Positions 1 to 64,000 of a DNA stretch of 64,000 nucleotides are shown in pieces. Made by a program: the position numbers and the translations under genes. Under the pieces are notes generated by a model. It made no database searches and was not told the DNA's origin. It saw nothing but the letters and a program-made list of their open reading frames with translations. Within the stretch, counting starts at the first letter, position 1. Each line of letters starts with the position of its first letter. Origin of the DNA: Bolinopsis microptera (Eukaryota; Ctenophora; Tentaculata; Lobata; Bolinopsidae); NCBI RefSeq assembly GCF_026151205.1, contig NC_087084.1, forward strand, positions 15,578,322 through 15,642,321, read 5' to 3'.

Positions 1-235
1 AACTACACTGTTACCATGGTAACTACACTGTTACTATGGTAACTACACTGTTACTATGGTAACTACACTGTTACTATGGTAACTACACTGTTACTATGGT
101 AACTAAACTGTTACTATGGTAACTACACTGTTACTATGGTAACTAAACTGTTACTATGGTAACTAAACTGTTACTATGGTAACTAAACTGTTACTATGGT
201 AACTAAACTGTTACTATGGTAACTACACACAGTGT
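1..235. repeat. 20-bp minisatellite with palindromic X-box-like motif, about 11 copies
   Basis: Unit AACTACACTGTTACTATGGT. The first copy contains GTTACCATGGTAAC, a perfect palindrome that matches the RFX X-box pattern; later copies carry the one-base variant GTTACTATGGTAAC. It lies in a U2SURP intron and continues off the left edge. The same 20-mer reappears at 664-690, directly before the exon acceptor. Confidence 0.9.
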
Positions 236-403
236 TTAATAACATTGCAGGACCCTCTACTCTCATCAACAGGTAACATGTAATAGAAGTAATACTGTGT
301 ACTATACACATAGCAGTAATAGTAATACTAGTTATACTTTACAACAGTTGTAATACTATGCTGACAGCTGAATGGACAGTACTAGCTAGTAAATATTACT
401 ATC

Positions 404-660
404 TAATATAATGAATATCTTATAAAACATGTTAGATTGCAGGCACTATCTAATGTAATGAATATCTCATTAAACATGTTAGATTGTAGGCACTATCTAA
501 TGTAATGAATATCTCATTAAACATGTTAGATTGCAGGCACTAACATGTTACTATCTAATATAATGAATATCTCATTAAACATGTTAGATTGCAGGCTATC
601 TAATATAATGAATATCTCATTAAACATGTTAGATTACAGATAAAACATGTTAGATTACAG
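404..660. repeat. 45- to 50-bp repeat carrying a copy of the downstream exon's acceptor
   Basis: About five imperfect units read ATCTAATATAATGAATATCT followed by CATTAAACATGTTAGATTGC and AGGCACT. The GCAGGCACTAAC segment matches the real acceptor region at 691-702 (TACAG|GCACTAAC), so the splice acceptor has been copied upstream several times. Confidence 0.75.
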
Positions 661-695
661 GCATGGTAACTACACTGTTACTATGGTAACTACAG

Positions 696-3600
696 GCACT
701 AACACCAAATGTCACAGATTAGAAACTAAGCTAGCGGATATTGTAATAAACCTAAAGGCAACACTAGACGAGATAAAAACGCACACTGCGCGCGAGAAGT
801 ACAAGTCCCAGGTGCTGGGCTGCTTGCGCGCGTGGCGGGAATGGAACGTGTATAGTCCTGATTATCTCGCACAACTGGACATTATCTTCGCTGGAGGCAA
901 GAGTAAAGAGGTAAATAGAAAGAGACATTTCTAAACAGGAATTAGGTCTGATTATAACGTCACTCCCCTTCTGGCTCCCCACTAAAGTTAACCTCTTTAT
1001 ATCTGCTGCACCCTTAACCCCCACCTCTTTATATCTGCTGCACCCTTAACCCCCACCTCTTTATATCTGCTGCACCCTTAACCCCCACCTCTTTATATCT
1101 GCTGCACCCTTAACCCCCACCTCTTTATATCTGCTGCACCCTTAACCCCCACCTCTTTATATCTGCTGCACCCTTAACCCCCACCTCTTTATATCTGCTG
1201 CACCCTTAACCCCCACCTCTTTATATCTGCTGCACCCTTAACCCCCACCTCTTTATATCTGCTGCACCCTTAACCCCCACCTCTTTATATCTGCTGCACC
1301 CTTAACCCCCACCTCTTTATATCTGCTGCACCCTTAACCCCCACCTCTTTATATCTGCTGCACCCTTAACCCCCACCTCTTTCTATCTGCTGCACCCTTA
1401 ACCCCCACCTCTTTATATCTGCTGCACCCTTAACCCCCACCTCTTTCTATCTGCTGCACCCTTAACCCCCACCTCTTTATATCTGCTGCACCCTTAACCC
1501 CCACCTCTTTATATCTGCTGCACCCTTAACCCCCACCTCTTTACATCTGCTGCACCCTTAACCCCCACCTCTTTATATCTGCTGCACCCTTAACCCCCAC
1601 CTCTTTATATCTGCTGCACCCTTAACCCCCACCTCTTTATATCTGCTGCACCCTTAACCCCCACCTCTTTCTATCTGCTGCACCCTTAACCCCCACCTCT
1701 TTATATCTGCTGCACCCTTAACCCCCACCTCTTTATATCTGCTGCACCCTTAACCCCCACCTCTTTATATCTGCTGCACCCTTAACCCCCACCTCTTTAT
1801 ATCTGCTGCACCCTTAACCCCCACCTCTTTATATCTGCTGCACCCTTAACCCCCACCTCTTTATATCTGCTGCACCCTTAACCCCCACCTCTTTATATCT
1901 GCTGCACCCTTAACCCCCACCTCTTTCTATCTGCTGCACCCTTAACCCCCACCTCTTTATATCTGCTGCACCCTTAACCCCCACCTCTTTATATCTGCTG
2001 CACCCTTAACCCCCACCTCTTTATATCTGCTGCACCCTTAACCCCCACCTCTTTATATCTGCTGCACCCTTAACCCCCACCTCTTTCTATCTGCTGCACC
2101 CTTAACCCCCACCTCTTTATATCTGCTGCACCCTTAACCCCCACCTCTTTATATCTGCTGCACCCTTAACCCCCACCTCTTTCTATCTGCTGCACCCTTA
2201 ACCCCCACCTCTTTATATCTGCTGCACCCTTAACCCCCACCTCTTTCTATCTGCTGCACCCTTAACCCCCACCTCTTTATATCTGCTGCACCCTTAACCC
2301 CCACCTCTTTATATCTGCTGCACCCTTAACCCCCACCTCTTTCTATCTGCTGCACCCTTAACCCCCACCTCTTTATATCTGCTGCACCCTTAACCCCCAC
2401 CTCTTTATATCTGCTGCACCCTTAACCCCCACCTTGCTACCAGGTAGATGTAGATGAGGTAGATGGGGTCCCACTAGATGTAGATGGTGTGCCCCTAGCT
2501 AAGTTAACCTCTTTATATCTGCTGCACCCTTAACCCCCACCTCTTTATATCTGCTGCACCCTTAACCCCCACCTCTTTATATCTGCTGCACCCTTAACCC
2601 CCACCTCTTTATATCTGCTGCACCCTTAACCCCCACCTCTTTCTATCTGCTGCACCCTTAACCCCCACCTCTTTATATCTGCTGCACCCTTAACCCCCAC
2701 CTCTTTATATCTGCTGCACCCTTAACCCCCACCTCGCTACCAGGTAGATGTAGATGAGGTAGATGGGGTCCCGCTAGATGTAGATGGTGTGCCCCTAGCT
2801 AAGGATGTGGACGGGGAACCACTGGCTGATCCTGAGGAAGAAGATGAGGACATGTTTGATATGACTCCCAAGAAAAAGTAAGTTTTGTGTTTACTCGTGA
2901 TGCCCATAATTTGTTATATACTGATTACATGTGACGCCCATATTTGGTAATATTTTGTTGGCACGTGATGCCCATATATGGTAACATTGTTGTGTTTAGT
3001 GTGTCGAAGGCGCCCCCGATAAAGTCTAAATGGGAAGATGCGGGCCCCTCGCTGGGTTCTAAATGGGAAGAAAGTAGCACAGCCCCTTCTCTGGGGTCCA
3101 AGTGGGAGAGCAATGAACCGGCTAAGAAGAACTTGGAGAGTAGCTCTAAATCTAGTGACGAGAAGAGGAAAAAGAAGAGGGAAATTGAGGTAAGAATATT
3201 TTATATGGGTAATCTTATTCATAATTTTAAAAGTGATAATTCTAAGTTATAAATGTAAGAAAGTTTAGCTTTTTATTTATCTGGTAAGTAATTAGGAGTT
3301 TGTAACTTACTGAATATGTACACAAACAGTTTGTGTGCATATTCAGTAAGTTAATAACAGTAAGGTAAGTGTACTGTTATTTGATACTATCAATTTATTC
3401 CCATGCTACATACTATATATATATAGTTTATATATAGTTTTAATACTTTCAACACTACTATATAACAAATAATTTGAGAATGAGACATGTAAAGATTACA
3501 CAATCGATAGCTTAATGTGAATTTCGTGTTTTACTGTTTCACTGAATGTCTCAAATATATATATATAATACTATATAATAATACACTTGCACTATACTTA

Positions 3601-4811
3601 AAAACTATATAATACCCTTCTCCAGGTGAAAGTAGCAGAGTATATCGACAAGTTAGAATCAGGGAAATGCACCAGAATAAAACAGATAACAACAAATGAG
3701 CAGGCTGAAATATACAGATATCTCCTTTGTAAGGTAACCATAACAACACAGCATTATAGATTTTATATTCAATAAAATCATTAACACTCGATATTAAACG
3801 TTAGTTACGTTAGACTTGTTAATGTTTATACATGTTAAGTTACTTACTATTTATACATGTTAAGTTACTAACTATTTATACATGTTAAGTTACTTACTAT
3901 TTATACATGTTAAGTTACTAACTATTTATACATGTTAAGTTACTAACTATTTATACATGTTAAGTTACTTACTATTTATACATGTTAAGTTACTTACTAT
4001 TTATACATGTTAAGTTACTTACTATTTATACATGTTAAGTTACTTACTATTTGTACATGTTAAGATACTTACTATTTATACATGTTAAGTTACTTACTAT
4101 TTATACATGTTAAGTTACTTACTATTTATACATGTTAAGTTACTTACTATTTATACATGTTAAGTTACTTACTATTTATACATGTTAAGTTACTAGTACT
4201 ATTTATACATGTTAAGTTACTTACTATTTATACATGTTAAGTTACTTACTATTTACACATGTTAAGTTACTTACTATTTATACATGTTAAGTTACTTACT
4301 ATTTATACATGTTAAGTTACTAACTATTTATACATGTTAAGTTACTCACTATTTATACATGTTAAGTTACTCACTATTTATACAATAATATATGTTAAGT
4401 TACTTACTATTTATACATGTTAAGTTACTTACTATTTATACATGTTAAGTTACTAACTATTTATACATGTTAAGTTACTTACTATTTATACACGTTAAGA
4501 TATCAATCTTACTGTAAATCTAACATATCATGAAATGTTTGTGTGTTCAGGGAAAGGACGCTAAGAAGACGATAAAGCACATAGCAACAGGTAGAGAGAG
4601 TCTAACAGACCTACAAAGTGAGATGAAAAGTAAGCCTCTCAGTTCTCCTATTATCAGTGGTAAACTAGCCGGGTTAGGAGGTCTGGTTAGTTACGGCTCC
4701 TCCCCCACTTCCTCCCCCTCTCCTGAACTAAAGAGAAGACGAGAACATTCCGACAAGAAGAAACGATCAGCCAGCCCAAAACACGAGAGAAAGAAGAAGT
4801 CGAGACACTGA
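696..4811 (+). CDS. U2SURP: U2SURP/SR140-like U2 snRNP-associated SURP protein, 3' part (5' exons lie left of the window)
   Basis: Five exons join in frame: 696-910, 2744-2877, 3000-3189, 3626-3733 and 4551-4811, ending in TGA. The first encodes the end of the CTD-interacting (CID) domain (FETKL-like LETKLADI, then CLRAWREWNVYSPDYL and IIFAGG). The second carries the DVDGVPLD/DVDGEPL repeats typical of this protein. The third has three SKWE motifs and a KKKREIE run. The fourth is a short helix beginning VKVAEYIDKLESGK. The last is a basic Ser/Arg/Lys tail ending KKKSRH. The family works with the U2 snRNP in branch-site recognition. The first acceptor could instead be at 717/718, because the region is repetitive. 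Introns 1 and 4 are almost wholly tandem repeat. Identification is from family knowledge and is firm. Confidence 0.88.
986..2735. repeat. 33-bp minisatellite in U2SURP intron, interrupted by a partial exon copy
   Basis: Unit CCTCTTTATATCTGCTGCAC followed by CCTTAACCCCCAC, about 50 copies, with recurrent single changes (TTTCTATCT for TTTATATCT). The pyrimidine-rich strand is the sense strand, so the array is effectively a very long polypyrimidine tract before the acceptor at 2743/2744. It is interrupted at 2433-2505 by a copy of the first 60 bases of the following exon. Confidence 0.93.
3302..3353. repeat. 52-bp near-perfect inverted repeat (hairpin)
   Basis: The arm TAACTTACTGAATATG pairs with CATATTCAGTAAGTTA around a short centre, with one or two mismatches. 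It lies in a U2SURP intron. It could be a small MITE remnant or a stem in the pre-mRNA; no terminal duplication was recognised. Confidence 0.8.
3838..4495. repeat. 25-bp minisatellite, about 26 copies, in last U2SURP intron
   Basis: Unit TTATACATGTTAAGTTACTT plus ACTAT, with a few point variants and one larger-spaced copy near 4382. It fills most of the intron between the exons ending at 3733 and starting at 4551. No exon edge is recognised in the unit. Confidence 0.92.
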
Positions 4812-5513
4812 ACTATTTAATTTCTTGTTTTATCACATTTTTACTGCCCACTCGCGCACGTGACAAAGTTACTAAGTTACTCGCACGTGACAAAGTTACT
4901 AAGTTACTCGCACGTGACTAAGTTACTAAGTTACTCGCACGTGACTAAGTTACTAAGTCAGAAATAATCAAAGTATTGAGAACTAAGTCCCTTTTTTACT
5001 TCCAATTTTAGAGTACAGCAGTCAGAAGACCTCATATTATTTAATGAACATCAACAGAGTTGTTACCATAGTAACAGAGTTGTTATGGTAGGAGTAAGAA
5101 AGTATCTAGTTATTGAAGAGCACCAGGTTTAATGTTTATACTGAACACAACTACTTGTTACCATAGTAACCAGGTTTAATGTTTTAAACACCACTACTCC
5201 TTTTATTTTTATCACCCAAGTACCAGGGTGTCTTTTCAACCCTTTTAGCTTCATACTTTACACTGTTACGGGAGAAGGAGACATTTTGTTAACGTGTATA
5301 ATTTAAATTTACTAATTTTAACGAAACAATAGTATTACTGTCTGCTTCTGTTTAATATGCAAGAGCTGAGATTTTACTAAAAATTTGTTCAACCCTAAAA
5401 CTGCATTAAATATTGAATCTTGTAACCGTCGTAATTCATATTATAGAATATTTAGTAATTCATTTTACTAATACTTTCTATATTAACTGATACCCTGTAC
5501 ATAGTGTAAGGAG
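4812..5513. other. U2SURP-TSR1 intergenic region
   Basis: It holds a short tandem repeat at about 4858-4960 (four copies around GCACGTGACAAAGTTACTAA, containing E-box CACGTG). The rest is AT-rich sequence that must hold the U2SURP 3' end and the TSR1 promoter. No coding potential was seen. Confidence 0.6.
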
Positions 5514-8500
5514 ATGGTGTCCCACAAGGCTGGGCCTCTCAAGCAGACTAAGAAGGCGCACAAACACGGTAAACACAGATCTAAAGGCTCCCTGTCAGCT
5601 AAAGGTAAAGCTGGTGTATTATCTGGTAATGGCAAGTCTGGGGTGTCTACTCTCAACAAGAAGGACAGGTTGGTTTTTAGTTAATTACAATTTACATTAG
5701 TTAATTAGTATTTACAGAAGTTAATTACTATTTACAGTAGTTAATTACTATTTACAGTATTTATATAGTTGATAGTATTTACACAAGTTTAAAACAATGT
5801 TCTACCCCGTGACTGTGCAACGGACAGATTAAAACAGTTTCTAGAATTTACCCATATAAGGTAATACTTAGTGCACACGTGATGCCCATATAAGGTAATA
5901 CTTAGTGCACACGTGATGCCCATATAAGGTAATATTGTGTAGGAAGAACATGGAGAAGCAGCTAAAGAAAGTGAAAGTAGTGAGCAATGCAGCGGAGAAG
6001 AGAGGGTTAGGGGGGTCAGGACACCCTCCTATATGTGTAGTGTTGTTACCTGCCCACTCAGGGGTAGACCTGACAGAGGCACTACAGTTACTGAGACAAC
6101 AGGGCGAGGTCCACTCTCAATCTAGTAACTCCTTCTACTTACTCAATACTAAACTAAAGAAACGGTTAGTTTTATAATGATGTTCGTGATTTGTAAAGCA
6201 TCTTTTTGATCCACTATACCACAAATCCCACTTAAAAACAAGCCCAGTGTACAGTGTTACCATGACAACAGTGTGTTACCATGGCAACAGTGTACACTCT
6301 GTTACTAGAGAAAGTGTTTTTTTAATTAATTGTATTTTCAGGTTACAAGTTGTGTGTCCAGGAGAGGGTATATTAGATCAGTTAGACACTGTGAAATGTG
6401 CTGATCTGGTGGTGCTGGTGTGGGACTCCTCGTTTAGCATAGACCCTCTATTGCGCACCTGTCTGTTTGCACAAGGTAACGTTTAGCATAGACCCTCTAT
6501 TGCGCACCTGGGGTTTGCGCAAGGTAACGTTTAGCATAGACCCTCTATTGCGCACCTGTCTGTTTGCGCAAGGTAACGTTTAGCATAGACCCTCTATTGC
6601 GCACCTGTCTGTTTGCGCAAGGTAACAGTTAGCATAGACCCTCTATTGCGCACCTGTCTGTTTGCGCAAGGTAACAGTTAGCATAGACCCTCTATTGCGC
6701 ACTTGTCTGTTTGCGCAAGGTAACGTTTAGCATAGACCCTCTATTGCGCACCTGTCTGTTTGCGCAAGGTAACGTTTAACATAGACCCTCTATTGCGCAC
6801 CTGTCTGTTTGCGCAAGGTAACGTTTAGCATAGACCCTCTATTGCGCACCTGTCTGTTTGCGCAAGGTAACGTTTAGCATAGACCCTCTATTGCGCACCT
6901 GTCTGTTTGCGCAAGGTAACGTTTAGCATAGACCCTCTATTGCGCACCTGTCTGTTTGCGCAAGGTAACGTTTAGCATAGACCCTCTATTGCGCACCTTC
7001 TGTTTGAGCAAGGTAACGTTTAGCATAGACCCTCTAATCTCTATTGCGCACCTGTCTGTTTGCGCAAGGTAACGTTTAACATAGACCCTCTATTGCGCAC
7101 CTGTCTGTTTGCACAAGGTAACGTTTAGCATAGACCCTCTATTGCGCACCTGTCTGTTTGCGCAAGGTAACGTTTAACATAGACCCTCTATTGCGCACTT
7201 GTCTGTTTGCACAAGGTAACGTTTAGCATAGACCCTCTATTGCGCACCTGCCTGTTTGTGCAAGGTAACGTTTAGCATAGACCCTCTATTGCGCACCTGT
7301 CTGTTTGCGCAAGGTAACGTTTAACATAGACCCTCTATTGCGCACCTGTCTGTTTGCACAAGGTAACATTTAGCATAGACCCTCTATTGCGCACCTGTCT
7401 GTTTGCACAAGGTAACGTTTAGCATAGACCCTCTATTGCGCACCTGTCTGTTTGCGCAAGGTAACGTTTAACATAGACCCTCTATTGCGCACCTGTCTGT
7501 TTGCACAAGGTAACGTTTAGCATAGACCCTCTATTGCGCACCTGCCTGTTTGTGCAAGGTAACGTTTAGCATAGACCCTCTATTGCGCACCTGTCTGTTT
7601 GCGCAAGGTAACGTTTAACATAGACCCTCTATTGCGCACCTGTCTGTTTGCGCAAGGTAACGTTTAACATAGACCTCTATTGCGCACCTGTCTGTTTGCA
7701 CAAGGTAACGTTTAGCATAGACCCTCTATTGCGCACCTGCCTGTTTGTGCAAGGTAACGTTTAGCATAGACCCTCTATTGCGCACCTGTCTGTTTTGCGC
7801 AAGGTAACGTTTAACATAGACCCTCTATTGCGCACCTGTCTGTTTGCACAAGGTAACATTTAGCATAGACCCTCTATTGCGCACCTGTCTGTTTGCACAA
7901 GGTAACGTTTAGCACATCTTTCACTCCACGGAAGGTTACTTCCCTCTCACGTTGATTCGTTTTGTTCCTTTTTATAACATACTTTTTCACTGTATTGTAA
8001 TATTTCACAGGGTTACCACCAGTACAGCATATAGTTATGCAGCTCGGACAGAGTTTCAGTGATAAAGAGTTCAATATCCAGAAGAAACAGTTCAGTGAAA
8101 TTCTACAAAAGAACAATTTTAGTATAAATAATTCTAAGGTAAGTAGTAGTAGTAGTAGTAAGGTAATTTCGCTAATTTTCATTAAACGTTTCAAGCTCAG
8201 TTACCTCTCATTGCTCAGTAATGATTTATAGCTTAAAACGAGGAGCATACCTTAACATCCTAGAAATGGTAGCTTGTATAATGGTTACGTTACTACGGTT
8301 ACTATCGCGCAGGTACAGTACATGAGACAGGCCAGTGATTTTGACAATGTGCTCTGGGGACTAGTGAACTTTAAACACCACACTCTGGGATTCCTGAAGG
8401 ACCGGGGTTATCTAATAACTAGCAGTGTGGAGATGCAGGATACTGGACCGGAGACAGGAACTCTAGTGGTCCGGGGGTTCCTCAGGGGTCAGGGCTTGGA

Positions 8501-11500
8501 CCCAGATCAGCTTCTTCATATACCCGGACAAGGGCACTTCAGAATAAGCAGGATTGTTACCTCTCCTGACCCCTTCTCTGAGAACTCAAATACTGTGAGT
8601 ACATATTGGGGCCGGGGGGGGGGGGGTTCTTTAACTGTTTTAACAATGAATGCTTATTCTCCTCTAATAATCCTCTTAATAAGATATGTTAAACTCATCT
8701 GTGTAATTACTATGTAGTACACTGTACAACACCTCGCAGGGAATAGTGTACGAGCCTAAGAACCCCGCCTCACTTGATATGGAGTGCGAAGTTAACGAGA
8801 TGGACGCCGAGCAGACCTGGCCTACAGAGGAGGACTACGAGCAGGCAGAGGAGGCTAAAAAACACACTAAACGAGTACCTAAAGGTAAGTTATAAAGTAA
8901 AAACACACTAAACGAGTACCTAAAGGTAAGTTATAAAGTAAAAACACACTAAACGAGTACCTAAAGGTAAGTTATAAAGTAAAAACACACTAAACGAGTA
9001 CCTAAAGGTAAGTTATAAAGTAAAAACACACTAAACGAGTACCTAAAGGTAAGTTATAAAGTAAAAACACACTAAACGAGTACCTAAAGGTAAGTTATAA
9101 AGTAAAAACACACTAAACGAGTACCTAAAGGTAAGTTATAAAGTAAAAACACACTAAACGAGTACCTAAAGGTAAGTTATAAAGTAAAAACACACTAAAC
9201 GAGTACCTAAAGGTAAGTTATAAAGTAAAAACACACTAAACGAGTACCTAAAGGTAAGTTATAAAGTAAAAACACACTAAACGAGTACCTAAAGGTAAGT
9301 TATAAAGTAAAAACACACTAAACGAGTACCTAAAGGTAAGTTATAAAGTAAAAACACACTAAACGAGTACCTAAAGGTAAGTTATAAAGTAAAAACACAC
9401 TAAACGAGTACCTAAAGGTAAGTTATAAAGTAAAAACACACTAAACGAGTACCTAAAGGTAAGTTATAAAGTAAAAACCTAACTGGTAAAGAGGTATAAT
9501 ATCATTTCTGTATATATATGTATTATGTGAGGTGTGAAGGAGTTAACCGTAGTGTTACTATTCAGGAACGTCAGCCTACCAAGCAGTGTGGATGTTATCA
9601 GATGACGAAGAAGAAGAAGAGAGTGGGATGGAAGATGAGGAAGACAGCGAGGAAGAGAGTGATGAGGAGGTAGAGGAGGAAGAAGAGACGGATTATTACA
9701 AGGTTTCTGTTGTTATTCACATTATTTTAAAAGATTTGGTTTGAAACTTTTTAAATTGTGGAAGAAGTATTATGGTGATACATCTGCTGGGTCCTCCAAA
9801 TAAGTATGTTAGACTCCAACAGTAAGGGTTAATACATTTAACGCTACTTCAGGATAGTGATAACTACGACGTGCACTTTGATGCAGAGGAAGAAGCAGAA
9901 GAGATGAGGAAGTTCAGAGAGGCATGTGAAGACGAACAGTTTCCCTGATGAGATGGATACACCTATTGACATGGCTGCTAGAATCAGATTCCAAAAGTAA
10001 GTCATCCTCATTATCCACTTAATTACCCACTTAATTACCCACTTAATTACCTACTTATAAAAATCATGTACTTCGTATGAAAGTTCGGTCCGGCAAGCAT
10101 AGAAAACACAGATGTCATTTCATATAATATTATGATACAAGAGAAACGCAACCTCAGAAGGAGGATTAGGACTCCTCGGACAACATATTATATAATATCT
10201 TTTGTATCGTCCTGGTTAAATATAATTACAAATAGAAATATCAAAAATATCTTTTCAAACGTTTTAGCTCCAGGTCCCACGACCCTAGTCACTGAAAATA
10301 TTAATGTCCCATCCTATACATTTAAAATTCTCACATCATAGGACCGGGACCTGCCCCTCGGTACTATCCAAAGTTTCGTTGACTGTTGATTGTTAAAGTA
10401 TGAATTTGAATTAGGATCTTTAACAGTGCAACTTGACCAGAGAAAGTGATCTGACTTAAAACGAAACCATGAAAACTCTACCTCTTGTGGGTCACACCTG
10501 TATCCTAAATGATAAAACCACTCAGGCATGTCTTCGTACTTGAAGGCGATTATGAGTGGTTCAGGTTCCTCCTGATCTCCCAATCTTTAAAGTTGTAGGT
10601 AAAGTTTAGCTGATTTCAAAGGACAGAAAAATATCGAAAGCATATGATGAGATACTAGTAGATAGCAGCAATAAACAGTGTGAAAACAACAGGGGAAATG
10701 CTGTTTTTACCTCAAGTTGGGTATTTGAAATCTGGTTCTTGATTTTAGGGTATAAGTAGAAGATACTCCTTTGGAATGTGTGGCTCCTTTATCAACACAG
10801 GCTGTATTCAGTCGTTACACATCTCCTGAGAAAAACAGTGCGCGGCGTGATTTAATTTGATGCCCCTATTCTACGGTCAACATGTAAAACGTTCGTTTAT
10901 GTAACGCGCTGATACTTATTATTGATAAAACGAAATTGGCTTTTCACATCTTCACGACAGGAGCCAGGCGCTTCGTGTAGATTTTACAATTCTCAAAATC
11001 TTGTATTTTTATCAATGCCTATGCTACTGTAATCAAATATAATACAATGTCAGTGTTACTGGTAATACATTAATTAGTGCAGAATGACAAGTTTATTTTC
11101 CGAAGTTATATATTAGTTCAACCTTTAACTCACAACTACCACAGGTACCGTGGACTGGCTAGTTTCCGCACGTCAGCATGGGATCCCCAAGAGAATCTAC
11201 CCAGAGACTACGCCCGCATCTCTCAGATCAGGAACTTTAGACATGTCAGAAAGTCCCTGCTACGTCAAAGCAACACCGAGAAACCAGTCCAAGCGGGCGC
11301 CCACGTGGACATCTACATCTCCGAGGTACCTCTCTCTCTACGGGACAGCACCAGCAGTACCTATAACTCTCTTCTCTCTCCTCCCCCACGAGCAGAGACT
11401 CAGTGTACAGCACGTAGCACAAGCTAGACACCCCCTCTCTACAGGTACAGTGAAAGGTAAAGAACAGCTGCTGGCTCAGGTGGGATTCAGGAGATATGTG

Positions 11501-11977
11501 GTGAAGCCCATCTTCTCTCAACACACTAAATCTAACAAGCATAAGATGGAGAGGTTTATGCCAGTAGCAGGGAACTTTGTGGCTAGTTTCTACGCTCCAA
11601 TCACTCTGACAGAGAGCCCTGCCGTTCTCTTCAAAGTAGAAGAGGACGGCTCAGTTACCCTGCTTTCTACAGGCACGCTGTTGTCATGTGACCCAGACAG
11701 AGTGGTCTGTAAACGGGTTGTGTTATCTGGGCACCCTGCCAAAGTTAACAAAAGATCAGCAGTGGTTAGATATCTGTTTTACAACAGAGAGGATATTGCA
11801 TATTTCAAACCTGTGCAAGTGAGGACTAAACATGGGAGACGAGGTCACATAAAGGAAGCCCTGGGGACCCACGGACACTGTAAAATCACATTTGACAAAC
11901 CGATCCAACAATCTGATACAGTTTTAATTCCTCTTTATAAACGAGTCTTTCCTAAGTGGCATTTTGAATACTTTTAA
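5514..11977 (+). CDS. TSR1: TSR1-like pre-rRNA processing / 40S maturation protein, reading frame broken twice
   Basis: The start MVSHKAGPLKQTKKAHKHGK is diagnostic of TSR1, a GTPase-like factor of cytoplasmic pre-40S particles. Exons: 5514-5668, 5943-6164, 6342-6475, 8011-8138, 8313-8594, 8740-8884, 9566-9702, 9853-9996, 11145-11977. Conserved blocks include CLFAQGLP across the exon 3/4 join, QGHFRISRIVTSPDPF, EQTWPTEEDY, KGTSAYQA, an acidic stretch, MAARIRFQKYRGL, FSLLPHEQ, PIFSQHTKSNKHK, VVLSGHPAKV and RGHIKEALGTHGH, ending KRVFPKWHFEYF. The frame is broken at 9943-9946, where CCC TGA appears and one extra base puts it in the wrong frame before DEMDTPID. It is broken again in the CT run at 11330-11339. 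Each break would need a one-base correction, so this is either an assembly indel, a pseudogene or recoding. AATAAA at 12254 is a plausible poly(A) signal. Confidence 0.9.
6476..7912. repeat. 49-bp splice-donor minisatellite after TSR1 exon 3, about 29 copies
   Basis: Each unit is GTAACGTTTAGCATAGACCC then TCTATTGCGCACCTGTCTGT then TTGCGCAAG. It repeats the last 42 or so coding bases of exon 3 plus the donor CAAG|GTAAC. Every copy is thus a potential 5' splice site. In the coding frame the copies read through a TAG just past the donor, so use of an inner donor would truncate the protein. Confidence 0.95.
8885..9475. repeat. 41-bp splice-donor minisatellite after TSR1 exon 6, about 14 copies
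   Basis: Unit GTAAGTTATAAAGTAAAAAC plus ACACTAAACGAGTACCTAAA plus G. It is the end of exon 6 (encoding HTKRVPK) with a consensus GTAAGT donor. Copies are essentially identical, indicating recent expansion or strong homogenisation. Confidence 0.95.
9997..11144. other. TSR1 intron 8, mostly unique sequence
   Basis: Unlike its neighbours this 1.15-kb intron holds no tandem array. It contains a minus-strand open frame at 10314-10583 described separately. Nothing else was recognised. Confidence 0.5.
10314..10583 (-). CDS. Unidentified 89-codon open frame inside TSR1 intron 8
   Basis: The translation begins MGDQEEPEPLIIAFKYEDMP and has ordinary amino-acid composition (five Trp, several Asp/Glu and Pro), unlike the low-complexity frames elsewhere in the window. 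I do not recognise a family, and no partner exon was found. It could be a nested gene exon, a transposon remnant or chance. Confidence 0.2.
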   Translation of the reverse strand: MGDQEEPEPLIIAFKYEDMPEWFYHLGYRCDPQEVEFSWFRFKSDHFLWSSCTVKDPNSNSYFNNQQSTKLWIVPRGRSRSYDVRILNV

Positions 11978-12643
11978 TCGTCTTTTTGTGGAGTTTTTAA
12001 GGCTATTTAACGTATGTTCACTCGAGTAACACTTTACAAATTGACTTCTGAGGAGCTTTAATAATTTGGATCTGAATTCTTTTAATTTATTAGAGTTTTA
12101 CGATATCTTGTTTCAATGACTTATCCTAATTCCTAGGTAAAAGCAGTAACAACAATTGAACTTGATTCCAAAAGTCGAACATGATACAAAATTAACAAAA
12201 ACTAGCATTATTAATGGTTAGAAAAACACAATATAAATACTTTTTCTATAAGCAATAAACCTAACTAAAGAAATAGATTGGTAAACAGAGCAGATATCAT
12301 ATAATATATAAATAAGGTAAAAAATGTCGTCAGATTTCCCAATAATGGCACAAATGAGGCCAGGCGTCCAGCGTGAGTTGGCAACATGTTTTGGTAGATA
12401 AAGAAGTGGACAAAATTTCAGTGGGTGCAGGTGGGGGGTTCTTTTAATTTACCCTGGCCCTGGATTCATTTCGTTCACTTTAGCAGTGATGCTCTCCAAC
12501 AACAGTTACAATGTCCACGGCAATTAAATAGGCCAGATTTCGTCATCAGCCCCAATTATCATCTAGACTAGGTCTTCTTCAATAAAACCCTGGTTCAACA
12601 AAACGCTGCAGAGCTGTAGATCCTAACTAAAAGCAGGTGAAAC
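11978..12643. other. Convergent intergenic region between TSR1 and the TRPM2-like gene
   Basis: Tail-to-tail spacer of 666 bases, AT-rich. AATAAA at 12254-12259 suits TSR1 on the plus strand. No repeat array and no coding signal were seen. Confidence 0.55.
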
Positions 12644-14041
12644 TCAGGTCGCCACGACAGGGAGCTGCTTCTTAGCCGAGGTAGAGAAAGGGTTGTAAGC
12701 GTGCCGGTGGAAACACACTTTCTCCAGGATCCACTCGTGGTTCCCGTACAAGTCAATGTTCCTGTCTAATGTAATCCACTCCGCGTGCAGTGACTCCCCT
12801 TCAACGCTGGCTCTTAGAGGGAACTTGGAGAAGGAGGTGCCGAGTCCGTCGTGATAGTTTATAGCGTGACTCTCAACCCAGGCGTTATCTGTGTTCCTGG
12901 GGTCGTCTACGTAACCTTTGTATACCTGAGTGAGGGGCATTGTTTTGAACTCTTCAAACCAATATACAATGCTTGCAGCAAGCTCCATAGCTTGCGAAGG
13001 AGTGTGGTTTTTGGTCTGGTCTTAATCAGGATGTTTTTTATCTGAGGTTATTCAAATTAAGTTTAAACTTACTGCTATTCCTAAAGAGAGATGCTCCTTG
13101 AGCATGAGTCGGACATGTTCCCTCTCCTCCGATTCCATGTCCATACCTCCCAGAGCGTCCTCACTAAACTCCCTCTTCAGTGCTGTAGTTAACATCTCAC
13201 CATGCCTTATAAAGCCCTGACAGGTAGTGTACCGGTTAAAAATACTGTAGGGGGGTGTAGCGACTGTAGGGGGGGGGGGGGGGGGGGGTGTAGCGACTGT
13301 AGGGGGGGGGGGTGTACCAACTGTAGGGGGGGGGTGTAGCGACTGTAGGGGGAGGGGGGTGTAGCGATCCCCCCACTGCAGCTATCAGTACCAGAGGGTC
13401 CCACTTTAAAATATAGTTATAATATCTGATAAACACTTCTTCCTGCTATAGACTGTAGGTTATCTTACCCCAGGTAAAGCCCATTTCCGGGACTCCTTTA
13501 GAAATACCCCCACGAACTCCATCACGGGATGCCCGTTCAGTTTAATCTCCTCGTTGTGAATGTCCCTAGCCCACCTTGTAACTATCGGCTCGGCTGAATG
13601 GTTAGGTCCCCACCTATTGAGTTGCCCCCTACCACTGATTCCTGTCCTGCCCCGCGGGTTCAGCGGCACTCCTTCCACTATCTGGTAGTTACCACAGAAA
13701 CTAACTCGGTCCACCTTATCTCCGTCTATATCTATTATCTGGTTAAATGCTCCGATTATATTGTTACTGTTGCTGGGGTCCACAGAGAACTTGTCCACAT
13801 TCTTCAGAACGTCAGGCTCGGTGAAGTCAGGTGGGTTGTAAGGGAAGGCTACCTCCCACGCCACGTTCCGGTCAGCTAATAGACTCCTCTGTATATCAGT
13901 ACCAATGTAGGGAGACTTCCTGGAGTCTCTGTGGATTGAGTGGTGTTTTATATCTCTTATCTGGGCCTCTGATTGGTCCACTGACATGGACCTCATCATG
14001 CTCAGATCAGCCTGAGCTGTGTTCAGCTGACTGATCATCAA
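12644..14041 (-). other. TRPM2: TRPM2-like gene: NUDT9-H ADP-ribose domain with complete-looking Nudix box
   Basis: Exon 26 (14041-13469) starts with a coiled-coil tail (LMISQLNTAQADLSMM) continuing helix RRSLKFIKDK of exon 25, then VAWEVAFPYNPPDFTEPDVL, GVPLNPRGRTGISGRGQL, RWGPNHSAEPIVTRW and WALPG. Exon 27 supplies the Nudix box: G, five residues, E, seven residues, then REFSED. Exon 28 has VYKGYVDDPRNTDNAWVES and ends AKKQLPVVAT. Active NUDT9-type enzymes keep the RE.xEE core; human TRPM2 has lost it. Here only the last Glu is Asp, so hydrolase activity is possible (inference). Confidence 0.9.
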
Positions 14042-17000
14042 CTGAAACAGGGAATATTAGGTTACTTGGTATCCACTAAAACAAGATATCAACATCTGTA
14101 TTTTGTGTAGATGGTTTGTTTTGTCCCCCCCCTCCCAGTCCCCTCAGTCCCCTCCCCCGGCCCCCACTCACCTTATCCTTGATGAACTTGAGACTCCTCC
14201 TAATGTCCCCCTCCCAGTCCCCCGGCCCCCACTCACCTTATCCTTGATGAACTTGAGACTCCTCCTAATGTCCCCCTCCCAGTCCCCCGGCCCCCACTCA
14301 CCTTATCCTTGATGAACTTAAGACTCCTCCTAATGTCCCCCTCCCAGTCCCCCGGCCCCCACTCACCTTATCCTTGATGAACTTGAGACTCCTCCTAATG
14401 TCCCCCTCCCAGTCCCCCGGCCCCCACTCACCTTATCCTTGATGAACTTGAGACTCCTCCTAATGTCCCCCTCCCAGTCCCCCGGCCCCCACTCACCTTA
14501 TCCTTGATGAACTTAAGACTCCTCCTAATGTCCCCCTCCCAGTCCCCCGGCCCCCACTCACCTTATCCTTGATGAACTTGAGACTCCTCCTAATGTCCCC
14601 CTCCCAGTCCCCCGGCCCCCACTCACCTTATCCTTGATGAACTTGAGACTCCTCCTAATGTCCCCCTCCCAGTCCCCCGGCCCCCACTCACCTTATCCTT
14701 GATGAACTTGAGACTCCTCCTAATGTCCCCCTCCCAGTCCCCGGCCCCCACTCACCTTATCCTTGATGAACTTGAGACTCCTCCTAATGTCCCCCTCCCA
14801 GTCCCCGGCCCCCACTCACCTTATCCTTGATGAACTTGAGACTCCTCCTAATGTCCCCCTCCCAGTCCCCGGCCCCCACTCACCTTATCCTTGATGAACT
14901 TGAGACTCCTCCTAATGTCCCCCTCCCAGTCCCCGGCCCCCACTCACCTTATCCTTGATGAACTTGAGACTCCTCCTAATGTCCCCCTCCCAGTCCCCGG
15001 CCCCCACTCACCTTATCCTTGATGAACTTGAGACTCCTCCTAATGTCCCCCTCCCAGTCCCCCGGCCCCCACTCACCTTATCCTTGATGAACTTGAGACT
15101 CCTCCTAATGTCCCCCTCCCAGTCCCCCGGCCCCCACTCACCTTATCCTTGATGAACTTGAGACTCCTCCTAATGTCCCCCTCCCAGTCCCCGGCCCCCA
15201 CTCACCTTATCCTTGATGAACTTGAGACTCCTCCTAATGTCCCCCTCCCAGTCCCCCGGCCCCCACTCACCTTATCCTTGATGAACTTGAGACTCCTCCT
15301 AATGCCCCCCTCCCAGTCCCCGGCCCCCACTCACCTTATCCTTGATGAACTTGAGACTCCTCCTAATGTCCCCCTCCCAGTCCCCGGCCCCCACTCACCT
15401 TATCCTTGATGAACTTGAGACTCCTCCTAATGTCCCCCTCCCAGTCCCCCGGCCCCCACTCACCTTATCCTTGATGAACTTGAGACTCCTCCTAGTGTCC
15501 CCCTCCCAGTCCCCGGCCCCCACTCACCTTATCCTTGATGAACTTGAGACTCCTCCTAATGTCCCCCTCCCAGTCCCCCGGCCCCCACTCACCTTATCCT
15601 TGATGAACTTGAGACTCCTCCTAATGTCCCCCTCCCAGTCCCCGGCCCCCACTCACCTTATCCTTGATGAACTTGAGACTCCTCCTAATGTCCCCCTCCC
15701 AGTCCCCCGGCCCCCACTCACCTTATCCTTGATGAACTTGAGACTCCTCCTAATGTCCCCCTCCCAGTCCCCCGGCCCCCACTCACCTTATCCTTGATGA
15801 ACTTGAGACTCCTCCTAATGTCCCCCTCCCAGTCCCCCGGCCCCCACTCACCTTATCCTTGATGAACTTGAGACTCCTCCTAATGTCCCCCTCCCAGTCC
15901 CCCGGCCCCCACTCACCTTATCCTTGATGAACTTGAGACTCCTCCTAATGTCCCCCTCCCAGTCCCCCGGCCCCCACTCACCTTATCCTTGATGAACTTG
16001 AGACTCCTCCTAATGTCCCCCTCCCAGTCCCCCGGCCCCCACTCACCTTATCCTTGATGAACTTGAGACTCCTCCTAATGTCCCCCTCCCAGTCCCCCGG
16101 CCCCCACTCACCTTATCCTTGATGAACTTGAGACTCCTCCTAATGTCCCCCTCCCAGTCCCCGGCCCCCACTCACCTTATCCTTGATGAACTTGAGACTC
16201 CTCCTAATGTCCCCCTCCCAGTCCCCCGGCCCCCACTCACCTTATCCTTGATGAACTTGAGACTCCTCCTAATGTCCCAGTCCCCGGCCCCCACTCACCT
16301 TATCCTTGATGAACTTGAGACTCCTCCTAATGTCCCCCTCCCAGTCCCCCGGCCCCCACTCACCTTATCCTTGATGAACTTGAGACTCCTCCTAATGTCC
16401 CCCCTCCCAGTCCCCGGCCCCCACTCACCTTATCCTTGATGAACTTGAGACTCCTCCTAATGTCCCCCTCCCAGTCCCCCGGCCCCCACTCACCTTATCC
16501 TTGATGAACTTGAGACTCCTCCTAATGTCCCCCTCCCAGTCCCCCGGCCCCCACTCACCTTATCCTTGATGAACTTGAGACTCCTCCTAATGTCCCCCTC
16601 CCAGTCCCCCGGCCCCCACTCACCTTATCCTTGATGAACTTGAGACTCCTCCTAATGTCCCCCTCCCAGTCCCCCGGCCCCCACTCACCTTATCCTTGAT
16701 GAACTTGAGACTCCTCCTAATGTCCCCCCTCCCAGTCCCCCGGCCCCCACTCACCTTATCCTTGATGAACTTGAGACTCCTCCTAATGCCCCCCTCCCAG
16801 TCCCCCGGCCCCCACTCACCTTATCCTTGATGAACTTGAGACTCCTCCTAATGTCCCCCTCCCAGTCCCCGGCCCCCACTCACCTTATCCTTGATGAACT
16901 TGAGACTCCTCCTAATGTCCCCCTCCCAGTCCCCCACTCACCTTATACTTGATGAACTTGAGACTCCTCCTAATGTCCCCCTCCCAGTCCCCCGGCCCCC

Positions 17001-20000
17001 ACTCACCTTATCCTTGATGAACTTGAGACTCCTCCTAATGTCCCCCTCCCAGTCCCCCGGCCCCCACTCACCTTATCCTTGATGAACTTGAGACTCCTCC
17101 TAATGTCCCCCTCCCAGTCCCCCGGCCCCCACTCACCTTATCCTTGATGAACTTGAGACTCCTCCTAATGTCCCCCTCCCAGTCCCCCGGCCCCCCACTC
17201 ACCTTATCCTTGATGAACTTGAGACTCCTCCTAATGTCCCCCTCCCAGTCCCCCGGCCCCCACTCACCTTATCCTTGATGAACTTGAGACTCCTCCTAAT
17301 GTCCCCCTCCCAGTCCCCGGCCCCCACTCACCTTATCCTTGATGAACTTGAGACTCCTCCTAATGTCCCCCCTCCCAGTCCCCCGGCCCCCACTCACCTT
17401 ATCCTTGATGAACTTGAGACTCCTCCTAATGTCCCCCTCCCAGTCCCCCGGCCCCCACTCACCTTATCCTTGATGAACTTGAGACTCCTCCTAATGTCCC
17501 CCCTCCCAGTCCCCCGGCCCCCACTCACCTTATCCTTGATGAACTTGAGACTCCTCCTAATGTCCCCCTCCAGTCCCCGGCCCCCACTCACCTTATCCTT
17601 GATGAACTTGAGACTCCTCCTAATGTCCCCCTCCCAGTCCCCCGGCCCCCACTCACCTTATCCTTGATGAACTTGAGACTCCTCCTAATGTCCCCCTCCC
17701 AGTCCCCGGCCCCCACTCACCTTATCCTTGATGAACTTGAGACTCCTCCTAATGTCCCCCCTCCCAGTCCCCCGGCCCCCACTCACCTTATCCTTGATGA
17801 ACTTGAGACTCCTCCTAATGTCCCCCCTCCCAGTCCCCCGGCCCCCACTCACCTTATCCTTGATGAACTTGAGACTCCTCCTAATGTCCCCCTCCCAGTC
17901 CCCCGGCCCCCACTCACCTTATCCTTGATGAACTTGAGACTCCTCCTAATGTCCCCCTCCCAGTCCCCCGGCCCCCACTCACCTTATCCTTGATGAACTT
18001 GAGACTCCTCCTAATGTCCCCCTCCCAGTCCCCCGGCCCCCACTCACCTTATCCTTGATGAACTTGAGACTCCTCCTAATGTCCCCCTCCCAGTCCCCCG
18101 GCCCCCACTCACCTTATCCTTGATGAACTTGAGACTCCTCCTAATGTCCCCCTCCCAGTCCCCCGGCCCCCACTCACCTTATCCTTGATGAACTTGAGAC
18201 TCCTCCTAATGTCCCCCTCCCAGTCCCCCGGCCCCCACTCACCTTATCCTTGATGAACTTGAGACTCCTCCTAATGTCCCCCTCCCAGTCCCCTGGCCCC
18301 CACTCACCTTATCCTTGATGAACTTGAGACTCCTCCTAATGTCCCCCCCTCCCAGTCCCCGGCCCCCACTCACCTTATCCTTGATGAACTTGAGACTCCT
18401 CCTAATGTCCCCCTCCCAGTCCCCCGGCCCCCACTCACCTTATCCTTGATGAACTTGAGACTCCTCCTAATGTCCCCCTCCCTAGTCCCCCGGCCCCCAC
18501 TCACCTTATCCTTGATGAACTTGAGACTCCTCCTAATGTCCCCCTCCCAGTCCCCGGCCCCCACTCACCTTATCCTTGATGAACTTGAGACTCCTCCTAA
18601 TGTCCCCCTCCTAGTCCCCCGGCCCCCACTCACCTTATCCTTGATGAACTTGAGACTCCTCCTAATGTCCCCCTCCCAGTCCCCGGCCCCCACTCACCTT
18701 ATCCTTGATGAACTTGAGACTCCTCCTAATGTCCCCCTCCCAGTCCCCGGCCCCCACTCACCTTATCCTTGATGAACTTGAGACTCCTCCTAATGTCCCC
18801 CTCCCAGTCCCCCGGCCCCCACTCACCTTATCCTTGATGAACTTGAGACTCCTCCTAATGTCCCCCCTCCCAGTCCCCGGCCCCCACTCACCTTATCCTT
18901 GATGAACTTGAGACTCCTCCTAATGTCCCCCTCCCAGTCCCCGGCCCCCACTCACCTTATCCTTGATGAACTTGAGACTCCTCCTAATGTCCCCCTCCCA
19001 GTCCCCCGGCCCCCACTCACCTTATCCTTGATGAACTTGAGACTCCTCCTAATGTCCCCCTCCCAGTCCCCCGGCCCCCACTCACCTTATCCTTGATGAA
19101 CTTGAGACTCCTCCTAATGTCCCCCTCCCAGTCCCCCGGCCCCCACTCACCTTATCCTTGATGAACTTGAGACTCCTCCTAATGTCCCCCTCCCAGTCCC
19201 CTCACCCCAGCCCCCACTCACCTTATCCTTGATGAACTTGAGACTCCTCCTAATGTCCCCCTCCCAGTCCCCCGGCCCCCACTCACCTTATCCTTGATGA
19301 ACTTGAGACTCCTCCTAATGTCCCCCTCCTAGTCCCCCGGCCCCCACTCACCTTATCCTTGATGAACTTGAGACTCCTCCTAATGTCCCCTCCCAGTCCC
19401 CCGGCCCCCACTCACCTTATCCTTGATGAACTTGAGACTCCTCCTAATGTCCCCCTCCCAGTCCCCGGCCCCCACTCACCTTATCCTTGATGAACTTGAG
19501 ACTCCTCCTAATGTCCCCCCTCCCAGTCCCCGGCCCCCACTCACCTTATCCTTGATGAACTTGAGACTCCTCCTAATGTCCCCCTCCCAGTCCCCGGCCC
19601 CCACTCACCTTATCCTTGATGAACTTGAGACTCCTCCTAATGTCCCCCTCCCAGTCCCCGGCCCCCACTCACCTTATCCTTGATGAACTTGAGACTCCTC
19701 CTAATGTCCCCCTCCCAGTCCCCGGCCCCCACTCACCTTATCCTTGATGAACTTGAGACTCCTCCTAATGTCCCCCTCCCAGTCCCCCGGCCCCCACTCA
19801 CCTTATCCTTGATGAACTTGAGACTCCTCCTAATGTCCCCCCTCCCAGTCCCCCGGCCCCCACTCACCTTATCCTTGATGAACTTGAGACTCCTCCTAAT
19901 GTCCCCCTCCCAGTCCCCCGGCCCCCACTCACCTTATCCTTGATGAACTTGAGACTCCTCCTAATGTCCCCCCTCCCAGTCCCCGGCCCCCACTCACCTT

Positions 20001-23000
20001 ATCCTTGATGAACTTGAGACTCCTCCTAATGTCCCCCCTCCCAGTCCCCCGGCCCCCACTCACCTTATCCTTGATGAACTTGAGACTCCTCCTAATGTCC
20101 CCCTCCCAGTCCCCGGCCCCCCACTCACCTTATCCTTGATGAACTTGAGACTCCTCCTAATGTCCCCCTCCCAGTCCCCCGGCCCCCACTCACCTTATCC
20201 TTGATGAACTTGAGACTCCTCCTAATGTCCCCCTCCCAGTCCCCCGGCCCCCACTCACCTTATCCTTGATGAACTTGAGACTCCTCCTAATGTCCCCCTC
20301 CCAGTCCCCCGGCCCCCACTCACCTTATCCTTGATGAACTTGAGACTCCTCCTAATGTCCCCCTCCCAGTCCCCCGGCCCCCACTCACCTTATCCTTGAT
20401 GAACTTGAGACTCCTCCTAATGTCCCCCCTCCCAGTCCCCGGCCCCCACTCACCTTATCCTTGATGAACTTGAGACTCCTCCTAATGTCCCCCTCCCAGT
20501 CCCCCGGCCCCCACTCACCTTATCCTTGATGAACTTGAGACTCCTCCTAATGTCCCCCTCCCAGTCCCCCGGCCCCCACTCACCTTATCCTTGATGAACT
20601 TGAGACTCCTCCTAATGTCCCCCTCCCAGTCCCCCGGCCCCCACTCACCTTATCCTTGATGAACTTGAGACTCCTCCTAATGTCCCCCTCCCAGTCCCCG
20701 CCCCCACTCACCTTATCCTTGATGAACTTGAGACTCCTCCTAATGTCCCCCTCCCAGTCCCCGGCCCCCACTCACCTTATCCTTGATGAACTTGAGACTC
20801 CTCCTAATGTCCCCCCTCCCAGTCCCCCGGCCCCCACTCACCTTATCCTTGATGAACTTGAGACTCCTCCTAATGTCCCCCTCCCAGTCCCCGGCCCCCA
20901 CTCACCTTATCCTTGATGAACTTGAGACTCCTCCTAATGTCCCCCTCCCAGTCCCCCGGCCCCCACTCACCTTATCCTTGATGAACTTGAGACTCCTCCT
21001 AATGTCCCCCTCCCAGTCCCCCGGCCCCCACTCACCTTATCCTTGATGAACTTGAGACTCCTCCTAATGTCCCCCTCCCAGTCCCCCGGCCCCCCACTCA
21101 CCTTATCCTTGATGAACTTGAGACTCCTCCTAATGTCCCCCCTCCCAGTCCCCGGCCCCCACTCACCTTATCCTTGATGAACTTGAGACTCCTCCTAATG
21201 TCCCCCTCCCAGTCCCCGGCCCCCACTCACCTTATCCTTGATGAACTTGAGACTCCTCCTAATGTCCCCCTCCCAGTCCCCCGGCCCCCACTCACCTTAT
21301 CCTTGATGAACTTGAGACTCCTCCTAATGTCCCCCTCCTAGTCCCCGGCCCCCACTCACCTTATCCTTGATGAACTTGAGACTCCTCCTAATGTCCCCCC
21401 TCCCAGTCCCCGGCCCCCACTCACCTTATCCTTGATGAACTTGAGACTCCTCCTAATGTCCCCCTCCCAGTCCCCGGCCCCCACTCACCTTATCCTTGAT
21501 GAACTTGAGACTCCTCCTAATGTCCCCCTCCCAGTCCCCCGGCCCCCACTCACCTTATCCTTGATGAACTTGAGACTCCTCCTAATGTCCCCCTCCCAGT
21601 CCCCGGCCCCCACTCACCTTATCCTTGATGAACTTGAGACTCCTCCTAATGTCCCCCTCCCAGTCCCCCGGCCCCCACTCACCTTATCCTTGATGAACTT
21701 GAGACTCCTCCTAATGTCCCCCTCCCAGTCCCCCGGCCCCCACTCACCTTATCCTTGATGAACTTGAGACTCCTCCTAATGTCCCCCTCCCAGTCCCCCG
21801 GCCCCCCACTCACCTTATCCTTGATGAACTTGAGACTCCTCCTAATGTCCCCCTCCCCAGTCCCCCGGCCCCCACTCACCTTATCCTTGATGAACTTGAG
21901 ACTCCTCCTAATGTCCCCTTCCCAGTCCCCCGGCCCCCCCTCACCTTATCCTTGATGAACTTGAGACTCCTCCTAATGTCCCCCTCCCAGTCCCCCGGCC
22001 CCCACTCACCTTATCCTTGATGAACTTGAGACTCCTCCTAATGTCCCCCTCCCAGTCCCCCGGCCCCCACTCACCTTATCCTTGATGAACTTGAGACTCC
22101 TCCTAATGTCCCCCTCCCAGTCCCCCGGCCCCCACTCACCTTATCCTTGATGAACTTGAGACTCCTCCTAATGTCCCCCTCCCAGTCCCCCGGCCCCCAC
22201 TCACCTTATCCTTGATGAACTTGAGACTCCTCCTAATGTCCCCCTCCCAGTCCCCCGGCCCCCACTCACCTTATCCTTGATGAACTTGAGACTCCTCCTA
22301 ATGTCCCCCCCCCCCCAGTCCCCCGGCCCCCACTCACCTTATCCTTGATGAACTTGAGACTCCTCCTAATGCCCCCCTCCCAGTCCCCCGGCCCCCACTC
22401 ACCTTATCCTTGATGAACTTGAGACTCCTCCTAATGTCCCCCTCCCAGTCCCCCGGCCCCCACTCACCTTATCCTTGATGAACTTGAGACTCCTCCTAAT
22501 GTCCCCCTCCCAGTCCCCCGGCCCCCACTCACCTTATCCTTGATGAACTTGAGACTCCTCCTAATGTCCCCCCCCCAGTCCCCCGGCCCCCACTCACCTT
22601 ATCCTTGATGAACTTGAGACTCCTCCTAATGTCCCCCTCCCAGTCCCCGGCCCCCACTCACCTTATCCTTGATGAACTTGAGACTCCTCCTAATGTCCCC
22701 CCCCCCAGTCCCCCGGCCCCCACTCACCTTATCCTTGATGAACTTGAGACTCCTCCTAATGCCCCCCTCCCAGTCCCCCGGCCCCCACTCACCTTATCCT
22801 TGATGAACTTGAGACTCCTCCTAATGCCCCCCTCCCAGTCCCCCGGCCCCCACTCACCTTATCCTTGATGAACTTGAGACTCCTCCTAATGTCCCCCCCC
22901 CCAGTCCCCCGGCCCCCACTCACCTTATCCTTGATGAACTTGAGACTCCTCCTAATGTCCCCCTCCCAGTCCCCGGCCCCCACTCACCTTATCCTTGATG

Positions 23001-26000
23001 AACTTGAGACTCCTCCTAATGTCCCCCCCCCAGTCCCCCGGCCCCCACTCACCTTATCCTTGATGAACTTGAGACTCCTCCTAATGCCCCCCTCCCAGTC
23101 CCCCGGCCCCCACTCACCTTATCCTTGATGAACTTGAGACTCCTCCTAATGTCCCCCTCCCAGTCCCCGGCCCCCACTCACCTTATCCTTGATGAACTTG
23201 AGACTCCTCCTAATGTCCCCCTCCTAGTCCCCCGGCCCCCCCTCACCTTATCCTTGATGAACTTGAGACTCCTCCTAATGTCCCCCTCCCAGTCCCCCGG
23301 CCCCCACTCACCTTATCCTTGATGAACTTGAGACTCCTCCTAATGTCCCCCTCCCAGTCCCCCGGCCCCCACTCACCTTATCCTTGATGAACTTGAGACT
23401 CCTCCTAATGTCCCCCTCCCAGTCCCCCGGCCCCCACTCACCTTATCCTTGATGAACTTGAGACTCCTCCTAATGTCCCCCTCCCAGTCCCCCGGCCCCC
23501 ACTCACCTTATCCTTGATGAACTTGAGACTCCTCCTAATGTCCCCCCCCCCAGTCCCCCGGCCCCCACTCACCTTATCCTTGATGAACTTGAGACTCCTC
23601 CTAATGTCCCCCTCCCAGTCCCCCGGCCCCCACTCACCTTATCCTTGATGAACTTGAGACTCCTCCTAATGTCCCCCTCCCAGTCCCCGGCCCCCACTCA
23701 CCTTATCCTTGATGAACTTGAGACTCCTCCTAATGTCCCCCTCCTCATCCTCCTCGTCTTTCTGTTGGGTGTAGTTCTCTCTCGCTTCTGACACCTTCAT
23801 GTGCAGCTCGTAGAAGTCAATATCGGGAGCCGCTGGAGGAGGGAGGTAACACGTTATAGAGTATAATATAGATTATAGGGAGTATATAGTGTAATAGTGA
23901 CTGTTCGGGGACTGTTCGGTTACTCTAGTCTTATTGATCTATAGGGAGTAGTTCACCATATAATTACTTAACTCATCCCATCAACACTACTCTTCGAGCG
24001 CTGTTGCCTACAAAACTACACTCATCGAGCAATGGTACCCTATGCAAATGGCGATATAACAAAGTTTATCAAATAAAAGATTTAATATAGTAAAATTCTA
24101 TTTATATTTGTGAACATTAGTATTACCATTATGGAGAGGAGTGAGTTATAATACTTTTATATTTATTATCTTGAAAATTGCTGTTGTAACTTAAGATTTA
24201 AAATTTGTATTCCTTGTAATTCCCATCCCTCGGTCCCTATTCCCTAGAAAACTCCTTGTTCAGACTCACCTTCTTCCTCCTGGATACAAGGAGCACAAAC
24301 TTTACACTGTAGCTGAGTAACCACCCATCTCACACTGAATATCATGTACCAAATCAGGGAGAAAGGGTTTGGTAGAGGTTGCTTGTGTTTAAACTCAACT
24401 ACCACCGCGCACCACTGTACTTTCCAGATCTTAGCTGCCTCCGACTCTACCGTCTCATATCTGCAAAATATTACCTGGTTTAAAAATGTCCTTCAAAACA
24501 ACAGTTTCTAGAAATAGTTAGTTCTAATAAACTGTGAGAGCAATAAGGAATACGCACGTGTAAGGAGTAAGGAATGTGTGAATACGCACGTGTAAGGAGT
24601 AAGGAATGTGTGAATACGCACGTGTAAGGAGTAAGGAATGTGTGAATACGCACGTGTAAGGAGTAAGGAATGTGTGAATACGCACGTGTAAGGAGTAAGG
24701 AATGTGTGAATACGCACGTGTAAGGAGTAAGGAATGTGTGAATACGCACGTGTAAGGAGTAAGGAATGTGTGAATACGCACGTGTAAGGAGTAAGGAATG
24801 TACTCACGTGCTAGAGAAGATAGCAATGAGTAGGTTGAGAAGAAGCACGTTAACAAAGAGGAGATAGCAGAACATGAGGAGCTGCAGGAAGTAGTAATGT
24901 GTAGAGGCGATACTGTCATGCTCCAGAAACTCTCCGATACCTACATCCTCACACCCGTCATCTTGTGTACAGTGTCCTGCACAAAGTTCACTTGTTATGT
25001 AACAGAAACCTGGGCTGTAGCTCAGTAGCTACAAAATATGTCCTCTATAACGTTTTTTTAATATCAACAATGCAACCAAACCCCCACAGTTGTACATAGC
25101 CTCCCCCTACAGTTGAACATAGTACGTACCATCAATAAGACTGGCCTGCATGTAAATAGTACGTACCATCAATAAGACTGGCCTGCATATAAATAGTACG
25201 TACCATCAATAAGACTGGCCTGCATGTAAATAGTACGTACCATCAATAAGACTGGCCTGCATGTACATAGTACGTACCATCAATAAGACTGGCCTGCATG
25301 TAAATAGTACGTACCATCAATAAGACTGGCCTGCATGTAAATAGTACGTACCATCAATAAGACTGGCCTGCATGTAAATAGTACGTACCATCAATAAGAC
25401 TGGCCTGCATAGTACGTACCATCAATAAGACTGGCCTGCATGTAAATAGTACGTACCATCAATAAGACTGGCCTGCATGTAAATAGTACGTACCATCAAT
25501 AAGACTGGCCTGCATGTCCTCCAGTCCGATCTCCCCAAACACGTTTAGGGCAGGTAGCAGTATTACATTGTATAACCTGAACCCGGTCAACACATCATCA
25601 TTAGGAGCTTGAAGTGCCTGGGATTACATTATTATGCATTATTATAGAATATCATTTTTGTGTTTTATAGTATGTTACAGTTTTTAGTTTTAAAAAAATA
25701 GTATGTTACAGTGTTTTAGTGTTTTATAGTATCTTTACAGTATGTTAAAGTAAAATATTACATGTTAAAGTATATTCTTACACTTCATTATCAGGCACTT
25801 AAACAGTTCAATATTTACCTCCTGTATTACGTGAACAACACCTTGAGAGTCTACACTAAGATCACTATAGTTTGTCATAACAACTAAGTACCTGTAACCA
25901 TAACAACTAAGTAAACTAAGATCACTATGGTTTGTCTGTTGTCATAACAACTAAGTACACTAAGAACACTATGGTTTGTCTGTTGTCATAACAACTAAGT

Positions 26001-29000
26001 ACCTGTAACCATAACAACTAAGTAAACTAAGATCACTATGGTTTGTCTGTTGTCATAACAACTAAGTACACTAAGATCTCTATGGTTTGTCTGTTGTCAT
26101 AACAACTAAGTACCTGTAACCATAACAACTAGGTACCTGAGAGCAGATGCCGTATGTGATGAGGAAGATGGCGATTAAGAAGAGGAAGAGAACAAAGTCC
26201 ACCATCATCTTCCCTATCATAATGATCTTAGGTCCAGTCTTCATGCTCACCTCCAATACCTGAAGTAGTTATTTAGAAATACATGTGTATTCTCCTGAAA
26301 GAGCATAACACAAGGAATACTACGTGTAGTCTATTTTCTCATGTGATCTACAAAACTTTGTCTGCAAATTATTGTATTTATTATAAAATAAATTTGAGAT
26401 TTTATTAAATTATTAACCTGAATTATTCTCAACCCGAGTAGCAAGAAAGCGATGATGCTGACGATGTGAGCCACGTTGTGGAGCGTCAGGTCACCAGTTA
26501 CTGGCAGATCATCCTTCCTGTTAGCCACCGACTAAATGAAAACAGATGTTACCCAACAACAATCACCATGCTAACACTACACAATATATTTCATATAAAT
26601 ACTAGAATCATTAGATAAGCTGTAATCAGTACCTTGAGTATGAATGAAGCTAGATAGGTTGCTATTCCAACTATGTCCAACACATTGAACACGTCTCTAA
26701 AGTGAACTCTCAGTTTCTCACCTAGAGTAACTGGGTTTTGTTGCATCAGCTGAAATGGTTTGTTTTTATCATGTACACGTGACACAAATAGGATTTGCAC
26801 TGCTGACAGTGCGCGCGCAAACTTGCGTCATCTTTTAAACATGCGGAGTTTGCGCGCGACAATGTAGCAATGTTTATCAGTTCTACTCGATGATATAGTA
26901 ATTGTTTTGATAATTTCTAGAGCTAAGATGTGAGGTTTATGTCTTGGCTACTGTAGTTCAATTAGCAATATGATCTATGTAGATAGATAAATCGATAAAA
27001 TATCAAGTTGTACGAACAATATATCTCCAACGTATTAGGATTACTTGTCAAGTAATTTGAGCTAATATATCCTAAATCTAGACTGACAGTCAAACTTGCA
27101 ATTTTTAATCAAAATAAATCTCATATTTTGAACGTCCAAGTTAAGGTAAACAGTGACAGACGTGAAAGAGAAAGAGAAAGATCAAAGAAACCTGATGCCA
27201 CTCTGAAGGGATTTGGCCGAGTATCCAAAGACACAGGATGATATCGTAGTAAGTAATATTACACCTGTTCGATACCAACCCCTGTTTTACGGGCCTAACT
27301 AACAATGTGTACCCGTAGAACGCCAGAAACACGAAATATGTGATCTGAAATGAGTCTGTGTTAATAGGGAATGAAGGTAGCTGCAATATTTACACATTAA
27401 TTTGATTGAAGATGTTTAGTTATAACCGTCTGAGAAGATTAGCATAATTACTTAGTTACCTAATTACTTAGTTATATACCCTAGTATCCTAGTTATTAAT
27501 CTAGTGTTAAAGGAGTTACAGACACGTGAACATAGGAAAAATAGAAAACACTGAACATATAGTGATAATAAAAGTAACCCACGAAGTGTAAAGTAAACTT
27601 GGTAGCAGGAGAAGTGTAGTAAGCTATAACTGCCTCGTTCCAGTACACCTTCCTTCTATTAGGAGCTGGAACTAGGGACAAATTGTCCATTTCTTCCGTA
27701 TCCTCACCTCTATTTAGTTCAGTCTGTATTATTAGTGACTTTATACCTCCACCTAGAGGGTAAGGGGTTTAGTTCAGTCTGTATTATTAGTGACTTTATA
27801 CCTCCACCTAGAGGGTAAGGAGTTTAGTTCAGTCTGTATTATTAGTGACTTTATACCTCCACCTAGAGGGTAAGGAGTTTAGTTCAGTCTGTATTATTAG
27901 TGACTTTATACCTCCACCTAGAGGGTAAGGAGTTTAGTTCAGTCTGTATTATTAGTGACTTTATACCTCCACCTAGAGGGTAAGGGGTTTAGTTCAGTCT
28001 GTATTATTAGTGACTTTATACCTCCACCTAGAGGGTAAGGAGTTTAGTTCAGTCTGTATTATTAGTGACTTTATACCTCCACCTAGAGGGTAAGGAGTTT
28101 AGTTCAGTCTGTATTATTAGTGACTTTATACCTCCACCAAGAGGGTAAGGAGTTTAGTTCAGTCTGTATTATTAGTGACTTTATACCTCCACCTAGAGGG
28201 TAAGGAGTTTAGTTCAGTCTGTATTATAAGTGACTTTATACCTCCACCTAGAGGGTAAGGAGTTTAGTTCAGTCTGTATTATAAGTGACTTTATACCTCC
28301 ACCTAGAGGGTAAGGGGTTTAGTTCCGTCTGTATTATTAGTGACTTTATACCTCCACCTAGAGGGTAAGGAGTTTAGTTCAGTCTGTATTATTAGTGACT
28401 TTATACCTCCACCTAGAGGGTAAGGGGTTAGATAATATCTAGACTTTAAGAACAAATAATCAACAAAATGTGGGAGTGGTAACATTACATAAACAAAGCT
28501 TGTAACCATAGCAACTAACCTTTATTCATCATCTTCCTCTGTTGCACTGTTTCCCAAGCTTGTTTCTCCTCTGATGTCATGGTCCGTTTATTGTACCTCA
28601 GTAACAAGAAGAGAGGGGGTATGAAACACAGCAATATCTTCAACATACTCGTGCTGTGGTGTATCTGTCCCATCCAGGTGTGGTTCAAGTAACTCTGTAT
28701 CGGACTCTGGAGGGGGTCACGCGTTAGAGGGGGGGGGGGGGGGTCACGCGTTAGAGGGGGGTCACGCGTTAGAGGGGGGTCACGCGTTAGAGGGGGGTCA
28801 CGCGTTAGAGGGGGGTCACGCGTTAGAGGGGGGTCACGCGTTAGAGGGGGGTCACGCGTTAGAAACACATTATATATTACACAGACTCGAGAGAGAGTAG
28901 AACTAAATTAGAACCCACCTCTGCTATAAAGTTGTCAGCACTAATATTCTTAGCTAGCTGTATGAGGTTCATCTTGTTAACCATCGGTCTTGGAGCTGTG

Positions 29001-32000
29001 AGTATTTTAGTCCAATCCTTCCTGTCAAACCTCCTGAGGAATGTATTAACCAATCAGAGCACAGTATTTCAACCACCTGACATATATTAACCAATCAGAG
29101 CACAGTATTTCAACCACCTGACATATATTAACCAATCAGAGCACAGTATTCCAACCACCGGACATATATTAACCAATCAGAGCACAGTATTCCAACCACC
29201 TGACATATATTAACCAATCAGAGCACAGTATTTCAACCACCGGACATATATTAACCAATCAGAGCACAGTATTCCAACCACCTGACATATATTAACCAAT
29301 CAGAGCACAGTATTTCAACCACCGGACATATATTAACCAATCAGAGCACAGTATTTCAACCACCGGACATATATTAACCAATCAGAGCACAGTATTCCAA
29401 CCACCTGACATATATTAACCAATCAGAGCATAGTATATATAAAACTAACCGGTAACACTCGGACATGACGCTACAAGCCATCAGTTCGAACTGGAAGCCT
29501 TGTTTAGAGAGCATCTCAGCGTTATCTTCATCACACGCTAACTTGTTGGACTCAAACTCTGACAGGTGCCTGTAAAGTTTACAGTTAACAAAATATACTA
29601 AATCTATAATCTATATATATGTATATATAATACTCAATATTTTAGTAGGTTTTTAGATTTTAGTGATCTGTAGAATATAAAACTTGTAACCATAGCAACT
29701 AAAAAGTAACACTCACCAGTTGATCTTAGCAGCGATAAGTCCGGTAACTATCGGCTCTTTACACCTCCCCCAGAATAAGAGAGCCATGTCGTGGAACTGC
29801 ATTATACAAGCAAACACGACCATTATGTCGTACGGACAGTCTATAACTTCGTCACATATTGACTCGTAGTCAAACTCTGCCTTAGCCCATGGGCTCCTGG
29901 CAATAACAATAGCGTAATTTCAACAAGTTGAATTAGATAAGTCCTTGTGTGAACCATTTATTTTTATTCAAAATGTTGTACAGTTCCGAGTCTCTCAACT
30001 TTCGGATTTTTCAACTGCCTGATGGAACAGTACTTGAACTGACCTGCAGAATATTTCCTTGTGTTTGAACTGACCTGCAGAATATTTCCTTGTGTTTGAA
30101 CTGACCTGCAGAATATTTCCTTGTGTTTGAACTGACCTGTAGAAGCCCTCAATGATCTCTTCCAGGAAGCTGCCAATGAGTTGTAAGGTAATTACTCCGT
30201 CGTGTTTGGTTTCTGCTCGAGTTAACAGTACTTTACCTATAGTCTGAACCTTCAAGTCCATTGTATTGTATAGACTCTGTAGTTCTCTGAGGACAGAAGG
30301 TATATTATTATTATTAGATGCAGCCAACATACGGACTCTATACGGATCCTGTACACCGCAAGGCTCCCGTACAAGGCAAACTAGGTCATATACAAATTAT
30401 GAAGACGAAAAACTACAATCATTGTAGCACTTATCATAAGTTTGTCCCCCCCCCCCCCCGCACTAATATTAACACTCACTTGTAAGTGAGGTAATGTTTC
30501 ATGTCAGCCCCCCTCCCGAACTAACATAAACACTCACTTGTAAGTGAGGTAATGTTTCATGTCAGCCCCCCCCCCCGCACTAATATAAACACTCACTTGT
30601 AAGTGAGGTAATGTTTCATGTCAGCCCCCGCACTAATATAAACACTCACTTGTAAGTGAGATAATGTTTCATGTCAGCCCCCCCCGCACTAATATAAACA
30701 CTCACTTGTAAGTGAGGTAATGTTTCATGTCAGCCTCTGTGTCCAACAGTTTCTTAACGAACCCAGTCCTATTCTGAATAATAGCCACTCTCAGGAACTG
30801 TTCTAACTCGTGGTCTTGGTACGAGTGCCGAGTTAGAATCATGTCTTTTGCTATCTGTAACCTGGGAGTGCCGAGTTAGAATCATGTCTTTTGCTATCTG
30901 TAACCTGGGAGTGCCGAGTTAGAATCATGTCTTTTGCTATCTGTAACCTGGGAGTGTCGAGTTAGAATCATGTCTTTTGCTATCTGTAACCTGGGAGTGC
31001 CGAGTTAGAATCATGTCTTTTGCTATCTGTAACCTGGGAGTGTCGAGTTAGAATCATGTCTTTTGCTATCTGTAACCTGGGAGTGCCGAGTTAGAATCAT
31101 GTCTTTTGCTATCTGTAACCTGGGAGTGTCGAGTTAGAATCATGTCTTTTGCCATCTGTAACCTGGGAGTGCCGAGTTAGAATCATGTCTTTTGCTATCT
31201 GTAACCTGGGAGTGTCGAGTTAGAATCATGTCTTTTGCTATCTGTAACCTGGGAGTGCCGAGTTAGAATCATGTCTTTTGCTATCTGTAACCTGGGAGTG
31301 CCGAGTTAGAATCATGTCTTTTGCTATCTGTAACCTGGGAGTGTCGAGTTAGAATCATGTCTTTTGCTATCTGTAACCTGGGAGTGTCGAGTTAGAATCA
31401 TGTCTTTTGCTATCTGTAACCTGGGAGTGTCGAGTTAGAATCATGTCTTTTGCTATCTGTAACCTGGGAGTGCCGAGTTAGAATCATGTCTTTTGCTATC
31501 TGTAACCTGGGAGTGTCGAGTTAGAATCATGTCTTTTGCTATCTGTAACCTGGGAGTGCCGAGTTAGAATCATGTCTTTTGCTATCTGTAACCTGGGAGT
31601 GCCGAGTTAGAATCATGTCTTTTGCTATCTGTAACCTTGGAGTGCCGAGTTAGAATCATGTCTTTTGCTATCTGTAACCTGGGAGTGCCGAGTTAGAATC
31701 ATGTCTTTTGCTATCTGTAACCTGGGAGTGTCGAGTTAGAATCATGTCTTTTGCTATCTGTAACCTGGGAGTGCCGAGTTAGAATCATGTCTTTTGCTAT
31801 CTGTAACCTGGGAGTGCCGAGTTAGAATCATGTCTTTTGCTATCTGTAACCTGGGAGTGCCGAGTTAGAATCATGTCTTTTGCTATCTGTAACCTGGGAG
31901 TGCCGAGTTAGAATCATGTCTTTTGCTATCTGTAACCTGGGAGTGCCGAGTTAGAATCATGTCTTTTGCTATCTGTAACCTGGGAGTGCCGAGTTAGAAT

Positions 32001-35000
32001 CATGTCTTTTGCTATCTGTAACCTGGGAGTGCCGAGTTAGAATCATGTCTTTTGCTATCTGTAACCTGGGAGTGCCGAGTTAGAATCATGTCTTTTGCTA
32101 TCTGTAACCTGGGAGTGCCGAGTTAGAATCATGTCTTTTGCTATCTGTAACCTGGGAGTGCCGAGTTAGAATCATGTCTTTTGCTATCTGTAACCTGGGA
32201 GTGTCGAGTTAGAATCATGTCTTTTGCTATCTGTAACCTGATGATAGCTTACATAAACAAATAAGAAAAATTTTCTAATTGTTATAAATAATACATTGTT
32301 ATAAATAATACATTCCACTCCACTATTCGAATTCCCGGTTATTTCACATTCCTTATATGGGCATCACGTGGTTCTATTACCTGTCCCACGTGATAGCGAG
32401 CATCATCTGAGACATCTTAGCTCTGTGGTCGGACACTGACCGGATCATGGCTATCAGGATAGCGTTATCAAAGTCATTGTTCTTGTCTCCTTGTAGTCGG
32501 TACACTGTTAGCTGAGATAGCGTGTATGATTTTATAAGGTGGTTTCTACAAAATTATGCTAAATCATCATTGTCAAATACTAACTGTAATCTAATGATGA
32601 TAATAATAATGTAAAGCTTTAAACTGTAATCTAATAATATAATGTCCCTTACCAGATTGTCGTACTTTAGTAGTTCCAGGAGACCTTTAAAGATGTTCTC
32701 TCTAGCCTCCTCCTTCATATTCAGGAAATGTTTGTTTATCTCCATTTTAACGTCGTCCTAGAAACACACTGTGTTAACACACATAACTTACCATGAACTT
32801 GTAATGCTATCTTTAATTACTATAACATGTGACGAGGTAAATAAGAATGTTAAATAAGAAAGTGAAAGAAGAAAGTGAGACTGACCCAGTACTCATCAGG
32901 AAGAGTACGCTGTTTAGTTTCTCTGTTTCCCTCGTATATTACAGCACATGTTGAGTAACTGTAAGCTTTAGCTATAATATCAGCACTCCTACCTGACCCT
33001 TGTAGCACTAACACAGGGTTACCTGAACACACAATATGTCAGCAATGTGGGGCAGAACGTAGAAAGGAAAGTGAAAGTGAAACATGATGAAAAGTAAACT
33101 CTTCCTGAACTTCTACAATTCTAACTTTCTAAATACCAGGCACAAGGACAGGGACCAGGCAGGAGGGTAGGGACCTTGGTTCAGGAGGTAGAGGGTGAGG
33201 CAGGGTGGGGCAGGAGGGTAGGGACCTTGGTTCAGGGGGTAGAGGGTGGGGCATGATACTTTAATTACCGTTTCTGATAGTAGCTACACAGGTAGAGATG
33301 GAGTTGGGACCTCCCTCAACAAGGATGCATATCATGGGTAGTCTGCACATGTCCCCATCTGGTATGTTGTAGTTATCTTGGTAGTGCTCGCATATAGCTG
33401 CCTCTATAGCCCCTCTCATTGATATCTCCGTACCGTACTTCTTCTGGGAACCTAGCACAAGGGAAAGTGAAACAATATATAACCTGGCACAAGGGAAAGT
33501 GAAAGTGAAACAAGATGTAAACTGGCACAAGGGAAAGTGAAACAAGATGTAAACTAATCCTGTTATTCCGTGATTCCGTTATTACGTTCTGAGCGCCTAG
33601 TAAAGGCGAATAGTAGAGAGTGGTATTTGTGAAGAAAGGAATATGAGAGGACCACCTGATGCCCATATAAGGAATGTTAGAGAACTTACCATCATCCACG
33701 AGGAGGAAGTGAGAGTGGTTAGGGTCCATGTAAGCTTCAAATGCAGCTGGACTAGCTTTAGTGGGGTAATCGAACACAAGCTTCTTTTTCTGCAGAGTTA
33801 TATCATCATAACCAGGCAACCAGGTAACCAGGTAACCAGGTAACCAGGTAACCAGGTAACCAGGTAACCTGATAACCTGGTAACGTTCCCACGTGATGCT
33901 TATATAAGGTAGTAATACTACTTATTTACATATACTACTGTTTACTTACAATACTACCGTAGTATTGCAAGTAAACAGACAAATAATCACCTCTTTCCTC
34001 TTAGTAGGCTTGAGTAACTGCTCCTTGTTCTTTATAATCCCCCAGCTAGCAATACCAATAGAAGTAATGTTACTCCCTGAATAACCTCTCACAGCTTCAC
34101 CCACCAGCTTCATAACTCCCTGAGGTCATGTTAGTACACTGAGTATCTTCCAAACATTTCACTGTTCTTCTCGGAGTGTTGCCGATATAATTAGGTAATA
34201 TGTTCTGTGTAAAGTAACCACGTGGTACCCATATAAGGTAATAATAAAACTAACCGTGTTGGTGCCCATATTAGGTAATGATAAAACTAACCGTGTTGGT
34301 GCCCATATTAGGTAATGATAAAACTAACCGTGTTGGTGCCCATATTAGGTAATGATAAAACTAACCGTGTTGGTGCCCATATTAGGTAATGATAAAACTA
34401 ACCGTGTTGGTGCCCATATTAGGTAATGATAAAACTAACCGTGTTGGTGCCCATATTAGGTAATGATAAAACTAACCGTGTTGGTGCCCATATTAGGTAA
34501 TGACAAAACTAACCGTGTTGGTGCCCATATTAGGTAATGATAAAACTAACCGTGTTGGTGCCCATATTAGGTAATGTTAAAACTAACCGTGTTGGTGCCC
34601 ATATTAGGTAATGTTAAAACTAACCGTGTTGGTGCCCATATTAGGTAATGATAAAACTAACCGTGTTGGTGCCCATATTAGGTAACGATAAAACTAACCG
34701 TGTTGGTGCCCATATTAGGTAATGACAAAACTAACCGTGTTGGTGCCCATATTAGGTAATGACAAAACTAACCGTGTTGGTGCCCATATTAGGTAATGAT
34801 AAAACTAACCGTGTTGGTGCCCATATTAGGTAATGATAAAACTAACCGTGTTGGTGCCCATATTAGGTAATGATAAAACTAACCGTGTTGGTGCCCATAT
34901 TAGGTAATAATAAAACTAACCGTGTTGGTGCCCATATTAGGTAATGATAAAACTAACCGTGTTGGTGCCCATATAAGGTAATGATAAAACTAACCGTGTT

Positions 35001-38000
35001 GGTGCCCATATAAGGTAATAATAAAACTAACCGTGTTGGTGCCCATATTAGGTAATGATAAAACTAACCGTGTTGGTGCCCATATTAGGTAATGATAAAA
35101 CTAACCGTGTTGGTGCCCATATTAGGTAATGACAAAACTAACCGTGTTGGTGCCCATATTAGGTAATGATAAAACTAACCGTGTTGGTGCCCATATTAGG
35201 TAATGTTAAAACTAACCGTGTTGGTGCCCATATTAGGTAATGACAAAACTAACCGTGTTGGTTCCCATATAAGGTAATGATAAAACTAACCGTGTTGGTG
35301 CCCATAATAGGTAATGATAAAACTAACCGTGTTGGTGCCCATATTAGGTAATGATAAAACTAACCGTGTTGGTGCCCATATTAGGTAATGACAAAACTAA
35401 CCGTGTTGGTGCCCATATTAGGTAATGATAAAACTAACCGTGTTGGTGCCCATATTAGGTAATGTTAAAACTAACCGTGTTGGTGCCCATATTAGGTAAT
35501 GACAAAACTAACCGTGTTGGTTCCCATATAAGGTAATGATAAAACTAACCGTGTTGGTGCCCATAATAGGTAATGATAAAACTAACCGTGTTGGTGCCCA
35601 TATTAGGTAATGATAAAACTAACCGTGTTGGTGCCCCCAGTGATCACCCAAGCATCAGTACTTTTAACTGCTTTCATGAGCCCCTTCTTAAACTCTGACA
35701 GTAGATCTGGTAACACGTGGAAATCTTTAGCTCCCCCGGTAACTGATATGAGGAGTTTAGGGGCAGGGAGGGACCACCTGCTCTCAAACAGCTTGATTAC
35801 TGTCTTTACTTTCTCTGTGTCTTCGTACTCTGCACCTACTTTCACAAACTGGGGAGTTATTGTTTATATTACGAATCAGCTTCCATCAGTTAGATCACTG
35901 ATCATTGTCACGTGTTAGAATAATGTGGTTACCTCCGCATTACCATGGTAACACATACCAGTGTCACGTGTTACCATGGTAACACATACCAGTGTCACGT
36001 GTAACCATGGTAACACATACCAGTGTCACGTGTTACCATGGTAACACATACCAGTGTCACGTGTTACCATGGTAACACATACCAGTGTCACGTGTTACCA
36101 TGGTAACACATACCAGTGTCACGTGTTACCATGGTAACACATACCAGTGTCTTATCAGCACTATCCGTTAAAAAATTATCAAATTAATAAATTATTAAAT
36201 TAATAAACGAACTGACTAATAAATAAATAAATTAATCAAAATGAACCTGAGGCTGCTGGTTTCCGTCCTCGTCTACGAAGTTCAGTCTCCCGTACGAGTT
36301 GCAGTCCACTATTTTAGTGTGATAGTTGTAGTCCCACTTTTTACTGGAGTCAGCGGGGGTGTCGGCTCCATGCTCTGACCTTGCATACCCGCAACCACAC
36401 CTGTAGTATTGGATAATTAGTTAATCGGTTAATAATTGAGCTCTCGGTACCTACAGCATTTTGTTTCATCGGACCAAGCCTAGGTGGCCTAGAATAGCAT
36501 CCGCCTTCTGCGTTTAATACTATTACTATTACTATTAAGCCTCCCGTGTTTACACGTGATGCCCATATAAGGTAATATTTTGCACTCACGTGGGATCCTC
36601 TGATTCCTGGTTGGCGGGTGTCTTTACGAACACATTACATTCTCTGCACTTCAGATGCTCTTCTATCCACGTCTTAACTGGTTTCTGAAGCAGTAGCTTA
36701 GTAAGCGATGAGATAGCTTAGTTAGTAATAATATAACTTAACACTACTAGATAACCTAAAAGCAGATACTGGGCTGAAGTCAGTAGATCAGAAATCAGTA
36801 GATGAGATAGCTAGACTGATGGAGGACAGAAAGCTGTGGAGAACTGTTGTCAATGGATCTTGGGAACACTACCCGTCTTAAGTAAGTAAGTCAAGTCATA
36901 TTGAGAATTACATTGAGAAACTTAGCCAATGTATGGATGTGAGCTCTACCACACTTATAGACATATATTATATATAGTAGTGTTGAAAGTATCAACAATA
37001 TAAGAGCGGGATTATTGTAGGTACTCCAGTCACAACGACAGTAGTTCGAGCCTGGAGGTACTGTTGATATTGAAACTACTGTTGATATTGAAACTACTGT
37101 TGATATGTATACTATTGCAAACTACTGATGTATTTATGTATAGTATACTATTGCAATTGAGTATTTAACAAAAGTGTGATTAACAACCCACACATTATCT
37201 TATCAACGTGCTGTGAAATAGCGCTGTACTCACAAGCATTGCTCCCTGAGCCATTCTCCCTCACACATTCAGTGATCACACCTTGATCACACCTTGATCA
37301 CACCTTATTCACACCTTGATCACACCTTGGTCACACCTTGGTCACACCTTGGTCACACCTTGGTCACACTCTTCACACGCAGTCACTACACCACACTTAG
37401 TCACACACTAATACTTTAATACAGTAAACACGGTGTTGGTAGGTTGAAGGTTGAAGGTATTGTATAGCAGTATCTATAAGTACTGCTATACTGCTATAAG
37501 TATAGCAGAAGTTACAGGGAAATATTTGACGGATGTAAAGGGGCATGGTTATTAGGGGTAATACAGAGACTTATTTGTCATTTTAACTTTTATAAAAATC
37601 AATCGTTATATTAATAATATCCAAATTACTGAACGGAACGAAGGGGAAAAAAGTTCTCGTCCATGTATACACCGTGTTGTTATGGATACACTTTGAAAAC
37701 TACAACTATAAACTGATAAAGCTCACTTGATATTACAACGAAACAACTTTTATAAAACTAGAAACTTAGAAAGCACGTAACTCAATTAGTACCGACAACT
37801 TAGCAGCGCACAATAACAGCACCTGTACAGTGCTGCACTACACATGTAAATGTAATAACGCTGCAATAATACAACTGGAAACTGGGGGAAACCAGCGAAT
37901 TCTCTAATTAACTTTATTTGCTGATTTGTGAATATAATATCGGAGATGTAATAGTATTCATTACGCTGAGAATTATTAGCTGTATTATTGGTAACAGCGA

Positions 38001-38979
38001 GAAACTTGCAGAAACTACTAACGTTACCATGGTAACACTAACAGCTACTAACTACTAGATCGGGGTCACGTACACACTATCTAATGAGAAAGCGAAATTG
38101 TATTTATACAGTTTCGCTTTCGTTTATAAAAGAAAGCGAAACTGTATAAACTGTATAAAAGTTTAACAGTTTGACAGAGAAATAAAGAGAGTACTATACA
38201 CACAAGCATTAGTTCAGCAGGTCACTACTAGTGTTGACGGGAATGTGAGCTCTATTAGTTAACAGGGAATACACAGGAATTAGTGAGCCGCTAGTTGGAG
38301 ACAGGCAATGCACAAACCACTAGTCACACCACAGCGCATACATTGTCATACTTTAGTCTATAGTTATATCATACAGTGCATACTCGTCACTACTAACTAC
38401 GTGTCAGTCTTATATTATACTTAGTAACCTTAGTAACCTTAGTAACCTTAGTAACCTTAGTAACCTTAGTAACCTTAGTAACCTTAGTAACATTGCACTT
38501 TCTGACAAAAGAGGTCAATACAGACTAATAAAAAGCACACGTTGCCATGGATACACGTGTTGTTATAGCAACACTCGTTAACAGCTAATAGAATTTTAGA
38601 ATGTATTCTAAATTGTAGTATACATAATATATATATATATATTGTAGTCTGTAATCTGTATTGCAGTCTATATTTTTGTTTATATTGTTTATTATAGGTA
38701 ACATGGTGCCTTATCATATCTTAATAAGATTTCCTTCATAGAAGTGCCCTAACCATTGTATAACCAGATAATAATAAGTGTATAATATTTTAACAATAAT
38801 AACATGAACAGAAGTAGGATACTGTAGGATAATAACATGAACAGAAGTAGGATACTGTAGGATAAGTAGGATACCTGGTGAACTCTGTTTATTTTAGGTA
38901 TCCTCATCTTGACATGCTCAGTTTTAGTAGTTTTAACAGGAGGGACCTTCTTTACTGTACTGGGAGCAACTTTAGCCAT
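12644..38979 (-). CDS. TRPM2: TRPM2-like cation channel with C-terminal NUDT9-homology (Nudix) domain
   Basis: About 28 coding exons (5' to 3'): 38979-38875, 36684-36590, 36400-36247, 35848-35624, 34119-33991, 33789-33690, 33451-33269, 33022-32886, 32757-32653, 32511-32381, 30861-30706, 30348-30137, 29896-29717, 29569-29450, 29033-28919, 28706-28520, 27752-27520, 27380-27192, 26749-26633, 26531-26418, 26259-26137, 25617-25494, 24976-24808, 24460-24270, 23832-23702, 14041-13469, 13216-13073, 13015-12644. Total about 4.8 kb, 1,600 residues, close to vertebrate TRPM2 (about 1,500). Phases agree at every junction except 11/12, where one base is unaccounted for. The first exon chosen (MAKVAPSTVKK) lacks a recognisable acceptor; alternatives lie upstream. 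Known family role: Ca2+-permeable plasma-membrane channel gated by ADP-ribose and Ca2+. Confidence 0.92.
13237..13375. repeat. Poly-G rich tandem repeat before TRPM2 exon 27 acceptor
   Basis: Units of GTGTAGCGACTGTA plus G runs of variable length (up to about 20). On the sense (minus) strand these are long C tracts about 20 to 150 bases upstream of the exon 27 acceptor, resembling an expanded polypyrimidine tract. Confidence 0.85.
14150..23735. repeat. Giant 64/65-bp minisatellite of TRPM2 exon 25 end plus donor, about 148 copies
   Basis: Sense-strand unit: GGGGGACATTAGGAGGAGTC, TCAAGTTCATCAAGGATAAG, then GTGAGTGGGGGCCGGGGGAC and TGGGA. The first 40 bases are the last 40 coding bases of exon 25 (GDIRRSLKFIKDK) and GTGAGT is its donor. 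Copies differ mainly in the length of C/G runs and occasional T to C changes. Each intronic half has four G runs within about 25 bases. The whole 9.6 kb lies between exon 25 (23832-23702) and exon 26 (14041). Minus-strand peptides read through it are artefacts of the repeated exon end. Confidence 0.97.
23838..24269. other. TRPM2 intron 24, non-repetitive
   Basis: AT-rich intron of about 430 bases between exons 24 and 25. No repeat array, motif cluster or coding potential was recognised. Confidence 0.5.
24549..24806. repeat. 32-bp minisatellite with donor copies after TRPM2 exon 23, about 8 copies
   Basis: Sense-strand unit CACGTGCGTATTCACACATT plus CCTTACTCCTTA. It starts exactly at the exon 23 donor (AGCAC|GTGAGTACATTCC), and each copy keeps the degenerate donor CACGTGCGTA. 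Each copy also holds an E-box CACGTG. Confidence 0.92.
25126..25517. repeat. 37-bp splice-donor minisatellite after TRPM2 pore exon 22, about 10 copies
   Basis: Sense-strand unit ATGCAGGCCAGTCTTATTGA then TGGTACGTACTATTTAC. It repeats the exon end encoding MQASLID plus donor GTACGT. One copy near 25408 is shortened. Confidence 0.93.
25858..26136. repeat. Compound repeat containing copies of TRPM2 exon 21 donor
   Basis: The sense strand repeats CAGGTACTTAGTTGTTATG, similar to the true junction CTCAG|GTACCTAGTTG, interleaved with ACAACAGACAAACCATAGTG. There are about four to five copies with two sub-unit types. Confidence 0.8.
26760..27190. other. TRPM2 intron 18, non-repetitive
   Basis: AT-rich unique intron between the exons at 27192 and 26749; no array or coding signal seen. 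Confidence 0.45.
27716..28430. repeat. 55-bp splice-acceptor minisatellite before TRPM2 exon 17, about 13 copies
   Basis: Sense-strand unit: CCTTACCCTCTAG (acceptor), then GTGGAGGTATAAAGTCACTA and ATAATACAGACTGAACTAAA, which are the first coding bases of exon 17 (GGIKSLIIQTELN). Every unit therefore carries an acceptor and an exon start. Confidence 0.94.
28722..28862. repeat. 18-bp minisatellite at TRPM2 exon 16 acceptor, about 8 copies
   Basis: Sense-strand unit TAACGCGTGACCCCCCTC, continuing into the polypyrimidine tract GACCCCCTCCAG of the exon 16 acceptor. One unit has an expanded C run of about 16. Confidence 0.9.
29041..29440. repeat. 40-bp minisatellite with CCAAT motif and acceptor-like edge, about 10 copies
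   Basis: Unit GACATATATTAACCAATCAG plus AGCACAGTATTCCAACCACC. On the sense strand each copy contains GTCAGGTGGTTG, a degenerate copy of the exon 15 acceptor junction CTCAG|GAGGTTTG. AACCAATCAGAG matches the NF-Y CCAAT consensus. Confidence 0.9.
30028..30145. repeat. 31-bp splice-donor repeat after TRPM2 exon 12, four copies
   Basis: Sense-strand unit GTCAGTTCAAACACAAGGAA plus ATATTCTGCAG. The true donor is TACAG|GTCAGTTCAA and each copy ends in TGCAG|GTCAGTTCAA. Confidence 0.88.
30440..30740. repeat. About 52-bp splice-donor repeat after TRPM2 exon 11, five copies
   Basis: The sense strand repeats GCTGACATGAAACATTACCT and CACTTACAAGTGAGTG, i.e. the exon end (ADMKHYLTYK) and its GTGAGT donor, separated by C/G runs of variable length. 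Confidence 0.92.
30828..32240. repeat. 43-bp splice-acceptor minisatellite before TRPM2 exon 11, about 33 copies
   Basis: Sense-strand unit: CCCAG (acceptor), GTTACAGATAGCAAAAGACA, TGATTCTAACTCGGCACT. It duplicates the acceptor and the first 38 coding bases of exon 11 (LQIAKDMILTRHS). A C/T polymorphism (GTGCCGAG or GTGTCGAG on the plus strand) alternates irregularly. Confidence 0.96.
33140..33255. repeat. Purine-rich imperfect repeat downstream of TRPM2 exon 7
   Basis: Two to three imperfect copies around GGGTAGGGACCTTGGTTCAG with GGCAGG and GGTAGAGGGTGGGGC runs, within intron 7. Confidence 0.7.
33450..33550. repeat. Short repeat of the TRPM2 exon 7 acceptor, three copies
   Basis: The sense strand contains CACTTTCCCTTGTGCTAG at the true acceptor and CACTTTCCCTTGTGCCAG twice upstream. 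This is a small-scale example of acceptor duplication. Confidence 0.8.
33815..33882. repeat. 10-bp repeat upstream of TRPM2 exon 6 acceptor
   Basis: About six copies of GGTAACCA/GG (plus strand AGGTAACCAGGTAACC), a short homogeneous tract in intron 5. Confidence 0.85.
33939..33979. repeat. 41-bp inverted repeat
   Basis: CTGTTTACTTACAATACTA pairs with TAGTATTGCAAGTAAACAG around CCG, one mismatch. It sits just before the exon 5 donor region (exon ends 33991), so it could form a stem at that splice site. Confidence 0.78.
34210..35640. repeat. 37-bp minisatellite: TRPM2 exon 4 donor plus CArG box, about 38 copies
   Basis: Plus-strand unit AAAACTAACCGTGTTGGTGC then CCATATTAGGTAATGAT. On the sense strand each unit holds GGCACCAACACG|GTTAGT, the exon 4 end (GGTNT) with its donor. 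Each unit also contains CCATATTAGG or CCATATAAGG, exact CC(A/T)6GG CArG boxes. Confidence 0.95.
35931..36152. repeat. 31-bp minisatellite with X-box palindrome and E-box, seven copies
   Basis: Unit CACGTGTTACCATGGTAACA plus CATACCAGTGT. It combines E-box CACGTG with the 14-base palindrome GTTACCATGGTAAC. It lies in TRPM2 intron 3. Confidence 0.93.
36752..36895 (+). mobile_element. Probable LINE 3'-end remnant
   Basis: The plus-strand reading includes SVDEIARLMEDRKLWRTVVN, which resembles the extreme C-terminus of CR1/RTE-type non-LTR retrotransposon polyproteins (xxxAxDRxxWRxxV). It is followed by a stop and a TAAGTAAGTAAG tail. Only about 45 codons remain. Identification is by pattern and is modest. 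Confidence 0.45.
36900..38874. other. TRPM2 intron 1 / 5' region with small repeats
   Basis: It contains short tandem repeats at 37270-37375 (CACCTTGGTCA units) and 38408-38492 (TTAGTAACC 9-mers, about nine). A stem of AGAAAGCGAAA with TTTCGCTTTC lies at 38087-38122, with a third copy at 38129. An AT microsatellite is at 38630. A small candidate exon start at 37248-37228 on the minus strand (MAQGAML, donor GTGAGT, phase 0) could be an alternative first exon joining 36684. Confidence 0.5.
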
Positions 38980-38989
38980 GACAGTATAA

Positions 38990-39070
38990 CGATTAGAAGT
39001 TGTAGATAGCAGTAGTAAGGTTAACTACGTGGTGATGACGTCACGTGTGGTGATGGTGTCACGTGGTGTG
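38990..39070 (-). promoter_or_regulatory. CRE/E-box cluster upstream of the TRPM2 exon 1 ATG
   Basis: At about 39035 the sequence GATGACGTCACGTGTGG overlaps a full CRE palindrome (TGACGTCA) with an E-box (CACGTG); a second CACGTG lies 20 bases further. The ATG at 38979 is 50 bases away, so this may be a core promoter (inference). Confidence 0.45.
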
Positions 39071-39844
39071 ACAGTATAACGATTAGAAGAAGTAGATAAC
39101 AGTAGTAAGGTTAACTATCTCATCTCACCAGACAAACAGAGAAACAGTACATCAGGAACAAATAGACAACAGATAAAATGGACTATATTTTGTGAGCACA
39201 ACAACGGTCCCTTTGAAAGGAGAGCGAGCTGTGATGCAAGTTACCATGGTTACGGGCTAGCTAATGATCCTATAATATATTGTGAAGGTAACCAGGTAGT
39301 GAGGTATAGAGTTTCAATTAAGCGTCATTTAGCACTGATACTTCGTAGCAATTACTAATAGGCACAGAGCAGAACGATAGTAAATAGCAAACAGGCTGAT
39401 TTACATAAACTCTAACTATAAACTCTACTTTAACAAAACGTGAACTATTTGAACTGTACAATAAGAGAGCCTACTACAATAGAGTTGTGATCCTTATATA
39501 CGCTGTACACAATATACGTTGTGCAATCTGCAATCAGTACATGCTACATGCTTGACAAATCTCTAGAGCTAAAATCACAGTGCAGTATACAAGGTGTATC
39601 TATTCTGATTACTATGCTATGTGCTGTTCCCCTGGCACAAGCAGGTCTAGACTATATATTATTATATATAGTGTATCTTTAGTATAACATTTAACTGAAA
39701 CATTGTTCTAGGGGGAGGGGGCAACCCCATTGATTCCCCAATTATTTGTCAAATGGGCATCAATTAGGTTGCCCCCCCCCCCCCCCCACCAGTAGTTGTT
39801 GCCATAGCAACAGTCAACACCAGTATAAGTAGTTATAGCAACCT

Positions 39845-40175
39845 CGACACTACACTCAGCAACAACAGACAAGATTACAGAACTGCAGTTCACCTCATCA
39901 CGGGTCACTGCGGCTTAAACAAACACCTTCACACCATTTGCAAATCAAACACCAGTGCTTGTCCTATGTGCGGCGACGGAGAGGAAACTGTCTCACACTT
40001 CCTTGGACAGTGTCCGGCTATTGCCCAAATTAGAGGTCAATATTTCCAGGACTACTACCTCTCAGTCAATGACATATTCGACAACCAACACATTACCACG
40101 ATTGTCAATTTCGCAAACCGCACCAAACGCTTAATTGTGCGGGAAGAGCTGGATCAGACCGGGGTGACTTAAAGT
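39845..40175 (+). mobile_element. 5'-truncated LINE fragment, C-terminal zinc-knuckle region
   Basis: The plus-strand frame reads ITGHCGLNKHLH, CPMCGDGEETVSHFLGQCPA, then REELDQTGVT and stop. The TGH-C-GLNKHLH and CxxC(x)nH(x)C pattern is the tail of non-LTR retrotransposon ORF2 proteins after the RNase H region. A second shorter copy lies at 42296-42460. Confidence 0.75.
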
Positions 40176-40239
40176 ATCAACTCATATGCTGTCTCGTCTC
40201 GTTTTACTTTTCCAAACCCAGCTGGCACCAGTATAAGGA

Positions 40240-40395
40240 TTTATAGCAACACCAGTAGTTACAAGGTTACATAGCTACACCAGTAGTTACAAGGTTACAT
40301 AGCTACACCAGTAGTTACAAGGTTACATAGCTACACCAGTAGTTACAAGGTTACATAGCTACACCAGTAGTTACAAGGTTACATAGCTACAAGAG
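40240..40395. repeat. 28-bp repeat, about five copies
   Basis: Unit AGCTACACCAGTAGTTACAA plus GGTTACAT; located between the LINE fragment and the candidate exon at 40434. Confidence 0.88.
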
Positions 40396-40433
40396 TGAGC
40401 AACCCATCGGTGAGCAATTACAGCTGCCCTAAT

Positions 40434-40563
40434 GCAATGGAAATTCTTCGCTGGACTGGAGTATGAATATTGCAGCAGCGATGCTGTAAGGACGGTCGAA
40501 CTATTCGATGACCCAGTAGAGGTATCTACGAATCTCTCCAAAGTATTAAAAGTAAGTAAGTTG
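40434..40563 (+). other. Short plus-strand open frame of unknown origin
   Basis: ATG opens MQWKFFAGLEYEYCSSDAVR and about 20 further residues, ending at AAAAGTAAGTAAG. The ending could be a splice donor or a LINE-type TAAG tail. Composition is protein-like, but no partner exon or family is recognised. Confidence 0.25.
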
Positions 40564-40992
40564 TTTTAGATTTGTGCACAAAATAGCTTACTCACGTGAT
40601 GACTAAAGATCCTGCTCAGCAGATCCTCTGTAACCATGGTAACACTACTCTGATCTCACTCTTTCCATTTCTCTAGTCTTCACTCTCAATCTTACTCTCA
40701 ATCATTAATCAAAACACGAAACTTACGTACGAAATCACAACAACTATTCGAGATTAAAGATACTCCGAAACTAAACTACAGTGGTTACTGGTTAATCAGA
40801 ATTGAATTCCGGAGTTTGTGAGGAAAGGCTGAATCTGTTAACACCACTTTATACTTCATATCACGTGCTCGGCTACTGTAATAGTAGGCATTTCAATACT
40901 AAGATTACTTTAATGTAATCCTATATGAGTGTAAGGTAACAGCCGTGTCATGAGCTCTTACTTTCCCTTTCACTCTGATCAGGTAAACCTAC

Positions 40993-41263
40993 CTTCGCTT
41001 TCACTTTCACTTTCACTACTCACACTGTGCCAAGGAGCGTGATGGTGGTTTTGTAGCGATATCCTCCCTTTCCTCCCTCCCTCACTCTTAGTAGAGAGTC
41101 TATCCCCCCCTCTACTGGGCACCCTCAGAGGTCCCAAACTGGAGCTCCTGTGTAACATACGGGAGGTAGCTTTGGTAGGAGGAGCAGGGTTCTCTGATAG
41201 ATTAGAGAGACTGCCCCGATAAGGGGGCAGGGAGAACGATACAGTACTCTCCTCTCTCGTCAT
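40993..41263 (-). CDS. Candidate alternative 5' exon of the TRPM2-like gene (Ser-rich)
   Basis: An ATG-initiated frame of 90 codons ends at a good donor (GAAG|GTAGGT, phase 1). The product is Ser/Arg-rich (MTREESTVSFSLPPYRG, RMLHRSSSLGPL, ending with SESESESE). It is on the same strand and upstream of TRPM2 exon 1. Its phase does not match a direct join to exon 2 (phase 0), so it may join an exon I have not seen, or belong to another transcript. Confidence 0.4.
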
Positions 41264-41289
41264 CAGCAGCTTCCCACGTTCTTACTAGG

Positions 41290-42295
41290 CAAAATAGAGG
41301 CCTCATTTTAGAAACTATAAATAGAGGCCTCATTTTACAAACTTTATCGTTCGGTTTCACAAACTATTGATAGGAAATATTATACACAATCTGATATCAA
41401 AGAAATAAAAGAAGGCAAATAGCAATGTCAATAAAGTAAACAAGGAAAAGTAAATGACTAAGTCATATCAGCAGATTCAGCAAGATTTCAGGATTAGCTG
41501 AGACACATTTAGAAAGTTAGAAAGTTGAAAAGTTACATAATTTCAAAACAATTCTCTATTTAAAGCTATTGAAGAGCTGTAAACTGATAGCTTATAATGC
41601 TGTAAACTATTAGCTGATAGTCCGGTAAACTATTAGCCGGTTGCATTATCTGTCATCATCTACAAGCGAGGGATGATATAATATCTACAAGCTCCTAAGT
41701 TAATGTCAGGGCCAGGCAGGTCCAGCATTGAAAACGGAATTCCAATCTTCTTACAAACTGAACAGATTCTACATAAAATAACAACGCAAGTTCAAACTGA
41801 ACAACTTCTACACCGTCAAAATAAAAGATACATAGTAAAAGTCCGAGCCACTTTGCAGTATAATTACAGAATTGAATCGACTAATTGCGCGGCGTACTTC
41901 TCCAGTCTCACAGCTGATTCACTGTTAGTGTACTAGTAGGTTACTACAGTCTCTGACAGGCAAACACACGGATGTATTAAAATTCTCACAAGATAACAAC
42001 AAAAGAAAGACTTATTGCAATTAAACAAAGCGGGTCTGGGAGGAGGAGGAGAATGTGCAGTATTTAAACCATAAAGATACCAATTACTTACCAGTACACA
42101 CAAGTTCACCTCACATTAATTAGTGCATTTAAAATATCAGCTCTCCACATTTATTATTACTGCAGAATAACATTAACAATTAAATGTGGATGATTTTGTG
42201 TAATTAGGCTATTAGGGAGGGAAATCATGTGGTGCCGACCGAGAAAAGCTACTTGTATATGTCACTGAAAGAAGTTGGGGCTAACTCTGGAGAGT
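41290..42295. other. AT-rich region without recognised gene
   Basis: It has a twofold GAGGCCTCATTTTA repeat near 41300 and otherwise unique AT-rich sequence. The plus-strand frame at 41703-41936 has no family resemblance or splice context. Confidence 0.4.
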
Positions 42296-42460
42296 TTGCT
42301 AATATTGCCTAAATAAGAGGTCAATATTTCCAGGACTATTACCTCTCCGTCAATGACATATTCGACAACCAACACATCTCCACTATTGCCAACTTCGTAA
42401 ACCGCACCAAACGCTTAATTGTGCCAGAGGAGCTGGACCAGACCGGTGTAACATAGCGAC
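42296..42460 (+). mobile_element. Second truncated LINE fragment, related to 39845-40175
   Basis: The frame reads IRGQYFQDYYLSVNDIFDNQ and ends EELDQTGVT then stop, nearly identical to the end of the fragment at 39845. A stop and substitutions at the 5' end show that it is dead. A longer 3' flank continues to about 42700. Confidence 0.75.
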
Positions 42461-42741
42461 TACTCACAGTCACACGTCGTCTTAGTTCACCTTTCTCTTC
42501 CACACCCAGCTGCAACTTAAGCGTTCACTTATGACACATCTCACAACACTACCATCACCCTACACTACACATTCTGATTCCCCCGGCATCCTCCAACAGG
42601 ACTGCCATACCCCAGAGGTAGGCAAAGCATCCACATGCTATCCTCTCGTGGCCCAGCCAGGCCTAGCCTCTCTTAAACAAAAGGGAAATATGGAGAGGGT
42701 TATCTGCAGTTAGTTTCTAGTAATAAAAATACGGAACTTAC

Positions 42742-42786
42742 CCTTCTACTAACTCGTCTGAGACGTTGGTGCTGGTTTCCCTCCAT
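42742..42786 (-). CDS. Candidate distal first coding exon (15 codons) of the TRPM2-like gene
   Basis: ATG at 42786 opens MEGNQHQRLRRVSRR and ends at a consensus donor (AGG|GTAAGT, phase 0). Phase 0 allows a direct join to the exon starting at 36684. It abuts the CRE/E-box array at 42788-43088. No transcript evidence is available. Confidence 0.4.
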
Positions 42787-42787
42787 C

Positions 42788-43088
42788 TCACTCCTTATAC
42801 GGTAGTCACGTGTTGTTGTGATGACGTCACTACACTCCTTATACGGTAGTCACGTGTTGTTGTGATGACGTCACTACACTCCTTATACGGTCGTCACGTG
42901 TTGTTGTGATGACGTCACACCACTCCTTATACGGTCGTCACGTGTTGTTGTGATGACGTCACTACACTCCTTATACGGTCGTCACGTGTTGTTGTGATGA
43001 CGTCACTACACTCCTTATACGGTCGTCACATGTTGTTGTGATGACGTCACACCACTCCTTATACGGTAGTCACGTGGTGTTGTGATGT
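42788..43088 (-). promoter_or_regulatory. 43-bp array of E-box plus CRE sites, seven copies
   Basis: Unit ACTCCTTATACGGTCGTCAC then GTGTTGTTGTGATGACGTCA then CTA. Each copy contains CACGTG (CACATG in one) and nearly all contain the full CRE palindrome TGACGTCA. The array ends two bases before the ATG of the candidate first exon, suggesting a promoter or 5'UTR with reiterated bZIP and bHLH sites (inference). Confidence 0.7.
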
Positions 43089-43589
43089 TACTTTAAATCT
43101 GGATAGAATTTATTCACAGCGTCAATACCACTTAAACAGTAAACACTGAAGAAACAATATGTGCGGAGTAAGAAGAAATCCTAATATAACATAACAGATT
43201 TGAACAGTTAGCATTTCAATTAAAAATGCCTGCAGGTAAATGAACAATATCCGACCAGAATGTAGCTGTAAATCTGTTACACTAACTGCAACACTGCAAC
43301 ACGGCTAAACATGGTGATTCGGAAGATACAGCACAATATATACTTAATAATATTAACCATTTCGTCTGTGCGGAAATGACTGCCAAAATACTGGAAGCAG
43401 AATAATAGACTTAAAATGACAGTAAAATAAAGTCTAACCTGACAAACAGTGTAGTAGCTGGAGATCAGGTAGGAGTAGCCACTAGTTCAAGACCACGTGA
43501 TGCCCTTATTAGGAAATATAGACAGTTTATTACTTGTTCTAATTAGCAGTTTCCAGTCAACCACGTGACAACCTTGCCTTGCTGCATGA

Positions 43590-46500
43590 CCAGTATCCTG
43601 ACCAGTATCCTGACCAGTATCCTGACCAGTATCCTGACCAGTATCCTGACCAGTATCCTGACCAGTATCCTGACCAGTATCCTGACCAGTATCCTGACCA
43701 GTATCCTGACCAGCATCCTGACCAGTATCCTGACCAGTATCCTGACCAGTATCCTGACCAGTATCCTGACCAGTATCCTGACCAGTATCCTGACCAGTAT
43801 CCTGACCAGTATCCTGACCAGTATCCTGACCAGTATCCTGACCAGTATCCTGCCCAGTATCCTGACCAGTATCCTGACCAGTATCCTGACCAGTATCCTG
43901 ACCAGTATCCTGACCAGTATCCTGACCAGTATCCTGACCAGTATCCTGACCAGTATCCTGACCAGTATCCTGCCCAGTATCCTGACCAGTATCCTGACCA
44001 GTATCCTGACCAGTATCCTGACCAGTATCCTGACCAGTATCCTGACCAGTATCCTGACCAGTATCCTGACCAGTATCCTGACCAGTATCCTGACCAGTAT
44101 CCTGACCAGTATCCTGACCAGTATCCTGACCAGTATCCTGACCAGTATCCTGACCAGTATCCTGACCAGTATCCTGACCAGTATCCTGACCAGTATCCTG
44201 ACCAGTATCCTGACCAGTATCCTGACCAGTATCCTGACCAGTATCCTGACCAGTATCCTGACCAGTATCCTGACCAGTATCCTGACCAGTATCCTGACCA
44301 GTATCCTGACCAGTATCCTGACCAGTATCCTGACCAGTATCCTGACCAGTATCCTGACCAGTATACTGACCAGTATCCTGACCAGTATCCTGACCAGTAT
44401 CCTGACCAGTATCCTGACCAGTATCCTGACCAGTATCCTGACCAGTATCCTGACCAGTATCCTGACCAGTATCCTGACCAGTATCCTGACCAGTATCCTG
44501 ACCAGTATCCTGACCAGTATCCTGACCAGTATCCAGACCAGTATCCTGACCAGTATCCTGACCAGTATCCTGACCAGTATCCTGACCAGTATCCTGACCA
44601 GTATCCTGACCAGTATCCTGACCAGTATCCTGACCAGTATCCTGACCAGTATCCTGACCAGTATCCTGACCAGTATCCTGACCAGTATCCTGACCAGTAT
44701 CCTGACCAGTATCCTGCCCAGTATCCTGACCAGTATCCTGACCAGTATCCTGACCAGTATCCTGACCAGTATCCTGACCAGTATCCTGACCAGTATCCTG
44801 ACCAGTATCCTGACCAGTATCCTGACCAGTATCCTGACCAGTATCCTGACCAGTATCCTGACCAGTATCCTGACCAGTTTCCTGACCAGTATCCTGACCA
44901 GTTTCCTGACCAGTATCCTGACCAGTATCCTGACCAGTATCCTGACCAGTATCCTGACCAGTATCCTGACCAGTATCCTGACCAGTATCCTGACCAGTAT
45001 TCTGACCAGTATCCTGACCAGTATCCTGACCAGTATCCTGACCAGTATCCTGACCAGTATCCTGACCAGTATCCTGACCAGTATCCTGACCAGTATCCTG
45101 ACCAGTATCCTGACCAGTATCCTGACCAGTATCCTGACCAGTATCCTGACCAGTATCCTGACCAGTATCCTGACCAGTATACTGACCAGTATCCTGACCA
45201 GTATCCTGACCAGTATCCTGACCAGTATCCTGACCAGTATCCTGACCAGTATCCTGACCAGTATCCTGACCAGCATCCTGACCAGTATCCTGACCAGTAT
45301 CCTGACCAGTATCCTGACCAGTATCCTGACCAGTATCCTGACCAGTATCCTGACCAGTATCCTGACCAGTATCCTGACCAGTATCCTGACCAGTATCCTG
45401 ACCAGTATCCTGACCAGCATCCTGACCAGTATCCTGACCAGTTTCCTGACCAGTATCCTGACCAGTATTCTGACCAGTATCCTGACCAGTATCCAGACCA
45501 GTATCCTGACCAGTATCCTGACCAGTATCCTGACCAGTATCCTGACCAGTATCCTGACCAGTATCCAGACCAGTATCCTGACCAGTATCCTGACCAGTAT
45601 CCTGACCAGTATCCTGACCAGTATCCTGACCAGTATCCTGACCAGTATCCTGACCAGCATCCTGACCAGTATCCTGACCAGTATCCTGACCAGTATCCTG
45701 ACCAGTATCCTGACCAGTATCCTGACCAGTATCCTGACCAGTATCCTGACCAGTATCCTGACCAGTATCCTGACCAGTATCCTGACCAGTATCCTGACCA
45801 GTATCCTGACCAGTATCCTGACCAGTATCCTGACCAGTATCCTGACCAGTATCCTGACCAGCATCCTGACCAGTATCCTGACCAGTATCCTGACCAGCAT
45901 CCTGACCAGTATCCTGACCAGTTTCCTGACCAGTATCCTGACCAGTATTCTGACCAGTATCCTGACCAGCATCCTGACCAGTATCCTGACCAGTATCCAG
46001 ACCAGTATCCTGACCAGTATCCTGACCAGTATCCTGACCAGTATCCTGACCAGTATCCTGACCAGTATCCTGACCAGCATCCTGACCAGTATCCTGACCA
46101 GTATCCAGACCAGTATCCTGACCAGTATCCTGACCAGTATCCTGACCAGTATCCTGACCAGTATCCTGACCAGTATCCTGACCAGTATCCTGACCAGTAT
46201 ACTGACCAGTATCCTGACCAGTATCCTGACCAGTATCCTGACCAGTATACTGACCAGTATTCTGACCAGTATCCTGACCAGTATCCTGACCAGTATCCTG
46301 ACCAGTATCCTGACCAGCATCCTGACCAGTATCCTGGCCAGCATCCTGACCAGTACCCTGACCAGTATCCTGACCAGTATCCTGACCAGTATCCTGACCA
46401 GTATACTGACCAGTATCCTGACCAGTATCCTGACCAGCATCCTGACCAGTATCCTGACCAGTATCCTGACCAGCATCCTGACCAGTATCCTGACCAGTAT

Positions 46501-46935
46501 CCTGACCAGTATCCTGACCAGTATCCTGACCAGTATCCTGACCAGTATCCTGACCAGTATCCTGACCAGTATCCTGACCAGTATCCTGACCAGTATCCTG
46601 ACCAGTATCCTGACCAGTATCCTGACCAGTATCCTGACCAGTATCCTGACCAGTATCCTGACCAGTATCCTGACCAGTATCCTGACCAGTATCCTGACCA
46701 GTATCCTGACCAGTATCCTGACCAGTATACTGACCAGTATCCTGACCAGTATCCTGCCCAGTATCCTGCCCAGTATTCTGACCAGCATCCTGACCAGTAT
46801 CCAGACCAGTATCCAGACCAGTATCCTGACCAGTATCCTGACCAGTATCCTGACCAGCATCCTGACCAGTATCCTGACCAGTATCCTGACCAGTATCCTG
46901 ACCAGTATCCTGACCAGTATCCTGACCAGTATCCT
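43590..46935. repeat. 12-bp satellite CTGACCAGTATC, about 279 copies (3.3 kb)
   Basis: Single-base variants (CAGCATC, CAGTTTC, ATACTG, CCAGAC, CTGCCC) are rare to 45.2 kb and denser from 45.4 to 46.9 kb. Because the unit is a multiple of three and lacks stops in five of six frames, very long frames appear (repeating DQYP, LTSI, TGQD, LVRI or YWSG). These are not credible proteins. It lies between the TRPM2 5' region and the 3' end of CNRIP1. Confidence 0.98.
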
Positions 46936-47540
46936 GGTGATCGTATTTTTTGTTTTTTGTTTTCTGTCTGGTACAATAATTGAATCTTACCAAGATGTAC
47001 CCTGTTTGTAATTTATATGTAAGCCGCGCATTGTCAAGGACCTTAACAGTGTTACATCTTGTTAAGGACCTTAACAGTGTTACATCTTGGTGACAGTTAA
47101 GTAACACGTGTACAAATAACCACACGTATATCTAGTTGACACGTGACACGTGACACGTGACAAAGTTAAACCAAAGTTGAGTCAGAAATCGAATACTATC
47201 CCATGATATACAATACAACAAGGTTTTAAAAACAGTAAAAACATTCAAAAATAAACTTTACTTCAGATTTATTTATTATTTCTCAAGCGATCTATATGTT
47301 GTATAAGAAGAGCACTAAAAAATCATCACATTTATTATTAACCTATTACAAACTTGCACAATGCACATCAATTAAAATTATAGTAAGTGAAATAATCATT
47401 CTAGGAACATAAGAAATCTGCTAATAATGATAATACAATGTCTTCAGTTAAGTTCACATATCACGGCTGAAATAAGATTTAGCTAATACAATTCTCAAAA
47501 GTAATTAACACTATAAACATTAATTGTCAGAGCTATAAGT
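46936..47540. other. Spacer between satellite and CNRIP1 3' end
   Basis: It includes a twofold repeat of AAGGACCTTAACAGTGTTAC at 47035-47085 and a run of three to four E-boxes (ACACGTGACACGTGAC) at 47139-47161; the remainder is AT-rich. Confidence 0.55.
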
Positions 47541-47554
47541 ATAAACCCTGTGTG

Positions 47555-48515
47555 TTTAGTGAGGCATGATCTTCCTGCACTTCACAGAGGACACTACACA
47601 GTGACACACTTGGTACCCTCTATCAGCGAGGCATGATCTTCCTGCACTTCACAGAGGACACTGTACACTTGGTGCCCTCTATTAGCGAGGCATGATCTTC
47701 CTGCACTTCACAGAGGACACTACACACTTGGTACCCTCTATCAGCGAGGCATGATCTTCCTGCACTTCACAGAGGACACTGCACACTTGGTGCCCTCTAT
47801 CAGCGAGGCATGATCTTCCTGCACTTCACAGAGGACACTGTACACTTGGTACCCTCTATCAGTGAGGCATGATCTTCCTGCACTTCACAGAGGACACTAC
47901 ACACTTGGTGCCCTCTATCAGCGAGGCATGATCTTCCTGCACTTCACAGAGGACACTACACAGTGACACACTTGGTACCCTCTATCAGCGAGGCATGATC
48001 TTCCTGCACTTCACAGAGGACACTGTACACTTGGTGCCCTCTATTAGCGAGGCATGATCTTCCTGCACTTCACAGAGGACACTACACACTTGGTACCCTC
48101 TATCAGCGAGGCATGATCTTCCTGCACTTCACAGAGGACACTGCACACTTGGTGCCCTCTATCAGCGAGGCATGATCTTCCTGCACTTCACAGAGGACAC
48201 TGTACACTTGGTACCCTCTATCAGTGAGGCATGATCTTCCTGCACTTCACAGAGGACACTACACACTTGGTGCCCTCTATCAGCGAGGCATGGTCTTCCT
48301 GCACTTCACAGAGGACACTACACACTTGGTGCCCTCTATCAGCGAGGCATGATCTTCCTGCACTTCACAGAGGACACTACACACTTGGTACCCTCTATCA
48401 GTGAGGCATGATCTTCCTGCACTTCACAGAGGACACTACACACTTGGTGCCCTCTATTAGCGAGGCATGATCTTCCTGCACTTCACAGAGGACACTACAC
48501 ACTTAGTGCCCTCTA
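47555..48515. repeat. 54- to 60-bp array of the CNRIP1 C-terminal codons, stop codon and 3'UTR, about 17 copies
   Basis: Sense-strand unit: AGAGGGCACCAAGTGTGTAG, TGTCCTCTGTGAAGTGCAGG, AAGATCATGCCTCGC then TAA or TGA. The most 5' copy is the real end of the CNRIP1 ORF. There is a higher-order pattern in which a block of about six units is itself duplicated (47555-47940 and 47935-48300). Confidence 0.94.
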
Positions 48516-50585
48516 CCCCCTCCTCCTCCTTATAGTTAACCACTATGTTCTTCAGTGTCTCCCCCCAACTAGTACTCTTCTTCTTCTTTAGAGTGTAGTA
48601 CTTGCACTGGAGCGCTACCTGGGCGATATCTTAGTGAGTACTTACTTATAATAACTATACTCATAACAAATATAAATAACTTATTATTATTAAGTAACTT
48701 ATTATAACTTATTATACTCTGTTTAAGTGAAAGTGTAGTACTGACCAGTAAAGAGTATTGTAGCGGTATCTGTAGCGCTACTACGTCTCTCTTGGCTTTC
48801 TTTGTTTTGTCCACCTTGTCAGTACTGAACCTCCCCTCGTATACCTGAGCACGTGTTATATCACGTGTTAAATTAAACATTGTCACGTCGCACGTGTTAT
48901 ATCACGTGTTATATCACGTGTTATATCACGTGTTATATCACGTGCTAAATTAGAGTAACCTTGAGTGAAGGGTTTGAGTCTGGGGCAGGAGGTTTAGTCT
49001 AACCTTGAGTGAAGGGTCTGAGTCTGGGGCAGGAGGTTTAGTCTAACCTTGAGTGAAGGGTCTGAGTCTGGGGCGGGAGGTTTAGTCTAACCTTGAGTGA
49101 AGGGTCTGAGTCTGGGGCGGGAGGTTTAGTCCAACCTTGAGTGAAGGGTCTGAGTCTGGGGCGGGAGGTTTAGTCTAACCTTGAGTGAAGGGTCTGAGTC
49201 TGGGGCGGGAGGTTTAGTCTAACCTTGAGTGAAGGGTTTGAGTCTGGGGCAGGAGGTTTAGTCTAACCTTGAGTGAAGGGTCTGAGTCTGGGGCGGGAGG
49301 TTTAGTCTAACCTTGAGTGAAGGGTCTGAGTCTGGGGCGGGAGGTTTAGTCTAACCTTGAGTGAAGGGTCTGAGTCTGGGGCGGGAGGTTTAGTCCAACC
49401 TTGAGTGAAGGGTCTGAGTCTGGGGCGGGAGGTTTAGTCTAACCTTGAGTGAAGGGTCTGAGTCTGGGGCGGGAGGTTTAGTCTAACCTTGAGTGAAGGG
49501 TCTGAGTCTGGGGCGGGAGGTTTAGTCTAACCTTGAGTGAAGGGTCTGAGTCTGGGGCGGGAGGTTTAGTCTAACCTTGAGTGAAGGGTTTGAGTCTGGG
49601 GCAGGAGGTTTAGTCTAACCTTGAGTGAAGGGTCTGAGTCTGGGGCAGGAGGTTTAGTCTAACCTTGAGTGAAGGGTCTGAGTCTGGGGCGGGAGGTTTA
49701 GTCTAACCTTGAGTGAAGGGTCTGAGTCTGGGGCGGGAGGTTTAGTCTAACCTTGAGTGAAGGGTTTGAGTCTGGGGCGGGAGGTTTAGTCTAACCTTGA
49801 GTGAAGGGTCTGAGTCTGGGGCGGGAGGTTTAGTCTAACCTTGAGTGAAGGGTCTGAGTCTGGGGCGGGAGGTTTAGTCTAACCTTGAGTGAAGGGTCTG
49901 AGTCTGGGGCGGGAGGTTTAGTCTAACCTTGAGTGAAGGGTCTGAGTCTGGGGCGGGAGGTTTAGTCTAACCTTGAGTGAAGGGTCTGAGTCTGGGGCGG
50001 GAGGTTTAGTCTAACCTTGAGTGAAGGGTCTGAGTCTGGGGCAGGAGGTTTAGTCTAACCTTGAGTGAAGGGTCTGAGTCTGGGGCGGGAGGTTTAGTCT
50101 AACCTTGAGTGAAGGGTCTGAGTCTGGGGCGGGAGGTTTAGTTTCCATGTAGATAGCCTCTCCGTTAAGTAACATGTCCTGCGTCTTCAGCTCCTCTTTA
50201 CTGAAACATTCTAGTGTTCATTTCCACTACAATACACAATACACCTGGCTAATCCACCAAACTAAAGTACCGATACAGTTATAGATACATCGGATCATCA
50301 AACTAGGACTGAGAATTTATAAACAATATCTAATAGAGGATCATTAGCTCTTGTAACTCTTAATATCTCGCTAACTGCTTGCAAAATATAGATTAAGTAT
50401 AATAATTGTATATAATATATATTATATTATAACAGTTACCATGATATTCTGACAGAGTACTTAGTATCCACACTTAGTTTTATAGTCTGTGTTTCAGCGA
50501 ACCTCCCTCCGTCCTCCTTGTAGCTGACTGCGGAGTTCCCTCCGTCCTCCTCTACTGATATCTCTATAAACAACACATTACTCAT
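48457..50585 (-). CDS. CNRIP1: CNRIP1-like (cannabinoid receptor-interacting protein 1 family)
   Basis: Four exons, all phases consistent: 50585-50440, 50200-50104, 48844-48746 and 48618-48457, giving 167 residues (human CNRIP1 has 164). Start MSNVLFIEISVEEDGG; diagnostic DGGRFAETQTIKLSVDTKYS in exon 1 (compare the DGQRF..NRTIKL block), VYEGRFSTDKVDKTKK in exon 3, and LQCKYYTLKKKKSTSWGETL with NYKEEEG in exon 4; ends VKCRKIMPR. The fold is a small soluble beta-sandwich; in vertebrates it binds the C-terminus of CB1 receptors, but the role in a lineage that may lack CB1 is unknown. The start codon, exon 2 donor and stop codon all sit in tandem arrays. Confidence 0.82.
48849..48950. repeat. 18-bp E-box array upstream of CNRIP1 exon 3
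   Basis: About six copies of CACGTGTTATAT on alternate spacing directly upstream of the exon 3 acceptor (CACGTGCTCAG|GTATAC). Confidence 0.85.
48953..50145. repeat. 44-bp splice-donor minisatellite after CNRIP1 exon 2, about 27 copies
   Basis: Sense-strand unit: ACTAAACCTCCCGCCCCAGA, CTCAGACCCTTCACTCAAG, then donor GTTAG. It repeats the exon end encoding TKPPAPDSDPSLK with the donor. Variants are limited to GGGGCGGG/GGGGCAGG and TCTGAG/TTTGAG. Confidence 0.96.
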
Positions 50586-50760
50586 CCTATAAACAACACA
50601 TTATAAACAACACATTACTCATCCTATAAACAACACTTTATAAACAACACATTATAAACAACACATTACTCATCCTATAAACAACACATTACTCATCCTA
50701 TAAACAACATATTACTCATCCTATAAACAACACATTATGAACAACACATTACCCATCCTA
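50557..50760. repeat. Array of the CNRIP1 start-codon region
   Basis: Sense-strand unit ATGAGTAATGTGTTGTTTAT plus AGG. ATGs fall at 50756, 50719, 50696, 50673, 50622 and, for the real ORF, 50585. Upstream copies encode short frames of the MSNVLFIG type; see findings. Confidence 0.85.
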
Positions 50761-52280
50761 TAATGTAACTCAGCAACAAACTTGCGATTATAATGAAAAT
50801 TTAAACAAACACTTTTCTAACTGCTACTATTTGATTACTGCTCAACATACAAATACAGTCCTATTAAAACACACTAACAGGTCACGCTAGGTTTTAATAA
50901 CTGTGTAAATCGGAGAACTTCATTATATTATTATATACAATATACATGTATTATATACAATATACATTATACATGTATTATATACAATATACAATATACA
51001 TGTATTATATACAATATACAATTTACATGTGTTATATACAATATACATGTATCATATTATATGAAAGTTATAACAGGGAAATTTAGTCATAGAATCGACA
51101 CAGTACTGGGTATACGAGACAACGCTTGTATCACAATGCAGCTTAAAGACTGAAGAGCGTGCGTTAATCTTAATGAGGCGTAGTAACAATACCACACAAC
51201 ACACACAACACACAGTACACGTGGCAACTAAGCACCTAACTAGCAACTAATTAGCTAATTAACTCCAATTAGTAAGAGGTTATTAGCAGGAAATAAAAGT
51301 TAGAGCACTGTTAGATACCCGCTTCTAATCAAAGAAAGTCTTGACTCATCAGTTATACGGTAGACAGAAAGCATTCTAATTATCAATGTGCTAACATCAG
51401 TCACTACTTCGCACAGAATATGCACTATTTGTATTGGATTACCACTGACCAGTCATTCAGCACTTTCACATGGAAATACTGTGTAACTCATTACAGTATA
51501 GGTAGAACTTCTGCTCAGCTCAGCTGGATGCAGAGCAGCAATGAAGACGTGGCCCCGATACTTAATCGCGTGACACGTTATATTGTAATTATTCTGTTTT
51601 TGAGAGTAGTAGCAAGAAGGTATCGTATACATTTTAATTTGTTATCTTGATCATTTATTAATGATTTTATGTAGGGTCGGCACCAATGTAATTATGGTTT
51701 TACCACCGTGTTTTGGTTCAGCCGAAATAAATTTTACTATGATGTTTACATAATGTTTCTCACTCCAGCTGCAGTCTGGTAGTGTTGAGTCTAATGAATA
51801 TTTTTCTAGCTTTCTTTTTCCATGTTTTTGCCTCACAGGAGATATTGTGGTCTTTTCTAAATATAACTGTAATACATTGATGTAAAGTTTATTTGGATTT
51901 TGAAATAATAAAAAAACACCCTGTACAACCTGTTTAAGTGTAGATCCAGTTTTTTGAAGACTTTTATCTAAAAAATAAAACACTCACCATCACAAAATAC
52001 TGAAGAAAAAGACGTAAAATTCTATTTGTGAAAGTTTCAAATCAAATCAAAATCATCAAATTTAAAATTGGACCCAATTTAAGAAATATACCAAGTTGTC
52101 AATAAATCATAGAAAAAAGAAAAACGTTCTGAAATACTAATATGTAGTAAAAAGCAAAACCCGAGAATCACCACAAATCAAACTGAAGTAATAAATTATG
52201 TTAATTATGTAAATATGACTACCCAAACAACCCTTTCTCATTTTATCTTAACTTGGAACGGCTACTAGTGTCCCGAAATT
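50761..52280. other. CNRIP1 upstream / BPNT1 downstream region
   Basis: It includes an AT microsatellite (ATACAATATACATGTATTAT units) at 50925-51055 and otherwise AT-rich unique sequence. Small open frames at 51052-51246, 51420-51650 and 51651-51983 show no splice context or family signal. Confidence 0.4.
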
Positions 52281-52289
52281 GCACCGCAA

Positions 52290-52632
52290 AACCCCTGCCC
52301 GGCAACCAGCACCAGACACACGTGCTGTTGCCCGGCAACCAGCACCAGACACACGTGCTGTTGCCCGGCAACCAGCACCAGACACACGTGCTGTTGCCCG
52401 GCAACCAGCACCAGACACACGTGCTGTTGCCCGGCAACCAGCACCAGACTGTTGCCCGGCAACCAGCACCAGACACACGTGCTGTTGCCCGGCAACCAGC
52501 ACCAGACTGTTGCCCGGCAACCAGCACCAGACTGTTGCCCGGCAACCAGCACCAGACACACGTGCTGTTGCCCGGTAACCAGCACCAGACACACGTGCTG
52601 TTGCCCGGCAACCAGCACCAGACACACGTGCA
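52290..52632. repeat. 33-bp array with X-box and E-box directly after the BPNT1 stop codon, about 10 copies
   Basis: Unit GTTGCCCGGCAACCAGCACC plus AGACACACGTGCT; three copies lack the ACACGTGCT part. GTTGCCCGGCAAC is a perfect X-box-type inverted repeat. The array starts six bases beyond the BPNT1 TAA (52638), so it would lie in the 3'UTR. The unit is a multiple of three, which makes several spurious long frames. Confidence 0.95.
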
Positions 52633-52637
52633 ACAGT

Positions 52638-55600
52638 TTATCTGTCCATGATATTAGCTGGTATTTTGGAGAGATAAAAGTCAAAGTCCCTCATTGTGGC
52701 AAGTACTCCCGTCTTGTTGGGATACGGCACATCTGCGTGGTAGAGAAGATCTTTACCAAACACGTCCGTCATTTTACCGCCCAGAGACTTTATTATAGCG
52801 TCACCAGCGCAGGTGTCCCACTTCTTAGTTCCTGTTATAGTGGCATTATAGTGGCATTATAGTGACATTATAGTGGCATTATAGTGGCATTATAGTGGCA
52901 TTTAGTGGCATTATAGTGGCATTTAGTGGCATTATGGCGGCATTATAGTGGCATTATAGTGGCAGTATAGTGGCATTATAGTGGAATTTAGTGGCATTAT
53001 AGTGGCATTTAGTGGCATTTAGTGGCATTATAGTGGCATTATAGTGGCATTTAGTGGCATTATAGTGGCATTATAGTGGCATTATAATGGCATTTAGTGG
53101 CATTATAGTGGCATTTAGTGGCATTATAGTGGCATTATAGTGGCATTTAGTGGCATTATAGTGGCATTATGGTGGCATTATGGTGGCATTATGGTGACAT
53201 TATAGTGGAATTATAGTGGCATAGAAAAAAAATAAAAAAAGTACTATACAAAACATTATCAAGTTGTTATAACTATTTTTATAACTAAATGTGCAACTAA
53301 CCAGGTGAAGCGAAGAGGTACGCGTCAGCAGTCCCCTCAATAACGAGAATACACTTGCTACCCGCCCCCCCTATCTGTATCAGCTTGTCGGGCTTACAGC
53401 TGTCTATTGCATCCTGAGAGGGTATTAGTTACACATGTATAATAGTGACTTATCAGGATGTCAGTTTGTGAGGACTTTACAGGTAAACTACTATTCTAAA
53501 TGTAGTTAGTTATTTGTTCTAACAAGCTAAAAAGAATGAACAATAAGGGGTCGTTCACATATTACGTAATCAAAATTGCTAAAATATTGATTACGTAATA
53601 TGTGAACGACTCCTAGCAGTACTTTAACGGGAGATAAGCTCCGCTTTACAGATAACAATATAACAATTATTAGTAAGTAACCTGCACTGATTTCTGCATG
53701 TGACTGCGTGTAGTTGTTATTATCTTACGTCCCTCCGGTACTGGAACTCTCTTGAAACCAAATGCTCCTAAACCAACCACGCCCCACAACGTGCGTCCTG
53801 TTTCTTTACCTAGCAACAATGTTATCAATAGTAGTGTTATCTACTGTTACCTAGCAACAATGTTATCAGTAGTAGTGTTATCTACTGTTACCTAGCAACA
53901 ATGTTATCAATAGTAGTGTTATCTACTGTTACCTAGCAACAATGTTATCAATAGTAGTGTTATCTACTGTTACCTAGCAACAATGTTATCAATAGTAGTG
54001 TTATCTACTGTTGCCTAGCAACAATGTTATCAATAGTAGTGTTATCTACTGTTACCTAGCAACAATGTTATCAATAGTAGTGTTATCTACTGTTACCTAG
54101 CAACAATGTTATCAATAGAAGTGTTATCTACTGTTACCTAGCAACAATGTTATCAATAGTAGTGTTATCTACTGTTACCTAGCAACAATGTTATCAATAG
54201 AAGTAGTAGTAGTAGTAGTACAATAGACACAATGTTATTAAGTCTTGAGTGAACCTCAGATTGTTTATAAGTTTGTATTTATTAATTATCTGTGACAACA
54301 CTCTACATAAAACACGGTTGCTATAGTAACACTCTACATAAAACACGGTTGCTATAGTAACTATAAACCCGGTTGCTATAGTAACACTCTACATAAAACA
54401 CGGTTGCTATAGTAACTATAAACACGGTTGCTATAGTAACTATAGACACGGTTGCTATAGTGACTATAAACAGTAACTTACCATCCACTTCATACCAGGG
54501 TTGCTATAGTAATATAACATGGTTGCTATAGTAACTATAAACAGTAACTTACCCTCCACTTCATACCAGGGCTGGTAGATAACTCCAGCTACCGCCTCCC
54601 CGTGAGCAGCTATCCCTATCAGCACTGTAACATCCTGCTTCCTTCCCTCAACATACTCCTTAGTGCCGTCTAGTGGGTCTACCTGTTATTGTACTTGTTA
54701 TTTTGCAATACATACTGTGATGTTCAGCAAGCTAACATATTATAAGTTTGTGCTTTTTATAAAAGCAACGTTTGACCTGTAAACAGTATTCCTACGAGGG
54801 GAGTAGGAGACACTTACATTCCTCTATAAGATGGAATGTAAGTGCCCCCCCCCCCCCCCCCCCCTGTAGTGAACTAACCCAAATAACAAGATCCTCCTCA
54901 TTAATACCGGCTAGTTTATCAGGACAGGAGTGTTCCATAACTTCACTGCTGGTATCCATGGTGATCAGACTCCTCGCCTCGTCTGTATCGTAGTCTATAT
55001 CGTCCTCTTCTCCTATTATAGTAGCCTGAATGTACCGTCATTTCACATTTTAATCAATCTAGTTTGAAAACCAAACTGCTAGGAATCAGAGAATTATAGT
55101 GGCCGTATCGTGGCCGTATATTGGCTGTATAAAGGCCGTAAGTGTTGTTATGGTAACAGTAGTGTTGTCATGGTAATAGTAGTGTTGTCATGGTAACAGT
55201 AGTGTTGTCATGGTAACAGTAGTGTTGTCATGGGTATACTCACCTTAGGGGAGTGTTTCATAAGACTAGTAACGATCAGGAGCTGAGCCTTCTTATCTGC
55301 CAAGGTCTGCAGATTGTTAATACCTCCCTTATCTACTATACCTAGATTACCTGCAAATCAACACTTTCAGTACTTAAAGTAACACAACTTTAACACAACT
55401 TTACTCCTTATACTATCAGTAAGAAATGTGGTCGAGTTAAAAACGTTATAATGCTATTCAAATTCTAATTTGAATCTACACGATTTACCAACATAAATAT
55501 CCATCTTACTGTTGCTGTTCCATACAAACAACAAACAAACAAGCTAAATAACACCACAGTATATATACAGCTGACAGTAGTGTTGTCATGGTAACAGTAG

Positions 55601-55719
55601 TGTTGTCATGGTAACAGTAGTATTATATACAGCTGACCTGAAGCCATGATGTCTCTAAGCACTACTCCTGCTTTCTCCGCTACAGACACACAAGCGCTCA
55701 GAGTTCTCATTAGCGCCAT
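52638..55719 (-). CDS. BPNT1: BPNT1, 3'(2'),5'-bisphosphate nucleotidase
   Basis: Seven exons in consistent phase: 55719-55638, 55350-55244, 55025-54879, 54682-54553, 53809-53682, 53413-53302, 52831-52638; 299 residues against 308 in human. The family hydrolyses PAP to AMP in sulfate assimilation and is Li+-sensitive. Metal-site motifs are present: IIGEED in exon 3, [14 protein letters not shown] across exons 3/4 and [12 protein letters not shown] in the last exon. Other family blocks: [20 protein letters not shown] (start), [44 protein letters not shown] and YLFASPGTK. The loop after IIGEED is short. All catalytic elements look intact. Confidence 0.92.
52835..53222. repeat. 10/11-bp repeat at the BPNT1 exon 7 acceptor
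   Basis: Plus-strand unit ATTATAGTGGC, alternating with the shorter ATTTAGTGGC, about 35 copies. It begins exactly at the acceptor (CTATAACAG|GAACTAAG). Confidence 0.92.
53546..53614. mobile_element. 69-bp foldback element (MITE-like)
   Basis: The arms TCGTTCACATATTACGTAAT and ATTACGTAATATGTGAACGA pair perfectly around a 19-base centre, and outer bases GGGG/CTCC extend with one mismatch. It lies in a BPNT1 intron. No clear target-site duplication could be fixed by eye. Confidence 0.7.
53808..54215. repeat. 41-bp splice-acceptor minisatellite before BPNT1 exon 5, about 10 copies
   Basis: The sense strand repeats AACATTGTTGCTAGGTAACA plus GTAGATAACACTACTATTGAT. The true acceptor is ATTGTTGCTAG|GTAAAG and each copy carries ATTGTTGCTAG|GTAACA. 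GTTGCTAGGTAAC is also X-box-like. A (GTA)n tract ends the array. Confidence 0.93.
54295..54560. repeat. 24-bp X-box-like repeats with a duplicated BPNT1 exon 4 donor
   Basis: The unit GGTTGCTATAGTAAC with TATAAACAC occurs about seven times. The real exon 4 end (CCTGGTATGAAGTGGAGG|GTAAGT at 54553) has a near copy at 54482-54502 (CCATCCACTTCATACCAGGG on the plus strand), so the donor is duplicated once within the array. Confidence 0.85.
55140..55232. repeat. 20-bp CAGTAGTGTTGTCATGGTAA repeat, four to five copies
   Basis: Same 20-mer family as the large array at 59945-61535; smaller clusters also occur at 55574-55625 and 56608-56710, so one repeat family has seeded several introns of two genes. 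Confidence 0.9.
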
Positions 55720-56457
55720 CTCTACCTGTTATCAGAACTTACTGTTATCTTTATCTTTACTGTGTACTTACTATAAGTTATATAATTATATAGTGGAGGT
55801 ATTAGAGGAACAATAATATTATACTTTTACCATTAACTACTAACTATAACTTTTACAATACTTGTTCAGTGTATAATTAAGTTTTATGGAGTTCAGAGTT
55901 CAATTTTTACAAGGGTTAATAAGTAAACTAAAATCAGTTCACTTTTCTCTACGCAGTAATAGTAAAATATATAACAAAATGTTGGATACAAATATATATA
56001 AAATAAAGAATACAAACCACGGCTAAAAACTCACTCATAAAACTGTAATCTGCACAGTTTACCAAATTCAAATATAAAACGTATACAAAGTGTACCATAT
56101 AATAGCCCCATGAAGAAGAATGTCTGAGCTACAAGAAGTATTTACATAAGTAACAATACAATACTGTGTGGGTTACTTCCTATCTACTTCCTAACAAAAA
56201 CGCTAACTGACCACGCAAATTAAACAGTTTCTCTGCAGCAGGTACATACCAAATATTCAGATAACCCTTCACATATTTAGATATTTAATATAATATAAAA
56301 CAGTAGTGTTTTCATGGTAACAATATAAAACCAGGTGATATATCTGAAACAACAGTTGTTCGCGAACAGGGCCAGGGGTCGGGCTATCTGGATACTGCCC
56401 GACCTTCCTCCTGATGATTTTATTAAAGTTTGATAAATACACTAGAGATAAACAGTG
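55720..56457. other. BPNT1 upstream / ZDHHC24-like downstream spacer
   Basis: AT-rich, no tandem array of note and no coding potential; presumably holds the BPNT1 promoter and the 3'UTR of the ZDHHC24-like gene. Confidence 0.45.
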
Positions 56458-59400
56458 CTACATATCAGCAATGTTAGGTTTAGAAGAGACAGAGCTGGAA
56501 CAAGGGAAGAGCCAGAACAACTTGTTTCCTCTCCCAAATATGCGGAGCAGAGTCACGTGCACTCCCTCCTCTGCTCTAGTGACGAACATCACCTGCAGAT
56601 ACAGAGATATTTATGTTGTCATGGTAACAGTAGTGTTATCATGGTAACAGTAGTGTTGTCATGGTAACAGTAGTGTTGTCATGGTAACAGTAGTGTTGTC
56701 ATGGTAACATAGTATTTAGATTTAATTTGATTGATTGCTGGTTGGGGACCAGCTTTGCTTACTGGCCAATGTTTACTTCAAATATATACTATTATAGAAA
56801 CAAAATTAATGTAAAAAAGTAGCACAAAATACTTAATAACTCCCAATCTCTATATGACTGATAAATGATAAATGTGATTATTAATTAGGCAATATGTTAA
56901 AAGATAAAATATAAGTTATATAGAAATATAGAGATATTTGCTATATGGGACATAGACTTTTAGTTTTATATAAAACTAGGAGTATGTTTGCTATAATATA
57001 ACTTAAAATACTTAATGTTAAAGAGTAAACCTCTTTATAGAGAAAGTAAGCTAGGATAAGGAGAGAACTGAGACTCAGACCACAGCAGATAACACTGAAA
57101 CAATTTAATTAGTTTACATAATATTATCATAATCTATCAATTTAATCTTATATTTGATCCTTCGAACAGCTGTTGAGCAATGAAACGCAAACATAATCTT
57201 AGCAAAATGAATATATTTCTTTTATCTTCAGCATTTAATCAGTCACATAATCTGAGAATATCAATGGTTAGTTTGAAAATGTCAAAAATTCTCATCAAAA
57301 ATGTAGTAAAGTCTCAAAAAATTAATTTAGCATCTCGTAAAAATGGAATAGTTTAAAATCGGAACAAAATTAATCGCATATACTATAATAATGTGGAGTC
57401 TGCAGTAGTTCATTAACCCATTAGGGACGATAGGGTCGTTTTTATGACCCACCTTTTCTAGACGAAAAACCAAATTACTAAACGCTATAACGAATCTATA
57501 GCACATATACTCAAAATTTATTGGGCTTCATTATATGTAGCCCAATAAATTTTGAGCATATATGCTATAGATTCGTTATAGCGTTTAGTAATTTGGTTTT
57601 TCGTCTAGAAAAGGTGGGTCATAAAAACGACCCTATCGTCCCTAATGGGTTAAATCAAAAAGACGCAATTCAAAAATTGATAGACTGCATATATAAACAA
57701 AAAATGGACGATTTAAAAATAAAAATAAAAATAAAATTCGGGACACCATGAAAAATTAGCTTCCAGAAACGGAATTCACATTGTTCAGGCCAAACGGATA
57801 AAGTGTCTTCAATTTGTTAATATAAAACTGTTCTGACTTTCTAATATTATCTGGGGATGTAGAACACAAAATATCAAAATGGAAACTTTCATTGAAAACA
57901 GATCTCTCCCTCAAATTATGAACTGAAAAAAGATGTGCCCCTAAAACATTCTCGTCATCAAAATCTCTGTGGCTCTCAACATTCCCCTTACTACTCGCCT
58001 CTAAAATCTCATAATATTTACTGCGATGACCATTCACACGTTGGCTGAGGCTGGTGACTGTTTTTCCCACGTATACGTTATTAACAGTACAAAGTTTGCA
58101 TGTCGCGCCGTACACAATGTTGCGTGTCTTACAGTTACCACCTTGAGTTCTGACTGAGTGTCCATTATTGGAGACCATGGACTTGCCACTAACAAGGTGA
58201 CAAGTTTGGCAGGGTCTGCCTTTCTTCTTCTCACCAGGTTTGGTGCATGGGTCAGTTGTTCTTGACTCTGAACCTAAGGCAAGCTTCTTTCTCTTGAATA
58301 AAGTGTCCTTTAAGTTAGGGGCTCGCCTGGTCACCACTTGGAGTTTAGGGATCCTCTCAGGGTTCTCACTGCTCCATGTACGGCTATTTGAGATGATGTT
58401 ACTGGCCTCTTTAGCCTTTTCCTTGGTTTCCTCATAGCCCGCACCGAATGTAACAATCCATGGTGTGAAAGAAGGGGGACCCTGATCCTTTGCCTTGTAC
58501 TGTAAAGTTCTTGGTATCGATCTGACATCACTGATGACCTCTCTCACCATATCAGTAGGATATGAAGACCGTTCAAAAAACAACTGAAGCTCTGCCAATC
58601 TCTCATCCAGCAAGACGTCATCATTGATTATCCTTCTGTATCGAAGTGCCTGTGAGAAGACTATACTCCGGAAGGTATGTCGTGGATGGAAACTTGAGAA
58701 TTCTAGATACCTGTTGGCGTCAGTAGGTTTCCTAAACAGATCTGTTGTGAGTCTCCCTCCAACAAACTTGTACTGAATGTCCAGGAACTGAGTGAACTCC
58801 GTGATTGGTTTCACTTCGTATGTAATATCTAAGCCATAGTTATCAACCATCTTACTGCGTAATGACCCTACCCATTCTTCAAAACCAATCATAGAACCTC
58901 TCCACATACCTTGGCCCGAAATATCATCCACAAACCGATCAAGGTTCTTGAGCTCCTCTGGACTAACAACCGGGTCGTAAACCAGACTCTTTAGGACAAA
59001 GAACAAAGCAATGTTACCGCAATCCACTGAATTGATACCTCCAGTGGGTACACCGTTAACGACCTCATACCAGTTGTCTGCATTCTTCAAGACTGCCGAA
59101 TCAAAACTAAGCTGTATCAGTCCCTTCAGCCAAGTCCTGAACTCCTCAGACCAATCTGGTCTACACGACTCCATAGCATCATCTAAGGCTGACATCACAA
59201 AGCTATGTTGCAGAGAATCGTATAGAGAAACAATATCAATACTGAAGCTGATCCAAGTATCGACTACTTGTCCGGAAGCTGCCAATTCCTCGAGTTTTAT
59301 GAGAGCTGCAGTTGAATCTTTAACAAGATCTATACAGTAATCCCTGGCAAGAGGTCCCAACCACTTCCAAACAACAAACTTATCTGATCTTGCAGTTACT

Positions 59401-62400
59401 CCTCTAGAGAGATCAGTCACGAATCGACTGGGTGGAATCTTTTTCTCTCTAATTTCAGTCTCAGTCAGCTTGTGAATTTTCAGTAATGGGTAACCATACG
59501 GAATATCGGGCTTGACTAGATCTGAAGTGCTCTGTGAAAGAGTGTCCCGATCAGACTTCTGAATCAAACCAACCACACACTTAGACTGTTCACCACTTAC
59601 ATACTTCCGCTCCAAACCAGATGACCACAGCTCTAACAACCTCCCTCTCAAAGATCCAGTATATCAATTTAATATATCATTATAATACTTAGTCGACCCC
59701 ACAAAATCAAAAGTCATACCTCAAAATGGTTCAACAAGTCATGTAAATTAAAGATAGATAATATTTGGAACCTAGCACAGTTAGTAGTGAGTTTCAAGCC
59801 GACACACAGTGTGTAGGTAGAGAAGACCACGCCCCAGAATAGTAGCTGGATAAGGAACTTGTGGTTCAGTACCCCTACACAAGTACACATTGCAGACCAG
59901 TGTCCTCTAGAACGCACCAAACACCTGCAAACACATTGTTAGCTATCAGTAGTGTTGTCATGGTAACAGTAGTGTTGTCATTGTAACAGTAGTGTTGTCA
60001 TGGTAACAGTAGTGTTGTCATGGTAACAGTAGTGTTGTCATGGTAACAGCAGTGTTGTCATGGTAACAGTAGTGTTGTCATGGTAACAGTAGTGTTGTCA
60101 TAGTAACAGCAGTGTTGTCATGGTAACAGTAGTGTTGTCATGGTAACAGTAGTGTTGTCATGGTAACAGTAGTGTTGTCATAGTAACGGTAGTGTTGTCA
60201 TGGTAACAGTAGTGTTGTCATGGTAACAGTAGTGTTGTCATGGTAACAGTAGTGTTGTCATGGTAACAGTAGTGTTGTCATGGTAACAGTAGTGTTGTCA
60301 TGGTAACAGTAGTGTTGTCATGGTAACAGTAGTGTTGTCATGGTAACAGTAGTGTTGTCATGGTAACAGCAGTGTTGTCATGGTAACAGCAGTGTTGTCA
60401 TGGTAACAGCAGTGTTGTCATGGTAACAGTAGTGTTGTTATGGTAACAGTAGTGTTGTTATGGTAACAGTAGTGTTGTCATGGTAACAGTAGTGCTGTTA
60501 TGGTAACAGTAGTGTTATCATGGTAACAGTAGTGTTGTCATGGTAACCGCAGTGTTATCATGGTAACAGTAGTGTTGTCATGGTAACAGTAGTGTTGTCA
60601 TGGTAACAGTAGTGTTGTCATGGTAACCGCAGTGTTATCATGGTATCAGTAGTGTTGTCATGGTATTAGTAGTGTTGTCATGGTAACCGCAGTGTTATCA
60701 TGGTAACAGTAGTGTTGTCATGGTAACAGTAGTGTTGTCATGGTAACAGTAGTGTTGTCATGGTAACCGCAGTGTTATCATGGTATCAGTAGTGTTGTCA
60801 TGGTAACAGTAGTGTTGTCATGGTAACCGCAGTGTTATCATGGTATCAGTAGTGTTGTCATGGTATTAGTAGTGTTGTCATGGTAACCGCAGTGTTATCA
60901 TGGTAACAGTAGTGTTGTTATGGTAACAGTAGTGTTATCATGGTAACAGTAGTGTTCTCATGGTAACAGTAGTGTTGTCATGGTAACCGCAGTGTTATCA
61001 TGGTAACAGTAGTGTTGTCATGGTAACCGCAGTGTTATCATGGTAACAGTAGTGTTGTTATGGTAACAGTAGTGTTATCATGGTAACAGTAGTGTTCTCA
61101 TGGTAACAGTAGTGTTGTCATGGTAACCGCAGTGTTATCATGGTAACAGTAGTGTTGTCATGGTAACCGCAGTGTTGTCATGGTATTAGTAGTGTTGTCA
61201 TGGTAACCGCAGTGTTATCATGGTAACAGTAGTGTTGTTATGGTAACAGTGGTGTTATCATGGTAACAGTAGTGTTCTCATGGTAACAGTAGTGTTGTCA
61301 TGGTAACCGCAGTGTTATCATGGTAACAGTAGTGTTGTCATGGTAACCGCAGTGTTATCATGGTAACAGTAGTGTTGTCATGGTAACCGCAGTGTTATCA
61401 TGGTAACAGTAGTGTTGTCATGGTAACCGCAGTGTTATCATGGTAACAGTAGTGTTGTCATGGTAACAGTAGTGTTGTCATGGTAACAGTAGTGTTGTCA
61501 TGGTAACCGTAGTGTTGTCATGGTATTAGTAGAACGCACCAAACACCTGACAACACATTGTTAGTTACACTGAAATCTGCCATCAGGTATCATCAAACCT
61601 GGGCAACTTAAATCAGTATTCAGTACAAACTCACTCAAACTGTTTGGAATGTTTTATTTAACCTGATCATACATTATATGTATTGATAAAGTAGGTTTTA
61701 CCCATTACAAGTTGTGCAGTGTCTCGCTGTCGGAGAAGTGAATATTGAGCAAGATTTGCACACAACCCATGAGGACTTTGTACTTAAATTCTTTGAGAGA
61801 TCTGAAATGTAAGTTACATTAATTAACAGTGTAACCATGGTAACATAATGCTGCAAAACATCCTAAAACTCTTTTGAGCCTGAACAGTAAATAATGATAT
61901 ATATAACTTTCATGTTCATGCAATTGAAAACACTGTAACATTCAGATGGATTAATTCTATTAATTGTTTCACAAACTCTCTTCCTACCTGAAAAGTCAAC
62001 TGAGATTGTGGGTTTGGGAAGAAAACCAGGTCTGATGGTAATTAATCGAAGGAAAGATGATGCAGTCAATAGAAGAAACACATTAACAAAACTGGCATGC
62101 AGTGATAATTCCAGTTCTTTTCCCTAAAAAAACCAGCATTGAAATATAAATCAGTTTTTACAACATTTCAATTTCAATAATTAATGTTTAATGTTATTTA
62201 ATGTAAACCTCAATCTGACAAGGTTTTCACTGTCCCATTACTTTATTATTTGTGCATTATTTTAACTACAGTCTAGTTACACCAGTGTTTCCAATGTTTA
62301 ATGAAACTGACAAAAAGGATTCATCTCAATTATGTACCATAGTTGTGTTATAATTATTCATAGGTAAAGCGAATTATGTTACCTGTTATTCAACTAAATA

Positions 62401-62663
62401 TTTTTTGAAAATTTAAAATGAGCTCACATCCTAGCTAAGATCTGGAATTGTTACAGCAATTTTCAGTGTTCGAAATTAGAAACAACTTATGCTGAAATTA
62501 AGGCTCAGGTGTAAGATACTAAGATGAGCACCTCCAAAAGTTTAACTATAAAACTAGAACAATCTGTTAATCTTACCTCATTGTTAACAGCAGTTAGTAA
62601 TAGCACATCGATTGATAAGAAGGCACTACACCAGTAGATTATGATAAGTAGAGCTCTTTTCAT
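56458..62663 (-). CDS. ZDHHC24-like membrane protein with a degenerate (non-catalytic) DHHC motif
   Basis: Exons: 62663-62577, 62123-61988, 61801-61702, 59924-59720, 57094-57031, 56592-56458. Start MKRALLIIIYWCSAFLSIDV (TM1), then a TM2-containing exon (FVNVFLLLTASSFL). The cysteine-rich region reads CKSCSIFTSPTARHCTTC then CLVRSRGHWSAMCTCVGVLN, then TM3 (LLFWGVVFSTYTLCVGL), TM4 (VICCGLSLSSLLILAYFLYK) and a tail with LRIFGRGNKLFWLFP, which resembles ZDHHC24 (LGPRWALVWLWPF). By position the DHHC tetrad reads RGHW: the acyl-accepting Cys is Trp. The zinc-ligand Cys are mostly kept. The join 59720/57094 does not keep frame with the obvious donor. Intron 4 contains a Penelope-like element. Confidence 0.72.
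56608..56710. repeat. 20-bp CAGTAGTGTTGTCATGGTAA repeat, five copies
   Basis: It begins right at the acceptor side of the last ZDHHC24-like exon and shares its unit with 59945-61535. Confidence 0.88.
57413..57653. mobile_element. TTAA-flanked palindromic foldback element (piggyBac-type MITE)
   Basis: Near-perfect 240-bp palindrome: the left arm starts TTAACCCATTAGGGACGATA and the right arm ends with its reverse complement. TTAA at both ends and CCC terminal bases are the hallmarks of piggyBac-type insertions. There is no coding sequence inside. It lies next to the 3' end of the Penelope-like element, in the ZDHHC24-like intron 4. Confidence 0.8.
57756..59651 (-). mobile_element. Penelope-like retroelement ORF (reverse transcriptase plus GIY-YIG endonuclease)
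   Basis: An uninterrupted frame of about 630 codons. RT motifs in order: PYGYPLLKIHK (about 52), SFSIDIVSLYDSL (motif A, about 134), GVPTGGINSVDCGN (motif B, about 200) and RFVDDISG (motif C, about 238). Then come a Cys/His linker (RPCQTCHLVSG) and a GIY-YIG nuclease (NIVYGATCKLCTVNNVYVGK, Arg at SLSQRVNGHRS). The frame has no ATG near its beginning and is preceded by a stop, so the 5' end looks truncated; the first residues of typical Penelope proteins are missing. The 3' side ends in an A/T-rich tract. It is inserted about 70 bases past the exon 4 donor, same strand as the host gene. Confidence 0.9.
59945..61535. repeat. 20-bp minisatellite CAGTAGTGTTGTCATGGTAA, about 79 copies
   Basis: The main unit alternates with the variants GTGTTATCATGGTAACCGCA and GTGTTCTCATGG in a higher-order pattern from 60540 to 61440. 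GTTGTCATGGTAAC is one base from an X-box. The array is bracketed by two copies of the exon 4 start with acceptor: 59911-59940 (real) and 61530-61560 (copy). Confidence 0.96.
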
Positions 62664-62774
62664 ACTAAGACACAAACAAAATCATTAGATCATTGAAAGT
62701 CATAAATATGACCACATATAATGTGTATGATGCATTCCCTTGGTTAGGAAGCTTATTTTATTTAAATAATAACA
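62664..62774. promoter_or_regulatory. Candidate bidirectional promoter
   Basis: Only 111 bases separate the ZDHHC24-like ATG (minus, 62663) from the first ATG of the plus-strand candidate at 62775. No strong core element was recognised. The call rests on geometry only. Confidence 0.3.
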
Positions 62775-63133
62775 ATGCCAGCTGGTAAACTGAAAAGAAC
62801 AATTGGGGTAGGTAGCCCTTTACGGTCTGCTCTCTCCAAGATCAGCCTGCTTCTCCATTTTACCGTGAAGCTTAATTTCTAGCTTTTGGAAATACGATGC
62901 AAGCACATGTTTACTAATCTTAATCTACTTTACAACTCAATAGTCCAAGTCACCATACCAATTGTACATTCCTGAGTGATGGAATAACTTTTAAGTATTT
63001 CAAATTGTTGCTATAATTCATTTGAATAAAAATTTGTTGTTTTCTTGAAAAAAAATTGTTGTTTTCTTTAACCAGGCCTTTTGGAGTTGAAAATGAGGCT
63101 GAGAATGTAGAGGAAGAGGTTTCAGAAGAGTGA
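62775..63133 (+). CDS. Fragments of an unidentified small plus-strand gene
   Basis: ATG at 62775 opens MPAGKLKRTIG and meets a good donor (GGG|GTAGGT). A terminal exon 63076-63133 follows a pyrimidine-rich acceptor (TTTCTTTAACCAG) and reads PFGVENEAENVEEEVSEE then TGA; AATAAA lies at 63187. The two pieces do not join in the favoured frame directly, so an exon is missing or one call is wrong. The acidic tail is not diagnostic. Confidence 0.35.
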
Positions 63134-63199
63134 GCTGAAAAGAAAACAAGTTTCTATTCTAATTTATTGATTATTATATTTATTGCAATAAACATATAT

Positions 63200-64000
63200 T
63201 GCAAAGAACCATGACAAGGGTATCAGACCTATATTAATCTAAGAGACGAAACAAAACGAATCATCATACAACAAATTTTAAAAATCCTGCGGCACAGGAT
63301 CCTGTTGTTTTCCTACTCTGCCTCTCCCAAACCCCTCTCTCCTTCTCCTTTCTTCAGGTTTATTCATCAATTTTTTAAATTAGATAGCAGATATATTTTC
63401 TTTCGAACGCGAATGTAGTAATGGCATTATACATTATTTGGTATCCTATGTATGTTGTGTTTAGTGTTTGCTAACTAGGTATGTGCTATATATTTTGGAG
63501 AATTTTGAGGCTCACGACGTCTCGTCCCATGGGTTGAGTTGTAAGCTGAGTATATGTTCAAATCGCCTTACTTCGTATGGTGAAACATCGACAGGTATGC
63601 CTTAACCTTTGGGACGAGTGTTTGCCCACCGGGGATCCAAAAATTTGATCACCATGAACATTACTTTGACACGTGAACTTATCAAACGACTGTAATGATT
63701 CCATTAAATTTTCTTAGTACATTTAGCTAGTTTATAGTAGATACACACGATCACAGAATAGAAGAGCACAATTGGGCTCTTTGTTCTGCGACCGTGTTTC
63801 CTCGGTGGGCCGACAGGTTTTTGTTGTGTAGTAGTGCTGGGGAAAAACACGCTTTAAATATCAATGAATGTAAATATTGTTAATTGACATTAGTGCCACA
63901 GTTTCTGTGGTAAAAACAAATTTATGGTTAAACATTATATATCGTAGAAGGGCATGATTTACGCACATCACCAAGCATCTGGATGGATAATTAACACACA
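63200..64000. other. Right end of window, nothing recognised
   Basis: AT-rich unique sequence beyond the candidate poly(A) signal. No tandem array, repeat element or convincing open frame was seen. Confidence 0.5.

Follow-up and report, generated by a model that had tools for sequence, protein, structure and literature searches.

Minisatellite-like tandem repeats lying over exon-intron boundaries have previously been described in amphioxus as 'mirages' (Adh3, the globins BflGb6 and BflGb9, TnC and PGBD5); in the cited accounts, both the 5′ and 3′ sides are affected and many units carry AG/GT signals (PMC3087553; PMC3902484). In humans, an exon is reported to end in units of the IFI6 (G1P3) minisatellite that supply its donor sites (Turri et al. 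1995), and internal tandem repeats of minisatellite size within segmental duplications are described at an exon-intron boundary (PMC2812944). Furthermore, intron gain via a tandem duplication involving splice signals has been reported for potato RdRp (PMC4974935).

The present study reveals that splice-site-spanning arrays occur in Bolinopsis microptera, a ctenophore. They look like the amphioxus mirages as portrayed in PMC3087553, an already known phenomenon. The units are of minisatellite size, they span boundaries in 12 of 37 intronic arrays of the window (the whole stretch of 64,000 nucleotides analyzed) and in 6 of 123 outside it, and both boundary types are hit (14 donors, 4 acceptors). 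In contrast to the mirages, the host is a ctenophore, copy number reaches 148, and placement was compared with a null. Splicing and instability data are reported for the mirages, whereas the ctenophore arrays are known from the DNA of one assembly alone. Likewise, the human repeats in segmental duplications reportedly give rise to new introns, with alternative transcripts (PMC2812944), whereas ours were read from DNA.

Arrays at exon edges in the window

Tandem Repeats Finder (TRF) gave 97 rows in the window, forming 62 clusters, and an array was taken as junction-spanning when it overlapped a modelled exon by at least 3 nt. Gene models were built for TRPM2, TSR1, CNRIP1, BPNT1 and U2SURP (partial). 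Our TRPM2 exon numbers are those of an earlier note on this DNA minus one; the latter follow in brackets. That note had claimed arrays whose units contain an exon edge with its own splice site, and such arrays do exist. Rather than beginning exactly at exon edges, as it had stated, the 12 spanning arrays (9 donors, 3 acceptors) reach 4–45 nt into the exon. Units of junction arrays measure 31–65 bp, and 71 bp in one composite array.

Nine of the 11 donors that had been listed are spanned. The largest array, at TRPM2 exon 24 (25; 14153..23744, − strand), holds about 148 copies of a 65-bp unit with 43 exon nt by TRF. The other TRPM2 donor arrays, also on the − strand, lie at exon 21 (22; 25119..25517; 37-bp unit, 24 exon nt, ~11 copies), exon 11 (12; 30034..30144; 31-bp unit, 8 exon nt, 3.6 copies), exon 10 (11; 30449..30735; 53–59-bp unit, 30 exon nt, ~5 copies) and exon 3 (4; 34223..35636; 37-bp unit, 13 exon nt, 38 copies). 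TSR1 carries two on the + strand, at exon 3 (6431..7914; 49-bp unit made of 45 exon and 4 intron nt, ~30 copies) and exon 6 (8858..9478; 41-bp unit, 27 exon nt, 15 identical copies). The remaining two, on the − strand, are at CNRIP1 exon 2 (48956..50142; 44-bp unit, 39 exon nt, 27 copies) and BPNT1 exon 4 (54297..54571; composite 55/71-bp units, 19 exon nt). At TRPM2 exon 20 (21) the array stops 1 nt before the exon, yet CAG|GTAC is repeated in its units; at exon 22 (23) it ends 6 nt short, with a slightly junction-like unit (rank 0.043 against other junctions).

On the acceptor side, three of seven listed junctions are spanned, all on the − strand: TRPM2 exon 10 (11; 30823..32240; 43-bp unit, 39 exon nt by TRF, 33 copies), TRPM2 exon 16 (17; 27713..28429; 55-bp unit, 40 exon nt, 13 copies) and BPNT1 exon 5 (53806..54204; 41-bp unit, 4 exon nt, ~10 copies). 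The exon 16 acceptor is ambiguous: it lies in a variable linker, and an AG in frame directly beside the array fits too. Arrays stop 3 nt short of TRPM2 exon 6 (7) and 10 nt short of exon 14 (15; similarity rank 0.028 against other junctions). In the ZDHHC-like gene (59947..61532, − strand), the acceptor and ~17 exon nt are copied at both flanks of the array, the second copy lying at the far flank, outside the 20-bp unit. At U2SURP 398–639 the exon start is not fixed; the next acceptor of this gene, together with the start of its exon, sits in a two-copy duplication of ~300 bp (2444..2798, + strand; at 2444 and 2744). Thus, 12 of the 18 junctions named earlier stand under the 3-nt rule, five do not, and the U2SURP junction at 398–639 stays unassigned.

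The sample outside the window comprised 23 regions (10 myosin, 13 dynein), a subset of the matches found. Introns flanking modelled exons shorter than 35 nt were dropped, so that 107 myosin introns out of 119 and 134 dynein introns out of 143 remained. Also removed before counting were array R5:9644, whose exon is uncertain, and the U2SURP exons upstream of 718. Dynein models D5 and D8 were retained despite one frameshift each, and the Prp8 region (18 kb, L001–L002) and four C13 samples (L036–L039) were used for array cover only. This left 37 intronic arrays in the window and 123 outside, 160 in total. It is very improbable that misassembly or misplaced exons created the junction arrays. The frameshifts in D5, D8 and TSR1 (1 base, exon 8) do show some base errors or variants, and each out-of-window exon model was built on one distant reference protein. 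Against an artefact, the TRPM2 model is open across 1485 codons and matches NvTRPM2 at 6.2e-190, the BPNT1 model is open across 299 codons and matches human BPNT1 at 9.8e-99, and the human BPNT1 chain recovered all 12 internal exon edges exactly. In the largest array, comparison of 118 copies distinguished 21 unit types, which also argues against misassembly.

Placement of arrays relative to junctions

The null was a random drop, every array having first been reduced to a single unit; unit thresholds and distance limits were fixed after the data were seen, and p-values are unadjusted. Spanning alone does not bear out the earlier argument that chance would rarely place arrays over exon edges: 12 of 37 window arrays span against 9.4 expected (p=0.20). 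Random spanning is not rare because collapsed introns are short (median 150 bp in the window, 197 bp for dynein and 244 bp for myosin). There was no excess of spanning arrays in the 23 myosin and dynein regions (6 of 123 versus 6.6 expected), and an excess across all unit sizes was rejected (18/160 versus 16.0, p=0.32).

The two sides differ. Among the 18 junction arrays inside and outside the window, 14 span donors and 4 acceptors (p=0.031), the latter including one ambiguous acceptor and one diverged two-copy case. Donor spanning exceeds expectation for all unit sizes (14 versus 8.0, p=0.025) and for units of at least 25 nt (14 versus 5.6, p=0.0006; outside the window 5 versus 1.7, p=0.02), the latter also when acceptor-spanning arrays and the last 40 nt before acceptors are excluded (14 versus 7.2, p=0.005). 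With units of at least 25 nt and at least 8 copies, 9 of 12 window arrays span (4.0 expected, p=0.003), as do 2 of 9 outside (1.2 expected). No array with units below 25 nt spans a junction (0/111 versus 4.8 expected).

Counting near misses supports a donor-side array bias. Of the 160 arrays, 32 either cover a donor or begin no more than 10 nt from one (13.1 expected), with similar excesses in the window (16/37 versus 6.9, p=0.0005) and outside (16/123 versus 6.1, p=0.0003), and the excess persists for distance limits from 5 to 40 nt. With placement confined to the host intron, the 142 non-junction arrays included 18 that started within 10 nt of the donor (6.1 expected) and 1 that started at 21–40 nt (8.8 expected). 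Outside the window, this placement gave 11 donor-proximal starts versus 3.4 (p=0.0005); in the 55 introns there with a single non-junction array, 11 starts fell within 10 nt versus 4.6 expected (p=0.003). Since array ends are non-random within introns, independence of array positions from junctions was dropped. At acceptors the signal is weaker: 16 versus 13.1 at a limit of 10 nt (p=0.23) and 28 versus 17.0 at 20 nt (p=0.004), with accumulation at 11–20 nt (12 versus 5.3, p=0.0055). The proposed link to junctions therefore survives at donors once near-miss arrays are counted, in the window and outside alike; it is weak at acceptors and absent by spanning alone. Neither the 27 abutting arrays on the donor side (p=0.30) nor the 24 on the acceptor side (p=0.59) gave support to the idea that they are decayed spanning arrays.

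The earlier note had offered two causes, mutational targeting of junctions or survival of arrays that keep a working site. Its rarity argument fails, and both targeting and a filter akin to the second are compatible with the data. A mutational process attracted to the exon-donor edge, for instance because transcription stalls or RNA:DNA hybrids form close to the 5′ splice site, had seemed unlikely and became a tentative possibility because array starts pile up at donors. The same tentative standing applies to the wider reading that, in this ctenophore lineage, a process linked to transcription or splicing preferentially duplicates the donor edge or the DNA directly behind it, with arrays seeded there at ~2.4 times the random rate. 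If so, identical 5′ splice-site runs would be produced steadily and the spliceosome must choose the first. The donor excess inside and outside the window, its persistence under own-intron placement and the surplus of long units over donors speak for such a process. However, spanning arrays by themselves fit the null, the points at which spanning units break are compatible with a uniform distribution (KS p=0.31 for the exonic share, 18 arrays), the distance limit and unit thresholds are post hoc, and a selective filter could also shape array positions.

Proposed local duplication and filtering by splicing

The explanation that we put at about even odds of being right is that the minisatellites stem from local tandem duplication in very short introns and are then filtered by splicing. 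Duplication would occur by slippage or unequal exchange. Units of two of the 18 junction arrays (TRPM2 exon 24 and CNRIP1 exon 2) were searched and matched at the home locus only, in a search that can skip common words; such single-locus units point to a local origin. Since the introns are short relative to units of 30–65 bp, many duplications straddle a junction; the null-like number of spanning arrays and the exonic shares compatible with uniformity fit this view. Those within coding exons would be lost, to judge from their near absence: the exon models from outside the window, 42,827 nt in all, enclose no complete array, and the sole wholly exonic one in the window models (U2SURP 2759–2798) has a period of 21, a multiple of 3. 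Duplications over or just behind a donor may be tolerated, as transcription reaches the original donor beside the exon before any of its copies; later donor copies would end up intronic, leaving branch point, pyrimidine tract and acceptor unaffected. Deeper in a short intron or over the acceptor, duplications would disturb splice signals and probably be lost more often, which would yield the donor pile-up, the gap at 21–40 nt and the 14:4 donor excess. Surviving arrays would expand and homogenize as other minisatellites do.

We had held this filtered-duplication explanation to be fairly likely and lowered it to an even chance because array ends in introns are not randomly placed. Given the donor excess outside the window, the filter must operate in long introns too, where room exists. 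Furthermore, the acceptor-side pile-up at 11–20 nt is unexpected if branch point and pyrimidine tract are protected, and long units (at least 25 nt) span donors more than the null allows. The donor-side pile-up, if confirmed genome-wide, would tie the birth or survival of repeats to gene structure and make the question of mutation versus selection testable.

AG|GT is present in many units, as expected if introns were created through AG|GT tandem duplication (the Rogers model). This origin, like one from introner-like elements, is very doubtful. Both junctions of its own intron lay within the array in 0 of the 18 junction arrays, unlike the intron gain reported for potato RdRp, and near-identical copies at many loci, expected of introner-like elements, were not encountered for the two arrays searched.

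Choice among splice-site copies

Where a single intron bears up to 148 copies of its donor, or a single exon 31 copies of its acceptor core, the arrays constitute natural experiments on the spliceosome's choice between equivalent sites. Iso-Seq is described as having been used for the published genome of Bolinopsis, and the copy in use could be read from these existing data. The reading frame stays open if exon-proximal copies are used, whereas use of the second donor leads to a stop within 1–35 codons in all 13 testable donor arrays; the first copy must therefore be spliced if the gene works. In IFI6, by contrast, two units further downstream reportedly serve as donors. This human case, and a GT intact in every aligned copy of five donor arrays, would suit extra sites that are functional and selected as alternative donors or splicing enhancers. 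Such a role is nevertheless improbable, given the early stops and splice columns that are not better conserved among copies than other columns (combined p=0.11, 8 arrays). The median donor copy scores similarly to the first.

Junction arrays exceed other arrays with units of at least 25 nt in copy number (median 11.3 versus 4.1, p=0.026) and in identity (97 versus 92, p=0.003), which we suspect reflects a younger age. An avoidance of unit lengths that are multiples of three (1/18 junction arrays, 0/14 donor arrays) is not claimed, as other long units are low too (6/31). The coding end of CNRIP1 is also repeated: an array with a 59-bp unit (47604..48515, − strand) covers the final 59 coding nt and spans the stop codon in the manner of the splice junctions.

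Junction-spanning arrays in the window

Tandem Repeats Finder returned 97 rows for the window (C13:15578322-15642321; genome total 264.65 Mb), forming 62 clusters that cover 49% of it. Gene models were assembled from splice sites and reading frame for TRPM2 (27 exons, open frame of 1485 codons), TSR1 (9 exons, a single 1-base frameshift in exon 8), BPNT1 (7 exons), CNRIP1 (4 exons), and, partially, U2SURP (5 exons). Pfam domains found in the window proteins were TRPM, TSR1, CNRIP1, and inositol-phosphatase. In PDB searches, BPNT1 was matched by its human counterpart at 9.8e-99 and TRPM2 by Nematostella TRPM2 at 6.2e-190, with a NUDT9-type domain at the TRPM2 C-terminus. As a control, our own spliced aligner was given the human chain and placed 12 of 12 internal exon edges of BPNT1 exactly. 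The TSR1 frameshift, 1 base relative to the expected frame at about 9940-9955 (+), could be an assembly error, an allele, or gene decay. Of 32 glutamate receptor matches in the genome, one has a C-terminal ligand-binding part whose PDB hits at E up to 1e-10 are confined to 4zdm and chains of ML032222a, proteins of Mnemiopsis and another ctenophore. ML032222a itself is matched in the genome at best with 79% identity over 117 residues, which speaks against a Mnemiopsis source; Bolinopsis is the likely one.

The models have 47 introns with 37 arrays, of which 12 overlap an exon by at least 3 nt, nine at donors and three at acceptors. Direct reading of the sequence gave a 49-nt unit for TSR1 exon 3 (45 exon nt + GTAA), a 44-nt unit for the CNRIP1 donor (39 exon nt + GTTAG), and a 43-nt unit for the TRPM2 exon 10 acceptor (about 38 exon nt + CCCAG), the last array holding 31 copies of the core. 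The CNRIP1 stop codon is also spanned by one array. An earlier note had named 18 junctions whose arrays carry the exon edge. That observation is largely correct: 12 were confirmed, five fail the overlap of at least 3 exon nt, and the U2SURP junction falls in neither group.

By their structure, these arrays are of the kind named "mirages", here in a ctenophore. The name denotes tandem repeats spanning exon-intron boundaries in amphioxus Adh3, found in globins as well; splicing there is reported to be regular and repeat length unstable (PMC3087553). Further lancelet cases are PGBD5 and TnC (PMC3902484), boundary repeats are mentioned in human (PMC2812944), and citing papers describe a minisatellite of human IFI6 that holds several donors. 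Among the matches listed for boundary repeats and mirages, amphioxus and human cases are named. No ctenophore case appeared among the papers listed on ctenophore minisatellites and tandem repeats, most subscription papers being outside coverage, and priority is not claimed.

Random placement and the donor side

The earlier note had held that arrays placed at random would rarely include an exon edge. Before the null test, every array was collapsed to a single unit (median collapsed intron in the window, 150 bp). The unit was then dropped at random, wholly exonic drops were discarded, and a drop was counted if it took at least 3 exon nt and at least 2 intron nt. This null predicted 9.4 spanning arrays in the window, where 12 were seen (p=0.20). 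Outside regions were myosin and dynein heavy-chain matches elsewhere in the genome, picked blind to arrays and modelled with in-genome reference proteins. The myosin set (10 regions, 107 introns) had 2 of 75 arrays spanning versus 2.8 expected, and the dynein set (13 regions, 134 introns) had 4 of 48 versus 3.8. All six outside cases were checked individually; in the dynein region D11, the unit comprises 53 exon nt + GTTAGTTTCCTC in about 12 copies, and the acceptor-spanning case in dynein region D6 is a diverged two-copy repeat. With all sets pooled, 18 of 160 arrays span a junction versus 16.0 expected (p=0.32). Spanning on its own is therefore the expected outcome of short introns, and the supposed rarity does not hold.

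The 18 spanning arrays are unevenly divided: 14 involve a donor and 4 an acceptor (p=0.031). Over all units, donor-spanning arrays exceed expectation (14 versus 8.0, p=0.025), and the probability of as few as the 4 acceptor-spanning arrays is 0.085. With unit-length thresholds chosen post hoc, units of at least 25 nt span in 18 of 49 cases (11.2 expected, p=0.014) and at donors in 14 (5.6 expected, p=0.0006), while units below 25 nt span in 0 of 111 (4.8 expected). In the outside set, the same post hoc limit gives 6 of 26 (3.4 expected, p=0.10; donors 5, p=0.02), and a limit of 30 nt gives 6 of 14 (2.4 expected, p=0.018). A likewise post hoc selection of units of at least 25 nt with at least 8 copies gives 9 of 12 spanning in the window (4.0 expected, p=0.003) and 2 of 9 outside (1.2 expected). 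When acceptor-spanning arrays and the 40 nt preceding each acceptor are removed, donors remain in excess for long units (14 versus 7.2 expected, p=0.005) but not for all units (14 versus 10.0 expected, p=0.11). Unit length is a multiple of three in 1 of 18 junction arrays and in 6 of 31 other arrays with units of at least 25 nt.

The 142 non-spanning arrays were re-placed randomly, each inside its own intron, in 2000 simulations. Eighteen begin within 10 nt behind a donor versus 6.1 expected, a number reached in 0 of 2000 simulations; the outside set alone gives 11 versus 3.4 (p=0.0005), and introns with one non-spanning array give 11 versus 4.6 (p=0.003). Over all sets, only one begins 21-40 nt behind a donor (8.8 expected). 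On the acceptor side, 12 lie within 10 nt (6.1 expected, p=0.016), and a further 12 are 11-20 nt away (5.3 expected, p=0.0055). Near arrays were also considered as decayed spanning arrays; this found no support, as likeness to their own junction is not above that to other junctions (27 donor-side arrays, p=0.30; 24 acceptor-side, p=0.59).

Under the collapsed-intron null, spanning and near (within 10 nt) arrays together number 32 of 160 at donors versus 13.1 expected, with 16 versus 6.9 in the window (p=0.0005) and 16 versus 6.1 outside (p=0.0003); at acceptors they number 16 versus 13.1 (p=0.23). At a 20-nt limit, donors have 41, and acceptors 28 versus 17.0 (p=0.004). The donor excess persists at every limit from 5 to 40 nt. 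An association of arrays with the donor side thus has support in two independent sets, and the link to junctions drawn in the earlier note is supported for donors, but not for the reason given there.

Copy use and the source of the donor bias

Donor copies were compared in 13 arrays. In all 13, the median donor copy scores like the first copy, and splicing at the second donor meets a stop within 1-35 codons. This comparison leaves out the BPNT1 exon 4 array, as the core of its second copy is different. Since the second donor brings a stop, splicing has to use the exon-proximal copy if the genes are functional, as judged from frame rather than RNA. This copy is transcribed first in donor arrays and last in acceptor arrays.

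Selective filtering by splicing in short introns would be one source of the donor bias. Such a filter would spare duplications that lie on the donor or directly behind it; in a short intron, it would discard those touching the branch point, pyrimidine tract, or acceptor. It would yield both the excess at donors and the near absence of array starts 21-40 nt behind them. However, the acceptor-side pile-up at 11-20 nt speaks against it, as does the donor pile-up in longer introns. The main rival is a mutational bias at donors, and the cause is a testable question. Splice columns are no better preserved among copies than other columns (8 arrays, combined p=0.11). Units of the two arrays searched match their home locus only. 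No array carries both junctions of an intron, which speaks against intron creation by duplication.

Other repeats and elements

Among the window models, the only wholly exonic array is a two-copy 21-bp repeat within a U2SURP exon at 2759-2798 (+), its period a multiple of three. Many non-junction arrays (1-228, 35940-36151, 39027-39072, 42789-43087, 55141-55233, 56614-56713, and 59947-61532) bear short palindromes, GTTACCATGGTAAC, TGACGTCA, and CACGTG among them, with similar motifs shared by different arrays; these palindromes resemble transcription-factor sites. A 12-bp array of 279 copies at 43587-46936 has five frames, with both strands represented, that stay open for >1,100 codons, and it shows no sign of being a gene.

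Adjoining the ZDHHC-like gene, a 635-codon ORF at 57759-59663 (-) has reverse-transcriptase-like motifs, which we take to resemble those of Penelope-like elements; no Pfam family was found for it at E up to 0.001. Long open frames occur beside multi-exon paralogs at C3:8952495, C1:6101794, and C11:5324936; two encode dynein heavy chain (3,357 and 3,703 codons) and one TRPM (1,386 codons), which suggests intronless retrocopies. Array cover ranges from 0 to 95% among the sequence pieces compared, and a 42-bp array (L038 1-3785) takes up 95% of one 4-kb sample located 0.1 Mb away from the window.
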